Source: Saccoglossus kowalevskii (taxonomy: Eukaryota; Hemichordata; Enteropneusta; Harrimaniidae). From it: DNA of 31,300 nt. Shown here in pieces: positions 1 through 31,300 of this stretch (positions within the stretch are counted from its first letter, which is position 1; the number at the start of each line of letters is the position of its first letter). The stretch covers positions 1,950,981 to 1,982,280 of the forward strand of contig NW_003119425.1 of assembly GCF_000003605.2 (NCBI RefSeq), written 5' to 3'. The translations under genes and the position numbers were made by a program. The notes under the pieces are model-generated. The model did no database searches. It saw only the letters and a list, made by a program, of their open reading frames with translations, and was not told the origin of the DNA.

Positions 1-560
1 ACTTGAATATCAAAAGCTGAAAATTAATTAATTATGCAATTAGCTTATTAATATATACTGATATTACCCTAAAAAGTATCAGGTTTGTGCAGTGTCCTAT
101 GACATCTATGTACCAAGTTTTATTGAAATATGATGATTAGTACTTGAGATATCAGTGGAAAAGCCGAAAATTGATTAATCATTATGCAAATTAGGTAATT
201 AATATTGCACCGATTTTTACCCAAAACTAATCAAATCTGCGCATTAGTTTGGAGCATCTGTGTGCCAAGTTTCATCAAAATCCAATGAGTGGTTCTTTAG
301 ATATCAGTGGAACAGTCATGGAACAGCTAAATATCAGCTAATTATCATGCAAATTAGGTAATTAATATGCATGGATTTTTACCAAAACCTAATCAAATCT
401 GCACATTGACCCAGAGCATCTATGCACCAAGTTTCATCAAAAATTGATGTATGGTTCTTGAGATATCAGTGGAACAGACGGACACACATACACACACACA
501 CGCACATACAGACACACTAACTGCAAAGACTCCCTTTTTGTGCTTCGCACACAGGAGTTA
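1..560 (-). repeat. Core-repeat / microsatellite / hairpin element (Pearl- or Helentron-like, non-autonomous)
   Basis: Three imperfect copies of a ~150-163 bp unit are visible. The anchor GCAATTAG/GCAAATTAGG recurs near 36, 186 and 349, and each unit carries a CAAGTTT(C/T)AT motif and a GATATCAGTGGAA motif. The last unit runs into a CA-rich microsatellite (about 478-520) and then a small hairpin (ACTCC...GGAGT, about 529-557). Core repeat plus microsatellite plus hairpin is the known layout of bivalve Pearl/CvA elements and Helentron-associated elements. Read on the minus strand, the layout matches the elements at 29473 and 30874. The left end may lie outside the window. No protein-coding capacity is seen. 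The family name is inferred from architecture only. Confidence 0.6.
478..520. repeat. CA-rich microsatellite
   Basis: An interrupted run of CA/CACA units with GACA and GCACA variants, lying between the last core repeat and the terminal hairpin of the element at 1-560. It is an internal part of that element and not an independent locus. Confidence 0.8.
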
Positions 561-786
561 AAAATGTAATACATCGAAAATGTACAGAAAATGTAGTTAT
601 CGTGATCCGTCATATCCTGAGCATCTATTTTGATCCACCTGGACATTCCAGTATTCTAATTACCTCGGCATGCGCATTCAAATTTGTCTGAGTTGGAACG
701 CTTATGCGAGAGCGAGATTGAAATGGGATCTTGGTATTACAAACCCCAAGTAATGTACCTCTGACTGTAGTTATAATTTGTAGATT

Positions 787-1690
787 GTAGCTCACATTTC
801 AGATTACAGCTCACATTTTAGATTACAGCTAATATTTTAGATTGTGGCTCACATTTTAAATTGTAGCTAATATTTCACATGGTAGCTGATATTTCACATG
901 GTAGCTAATATTTCATATCATAGCTCACATTTCAGATGGTAGCTAATATTTCAGATTGTATCTAATATTTCAGATGGTAGCTAATATTTCAGATTGTGGC
1001 TAATATTTCAGATTGTGGCTAATATTTCAGATTGTGACTACTATTTCATATCATAGCTCACATTTCAGATGGTAGCTAATATTTCAGATTGTGGCTAATA
1101 TTTCATATCATAGCTCACATTTCAGATGGTAGGTAAGATTTCAGATTGTGACTAATATTTCATATTATAGCTCACATTTCAGATGGTAGGTAAGATTTCA
1201 GATTGTGGCTAATATTTTATATTGTAGCTCACATATCAGATGGTAGCTAATATTTCATATCATAGCTAACATTTCAGATTGTGGCTAATATTTCAGATGG
1301 TAGCTAACATTTCAGATTGTGGCTAATATTTCATATTATAGCTCACATTTCAGATGGTAGCTAATATTTCATATCATAGCTAACATTTCAGATTGTGGCT
1401 AATATTTCATATCATAGCTCATATTTCAGATGGTAGCTAATATTTCAGATTGTGGCTAATATTTCATATCATAGCTCATATTTCAGATGGTAGCTAATAT
1501 TTCAGATTGTGGCTAATATTTCATATCATAGCTCACATTTCAGATGGTAGCTAATATTTCATATCATAGCTCATATTTCAGATGGTAACTAATATTTCAT
1601 ATCATAGCTCATATTTCAGATGGTAGCTAATATTTCATATTATAGCTCATATTTCAGATTGTGGCTAACAATTCAGATTGTAGCTAACTA
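787..1690. repeat. 19-bp minisatellite with 57-bp higher-order structure
   Basis: About 47 tandem units of 19 bp with consensus near TAGCTAATATTTCAGATNG. The C of the GCT motif recurs at 1456, 1475, 1494, 1513 and 1532, giving exact 19-bp spacing. Unit variants are ordered: a GTAGCTAATATTTCAGATT type, a GTGGCTAATATTTCATATC type and an ATAGCTCACATTTCAGATG type often follow each other, making a 57-bp higher-order repeat over much of the array. The right end lies about 80 bp from the splice donor of the exon at 1770, so the array is inside the first coding intron of that gene. Confidence 0.93.
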
Positions 1691-1769
1691 AATGTAAGGC
1701 ACAGATATAGATATTGGATTAAATTAATTTATTTTGTGACCAAGAGGGGTAGGATAGATTTATACTCAC

Positions 1770-1839
1770 CAGTCCCTGGGTAAGGGGGTGGTGGTTGATC
1801 AGCCATATTTGGGTAAGGTGGTGGTGGTTGATCAGCCAT
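1770..1839 (-). CDS. First coding exon of an unidentified proline-rich (PPxY) protein, partial
   Basis: On the minus strand the exon encodes MADQPPPPYPN followed by MADQPPPPYPGT, then a split codon. It ends at a strong donor (ACTG|GTGAGT, intron from 1769). A good acceptor, TTTTTACAG, ends at 1861, so the exon probably runs 1770-1860 with about 21 bases of 5' UTR before the ATG at 1839. The 33-bp (11-codon) unit is tandemly duplicated and includes the start codon. PPPY is a WW-domain/NEDD4-type ligand motif. Proline-tyrosine-rich N-termini like this occur in LITAF-like and other small membrane proteins, but nothing here identifies the family. The remaining exons must be left of the window. 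It is divergent from BIRC5, with about 4.5 kb between start codons. Confidence 0.6.
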
Positions 1840-1860
1840 ATTTGAAAGATAAAAATATTC

Positions 1861-2752
1861 CTGTAAAAATAAATAACATTGTCAAGCATAATATACAGAT
1901 ATAAATTATTTATATTCATAAAACACTTCAAATCTACACTGCATGATATAGAATATATATGAGAAATTTCTGTATTTGTTTTTCTTACCGGTATTTATGA
2001 TTGGGGTTACATTTTTACACAATTAAAAGTTGGTTTTGCTCAAAAATATAAAAGTGAATCTATACTGTATCTGCTCTATAATAGGAGCACATCTCTGACT
2101 GAATTACATGTACATTTAACCAAAAGTTACATTTAATGTACAGTGCGTCATTCAAATATGACCTATTTTGACACTTTTGTCATTTACGCAGTACACGCTA
2201 TTAATTCAGTAAATACGGAATTTGTTTTTTTCTTGGGATCAAATTTGTGTCATTGGAAATATCAGGGAAAAATTAAAATTTAAGAATCACTCTGAAAGGA
2301 AGTAGAACTTCTGAGCAAATTACTGAACAAGCAACATCATACCAAAATTATGTGTATTCTAGAAGCAAGTTTTCGTTTATATATACACCATCTGTGTCTG
2401 TACCTGGCAAAGCATCAAGTGAGTAATAAAAAACTAACAAAAAACAACCATACGTTCAAGTCGATTTATTGAAATTAATTTACATAATATAAAAAAATTA
2501 ACTAAGTAATTTACATATTGTATTTAAAGTTAAGAACCAAAGATGATAATGCAGTATAACTGTTGACAGCCATTCATGGCTATCTATAATAGATAAATGC
2601 TAAAATGCATGTGCATATATACATATAACAGTGACAATATTTTGTATGAAGATCTGCTTATGTTATCATCCAGGTTTTATTCTGCCATATGTGGACGTTC
2701 AAATAATGTTCTCAAAATTGCTGCATCGTTTTCCACAGACAATAGTTTAACC
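1861..2752. other. Non-coding stretch, upstream of the PPxY exon
   Basis: AT-rich sequence between the PPxY exon and the inverted-repeat element. No convincing exon, RNA gene or structured repeat is seen. Any upstream 5' UTR exon and promoter of the minus-strand gene may lie here but cannot be located. Confidence 0.4.
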
Positions 2753-3957
2753 TACTGTAGTTGTCCGGGTAAGTGCCCATCTCCCAATTTTGATACAATA
2801 AAGAAATTGAGGTCATGTCCGGTCATACGCCCAGGGGGTCTTTTTTACACTTGTAATAACAAAAATAACAAAAATCTATTTTTGTTGTTGTTGTATTAAC
2901 AGTTGACTTCCTTGCAGTCTGTTGTGATTCTTGAAACTTGAAAAATAAATGTCAATTGTGTAAAACGAGGGGTGAACGCGAAATAGCCGTGACAGCAAAA
3001 TAGGTAATTTCGCATTCTGCCTTCTGTTTATTTAATTTACCGTAAATTAATGAAACGGCAATGTTGCAATATTGTAGCAACCCGTTCCTGGGAGAGTGTT
3101 TGAGAGCATGTTATTTTGGCTTATAAAATATTTAGTAGCAGCTTGCGAATCCATAGCTAGGGCCAGCAATTTTGCAATGTCACGCTGATGATTTGACCTC
3201 TATGATGGAACACTAGTAGTGATGACATTCTTAGCCAATCAGTACAGCAGATGCTTAAAGATCAAAGATCATAGAGCAGAGTCGTTTGCACGCGATCCAA
3301 TTTTTCTTTGTTTCTTTTTTGTGATTAGACATGCCAAGCTGACAGACAGTGAAATTGTGTGCGACGACATCGACAAACCTCAAGATGAATCTGTAGGGAT
3401 TTTGTTGGATGGCGACAGTGATGCCAACTTGGACTTGGAGGGTTTTGACGTAGGCGAAGATGGCACTAAACATGCAAATAGAGATTTTCAAACAACTATG
3501 AACTTTCGTAATTTTGACTGTGTAAATTCATAAATTATTATTGTTCGTGTACAGTATGACTGTTGATCCGTTATTTTTCAAAACTGGAAATAATTTTATG
3601 CAGTTTAACCCCTGACATTTTAGTTCATTTTGAGTTAACACGTATTGGGAGTGTTTGTGGCGTGGAAATCCTAATTCAAATGATTCCTCACTGTCGATTT
3701 TTATTATTTCTGGTTTATCTGTCACATTATAAGCAATAAATTATTTTTGTTTTACTTCTAATGTCGCATATTGTTCATTTATTTCCGTTGCATGTTTTCA
3801 TTTGCCATTCTATTCCCTGCCACAGTTCAATCTGCGTGTTGTCAATTTTTGCAAATTTTTGTTTTTTTGCAGGGGGTGTCAAGGCATACGCCCATCCCTA
3901 TTTTTTGACAATTTTCAATGTTCAGGACCTTGGGCGCTTACCCGGACAACTACGGTA
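2753..3957. mobile_element. DNA transposon remnant with 27-bp terminal inverted repeats
   Basis: The left end TACTGTAGTTGTCCGGGTAA (2753 onward, arm to 2779) and the right end (3931-3957) are reverse complements over 27 bp with two mismatches. A TA lies at both outer edges and could be a TA target duplication. The 1.2-kb interior holds an open frame at 3219-3533. Its C-terminal part, after a possible acceptor (GATTAG|ACATGCC, about 3330), is acidic, with DSDANLDLEGFD-like composition. This faintly recalls the acidic N-termini of some transposase-derived proteins, but no catalytic domain is visible. It is probably non-autonomous or decayed. TTAA at 2747-2750 is not matched on the right, so a piggyBac assignment is not supported. 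Confidence 0.65.
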
Positions 3958-4971
3958 TAAAAGTAATTAAAACATAATTACTACTTATTTTCAGCCCACA
4001 AAAACCCTGAATTATGTTACTACCACCAGATATATTGGCGAATTTTATCGAATGAAGGGTTACACTTTTAATTATGACTAGCATGCTCAGTGAAGGCAAC
4101 ATTCATCCAGGTTATTGGTAGTGGTACAATTTAATGAAGATTGCAAATTAATGTTGATAAATTTTACAGAAAATTAATAGTCAGTTTTCATGCATTATTT
4201 GAGTGTGTCCAAATCGTACCTGTATGTGGATGACACTCACATAATGTGGGTCACATAATTATATGTCAATTTCACTATCTATTGCCCCACTGATCTCTTA
4301 CCCATGTACCGATTGAAGATGCAGTCAATATTTGTATTATTATACTGAATAAAAAAAAACATTTTGTAAAAGGCAGTTATGCAAGATCTTTCATTTTTTA
4401 ATGACAATATCTATAAGCTGTTTCATCACACTTCTAATCGTTTGTATGTATTTATATTCCATAATTCTTTCCAAAATTACTGTCACATTTATGATTCTTG
4501 TAGTTATAAACTAGCTTTAGTCGACTGTCTAACATTTCAGAAACTGTGATGTTTACACATGACAAACACACAAAAATAACATGTAAATCGTTGCCCACCC
4601 CAACAGACTTATAAATCACCATAAGAAATACAAAGAAATGAGGTAACTAATAAATAAACTGGTATAACTGAGAATATAAAAACACTCTCTTCTCTCACAG
4701 TAGGCATTTTCAATGAAAAATTATCATGGTTTTACTAGCTTAGCAAAAACATATCTTCAATGTTCGACGAATCATGCAAATCGGAACAAACTGGATCATA
4801 TAGATGCATGTATGTGCTTGCATTACATTGCTGAACTGTTTCAATTTCTATAATTTCTATTATATCTCAAACAAGGATAAGGCCCTGTATCAGGACTTGG
4901 TTTTTCCACCCCATAGATTTCCATGCAAATGACTTAAGCAACCAACCAAAAAACCACATGACTAAAACGAG
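3958..4971. other. Non-coding AT-rich intergenic stretch
   Basis: No exon-like open frame, RNA gene or clear repeat structure is seen. It contains only short AT-rich runs and scattered stop codons in all frames. Confidence 0.4.
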
Positions 4972-5325
4972 GGGGGGCAAGGGTTATTTTCATTCAACGT
5001 AATTGCAATATTTTTTTGTTCGTACAACGTAAATTGAAAAAATAAATTCCGTAATTCTGTAATCACAGGCTAGACGTACAACGTAATCAATCAAGTATTT
5101 TTTTCGTACACTGTAAAAATGTGTCATTTTTCTCGGTACGTACAAGAATTTCCATCCAAATAAAAAAAGGTCTTAAAGAATAATCCAGGGAAATTACATT
5201 TTCGAAACTGCAAAATTCAATTTTCACTGTAAACTGTAAAAACTTTTTTTTTTTCCTTGTAAATTGTAAAAAGCCCTTTTTATTTCCCGTAAAACTGTAC
5301 CAGCTACCCCCTTGCCCAGCCTCTA
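4972..5325. repeat. Cluster of degenerate CGTACAnnGTAAA-type short repeats
   Basis: About nine related short motifs are scattered here, such as CGTACAACGTAAAT, CGTACAACGTAATC, CGTACACTGTAAAA, CTGTAAACTGTAAAAA, TTGTAAATTGTAAAAA and CGTAAAACTGTACC. The cluster is bounded by short inverted G/C tracts (GGGGCAAGGG near 4975 and CCCCCTTGCCC near 5307). This suggests a single element of about 350 bp, but the family is unknown. Confidence 0.35.
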
Positions 5326-6301
5326 GAATGTTGGGCCCTTGTGACTAGATGTAGGTCAGTGTAATATATTATATGCATCACCTGTGTACCTCAGTCTAAC
5401 AATACACTATGTCTGACTCACAATCACATGAGGGCTGAAAATCCCAATAAATCGATCAGTGCTATTTTTATTACCCCCCTCCACCCCGATTTTAGTATTT
5501 GAAATCCGGAAAGAAAATAGTACTGATCAATTTATTTTCATCCCTCAAGAAATTCGAGACCTGTACTACGTCCATGGCCAGACTAACATTAACAATAGCA
5601 TTAGCAGGGCAATCGATGGGGAATAATAATAATTCACCACCCCGTATATGGAATACGAGTCTGAGATCAAGTCCCTTTACAAGAAAAAGGGGTGATGGTC
5701 GATCGTCGCAATGCGACGTGTTCGATATGGTCTCATACGTCATGTAACAATTAAATGTTTACATGAGATTCGAACGTACGGTACATGGCACCATATCCGA
5801 GCATATCCGGCTCCGACGACAAGGTCCCCGCCGCCCCCTACGGTCACCGACCTCTTGAACACAAAAAAAAGACCTAAGAGTGCAATGACCTCTTGCCTCA
5901 AGCGTCAATGATTATCAGTATATATATATATATATATATATATGCCCTACCTTAGTCCAAAGTCCACAAATCTCTGCTAGAGTGGTTGATACTGTAATCT
6001 GGAAATTCAATCAGAATAGAATGAATTTGAATCGCTTATCACTTTGTAAATAACAACAAATTGACAGTAAATGAAACACTCGTCTCGTCTTTGATTGTTT
6101 TCCTCCTCTTCCAGGCAACTTTAAATTTACTTTAAAAATTCATTTTACATGAGCTAATACTTTTTTGTTGATGTTAATGAAATATTTATTATACTGAGAT
6201 TATTAGTATCTGGGGATAATAAGATGATAAATTTATGAAGTACAATTGTATGAAAATAGCAAAGAAATAACATGTTTATTCGAGGTTGATCTTTTGGTCA
6301 A
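5326..6301. other. Intergenic stretch upstream of BIRC5
   Basis: Slightly richer in CpG between about 5540 and 5880, with overlapping open frames on both strands (5492-5747). Neither frame resembles a known family nor has clear splice signals. Apart from the AT microsatellite at 5919 nothing can be assigned. Confidence 0.35.
5919..5943. repeat. (TA)n microsatellite
   Basis: About 12 uninterrupted TA dinucleotides. Confidence 0.9.
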
Positions 6302-6334
6302 TGCGCATGCGCCAAGTTAACGACCGCCATTTTC
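6302..6334 (+). promoter_or_regulatory. BIRC5 proximal promoter: NRF1 and YY1-type sites
   Basis: TGCGCATGCGCC at 6302-6313 contains the perfect palindromic NRF1 core GCGCATGCGC. About 10 bp downstream, CGCCATTTTC matches the reverse complement of the YY1 consensus (AANATGGCGG). No TATA box is evident. The sites lie 60-90 bp upstream of the BIRC5 start codon, a usual spacing for TATA-less promoters. This is why the in-frame upstream ATGs at 6286 and 6304, which fall before or inside the NRF1 site, were not chosen as the start. Confidence 0.55.
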
Positions 6335-6393
6335 AAAATATTATCAAGGCGACTCAGCAGCTCCTCAGAATTAATTCAGAATTTCATCGCACA

Positions 6394-9300
6394 ATGGAGA
6401 AAACTTCCGATAAAACGTGTGACACTGTCGAACAAATGCCTGATTTCTCTATGAATATGGAAGCTAGTCGCCTGGCATCTTTCAAAGAATGGCCGTTCGA
6501 TTCAGATTGCCAATGCACTCCAAAGAAGGTAGATTTTTTAAATCACAGCAGTCTACAACTGTTTTTTGTATCTTAACCTTTTTTATTTAATAAGGAAAGA
6601 GTTCCTTAGGGTCCCTCACCCCTAACCCCTCCAAATAATTATAAGTGACCAAAGAGGGGTATATACAATTGAAATGAAGGAGGGGTACTTGAGGGTCAGG
6701 GTTAGGATTAGATTTATGGGTGAGTGGCCCTAAGGAGCGATTTATAAATTAAATTATATTTTACATCTACTACAATGAACGGCATAATTGCGTGAAATTA
6801 GTTTGGAACGGTCGGTCCGTTTGATTGATTATGCGTTTGTCGGTCGGTATAACTGTAATAACAAACTGGCTACATTTTAAAAACAATCAGCGACGAAAAG
6901 GCGGAGGTTAATGAGACAAACCGTTTTACTCAAAGGTGTGGTAACTGTGATCTCATTTGTGCCGAAGAAACCCGTAATGTGACACGTTCGTATAAAAACA
7001 AGATTTTGATGGTAACGGTTCGTCAATTTTCGAAATATACCGATAACTAAATCCTGTAATAACCTGGAGCTGTCTAGCACCCTGGCCTGGCAACCCAGTC
7101 TGGCACCCATTTGAGTTCAGGAAGTGAAAGTTTCTCTGAACTCGCGTTGAGCGTGTACAGTCATCATTGTTGTGAAAAACATTTGTGTGTGTGCAATAGT
7201 CCGGGAAATTTTGTTTTAACAAAATAGAAAGGTGTTTAGAGCGACTACCGTTGTCTTTAATCAGCTTCGAAAATTTTCCATATTCTATATACTCTGCCAT
7301 CGAGGAAATTACACTAGCTGACACTAGATCATTCTTCAGTGCAACGGGATATCTGTTCGTTTAGCTCAGAAACTGTACAAAACTGCCCTTTTTAGGGCCA
7401 CCACATCTTCCAGAAAGAGTTATACCGTGTTTTAACGAGGGTAACAGTTTGATTTAGCTATGGGTCTGTAGCTCTTTTTTGTGTCGGCGTTTAGTCTTTG
7501 TGGTGGTTTTTTAGTTTAATAATAGTGTCATCAAATTTGTTGTTTTCAGACATTAGGATTTTTATCGACACAGAAGAGCTATGCCCCCTATAAACTAGCC
7601 TAACACAAATGTGCGTCGCCAATACAACATTTACCGTCACCGATTTATATTACGTGCAGTGGACGGTTGGGCGTTATGTTTGCTACAATGTATTTGTTTA
7701 TCATAATTGTCTACTCTACAAACCAAAACATAACCGTTTACAAAGCCTGTCGCCGACACTGGGACACGTTTCGATCTAACTAATTTCACGCAATTGTGAT
7801 GTTTGTTGTATCATATATTTCTTCCTATCAGCATCCAATGACATCACTATGCAAATTAGGACGCAGAGTAAAATATCAATAATTATTACTACCTTATAGT
7901 ATACTAAAATATATTTGGATATTTAGAGTACTAGCGAATTCCAACTTATGGTCCGGTTAGACTTAAAATACACCACAAATATTCACTTTTGAGATATAAT
8001 TTTTGGTATGTGTTGGTTCCTGGATATCTAAGCTTCGTCGTCCTGTACTTCATTTAGTAATTCGAACTTCCCAGATTGCGTAAAGGGGGAGAGTTTCGCG
8101 ATTTTGACATCGAAAATGCCTTTGCTTCATTATTTGCTGAGGGACGACCGCTCAGATATGTGCTCTGTAAATTGCAGCACATGGACCTAAAAACGCTAGG
8201 TAATCAAACAAAAATGACGTTGTACTAAAGTCCAAAAAGTACGTTCAAGGTCTTCATTTTTTTCGTAGCATAAAAACGATTTACTCCCTCGCTTATTGTG
8301 ACACCCTCAAATCAACTGATTTCCATTCCCCTCAAGAGTCAAAATGGTATGTGCCTCCATTTTACGACACGACTGAAAAAAGTCTTTTTTGCTTGACGTG
8401 TTCATTTGCCTTCAATTACGTTTCAGTGACTGTCACTGTCGCATTCTGAGTCTTGTCGATAACATTTTGGTTCAAATCCACGTAGCTATCGGCGAACATT
8501 CAAGAAATCTTTCATTTCTTTGTCAACTAACAAGCCGGAAATTAAATTAGCATAACAATGTGTTCGAAGGTTGTTGCCATTTTATTCGACAGCTTTCCAC
8601 ACTAGTGCCACACCACAGACAACTAAAACATTTAAACCTTTGTTGGGAAATTCACGTGTAAATTGCGTTTTACAGTCCCTCAAGTTTGTTCCAAAGACTG
8701 CAGTCGCACCAGAGATAACCACAACATTGATTCGTTTCATTAGCTGACTTTTTTTAACTATTCTGACGTGTTCTGGACTGTATCATGGAGCTATAAATTA
8801 GCTCCATGGCTGTATATAACAGTTAGACACTGACAAGTAAGTAGGTTGGTACAAATGTACTAGTAAACAGCCCGGAACATAGTCAATATAGGAATCTGAA
8901 TCAGTTCGGCCCTGAAAATAGCGTCATCGCACAGTATTCCATTAATGAATGAAGTTTACATAACAATTTTATGCCTACAAATCATCCTATAATTATTGAC
9001 AAGTTGTTACTACCTTATACTAAAACAAGCCGGTAGGCTGGTTGGCCATCGGCTCCGCTAAAAAAAACAAACATGTTTTCGGCTGTTGCCACGGTAGGCA
9101 CCGGACACCGTATACAAAGTTCGCCAAAAAAACACTCAGTTTTTAGAAGTCACTTTATTTTATTGCTAGGACGTATTCTGCTGTTAAATTTGTTATTTCC
9201 AACCGTTTTGCAATAGTATTTTCTAGATTGAAGGCAGCATTAACAGTTCATTCAAAGTTGCGTTGGGATTACGTTGATACAGTGTAACAATGTCGGCGCT

Positions 9301-12300
9301 GGTGATCTCTTACCGGTGTGCAGGCAACATAGCCAAAATAAAAAGCATGACCATTTAAACACTGCTATTACAAAACTGGTAATAGATAATAAATTTGGGG
9401 CAAAAGTATTCCAATTAGTGGCGGTACGACCTGCCTGTCAAGTATGATCAAAATCAGCCAAGCCAAAAAAATCACAGAAGAGTTAAAAAACAATTCTTGG
9501 TGAACTGTAACCCCAACTTTGGGGTCAAATTTCTCGGTAATGAAAAAAGATACGAAAAATTCAAATAGTAGTTTTGTGCCCACACTCAAGCTGAGTAGAA
9601 TGAGCTATGTCTGAGGAGTTTTATCCTGAATTTGTAGGAGAAGATACATTTGGGACGAAGCTAATCAAAAATCATTTTTTTTTTTGCTGTTGCTTTAGAA
9701 ATACAGTATTTCTATCAGTACAGTAGCAATAAAAGTATAATAAATAAGTATACATAGTGTAAATGTATACATTCCTTTATTTCATTGTTGAGACTGAGTT
9801 ATACAGTTTGTTACGAACTACAATTTATCCATATTGGAAAACGATTATAATTTACAATATTCAACTATCTTTTGCAACACCAATAAGATCATAATGGTAA
9901 TGTTTATTGGTCTTTGAAACTAGAGGCATTATCAGAGCATGGGTCTTATTTTGGAACTCCTGCTAGGATGGTATTCCCAGAATAGTGCCAGTTGTTAATT
10001 AAAGAAACATAAAACTTTAATTCTCAACAAGGATGAAAGGACCAGTTACTGGGACAAGGCCCTACTCCCCGCGAAACCCTACAGATACGAAACCCAATTA
10101 CCGCGAAAGCCGCGAAGCCGAACTACTGCTCCTCCCACAGATTAACAGGAGATTATCTCCAATGCGTTCATACGGTCATATGGCTGAAAACGATGTTGGT
10201 GTCATGCTTGTGTTCTTTCTTGACATGGCATGATGCTTTTGAGCTGGGAGAAAAAAAAGAAACAGTCACGATCGAGTTTGAGCATGGAGGTAGAAAAGAC
10301 AAGGAACTGGTGTTATGAATTAGGTACTAGTATGGAGATATAAACTGTTTATACCTCCATGGTACTAGTATAAACAGGAAACACGGCAGCTAAAATGTGT
10401 TACAGCCTATTCGCTTAAGTTATTGTTCAACTGTTATGATATGTGTGAATCTATCAATCTAAACCTACTAGAAACATAGCGTGACCACTTCTATGATTGT
10501 TATCTCTGGTGTCTTTAAACAGTTTCTTCAATTTTCATTGGATCTGTTCAGTCCTTCTTTCAAATTTTTGTTGCATAATTTTGTAAGCAATTTTTCCCGT
10601 TGACCTGTCAATCTATCACAGTATTTATTTACTCTGCCAAAATAAATATTATGGCGTGTACCTCTTTGTCAAATCGGAAATTGTGTGAAGTTACGAACGA
10701 TGTTGTCTCCACCATAATTGAAATGAGAGGTTACCGGGGTACTTGAAGAAGACGATTGAGGGCGTAATTTGGGTTCTGATAGTTGGGCCCTGTGTATACA
10801 CAGTCGAGGGCCATGTTGGGGCTCAACCCTATCGGAGCTCAAACTAGTTCGAGCCGGCTCGAGCAGAACGCGTATACATGTCCATTTTTGCTGGCTTGAG
10901 CCGTAGGGCTCCGATAAAATGCAGTCGTGTGAATGTAGCAATAGTGCCACGACTCAAGAGCCTTTTACGTAAATTTGGTGTTTCAACATCAAATACTACA
11001 GCAGTGGCTGCTATTGGGTCTAGATGTGACAATGTCGGAACATTGCCTCCGATAAAGTGCATGCTCGGCTAAGTGCCCATCTCCTTCAAAATGCTTAATT
11101 TGACTGTCTAATCATAAAACTTCGTCTTTTATATGATACAGCGGATATCGACCACCCTGAATATGTTGTGAATGTGTAGACCACAGTAACTGTTCGTAAA
11201 CTACACTTCGACAAAGACTAGTTAATAAAAGTGAAAATTGACAATGCCCTGTTAATAAAAGTGAAAATTGCTAGTTACCAGTTTTTTGAAAAAATCATGT
11301 CGTTTTTTCGCTGAAATCTATTCCAACAGATTGTACAATGTGCATCAACATTGATAATTCACTTCCGCACTGCATTACCAGAAAGTCTTGGGGAATTTCC
11401 CGAGAATTACAGCATTCTGATTGGTTAATAACAGACTTGACCCATTAGGTCAAATTGTGCAAAAATTTGTCATGGCGGAAAGTGCTTTTCATCGAGAGTT
11501 TGCGTACGATCCAAAACATTTGACAATGAACATAATAATGAAGATTTTGACTTCAAATGTGTTTCCTCGTAAATTCAGGTGGTACGTAATTAATATTGTA
11601 ATAAAATGTGCATATTTTTTTGTGACCACTACTGTTTCTTCGTTCAATAACAATGCAAATAATTTCGTAATTTTATATCCTTCAGAGACGGTATATCTCC
11701 CCCAGTCTTTCGCATAGTCAATCAACATTGTCATGTGCACCCTTTTCCGAGTGAGTGTTCGGGTATGAGCCAACCCCTAAATAATTACAATTTTCTGAGT
11801 AAATGTCTTGCGGGATCAAGTGTGTTTCAAAAGTCATCGGCACGAGAATAGGCACTGATCCACCGATCACAGGTTCTGTTTTTGGTTTTCGGAAAAAAAA
11901 ACACCATTCGTGTAATCCTTTAGTTGAAATCAAGAATCGCTCTTGCATTCAACGTACCGGGTAAGAGCGTTTTTGTACAGTTGATATTGTTGTGTGAACG
12001 GAATACGACAGAGTGAACAATGGCGCTACGTGTCACGTGATCAAAACTGGTTGCTAAGGACGTAAAGCTTGGCCACACAAGATTTTGCAGTGAGCGGAAT
12101 ATGGCTTATTGTCATCAGTGTATTTACATAAATATAGCAGAAAAATAATTCAAGATGAATAATTTCTTGTCATGTTCTGTTCTAGATGGCTGCAGCTGGT
12201 TTCTTTCATTGTCCTACTGATCAAGAACCAGATCTCGCCAAATGCTTTATGTGCTTCAAAGAATTGGATGGATGGGAACCAGATGATGATCCATGGTAAA

Positions 12301-14546
12301 GTGTCCTCTATTTTTACCTGGCTGCTTTGGTAAATGAAAGTTGCTTAAAACCCAACAGTCAGTGACTCCATCATGGCTTATTCTTGGAGTGTCCATTGCG
12401 TTGACAATTACATGTACTGTACTTCCCCAATTATATGCTCCTCCCTGAGTACATGTATAAGCCCACCCCTCTATTTTAGACATTTAATGAGTTGAAGGCA
12501 TCCCCGATTATAGGCCCAGAGTGTTTTTACTGAGCATCAATAACATTTATTAAATTATGCATGTAAAAAGTGTGTTTCATTGCATAAAAATTGTGCTTGA
12601 TAGAGTGCATGGCAAATGAACGCAACATGGTTCTATTCTGTTATTTACTAAGGATGAACCCTGATGTTGCAATACTGAAGTAATCCTTATGTCTTTGAAT
12701 GGTAGCTTTCGAAACAACAAAAATGTGACCATCAAGTCGTGAAACCTGGTCATTGGACATTGTTTTACTTTTCCAAATAATCATGCCCATTGAGACTATC
12801 GTGAATGGGTTGTGAACGAGTAAACTATACTTTGAAGTGATCTGTTGGCGACCATGAAATGTGTTTAAATACTTCCTACACATTCAGTTCACCTTTCGAA
12901 AATTGTGATTCACCAATTGTTAGAGGAAAAAAATCGCTGTAGTTTCGTTGAAATAACAGTTTGTATTTGAACATCATGGTAATTCACTTCCGCATTGCGT
13001 TAAAAAAAATAACATTGTCAACAATCAAAAAATTTCATCAGTATGACACAGCATTTTGATTGTTAATGAAAGACTTGTTAGGTCAAAGGACGTTGTTTCA
13101 GGGCAAATCATGCTGAAAAACATCATGGCAGAAATTGCTTTGTATCGAGAGTTTGCGTATGATCGAAAACATGGCACAACAAGGATAATGATAAAGATCT
13201 TGCCTTTGACGGTTTTCCCCAAAACCCTACCCATTTTTACACTGTAAATTTAGACGGTATGTAAATTGTATTGTAATAAGATGTGTGTATTTTTATAAAC
13301 ATGTTTATTTTTTCATTGACTTATTCTTACAGGGAAGAACACTTATCGCACTCAGGTCAATGCCCATTTTTATCAAAGAAAAAGAAAGAAGATGATTTAA
13401 CAATGGCAGAGTTTTTAAAACTTGAATCTTCAAGACAAACAAACAGATTAGTAAGTATAAATTGTTTTTTTATATCCTGGTGCTTTACTTTCAGTCAGCC
13501 CAAATTTAATCCAACTCATTTTCATTTATTTGTCTGTTTTCTGTTCAGCGGATTTAGGCTGTGTGGACAGACCTTGCTTTTCAGTTATTTATGGATTGAC
13601 CTCTGTGTGTGCGCGTGTCCGGAACTATATTTGATTCTAAATGGCCTAATGGTGGCCATTTTTTTGCAAAAAAAATAAAGCATTTCTGGCATTCTGGAAC
13701 TAGATCTTTCGTCCTTTATGGATGGATTTAGTTGAAATTTGGTACATACATTGGACTCTATGCCCGTCAATTTGTTCTCTAGATTGAATTAAGAGCAATA
13801 TCTTTCTCAATATGGATAAGTACTTGTTTGACTATCAGATACATGTTGACTGAATATCAATCATTTTAATGTAAAAAAATCATCATAATCAAGCATCATC
13901 TTCTGGATCCATACTTCTGACATGTTTATGTTCAAAGTATGTTACTATACACAAAACTATATATCTTAAATTTGATAACTTACTGGGAATGTGCCATGCA
14001 TGCCTTGTTTTATAAGTATCTCAGGCAGTTCTTGCCTATAGTATTTATGATTTTGTCTTTTGGCGGTAAAATTTTCTCATGTTATCAACAAAATAGTAAT
14101 GAAAATAGTTTTGCATTGTTATCGCAAATAAACTTCAAATACAAAATTGATGGACAGCCCAAAGCATCATATATATTCATACAGCTAATCATATATTCTG
14201 CGATTTACCATTAAATATTGTGCATAACAGTCCCAAAACACCAAAACCATATTTGCTTTTAAAATAAGTAAAATTTTTCTAAGCCACATTATACCCAATT
14301 TTTATTTGAAGTGTGCTTCATTTGAAAATATTATCTGTGTACAGTTGCAATGAATGAAGTCATAACTATGTTATACATGTATCAGTATTTTGGAAGAGTC
14401 AATAAATTATAAAAATATCACATGACATTAAATGGTTAACCTTTACATGTTTCATTCTCTTACAGATGAAAATAGTTGAAACGAAAATCAAGGAATTCAA
14501 GCAACAAGCTACAACGGTCAGGGAACAACTGGAACTCCTGGCATAG
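6394..14546 (+). CDS. BIRC5: Survivin, single-BIR inhibitor-of-apoptosis protein (chromosomal passenger complex)
   Basis: Four coding exons: 6394-6528, 12186-12295, 13333-13450 and 14466-14546, all GT-AG, with phases 0, 2, 0. They join into one frame of 147 residues plus TAG (human survivin has 142). Residues 25-95 form the BIR domain ([11 protein letters not shown] ... CTPKK ... [31 protein letters not shown]). The zinc ligands C65, C68, H85 and C92 have exactly the human spacing. T42 in TPKK corresponds to human T34, the CDK1 site, and keeps a full S/T-P-x-K/R consensus. T127 aligns with human T117, the Aurora B site. The C-terminal exon ([14 protein letters not shown]...) is the long helix that pairs with borealin and INCENP. 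Known role: centromere and midzone targeting of Aurora B in mitosis and cytokinesis. The start codon has a good context (ACAATGG). Intron 1 is 5.7 kb and carries several mobile elements. The gene is convergent with CCDC96. Confidence 0.95.
6603..6736. mobile_element. MITE-like element with TCCTTAGGG ends
   Basis: TCCTTAGGGTCCCTCACCCC at the left end and the reverse complement of the right end (TCCTTAGGGCCACTCACCC) match over about 23 bp with few mismatches, enclosing 134 bp with no coding capacity. This is typical of a small non-autonomous DNA transposon. No target duplication could be defined. Confidence 0.6.
7454..7600. mobile_element. Decayed inverted-repeat (MITE-like) element
   Basis: The left arm (TAGCTATGGGTCTGTAGCTC, then a T-run and GTGTCGG) and the reverse complement of the right arm (TAGTTTATAGGGGGCATAGC, then TCTTCTGTGTCGA) align over about 35 bp with gaps. 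The ends are too diverged for a family call. Confidence 0.4.
8784..8808. repeat. Perfect 10-bp inverted repeat, 5-base loop
   Basis: CATGGAGCTA, then TAAAT, then TAGCTCCATG forms a perfect hairpin inside BIRC5 intron 1. A similar but interrupted ATGGAG...CTCCAT hairpin occurs at 10325-10370, so the two may be relics of one element family. Confidence 0.7.
10325..10370. repeat. Imperfect inverted repeat with TACTAGTA ends
   Basis: TACTAGTATGGAGATATAAA on the left pairs with TTTATACCTCCA..TACTAGTA on the right, with one small gap. The outer TACTAGTA is itself palindromic. No coding content. Confidence 0.6.
11265..11665 (+). repeat. Duplicated promoter-like segment, copy 1 (BIRC5 intron 1)
   Basis: Shares extended direct similarity with 12900-13310. 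Matching blocks in order are: AAAAAATC...TTTCGCTGAAAT, TTCACTTCCGCACTGC, TGATTGGTTAATAACAGACTTG (an inverted CCAAT box), a TAGGTCAAA block, then CATGGCGGAAAGTGCTTT leading into a short open frame. That frame starts at 11472 and reads [16 protein letters not shown]. It ends near a good splice donor (G|GTACGTAAT, about 11583). Copy 2 has a donor at the homologous position. Nucleotide changes between the copies are not clearly biased to silent positions, so coding function is doubtful. Confidence 0.55.
12900..13310 (+). repeat. Duplicated promoter-like segment, copy 2 (BIRC5 intron 2)
   Basis: Homologous to 11265-11665, offset about 1653 bp at the shared ATG (11472 and 13125). The frame here reads [16 protein letters not shown] but runs into TAA before the homologous donor (G|GTATGTAAAT, about 13258), after a short insertion. 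The two copies bracket BIRC5 exon 2, and this copy ends just upstream of the exon 3 acceptor. This suggests a local duplication or two insertions of one repeat. Confidence 0.55.
13560..13800 (+). repeat. Diverged core-repeat element in BIRC5 intron 3
   Basis: AAATTTGGTACATACATT near 13735 is an 18-base identity with the core unit near 31154, embedded in further similarity (TATGGATGGATTTAGTTG compared with TATGCATGGACAGATTTTG). AATGGCCTAATGGTGGCCATTTTTTTG near 13640 corresponds to the ATGGCCGACTGGNGGCCAT motif of the same family. The GTGTGTGCGCGTGTCCGG segment near 13604 parallels the family's microsatellite-like portion. Confidence 0.6.
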
Positions 14547-15621
14547 TGTTTTGAACTGTTAGTTCTTTCTGGTATAGTGTATTGTTAGTCTGACATAGTG
14601 TACTGTTGAGCAATATGGGCAAGTGTGCAAACATCAAAAAAAAAATAGGCTGGCACACTACACCATCATTTGTTCACATTTTTGTCTGTTTGACCAATCT
14701 CTTACACAGATAAGCTCATTATCTATTGTGAAAACGTTCTTATGCTGTTGTTTGTGCTGTCTCCCTTGAACCAGTACAACACATAAAAAACTGCCTAAAA
14801 TTACATCAAAAATCTATTTCCAATAGCTGATAGTAGTTTTCAGAGGATGATATAAAATAATACACAAAGACTTGTCATGCTAAACATTGCCACAGTACCT
14901 ACCTAGACTGGCTGAAAACTGACATATATTCTACAAAACTCCCTAGACCAAGACTAGCCATTAATTATATTTCACCCTCTGTAATCCAAGTCTGAATTTG
15001 CACTAGATAGACCTAACACTACGAAATTGAATACGTGCAACATAATTGATTAATGTGGTGGCTGTATGGTTGGCTGCACACTTTCATACATGACAATAGT
15101 CCTATATGAGAATAGCGCAGTGTTCAGTCAAATGGTTTTATTGTAAAGAATTATGAGTATTTTTTTACTTTACTCTGAAAATACCCATAAATCTTTACGA
15201 TAGAAGTTTGGCTGACATGATGTTACTTTCAAAATGGCCTATTGTATACCTATACATAATATACTTACTAATTGAAATCTAGTGTAGAAATTGCCAGTGC
15301 AAGCAGGCTTTTAAAAAAATTGTACTGATAGAGGGCACTGCCACTTGAATCTCCAAACTTACACCACTTGTATTTTATTTTTAATATTAAAGTTGTTTGT
15401 ATATACACTGTCTGTAATTTCTTTCTATGATGATGGTTAATAGAATGCTGTGCATACTGTCTTCTATATTTTTTGGCTAATTTATTAGTTTTACATTTTA
15501 TCAACAATTCGAACTTGTGTAACTATTCAGTGTCTGTGTAAATTTTTTAATTTTTTAACCAGCTCAAACCTTTTTGTAGCTAACCAGTGTATTGTGGAAT
15601 CCTTTTTTTTAATTGTAGATA

Positions 15622-15627
15622 AATAAA
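15622..15627 (+). terminator. Candidate polyadenylation signal of BIRC5
   Basis: AATAAA within GATAAATAAAAGTTTACT, giving a 3' UTR of about 1.1 kb. Other AATAAA motifs occur downstream (about 15725), so the used site is not fixed by sequence alone. Confidence 0.35.
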
Positions 15628-15919
15628 AGTTTACTATTAAAATTAATCCGTGATTGAAATAGATATTTTTTCCACAGACTGCTAGATATGAAAGAAACAT
15701 CAAATGTCATACAGTGTGTGCCAAAATAAACTGACTATGAAAATAGCCATCTTCCTATCAGTTTTTCTTGGAATATTCCAGTATCCCTGCTGGGTGTTAA
15801 AAATCATGTACAGAATCAGTCCCGCTAACAAATTACAGAGGGACTGACAGAATACATTTTTTTTCGTTTTTACCCACCTCCCTTACATGCTTTTTTTTTT
15901 TTGAGGATGAAAATTTAAA

Positions 15920-16052
15920 TTAAAGCGGGGGTGTTGTCACCTACGCATGCGTCAGATGGCCATAGCGTGTCATTGTTTACAAACAAGCATCTACACATGA
16001 GCCTTTGCGTTTTTAGCGCGTGTTTTAGCAGGTGACGACCCTCTCGCTTTAA
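15920..16052. mobile_element. 125-bp TTAA-flanked inverted-repeat element (piggyBac-type MITE)
   Basis: TTAA at 15920-15923 and 16049-16052 flank an element that begins AGCGGGGGTGTTGTCACCT. Its right end, reversed, reads AGCGAGAGGGTCGTCACCT (15 of 19 matching). The interior is relatively rich in CpG (GCATGCGTCA, TTTTTAGCGCGTG). Exact TTAA on both sides plus inverted ends is the signature of piggyBac-superfamily non-autonomous elements. It carries no coding sequence. Confidence 0.65.
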
Positions 16053-16264
16053 GGTTGTAGTAGATATGACTGAATATCATGAGACATCTTCCATTTTAGA
16101 ATACCAACTGTTCTGAATCATGGTGCCTATGGAGGATTGATTTTGTGAAAACTTTACAGGTTGTAGTAGATATGACTGAATATAACGAGACATCTTCCAT
16201 TTTAGAATACCAACTGTTCTGAATCATGGTGCCTATGGAGGATTGATTTTGTGAAAACTTTACA
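16053..16264. repeat. Tandem duplication, 2 x 106 bp
   Basis: GGTTGTAGTAGATATGACTG begins at 16053 and again at 16159. The two 106-bp copies are nearly identical and differ mainly at ATATCATGAG versus ATATAACGAG. The first copy starts at the base after the right TTAA of the neighbouring element. The high identity suggests a recent event. Confidence 0.92.
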
Positions 16265-17173
16265 ATCAGATTTTGAGTGAAGGAATTGCGTGAAATATTA
16301 CTAAAAGGGAAAATTTGTGCATAATAGGATACTCTACACTTCAACACAATTACATGTACATGTACGTGATCACAAGCCTACAATTTAATTTAAAATTCAA
16401 ACACTTTCATCAAATGCTTTCAAGTATTTTCAAAGACTGCTAAGAATATTTCAAGGAGTTGTTTTCATTATCAGTTTATTTTGTAATCCACTGTACCTGG
16501 TAATCTAGAACAGGGCTTGAGCTTGACTGAGGCATTAAAAAATGCAGATTTTTCTATATACATTTTTGGCCATGAAACAGTGTTCTCTCAACTTGAGCCC
16601 TGCGACATATGAATTTGGCTGTTTTACAATTAGCATAAAGCCAAAGATTTACAAAAATAAACATAACAGCCGGAACAATTGGTCACATGACCAAAAGTAA
16701 TACATGTATTAAAATTGAATAGACTGACCCAGACTGCCAAAATTAAAATTGGACAGTACCCATGATCAGAAGTACGCAGGTATTAGCCTAGTCACTATAG
16801 GATGTGTGATTATAGTCCAGTCAGTTTCATATTGACTGCAAACGCTGAATCAATCGTGGGGGGGAGGTCTGGAAAATATACCGATACTAAACTGTCATAT
16901 AGAAATATTTCACAAGCACATAAGAATCATAGTTGGCAGCAGCTGGAACTTACGACATTACAAATATAGTCTTAACAACAATCACACATACTACGTAATT
17001 ATTTTTTCACAAAGAATACAAAATTTTAATTTTAAGATGTCTTAATATATACATACAGTAAATTTTATGTTATAATTACAATTCTGGTAGTGTTGAGATG
17101 AAGGGCATGAAATAAAGTTGGAGTAACATAGGATTTAAACAATAGTCTTATATACAAATTAATTCTAATAGAG

Positions 17174-20100
17174 TTAGTTTCTTGCAGCCCTAGCATGTTC
17201 AATTTTCTTTCTGAATCCATTAGTATTGAGTACAAGTTCAGCATGTCGTCTTTTCAAGGCTTCAAGATTCTGTTTGAGTTCATCGCCCTCATCTTTGCGT
17301 TCTTCAAAATCTCTCAATAATGACTCGTTACCAAGAAGTCCAGACTTCTGTCGAAGTCTGTGGTTGTCAATTCTCAACATATCTCTGGCTTTTTTGGTTC
17401 TCGAAAGGATGTCACGTTTCTGTTGGGGAATGAGAAACACAGATTGGATTCAAGATATATGCTTGCAGTACTTAAACAGTTAAACTGACAACAATAAACA
17501 GGGATATACCGGAATGAATGTCACTGCTTTTAATTCCATTCGCTGGTGCACACTATCTTTAACATCCGACCAACTACTGTAAAATACTTTGCAAATATTT
17601 TTGCAAGAATTAAATTTCACTGAAAAGACGAGGTGTTTTGTATGGAATTTTTTCCACTGATTTTTGACTAGTTGAATGTAAAATATAGGAAGAAAAGGTA
17701 AATTCGATGGATTTCATTTTTAATCGACCATTGTGAAAATGGAGTATTTTACAGTACCTACCGGTATGTAAGAAAATACCTTAGGCACTGCTGTACTCAT
17801 CCACATTAAACACATCACATAACCATGGGAGTCAAGGGTAGGCTAATTCTGTGGATGTGTATAGCAGTGCCTTAGTGTTTTCATCTGTGCACAAATTTGC
17901 ACCTCATGAATATTACCAGTAATGGTAACTCAAACAACACAAAGGACACAAGATTGAATTTTTGTTATGGTCACTTTACCCTTCCAGGGCCACTACACTA
18001 TTTCGTATTTTGGCGAATTTTGTCAATTTAAAAAACAACAACAATAAGACTTGTGAGCAAGTTTATCTTTATATTTATATTTATCACATGTATCATGCAG
18101 TAGCAGTGGCATAAAGCCATGTAATATTTTTCATATTACACTCCCTCTGGAAAATCTGATTGGTCTTTGCATGCAATTTTACATTGTGACATCACAAACT
18201 ACATGTTGTCTGGTAAAATGCCAAAACATAGATCCTTTAATGATGAATTATTTTGGTGAAAACTGTTTGAAATATGTTCACTCCAAATGTTACTCACTCA
18301 CTACATACCGATATTTTCATGAATTCACCAATAGGTGTTTTCTTTTTAAACCATATTTGAGGATTTTGGAGTTTCCAATTCTCCCAACCTAGCAGTGGCA
18401 ATGCACTGGATTTGTTTCCTCCACTGAATCGTCACTACTGCTTGCCAATTTACAGTGAGATGCCTGAAGGCCGCTGGTAAAGCTTTCCCAAAATTTAGTT
18501 AAAATTTTGCCAATATGTCTATAACAGTAAATACATTGATGGTTCCAAAAACGAATTTTTTGTGTCATAACAGCAAATAAATTTGTCTCAACACATGTTC
18601 AAGGAACTGTCGCTGCTTTATGCTAATGAATAGAACTTGCTAAGGTGCTTAGGACATGCAAACACAAATAACGATTCAATTTTAGTTTCTGCTGGCCAAA
18701 CAGCTGAAAATACATACATGTGATAAACAGAATATCAACATTTTTGACCGTGTAATATCGTACATGTATTTACTTAACTCAAATACTAATTTTCCTTTGC
18801 TCCTTGCAAAAAGCTGTATACTACTGCACTTGTTTAATAAATATATTAAACAGTCACTCATTGAATATTCTCTATGTATGTGGCAATGAAATTTATGTAA
18901 TTTATGTATAAGCTAACGTTTTACAATTTACCTGTGCTACTAAAGCTTCCACATCTTTTAACTGGACCTTTTGGACTTGGTTCTCTGCTTGTACGTACTG
19001 TAGCTTCTCTTTCAAGTGAGTCAACACCTGCACTGTGCTTGTTATTTTCTTCCTAAGTTTGAGAAGCTCCTGCAGAGTGAACAAGTCATTGTCAATGAAA
19101 CGGTCATTTTGGCTGATTTTGTAAGGACACAAATCTGTCAAGGCATGTCCGTTGCATAAAACCAAAATGGTTACCAGCTGGACATTTTGAATCAAATCAC
19201 AAAACAAACTGTGGACTATTCATACCAAGTTTGAATAAAATTAACCAAGGCATGATTTCGTGATTTGATTCTTTTTACAACAAAAATGGCCACCAGTCGG
19301 TTAAATTTCATGAATAATAATAAAAAAAGCACAATAGCAAAATTGGTCGTCAGTTCATCACAGTATTTGCCTACGTTTGAGCTTTCAGATGATGTATAGG
19401 TTGTAGCATACTTAGTATTAAAGTGAAAAATGTCTGAATTACAGCTCAATTTTTTACCATGTTTCACCCCTGTTAGTGATAACATCAAAAGTTCAATGTA
19501 GGATAAAAAACTTAATTAAAAAACTTTTTTCCCAAACCCCCTACCACCCACTGAAACTTAATTAATAAATATTGACCATGGCGTCCGACTACATTCACCA
19601 TTAAATACAAATTGATAATCAGACAGTAGTATGGCTTAGCAGTTTGTTGTCAGGTGGGTGTAAAAAGACTTTACATTCGGACCAAACCATTTTCTCGTCT
19701 TGGATGTTTTTTTTCATTTTCTGTTATTTTTGTCCATGGTTGGATAGAAAAAAACAAAAAACTACAAATACTCCAAGATTTTTTTGACTTCTTTAAAAAT
19801 TAAAATCGTTTTTGTAGGATGGAAACTTTTTGAGGTCAAAACCCCCACCCCCCAAACTAAAGCAAATAAGTTTTTTATCCAACATTGATCTTTTGACGTC
19901 GTCCCTTAATACCTTAACAAGGTTATGCAGAATAGTTGAGTGCGTAAACGTAGACCCCAATAAACACTGAAAAGATGTACTTACCTCATTCCTCTCCTCT
20001 ATCTTTTCATTATATGTTTGGTTTTCAATTTTTAACTGTTCAAAATCTATAAGATGTAATCCTTCTGCTAGTTCTTCTTTTGCTTTCAATTGTTGTTCTC

Positions 20101-23100
20101 TCTTTTTCAGTCTGTTTTTCAGTTTTATGTTTTCTAATCTTACTTGAACTACTTCCAATTCTTTCTTCATCTCTAGACCCAAGAATTGTTCAATATCCTA
20201 CAAATTTAAAAACACATTTGAAATGTTCAATAACCAACACAGTATTCAACCAACAATACACAGAACACTATAAAGATATAGTTGTGCTGTGATGCAGATT
20301 AACGTCCCCGCATTATGGCTAATTTGCATATAAATGGTAATTAATTAACATACAAATATGTCACAATTCTTATTTTAATAAAATTGAAAGGTGCCCTAGG
20401 GGCACATTTGACAGAAAAACAGATAATTTTGATGTAATTATCTTGTTGCACATCTGAAAAACTCAAAATTGATTAACCCCCAAAAAATAATACATAGCAT
20501 TTTTTTTGTAAATTTACCATAAACAACAACAAAAACTTTCACAAACAGCACTAGTCACAGTGACTTGTACAATGTACTACATAGGGCTTAATAATAAGCA
20601 GGGTTTTATTTACACTTATTTTGCTGGCTAATTATTAAAATATGCTAAATCGAAACCCAGTGAGTGTGTGAAGTTAACATTAGACCATATTCCGCTCACT
20701 AAAAGATCTCATGTGCATGAAATCAAACCTAAAAACAGAACAAGCAAAAGTAATAGCAAAACAAACACCAATATCAATTTTGATGCAGTTAGAGTATCTC
20801 AACGTCATATTCTCTTCTGAAAGAATGGCATTTACATATTGAACTACCAGTATACAAAAAAAATTTGATTTTTACGACAGACATTCAGTAGTGCCTTTCA
20901 TGCATCATCAATGTGAGATCTCACAGTGAACGAAAATTTACCTATTGAATGTATTGTTTCTTTCACAATACATTGAATTTAAAACCTAGTGAATATCTGC
21001 AAATGCAGTAAAATTATTTAATTAACCCCAGTGAATGTCTCCTCCCTCTACAGTGTTCCATGTGAATTCCTTAAATTATCAACGTTTGAATATTCCAGGA
21101 AATACAGTATGTTTATGCCTTATGCTCACTTTTTGTGGAATTGGTTTCCCGGATCGACTGTTTACAGAGGCCACAGCAACTTGTTTCTTGAACTCCTGGA
21201 AGTCTTTGTTTTCTTCAGTGACAAGTTCTTGTTTCTGTTGTCTTTTATCTTTTAATTCATCAATTTGCTGTTGATAGTCCATCCTCTGATGACTGTCTTT
21301 GTCTCGCAATTCCTCAAGATTTGCTAAAAATTGTGATAATTTAGTACTAAATATTAATAAAATCATTAATTTTTCCAGCAACATCACACTGGTGTAACCC
21401 TAATAATAATTGGGTAATTTAGTTATTGTGACCGCAAGAAAGAATGAAACAGCAATATTGCATTCTGAGACACTGTTTTTGTGAATGATATATACCGGTA
21501 TAGCCATGGATTCCATTACATTTTGTGTAATGTTGCTATTCCGTTAGCAAAACAGTGTCACATACATCAATATTGCCATTCCATTCTTTCTTGTGTTCAC
21601 TGTATATGCACAATGTATATGAACCTCAATGATAAATGAAAATATCTACCTGTATATATAAGTGAAATAGCTCTGCTGTTTTGGAAATCTACAACTCAGT
21701 GGTTGAAATCAGAAAAAGCCAAAAAAAACAGTTTTTTTTATAAAAAAAAAGGGGAGTGTGATTTTTAAATTTAAAAAAAATTTGAATTATATGGAGCCAT
21801 TTTTTAACTTTGCATAACACTCTATATACCGGTAAGTACCCTCCCCTGGAAATTCAATTTGCAAAAAAATGACAATACGTTCATCTAACTTAGGTAATAA
21901 AAAACATGTCATCTTACCCATATATTTAAGATATCTCTGTTCTTGGTCAGTGACATTCTTATCCATATCTTGTCTCTGGTCATCAGACTTTTTTTTGTGA
22001 AAATACTCAGCCAGTTTGTGCTGTAGCTGGAAGTTTTGGTTAGCCATTTGCTCTCTCTCTGACATCAAACTCTGATGAAAAATTAATTTCAAAATGGTTA
22101 TAATATACACGTGTGTTACACACAGAAAAAACACAAAGACTTACAGCTTATACTGTGGAATACTTTATTTTCGCTGGAATTAATTTTCGCTGAAAAGGCT
22201 TTTTGGGCGTTTTGCTTGGAATTTATTTTCACTGATTTTTGATGAGATTAATGTGAAATATAGGAAAAAAAGTATATTCGCTGGATTTTATTTTCACGGA
22301 ATCATCCCTTCAGCGAAAATAGCGAAAATAAATTCCAAGCGAAATAAAAGTATTCTACAGTATACAAAACTCGTGTTTATGATGTCATATATAGTCAGTC
22401 AGCATTTCATATTATTCAGTACACCATTACATGTAAATAAAATAAATGTCTCAGTTCACTAAATCTACATTTCTTATGTTGGCCAAGATGCTGAAAATAG
22501 ATTTTAGAAAATCTACATATTCTTCAGAAATTGTTTTCAATTCCAACTACATGTACATGATTTTCAACACAATCTTACAAGGGTTTAATTTTTGTCTGAG
22601 AAAGGTATGTCACATCCTAGCATCAACCCCTATGAAAGTATGTTCATGTCTCGAGCACAGGCATTCATACAGTACATCAGGAATTTGTTTGCAGGGAAAT
22701 ACCTGGTATTCTTCTATGAGTTCTTCTCTGGAGTACATTGGTTCCTCATCTTCTTCTTCTTCTTCTTCTTCTTCTTCTGCTTCATAATAGTACTCATCTT
22801 CTTCTTGTACAGGAGATGCTAAAAAGTCATGAAATGTACAGGTCATTAAAATTTGACAAATTAGAAGTTAATTTTTGAAAATCCATAAATACTATTTCAA
22901 CTTGAAGGGTTACATGTACAGCTATAAAGTTGTAAGGTAGACACTGAAATCTCAGGGTATGTATAACAAAATAAAGGAAGACAGTTTTGTACATGTATAT
23001 GATGAAGATCAAATCATTCTTGATGACAAGATGATCATCTGACAATGCAAAATCTTAATTCACAATACAAAACAACAGCTACCTCTGCGTTCTGGTGTTC

Positions 23101-26100
23101 CAGCATCTAATGGTTCTGGTGAACCTCTTGGGGTGCCTTCCCTTGATAGTGGTTCCATGACTGCAACAGTTGGTGTCTCTGGTCGTTCTCCTTCAGCAAA
23201 TGTATCACTTTGTGGAACTGGAGAGCCCTCTTTTTGTTCTTCTTTCACTTCACCTTCTTCATCTTCAAGAATAGTTTCTACAGCTTGGCCTCCTTCTTGA
23301 TCTGCTTCTGGTTTCTCTTCGCCATCCACTACGTCTGGTTTCTCCTCTCCTTCAGTTGCACCTTCCGCACCCTCAGCTTTTTCACCTGCTTCCTTTTCGA
23401 CATCTCCTTCTTCAGGTTTTTCTCCCTCTCCCTCTGTTTTTTCGGGTTCTTTGCTTTCTTCATCATCAACTTTTTCTCCTTCTGCAGCAGGTTCTCCTGC
23501 AATATCAGTTTTAATGTCACACAATTATTTTAGTGAAATTGATTCATTTTGAACTGCTTGGTTAGGAAATAAACCATAAATGAGACAGCTTATCCCCATT
23601 TCTAGTGTTGTATAATATGAAATCACCATGAAATTATTAATCAGTTTTACCTTCAGTTGGTTTGTCTTGTTCTCCTTCCCCATCCTCAGCAGGCGCTTCA
23701 GCACCATCAGCAGGGGGTTCTCCTCCAGCTTCAGCGTTTGGTTCCTCAGCTGCTACAGCATCTTCAGCTGCAGGAGCTGCTTCCCCCTCAGTTTCTTGAC
23801 CATCTTTTTCAGCTGGTGCGACATCAGCTGTGTCCTCCACTACAGGAGCTTCATCAGCTACAATTGATAAAAAAACTAGTTTTATGAAGGTACACTTCTG
23901 TTCAGCTAATTTAAGAATATAATTCTGAAATGTTGTTATTTATATATTGCAGGAAATGGTATAAATGAAAAGTATTTTCAATTTTAAAACAATAAAAAAA
24001 AAGTCAACATCTATGGTAAAAATAAGTCACATGATCCAGTATACAGTAAATCCAATTTTGGTTCATATACCACTTCTATTGGAGAAGTGTTTGTAATAGG
24101 ATAAATGGTATATAACCAGTATATATTAGTAGTATCTACCGATATGACATATTATTCCCCAGTATTCCTAGTTATATCATATCTAGTTGTATGGTCATTA
24201 TACAGGAAGTCAATCATCCTCAATGATGTCATGCTCATTCGGAATACCAGGCAATTATATATACCCCGGTAATTTTTACCCTGGTTAATTTGCCATATAC
24301 AGAGTCAAACGTACAGCCAGGCGTTGAATAAACACCAGCAAGCAATTGACATACTGAAGGAAATATACATACATGTAGTGGCTGGTTGCTCAGCAACATC
24401 ATTTTCTGTACTTTCCTCTGCAGCAGGAGGAGGAGTCTCTTCTGTTGCTTCAGCTGGTGGTGCCACCTCCTCAGCTTCTATTGGTTGTTCATTATTTGTT
24501 TCTGGAGCTGCTGCCTGTAACACAAAAATTGTAAACCCTGAAGTGTGTAAGAGAAAATATTTACCTACAAAATTCCAGCCATAAACTATACTCACAAAAT
24601 ATCAGTGGATACACTCACTCTACAATTCAACAACATTGATTTTCCAAGACAGGAAAAGATTTTTCCCCAAATATATATTTGAACATGATATCAGCAAAAG
24701 AGGATATGAAGTATTATAATTTTCTCTATTTTAGAATAATAGAACATGTATAAATATATTAGTATTCAGGGAATTTTTTAAACTGACAAGGGAACAGCGC
24801 CCTCATGCCATGGCCATGTGCCCCCTTACCATTGGGAGCAGATCCTCTGGCAACCATAAAATTCTGATTGACTAAGGATCACATGTGGCCACAGTCTTCA
24901 ACTGTGACCTGTCAGATAGTTATTTTGGCCTCAAGAAATCCATTGAATGCTCCATTTTAACTTAGAATTATCAAAAACTACACACTCTGGTAGGGAGAAC
25001 CACATAGTGGCGCTGCTGAATTGCAGTGCTCCCTCTTGCAGTTTTTTTTCTAGAAAAACCTCTGATATTCATACATGTATAATAGTATTCTTCAAAACAA
25101 GGTCCCAAATAAAGTCAGAAGTAAACTAAAAATTCTAATTTCATTGAAGAAACCAACAACTCAAAGTATGCACAAAGACAGTACAGCGGGAGTATATTGA
25201 CCGTCTTGCAGTTTGCGAAAGAGAAGAAATTGAAAATTGATTTTATTTCCTCCTTGTGTGTATATTTTACCATAATTTTCGCACTATGTAATTTCTAGGA
25301 TTTAATTATAAAATTACTGACGTTCTACAATGATCGACTGTGTATGTTTATCATACCAGAAGACTGAAATTTAGGAGTGAAATTTGTATATGATAAATTA
25401 TGTGGAATATTTCACCTTGCAATGTAATACATTATGGGCCATACACTTTGTTGTTTTACGTTTAAATTTGTATGTCAGCAATTTCAAAGGACAATTTTTG
25501 TAACAAATCAATTTAAAGGCACAATTTTTATGAAAATTTTAAAATTGACAGTAACTTTTTTTTATATTTTCTGGGCTGAATATAAAAAGCGAGCATTACA
25601 GAAAGCCACTGGAGGAGTGAGCTTTATAGATAACATGTGTATGTATAGAAGAGTGTGGAAGATACCTATATACCCTAAGAGATTGAAAATGGTGCACTTC
25701 TGTGGTCAATGGGTGCCGCCATTTTGTTTATAAGAAAATTACGAGAAGCAAAATCAGCTGCTCATTTATGATAAAACATTGTCAGAATGTTGTTTATTAA
25801 TAATGCAATCTGTTTCTTGCAACGGATTTAAAATAGTTCAATTTTGAATAGTGCTTTGAGTCATTTTGATCAACGGCTAAACATCTAAACGGCTAAATCT
25901 TGAATACCACCCACCAATGAACTAACTTGATTTCTGCAGTTCATGCACTTAGTTTGGGGTGGGGTGGGTCACGGTGGATATGGTGCATTACTATTAACAA
26001 ATTAAATGAAAACTTATAACTTCAACAAATCTCCCCCATGATTTTAATGAGATAGTGGTCTGTGTGTCCCCCCCCCCATTACTATAAACAATTAAATGAA

Positions 26101-26480
26101 AACAAAATCGTTTTTAACTCTAAACTTTAACAAATCTCCCCCAAAATTTTAAAATTGGCACCAGTTATGTGAATCTGTATTGAACATCAAGCTCTGATAT
26201 ACTCTGATTATACACTGAGCTCGAGCTGTCTTTGAACCGATATTTAGAACAAGGGACGTAGAACTGTAAATGTCAACAGTCATATTATTTGGATCGGTGA
26301 GTGTTGACAGCAGCAATACTTTTATTGTGAGCAACAGACGAAATTCCGAATACAGAAATAGTACGACGAATAGTTATTTAACTATCGTTTGCGAAATAAA
26401 TTACAAATACAAGATGTATTTTTCGACAGAGCTCACAAATAATAACAAGGCAATAATATATTTACCTGATCGTCCGCCAT
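17174..26480 (-). CDS. CCDC96: Coiled-coil domain-containing protein 96, ciliary axoneme protein
   Basis: Ten coding exons, listed 5' to 3' on the minus strand: 26466-26480, 24373-24514, 23651-23857, 23083-23496, 22703-22818, 21918-22071, 21130-21323, 19985-20197, 18932-19069 and 17174-17419. All are GT-AG with matching phases, and they join to 1839 nt (612 residues plus TAA). Residues 1-298 are low-complexity and rich in Glu, Pro and Ala, with a run of nine Glu at about 274-282. Residues 299-612 are predicted coiled coil, including HLIDFEQLKIENQTYNEKIE, EELLKLRKKI and the conserved SLLRDFEERKDE segment. This C-terminal part is the CCDC96/CCDC113-type (DUF4201) domain. Human CCDC96 has 555 residues with the same acidic N-terminus plus coiled coil. 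In Tetrahymena, Ccdc96 with Ccdc113 forms an axonemal complex near radial spoke 3 and the dynein regulatory complex. The start, MADDQ, ends a 15-base coding exon head-to-head with TK1. Confidence 0.93.
17575..17756. mobile_element. MITE with TACTGTA(A/G)AATACTT ends, copy 1 (CCDC96 intron 9)
   Basis: The ends TACTGTAAAATACTTTGCAA and GAGTATTTTACAGTA are inverted, with TA at both outer edges (possible TA target duplication). The interior, including CACTGATTTTTGA and ATATAGGAAGAAAA, is homologous to the copy at 22151, so this is a genuine repeat family. About 180 bp, non-coding. Confidence 0.8.
17781..17874. mobile_element. 88-bp foldback MITE with TTA target duplication (PIF/Harbinger-type)
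   Basis: TTA at 17781-17783 and 17872-17874 flank GGCACTGCTGTACTCATCCA on the left. The right end, reversed, reads GGCACTGCTATACACATCCA. The arms are about 22 bp with two mismatches. A 3-bp TTA duplication and GG-starting ends fit PIF/Harbinger MITEs. It lies only about 25 bp from the MITE at 17575, in the same CCDC96 intron. Confidence 0.7.
19485..19896. mobile_element. 412-bp inverted-repeat element (CCDC96 intron 8)
   Basis: TCAAAAGTTCAATGTAGGAT (arm 19485-19514) and the reverse complement of 19867-19896 match at 28 of 30 positions. The interior is non-coding and contains C-rich/A-rich segments near both ends. It is a non-autonomous DNA transposon of unassigned family. Confidence 0.7.
21428..21600. 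mobile_element. 173-bp inverted-repeat MITE (CCDC96 intron 6)
   Basis: The left arm (CAAGAAAGAATGAAACAGCA, then ATATTG...GACACTGTTTT) and the reversed right arm (CAAGAAAGAATGGAATGGCA, then ATATTG...GACACTGTTTT) match over about 46 bp with a few differences. No coding capacity. The target duplication is not resolved. Confidence 0.7.
22151..22362. mobile_element. MITE with TACTGTA(A/G)AATACTT ends, copy 2 (CCDC96 intron 5)
   Basis: The left end TACTGTGGAATACTTTATTT (then TCGC) and the right end GCGAAATAAAAGTATTCTAC (then AGTA) are inverted, with TA at the edges. The interior TTTTCACTGATTTTTGATGA and GAAATATAGGAAAAAAAG parallel the copy at 17575. Internal GCGAAAATA repeats make it fold further on itself. 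Confidence 0.82.
25985..26142. repeat. Imperfect tandem duplication in CCDC96 intron 1
   Basis: CATTACTATTAACAAATTAA...CAACAAATCTCCCCC is repeated about 92 bp later as CATTACTATAAACAATTAAA...TAACAAATCTCCCCC, with a C10 run between the copies. No coding content. Confidence 0.75.
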
Positions 26481-26690
26481 GATGCTTTCCTTCCGTGTTG
26501 TCATGGTTTAACACGTGACCCAACGCAGTAGCGCGTCTCGTGAGATTACAGCGAGACTTTATTTTGCCGCGAAATTCGTATTCCGCGTCTATTCCTGATT
26601 GTGACCCTAGATCTGTGAGCTGTTGCGGCGGTCATCTTCATTTTTTCATCACTTTCTCGGATTTTCTGAGTGCATTTGATTTTTTACACG
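26481..26690. promoter_or_regulatory. Shared divergent promoter of CCDC96 and TK1
   Basis: Only about 210 bp separate the two start codons, and the interval is CpG-richer than its surroundings. Going rightwards it contains an RFX/X-box-like half site (GTTGTCATGGTTTAAC, 26497-26512, second half degenerate). Next come an E-box (CACGTG, 26512-26517), TCTCGTGAGA (26536-26545, one base from the TCTCGCGAGA promoter element) and the E2F palindrome at 26563. No TATA box is seen. An X-box would suit the ciliary gene and E2F the S-phase gene. Transcription start sites are not determined. Confidence 0.65.
26563..26574. promoter_or_regulatory. Palindromic E2F site
   Basis: TTTGCCGCGAAA fits the full E2F consensus TTTSSCGCSAAA at all 12 positions. 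It is 117 bp upstream of the TK1 start and 83 bp upstream of the CCDC96 start. TK1 is a classical G1/S E2F target in vertebrates, so the position is what one would expect for S-phase control. Confidence 0.7.
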
Positions 26691-29451
26691 ATGATGTCAT
26701 GCATAACGACTTCAGATGTGATATGTTCGTCCAAAAAGGGACAAATACAGGTAGGTCATTAGGATTTGTTGTCGATTTCTGGTGAAACGCACAAACATCT
26801 GCTCTTGATTCAGATTTCTGTGAACAGGAATAAGGATGAGGGGGTTTCCCGCTAAATGTAGAAGGGATTTAAAGCTGGTACCCCGCGATTTCTAAAAGTT
26901 TTCGAAATGCAAATATGATTACCCAATTTGTCCAAAGTATAGAGCGAATAGAATATTGTATTTCTTCTTGACGTGGTCACATAAATAATACACAATAATA
27001 AAAAAAAAAAATAGCGGGTTTCTTGCTTGCTAATTTGCAGGTCATTTTCAGACGTTATTTTCACTTAAAAATAAAGTCACTTGATGGATGAAAAATCAAA
27101 TAATTTGATAAGTACTATTCATAATTATTTTTTCTCGATTGAAAGTAGCGATCGTTGAAAGCAGAGAAAAAAAATAATAAGGAATGGACAAACTTTGGGT
27201 GGGGTGATGGCTGAAAAACTATGGAAATATTTTCTCCCTCTAGTTTTGTGCTAATATATTTTGTTATGCTCCAGTCAATGTCAACCCCCAACCCTCCCCA
27301 CCTCCAAGGGCAAGAAGGATAGGCAAATCCCCCTACATTTCCCCCACCGATCGCCACTGTCCGCTATGCTTTCTATCTGATACGCATACGTTGTTATCGA
27401 TGACGTGACATGAAACACTGCTATTACCCCACCTCCATGGTCACAGTTTGGCGGTGAACCTCGTCTAATGCCCCACATTTGTCCCGCATCGCCCGAGGTG
27501 GGAGGGGTCGGGTTGGCATTGACTGGAGCATTATTGATCCCTGCAGAATCATTTTTCCATTGCAATTTGTTTTTCAATGTTCCACCCTCCAAAGTTTTTA
27601 ATGGTCAACCAAATAAATAGTCAGATTAGTCTTGAGCCACTTTCTGTCATTGCAATATTTTGCGTATTGCGTGATAGGAGTAGTCCGGACGTCAAAAAAA
27701 TAAAACGATTTGATTTTGGACTTGAATTTCATTATTTTATTGCCAATGTTGGTCTTTAATTCGGGAATATTACATTGAGATACCCTTACTTTAATTTAAA
27801 TTAATTGAAGATAACTTAGGTTTATTTTTCACCTGTGATAATGATGAAACCATAGAAATGAACCAACAATCCAAGCTTAGATCACCGCCCCTTCATAAAT
27901 GGACTGTTCTTATACTTATACTGCGAATATTGCTATCACCTGTTCTATTCATTGTTATGGTAATTAAGCTCTATTGTTCATCCAAGCTAAAAAAAAACAC
28001 TATGATCAAGACGGCCAAAAATAATGAAAATGCCTGGTACTACTTTCACACAATTAGTGAAAAATATGTATTGTATTTGCTCTATTAGAAGCACATACAA
28101 ACCAAAAATTGTATAATACATCATTAACATATATATTAACATGTATGTATGAAATGGTATGTTACCAATACTGTTTTTTCATCCCAACAGCAACATGTAG
28201 TTGTTGAGCACCTTGGCAAATAGCTTCCTTGACCACCATTCCCCAAACAAAATAAATGTCCTTGGCTTTTAAGCGAACTACACATCCCTTTACATTCTGA
28301 ATTAACACCAATTATTTTACACATTATTATTTTCAGGTTATATTTGGACCAATGTTTTCAGGTAAAACGTAAGTACATACCTAAACATTCTAAACCAATA
28401 ACATAATTAACATTTTATGTTGCCAACAGAAATTTCAGCTTTCTTGGTACTGAAATACAAATTAATAATTATTATTATGAATAGTGGTTGATTAATATTT
28501 GAGAATAAAATTCTCATATTACTTGGCTTTCAGTGTGTGGTCCTTACAGTGAAAACCAACAAGATTTTAACTGAGATTTATAATTGAAATTTAGGCAGAG
28601 AAAAACGAAACTGATTGGGGAGCCAATATGGCACCGCCTCATTACCTCAGTCACGTGGTTTGTGACATAAGGGGAAGATCTTGTGGTCATAGGCTTCATT
28701 GTCAATGAAAAAATCTCATTAATGTCAGTGATGTGTTTTTTCAAATTTTTTTCTTCTCAATTTAGGACTGAATTAATCCGAAGAATAAAACGTTTTCAAA
28801 TTGCAAATCATAGTTGCCTTATTGTAAAGTATGCAAATGATGATAGATACGATAAGAATGGAATAGCGACACATGATAGGTAAGACCATACTTACTGTAA
28901 ATCTCAAAATGTTTATTGATATCAATTTTGTATTACACTTTGAAGATTCTTTGCAAATGTCATTGGTGAATTTTACAGTGCGGTCAGGAAAAGACGCGTT
29001 CTCATTTCTCAGTTTTCTTTGCAAAATTGCCAGCTGCGTTTTTTTCGAATTTGGCACTTTGAATTCCAACAAACCAATGCTCCTGGACTCTCGAGGCATA
29101 TGCGAAATTAGAAGACGAAACTGTTAATAACCATCAGCTAACAAAGAACAAAATGGCTGCCATATAACCATGTGATTTGTGTTAAAATTAATTCTGTGAC
29201 TCATTATTGTTTTGCTCATTTTTAAATCTACAAAGAATAAGTGTCAAAATAGTTTAGACATACCAAGAAATGAGAGTAACAATTTTAAGAAATGTACGAG
29301 AATAAAATACAATACAGCTGGAAAATAAATCTTTAATAAATCCTTTTAAATTAACAGGGAAGTGAAAGCAGCAGTGTCTGCAACAGAGCTATGTCCACTG
29401 AGGAAAACTGCCATGAAATATGATGTTATAGGAATTGACGAAGGACAGTTT
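26691..29451 (+). CDS. TK1: Thymidine kinase, cytosolic (TK1 type), 5' part
   Basis: Four exons: 26691-26750, 28337-28368, 28766-28879 and 29358-29451, all GT-AG, with phases 0, 2, 2, 0 at their ends. Exon 1 encodes [20 protein letters not shown]. The next ATG (26694) gives MSCI, as in human TK1 (MSCINLP), so either ATG is possible. Exon 2 gives [10 protein letters not shown], and with exon 3 completes the P-loop [14 protein letters not shown] (human GKSTELMRR). Exon 3 continues with [20 protein letters not shown] and THDR. Exon 4 ends in VIGIDEGQF, with the catalytic Glu of the DEGQF motif. The enzyme phosphorylates thymidine to dTMP in the salvage pathway in the cytosol. The zinc-binding and lasso exons and the C-terminal degradation signals lie beyond the right edge; none were found in 29452-31300. 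Confidence 0.93.
26751..28336 (+). other. TK1 intron 1
   Basis: A 1.6-kb intron containing the inverted-repeat element at 27267. The open frame at 27858-28088 is hydrophobic, but it has no splice signals placing it in TK1 and I do not regard it as a gene. The rest is AT-rich and unremarkable. Confidence 0.6.
27264..27533. mobile_element. 264-bp inverted-repeat element in TK1 intron 1
   Basis: TGCTCCAGTCAATGTCAACC (from 27267) and the reversed right end TGCTCCAGTCAATGCCAACC (ending 27530) match with one difference in 20 and continue more loosely for about 45 bp through C-rich sequence. TTA flanks both sides (27264-27266 and 27531-27533), compatible with a 3-bp duplication of PIF/Harbinger type. 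The open frames inside are by-products of the C/G-rich arms. Confidence 0.75.
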
Positions 29452-29472
29452 GTAAGTATAACTGTTATTTTT

Positions 29473-29900
29473 AGTCCTCGTTCGGACATTAATTTGGGTT
29501 TGTTCTGTCAGTCTGCAAGTCTGGAGCTACGGTATATCTTGGACACCCATTGACGGATTTCATTCAAACTTTACATGAAGACAATACATAATGTCTTGCA
29601 TATGCGTGTCAAGTAACTTTAACTCGGCGCAAAAATGGACGACTGGCAGCCATTTTGGATGTAAAATTTGCTATTTCTGATACCTAAACGTGTCCTCAGC
29701 AGTCTCGGAGATGACTGGGCCGATTTGGATCAAAGTTGGTATGATGATCATACATATTGGGTTGTAGGTGCACGTCATTTTTTCTTCGTGATTCGAACAA
29801 ATATGGCCGACTGGTGGCCATCTTGTTTTTCATGGTACCCATGCTACTTTATCTTGAATACCATGAACGTTTCTGTTTAAATTTTGTACAAAGATAGTAT
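29473..29900 (+). repeat. Core-repeat element, hairpin-headed family (TK1 intron 4), copy A
   Basis: Begins with AGTCCTCGTTCGGAC, 14 of 15 identical to the left hairpin arm at 30874. Core units start near 29535, 29702 and 29850 (spacings 167 and 148), with shared ATCTTGGA/ATCTTGAA, TT(C/T)AAA and CATACAT motifs. It contains the palindromic ATGGCCGACTGGTGGCCAT at 29803-29821. Non-coding. Confidence 0.7.
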
Positions 29901-30002
29901 ACCAAAGGATACATTTGTACCAACATTATTGTTGTGATTCAATTCAATATGGCTGACTGACGTCCAAATTTCCTGTAAAAGCGTTAAATCGCCATTTGTG
30001 GC

Positions 30003-30095
30003 TCATCGGACCATAGGTCTGCTGAGCCTATGGGATAGGTTTCTGTCCTGCGTCTGTCGTCAGTCTATCTATCTCTGTCTGTCTGTCTGAAAACC
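30003..30095 (+). repeat. Second hairpin plus CTGT/CTAT microsatellite module
   Basis: CCATAGG and CCTATGG form a 7-bp stem with a 9-base loop (30011-30033). This is followed by CCTGCGTCTGTCGTCAGTCT and (CTAT/CTGT)n to about 30090. The hairpin-then-microsatellite order is the same as in the neighbouring families, but the sequence differs. Confidence 0.55.
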
Positions 30096-30642
30096 CTGGA
30101 AAACTACAGCGAAATCCCAGTGTTTGCAGCCATCTTAAATAAGTTATCGTGACACCACGAGGCGTCATAGTTTTCTCATTTCACGTGGTTTTCGTCGTGA
30201 AATCGACCAATTTCGGATCATCAACCTCAAAATAATTGATGAAATAGTTTCGGGACCCATCGACAGTAGAAATGTAGAAACTTAAGGCAAAAATAATGAA
30301 AAAAATTGGCTGTTACGACCCGACCTGATTTCAGTTCAGACTATTTTAAAATGGTCATTTTTGGTCAAAAATTCTATTTTCGACTTCTTCTTGTGTATAC
30401 CTAGTCAGTGTTCTCCCCAGACTCTAAGCCAAGCATCGCCGCTGATTTACATAACAATACATCTTATTTTCATAATTTTGTTTGCATAATAATTAGTTTC
30501 CCCAACAAACATTATAACTGAAATAAAGAAGAGATACATATCTCATATATTTGTTATCATTTACATTCATTGTGTTTTATGTGTGCATCGAGTCAAATAA
30601 AGTTTGAAATAGAACAGGAAAGAAATGGAAATATTTATAGCC

Positions 30643-30656
30643 GGGGGGGGGGGGGG
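30643..30656 (+). repeat. G14 homopolymer
   Basis: Fourteen consecutive G after CC. Length is likely polymorphic and prone to sequencing error. Confidence 0.85.
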
Positions 30657-30873
30657 ATTTGTTTGTTAAATTTGTAAAATCTGTATGAAGAAATTAATAA
30701 ATCAATAATGACATTTTTTTCTACAACGGCATTTCAAAACTAAAGTCAGCGATTTTTCATTGATCTATCTATTATTTGTGTAACGCTACGATCACCGTAA
30801 CATTGTCAGCTGACGGCATTGCGTTGAACGAGTATTCACCGCTGCTGTTGCGATCATCGGTCCCTGACTTTTT

Positions 30874-31300
30874 AGTCCCCGTTCGGACGTAGTCCGAAAA
30901 CGGGGACTTATGGTTTGCCCTGTGTGCGTCCGTGCGTCCGTGATCACCTGTATCTCGAACATGCATGGACCGATTAAGTTCAAACTTCACTCATACATCA
31001 CACATTATATGGGACATATGCACATGCATTTTTTTCATGATCCGATTAACGATAGCCGAATAGCGGCCATTTTAAGGCCGAAAATGCATCAAAATCGCAC
31101 ATTTTCACCATTCCGGACCCGGATCTCAGTTATGCATGGACAGATTTTGTTTAAATTTGGTACATACATTAAACATAATAGGACCTTGATGCACGTCCTT
31201 TTTTTTTTTTGGATCGGATTCGAAATAGCCGACTGGCGGCCATTTTGTTTTAAAGAATTCAGTTCTGGATCCGTATCTGAGACATGTCTGGATTGATCGA
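30874..31300 (+). repeat. Core-repeat element, hairpin-headed family, copy B (runs off right edge)
   Basis: AGTCCCCGTTCGGAC (30874-30888) and GTCCGAAAACGGGGACT (30892-30908) form a near-perfect hairpin. A GTGCGTCCGTGCGTCCGTG segment follows, then core units starting near 30952, 31123 and 31275 (spacings 171 and 152). ATAGCCGACTGGCGGCCAT at 31225 and a variant at 31052 repeat the palindromic motif seen at 29803. The open frame at 30910-31296 crosses these repeats and is not judged to be a gene. Confidence 0.72.

Follow-up and report, generated by a model that had tools for sequence, protein, structure and literature searches.

In mammals, TK1 and BIRC5 lie in one small neighbourhood (human 17q25.3 and mouse chromosome 11E2, with the genes TK1-AFMID-BIRC5-THA1-SOCS3). 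At human 17q25.3, TK1 and AFMID are found at one locus and run in opposite directions. In mouse, the gene for L-threonine aldolase (THA1/GLY1) sits between Birc5 and Socs3, and in both mouse and human BIRC5 and TK1 are near neighbours of GLY1/THA1, although human THA1 is described as a pseudogene. Both TK1 and BIRC5 serve widely as cell-division markers, and mouse knockouts are complicated by the proximity of AFMID to TK1: according to one report, TK1-knockout mice have no native Afmid mRNA. The bidirectional promoter of TK1 and AFMID has been the subject of work in mouse. The human order is TK1 (leftward), AFMID (rightward), BIRC5 (rightward) and, farther on, THA1 (leftward).

Beyond mammals, Irimia and colleagues in 2012 reportedly described ancient metazoan microsyntenic blocks, small groups of unrelated genes shared across distant animals. 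The locus presented below resembles such blocks, as PMC8851819 characterizes them, in that a few unrelated genes lie near each other in distant animals without a required order; here, however, one genome is compared with mammals only. In a published survey, ancestral blocks of at least three genes kept in the vertebrate ancestor numbered 70, as against 110, 120 and 124 in shuffled genomes; fewer were thus kept than in shuffled genomes, and apparent vertebrate-invertebrate blocks call for caution. Among the titles listed from the literature outside subscription papers and bioRxiv, none is on this gene linkage in invertebrates.

We analysed a stretch of 31,300 bp of the Saccoglossus kowalevskii genome (the window), which has the following features:

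6303..6312, no strand: palindrome GCGCATGCGC of NRF1 type, a motif match that precedes the BIRC5 start codon by about 80 bp
6394..14546, plus strand: BIRC5 (survivin), complete, 4 coding exons, spliced model
14547..17173, no strand: tail-to-tail interval between BIRC5 and CCDC96, 2627 bp, without a Pfam domain above the cut-off in six frames
26480..17174, minus strand: CCDC96, an axonemal coiled-coil protein; complete spliced model with 10 coding exons for 612 aa
26481..26690, no strand: interval of 210 bp that separates the CCDC96 and TK1 start codons, probable bidirectional promoter judging from its sequence
26691..29451, plus strand: TK1, first four coding exons, spliced model

The exons of BIRC5 (6394-6528, 12186-12295, 13333-13450 and 14466-14546) join into a product of 147 aa. 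CCDC96 reads from a start codon at 26480-26478 to a stop codon ending at 17174, and the TK1 exons are 26691-26750, 28337-28368, 28766-28879 and 29358-29451; later TK1 exons were not found within the window. In all three models the introns have GT-AG ends and the reading frames join. Thus, the first-pass annotation, in which BIRC5 and TK1 flank the single gene CCDC96 and TK1 stands head-to-head with it, was borne out by the spliced models: all three genes are in place, and CCDC96 and TK1 lie on opposite strands with 210 bp separating their start codons. At curated cut-offs, Pfam identified no family in 1-5000 and 14547-17173 on both strands or in 29452-31300 on the plus strand, and no AFMID domain rose above the cut-off in these stretches. 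Neither an Rfam match nor a tRNA was present.

The identities of the genes are clear from Pfam and PDB comparisons, by which the two outer genes are true BIRC5 and TK1 and not other members of their families. The BIRC5 product carries a BIR domain (E 1.4e-23), and among the best 60 of its 82 PDB matches the top one is survivin (E 2.5e-47 over 128 residues), with 164 bits as against 103 bits for the top non-survivin chain. The partial TK1 product matches PF00265 (E 4e-25), and its top PDB match is human cytosolic TK1 (E 1.5e-26). The searchable part of the genome gives no sign of lineage-specific paralogues: its single TK match is the TK1 of the window and the three other BIR matches are clustered on one different contig. 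A paralogue or retrocopy is unlikely in either case, because both genes have introns and no second TK was found in the searchable genome. The gene in between matches PF13870 (E 9.6e-45), and its C-terminal 314 residues scored 266 and 251 bits with CCDC96 chains and 54 bits with the sister protein CCDC113 (E 5.1e-78 versus 2.2e-13); CCDC96 is so far ahead that CCDC113 was ruled out and the earlier identification stands. We also considered animal contigs contaminating prokaryote and viral collections; with the CCDC96 query, 45 and 8 stretches matched the pattern, and none was confirmed in either collection.

Before any flanking sequence was seen, THA1 was named from the paper on the mammalian block as the gene by which to test the linkage. 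It was found on the same contig (about C1210:1997456-1999518, minus strand); its visible exons start approximately 17 kb beyond exon 4 of TK1 and are oriented back toward TK1. The reading frame matches PF01212 (E 6.2e-27), and all eight PDB chains matched are L-threonine aldolases; the only other of the two Beta_elim_lyase matches in the searchable genome is a tryptophanase. The layout from the spliced models and the contig search is therefore BIRC5 (rightward), CCDC96 (leftward), TK1 (rightward) and, at a distance, THA1 (leftward), and the distance from the BIRC5 start to the distal end of the aldolase reading frame is 42 kb. Because THA1 lies on the contig of TK1 and BIRC5, three genes of mammalian 17q25 share a span of about 42 kb but are ordered differently. 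AFMID and SOCS3 were not seen in the 44 kb covered of the 160 kb around the window.

As in mammals, TK1, BIRC5 and L-threonine aldolase are close and TK1 is head-to-head with its neighbour. However, that neighbour is CCDC96 here and AFMID in mammals, and the aldolase gene is on the TK1 side here and on the BIRC5 side there. BIRC5, on the plus strand in the window, was said to be inverted relative to the human order, and we agree; neither order nor orientation is conserved. That two mammalian neighbours are separated by a single gene here, and that a third lies nearby, argues that the cluster is probably very old. We thus regard it as quite probable that the window contains, in rearranged form, an old animal neighbourhood of TK1, BIRC5 and L-threonine aldolase which is also kept at mammalian 17q25.3, and that the linkage was inherited. 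The ancient microsynteny of TK1 and BIRC5 proposed at the outset is strengthened by a gene predicted beforehand, on the basis of one genome against mammals. The locus is an ordinary but good example of ancient microsynteny with local rearrangement.

It is rather improbable that the three genes merely stayed on one ancestral chromosome and came close again by internal shuffling. Ancestral chromosomes can persist with scrambled internal order, and a published analysis of two hemichordate genomes reports no apparent conservation of microsynteny. We calculated, under a model of random order whose input numbers are assumptions, the probability that at least two of six mammalian neighbours fall within 5 genes. 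For 20,000 genes it is 0.000005, which argues against a chance meeting in a random genome, but for a scrambled ancestral chromosome of 833 genes it is 0.002, and a pool of 500-833 genes gives 0.2-0.5%, so that some cases would be expected genome-wide. However, THA1 was predicted and not chosen afterwards. Under inheritance of the linkage, order and orientation may have been altered by small local inversions, and the gene adjoining TK1 would have turned over, with TK1 facing its neighbour across a short interval in both the CCDC96 and the AFMID arrangements. The linkage probably persisted through slow decay of local gene order, and a compact divergent unit of CCDC96 and TK1 would help, since it would be hard to break without damage to a promoter. 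The S/M-phase function once offered as the reason for the adjacency finds no support, because the third conserved gene encodes a metabolic enzyme and the intervening gene is ciliary.

How TK1 came to have different partners is a separate question. One explanation, suggested by the head-to-head position of TK1 with a different gene here and in mammals, is that AFMID was its promoter partner until, in this lineage, CCDC96 arrived and adopted the divergent promoter. We consider this unlikely: nothing polarises the change or marks AFMID as the earlier partner, and AFMID was not located in the parts of this genome that were searched. Furthermore, divergent pairs make up 25% of neighbouring genes in amphioxus, and thus a divergent partner of TK1 requires no special reuse of a promoter. 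Reuse of the promoter by a different neighbour is therefore not supported as stated, and it is just as possible that CCDC96 is the ancestral partner of TK1 and that mammals lost it from this spot. Tentatively, vertebrates may have lost CCDC96 here, an intronless retrocopy beside TADA2B possibly replacing it, and AFMID became the neighbour of TK1. CCDC96 has 10 exons in the window, and in mouse and cattle it is listed in the same mapped interval as TADA2B and GRPEL1. The retrocopy step, however, would depend on human CCDC96 being a single-exon gene head-to-head with TADA2B, and a text search on CCDC96 and TADA2B gave no paper in which the word 'intronless' occurs. GrpE, a marker of the mammalian neighbourhood of CCDC96, had no match in the searchable part of the genome; as it is an essential gene, this shows only that absence from this search carries little meaning. 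The full sequence of events, with a vertebrate retrocopy of CCDC96 at the TADA2B promoter and AFMID taking the vacated upstream side of TK1, is doubtful; if it took place, the well-known shared promoter of mammals would be a second-hand arrangement. If the linkage of TK1, BIRC5 and THA1 is much older than mammals and the promoter partner of TK1 is changeable, the old part of the arrangement is separated from a likely incidental part. This provides a concrete block of three genes and an exchange of partners whose timing could be worked out from animal genomes already available.

By their start codons, 210 bp apart, CCDC96 and TK1 are a divergent pair (starts within 1 kb). The interval has a GC content of 0.45 and a CpG observed/expected ratio of 1.49, as against 0.65 for the window; its CpG count is equalled in 1.3% of 210-bp windows, two other places among them. 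It contains one match each to motifs of E2F type (TTTGCCGC at 26563), CACGTG (26512) and ETS type (26496, minus strand), each attained in 6-13% of shuffles. These properties point to a probable bidirectional promoter. The pair resembles chordate bidirectional promoters, as PMC6292497 describes them, in that two protein-coding genes diverge from a short, CpG-rich interval, but here a cell-cycle gene is paired with a ciliary gene. As for a common cell-cycle code of CDE/CHR and CCAAT, the TK1 interval has neither a CCAAT nor a CHR match, and a single CHR-like match upstream of BIRC5 is no more than chance would give (reached in 42% of shuffles). The palindrome GCGCATGCGC upstream of BIRC5 agrees with the NRF1 consensus; when the 201 bp upstream were shuffled 2000 times with dinucleotides preserved, the match was never reached, and the palindrome may have an NRF1-type function. 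The interval between CCDC96 and TK1 has no full match to the RFX X-box that could serve CCDC96; a full X-box match sits upstream of BIRC5.

The spliced models of BIRC5, CCDC96 and TK1, assembled by hand from the sequence, together with the Pfam and PDB matches, bear out the first-pass annotation that these three genes lie here, and the ends of its span coincide with the points where BIRC5 starts (6394) and TK1 exon 4 ends (29451). BIRC5, read left to right, has four exons (135, 110, 118 and 81 bases) for 147 residues; its product contains a single BIR domain (Pfam) and matches survivin over 128 residues (PDB search). CCDC96, read right to left, has ten exons with GT-AG introns and encodes 612 residues, of which the N-terminal half is acidic and the C-terminal part is coiled coil; when its last 314 residues were compared with solved structures, CCDC96 chains scored 266 and 251 bits and CCDC113 scored 54 bits. 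The TK1 exons, left to right (60, 32, 114 and 94 bases), give the first 100 residues, and this partial product aligns with human cytosolic TK1 from the start of the latter (PDB search). Exons 2 and 3 of human BIRC5 are 110 and 118 bases, and exons 2 and 4 of human TK1 are 32 and 94 bases, the same as here; orthology would fit such agreement. Elsewhere in the assembly, an inhibitor-of-apoptosis-like gene (C1268:150185-150853) carries a 411-codon frame with two BIR matches, and a further match lies close by.

Since the BIRC5-TK1 pair was chosen because it had been noticed, a separate gene, threonine aldolase (PF01212), was set beforehand as a test; it was picked because BIRC5 and TK1 are neighbours of mammalian GLY1, the threonine aldolase gene (extract of PMC555945). 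The same extract places mouse Gly1 between Birc5 and Socs3, and lists SYNGR2, BIRC5 and TK1 as its near neighbours in mouse and human; the human gene is a pseudogene. In an excerpt of PMC9122507, TK1, AFMID and BIRC5 are among the genes co-altered with SOCS3, which fits the closeness of these genes. Of the 160 kb of contig C1210 surrounding the window, we examined 44 kb, in four runs, one of which contained the following:

About C1210:1997456-1999518, minus strand, first coding exons of L-threonine aldolase (PF01212, 6.2e-27)

These exons have GT-AG joins, and all of their PDB matches (8/8) are threonine aldolases. The part seen starts some 17 kb beyond exon 4 of TK1, and the gene points back at TK1; thus, three genes of the mammalian neighbourhood (TK1, BIRC5 and threonine aldolase) lie within about 42 kb, of which the stretch from TK1 to threonine aldolase was seen in part. 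A profile search of the searchable part of this genome (an assembly of 572 Mb in 4830 contigs) listed an exon of this gene and, on a different contig, a second member of the family, which is a tryptophanase. The first-pass proposal of an ancient BIRC5-TK1 linkage is therefore supported, and strengthened by the presence on the same contig of a gene named beforehand. The tryptophanase-like gene (C3229:133914-134978; uninterrupted 408-codon frame, NF009709 1.2e-158) is possibly a horizontal acquisition or a contamination in an apparently animal assembly.

BIRC5 and CCDC96 lie tail to tail, with stop codons 2627 bases apart and no family above the cut-off in a Pfam scan of the interval, and CCDC96 and TK1 lie head to head, with start codons separated by 210 bases. 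The order on the contig (> and < marking direction) is BIRC5> <CCDC96 TK1> ... <THA1, where THA1 is threonine aldolase, whereas the human order is <TK1 AFMID> BIRC5> ... <THA1P; local rearrangements are thus required to convert one into the other. This change of order and orientation speaks against an inherited block, as do two published observations. In a survey of 49 animal genomes, the ancestral blocks of at least three genes retained in the vertebrate ancestor numbered 70, fewer than in shuffled genomes (110, 120 and 124), and two hemichordates compared with each other had, in the passage describing them, no apparent microsynteny. In a model whose pool sizes, six neighbours and five-gene distance were our own choices, a named pair falls within two places with P = 0.0002 in a random order of 20,000 genes and 0.005 on a scrambled 833-gene chromosome, and two of six mammalian neighbours fall within five genes with P = 0.000005 and 0.002 (random order and scrambled 833-gene ancestral chromosome, respectively). 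GrpE, although essential, gave no match in the profile search of this genome, so that a missing match in it carries no weight. An ancient TK1-BIRC5-threonine aldolase linkage is supported by this comparison of one genome with mammals. Ancient microsynteny is a known kind of phenomenon; our searches of the open-licence literature returned no account of this case.

The block may have persisted through slow decay of gene order, which appears to fit better than a cell-cycle cluster, because the third gene conserved in the neighbourhood encodes a metabolic enzyme. TK1 shares its contig with another pyrimidine salvage gene: some 60 kb to the left of the window, exons of a eukaryotic-type uridine phosphorylase (C1210:1888646-1891150) matched TIGR01719 at 1.9e-43, under the whole-protein cut-off with part of the protein as query.

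Mouse Tk1 and Afmid reportedly share one promoter, and human CCDC96 is a single-exon gene facing TADA2B. Human TK1 and AFMID form one locus with opposite directions (extract of PMC6538667), and published excerpts list CCDC96, TADA2B and GRPEL1 together in a single mapped interval, both for mouse and for cattle. In portions of PMC6292497, divergent pairs account for 25% of neighbouring genes in amphioxus against 13% in mouse, and vertebrates lost most of the 372 such pairs that are putatively ancestral; a change of the TK1 partner is thus an expected kind of event. The first-pass reading, that the TK1 promoter was reused by a different neighbour, is unproven. Given the ten CCDC96 exons here, mammals could carry a retrocopy and the window could show the older arrangement, if the single-exon structure of the human gene holds; this reverses the direction of change in the first-pass reading.

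The Ccdc96-Ccdc113 complex links radial spoke 3, dynein g and the nexin link in cilia (excerpt of PMC7987202). As genes of S phase and of ciliated cells, respectively, TK1 and CCDC96 would require different control from one interval. This interval (26481-26690) has a GC content of 0.45 and a CpG observed/expected ratio of 1.49, versus 0.65 for the window, and its CpG count is reached in 1.3% of 210-base windows. Among the twelve motif types tried, it contains one E2F-type site, one E-box palindrome and one ETS-type site, each count being reached in 6-13% of shuffles; these sites are compatible with an S-phase promoter but are no proof of one. The motif scan found neither a full X-box, the element for the ciliary partner, nor a CCAAT or CHR element in the interval. 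Upstream of BIRC5, an NRF1-type palindrome was reached in 0/2000 shuffles and a YY1-type site in 0.4%. Two places, 5611-5910 and 30721-31020, are CpG-richer than the interval (17-20 per 210 bases); the latter contains the GTCCCCGTTCGGAC motif, with a near copy around 29473.

Tandem repeats occur at 103-484 (162-base unit, 2.4 copies), 782-1687 (19-base unit, periods 38 and 57 reported, about 48 units, 82-83% matches) and 16047-16264 (106-base duplication, 97% matches). Left of the window, reading frames at C1210:1880918-1882100 look retroelement-like by eye, with no Pfam family above the cut-off in the scanned part.
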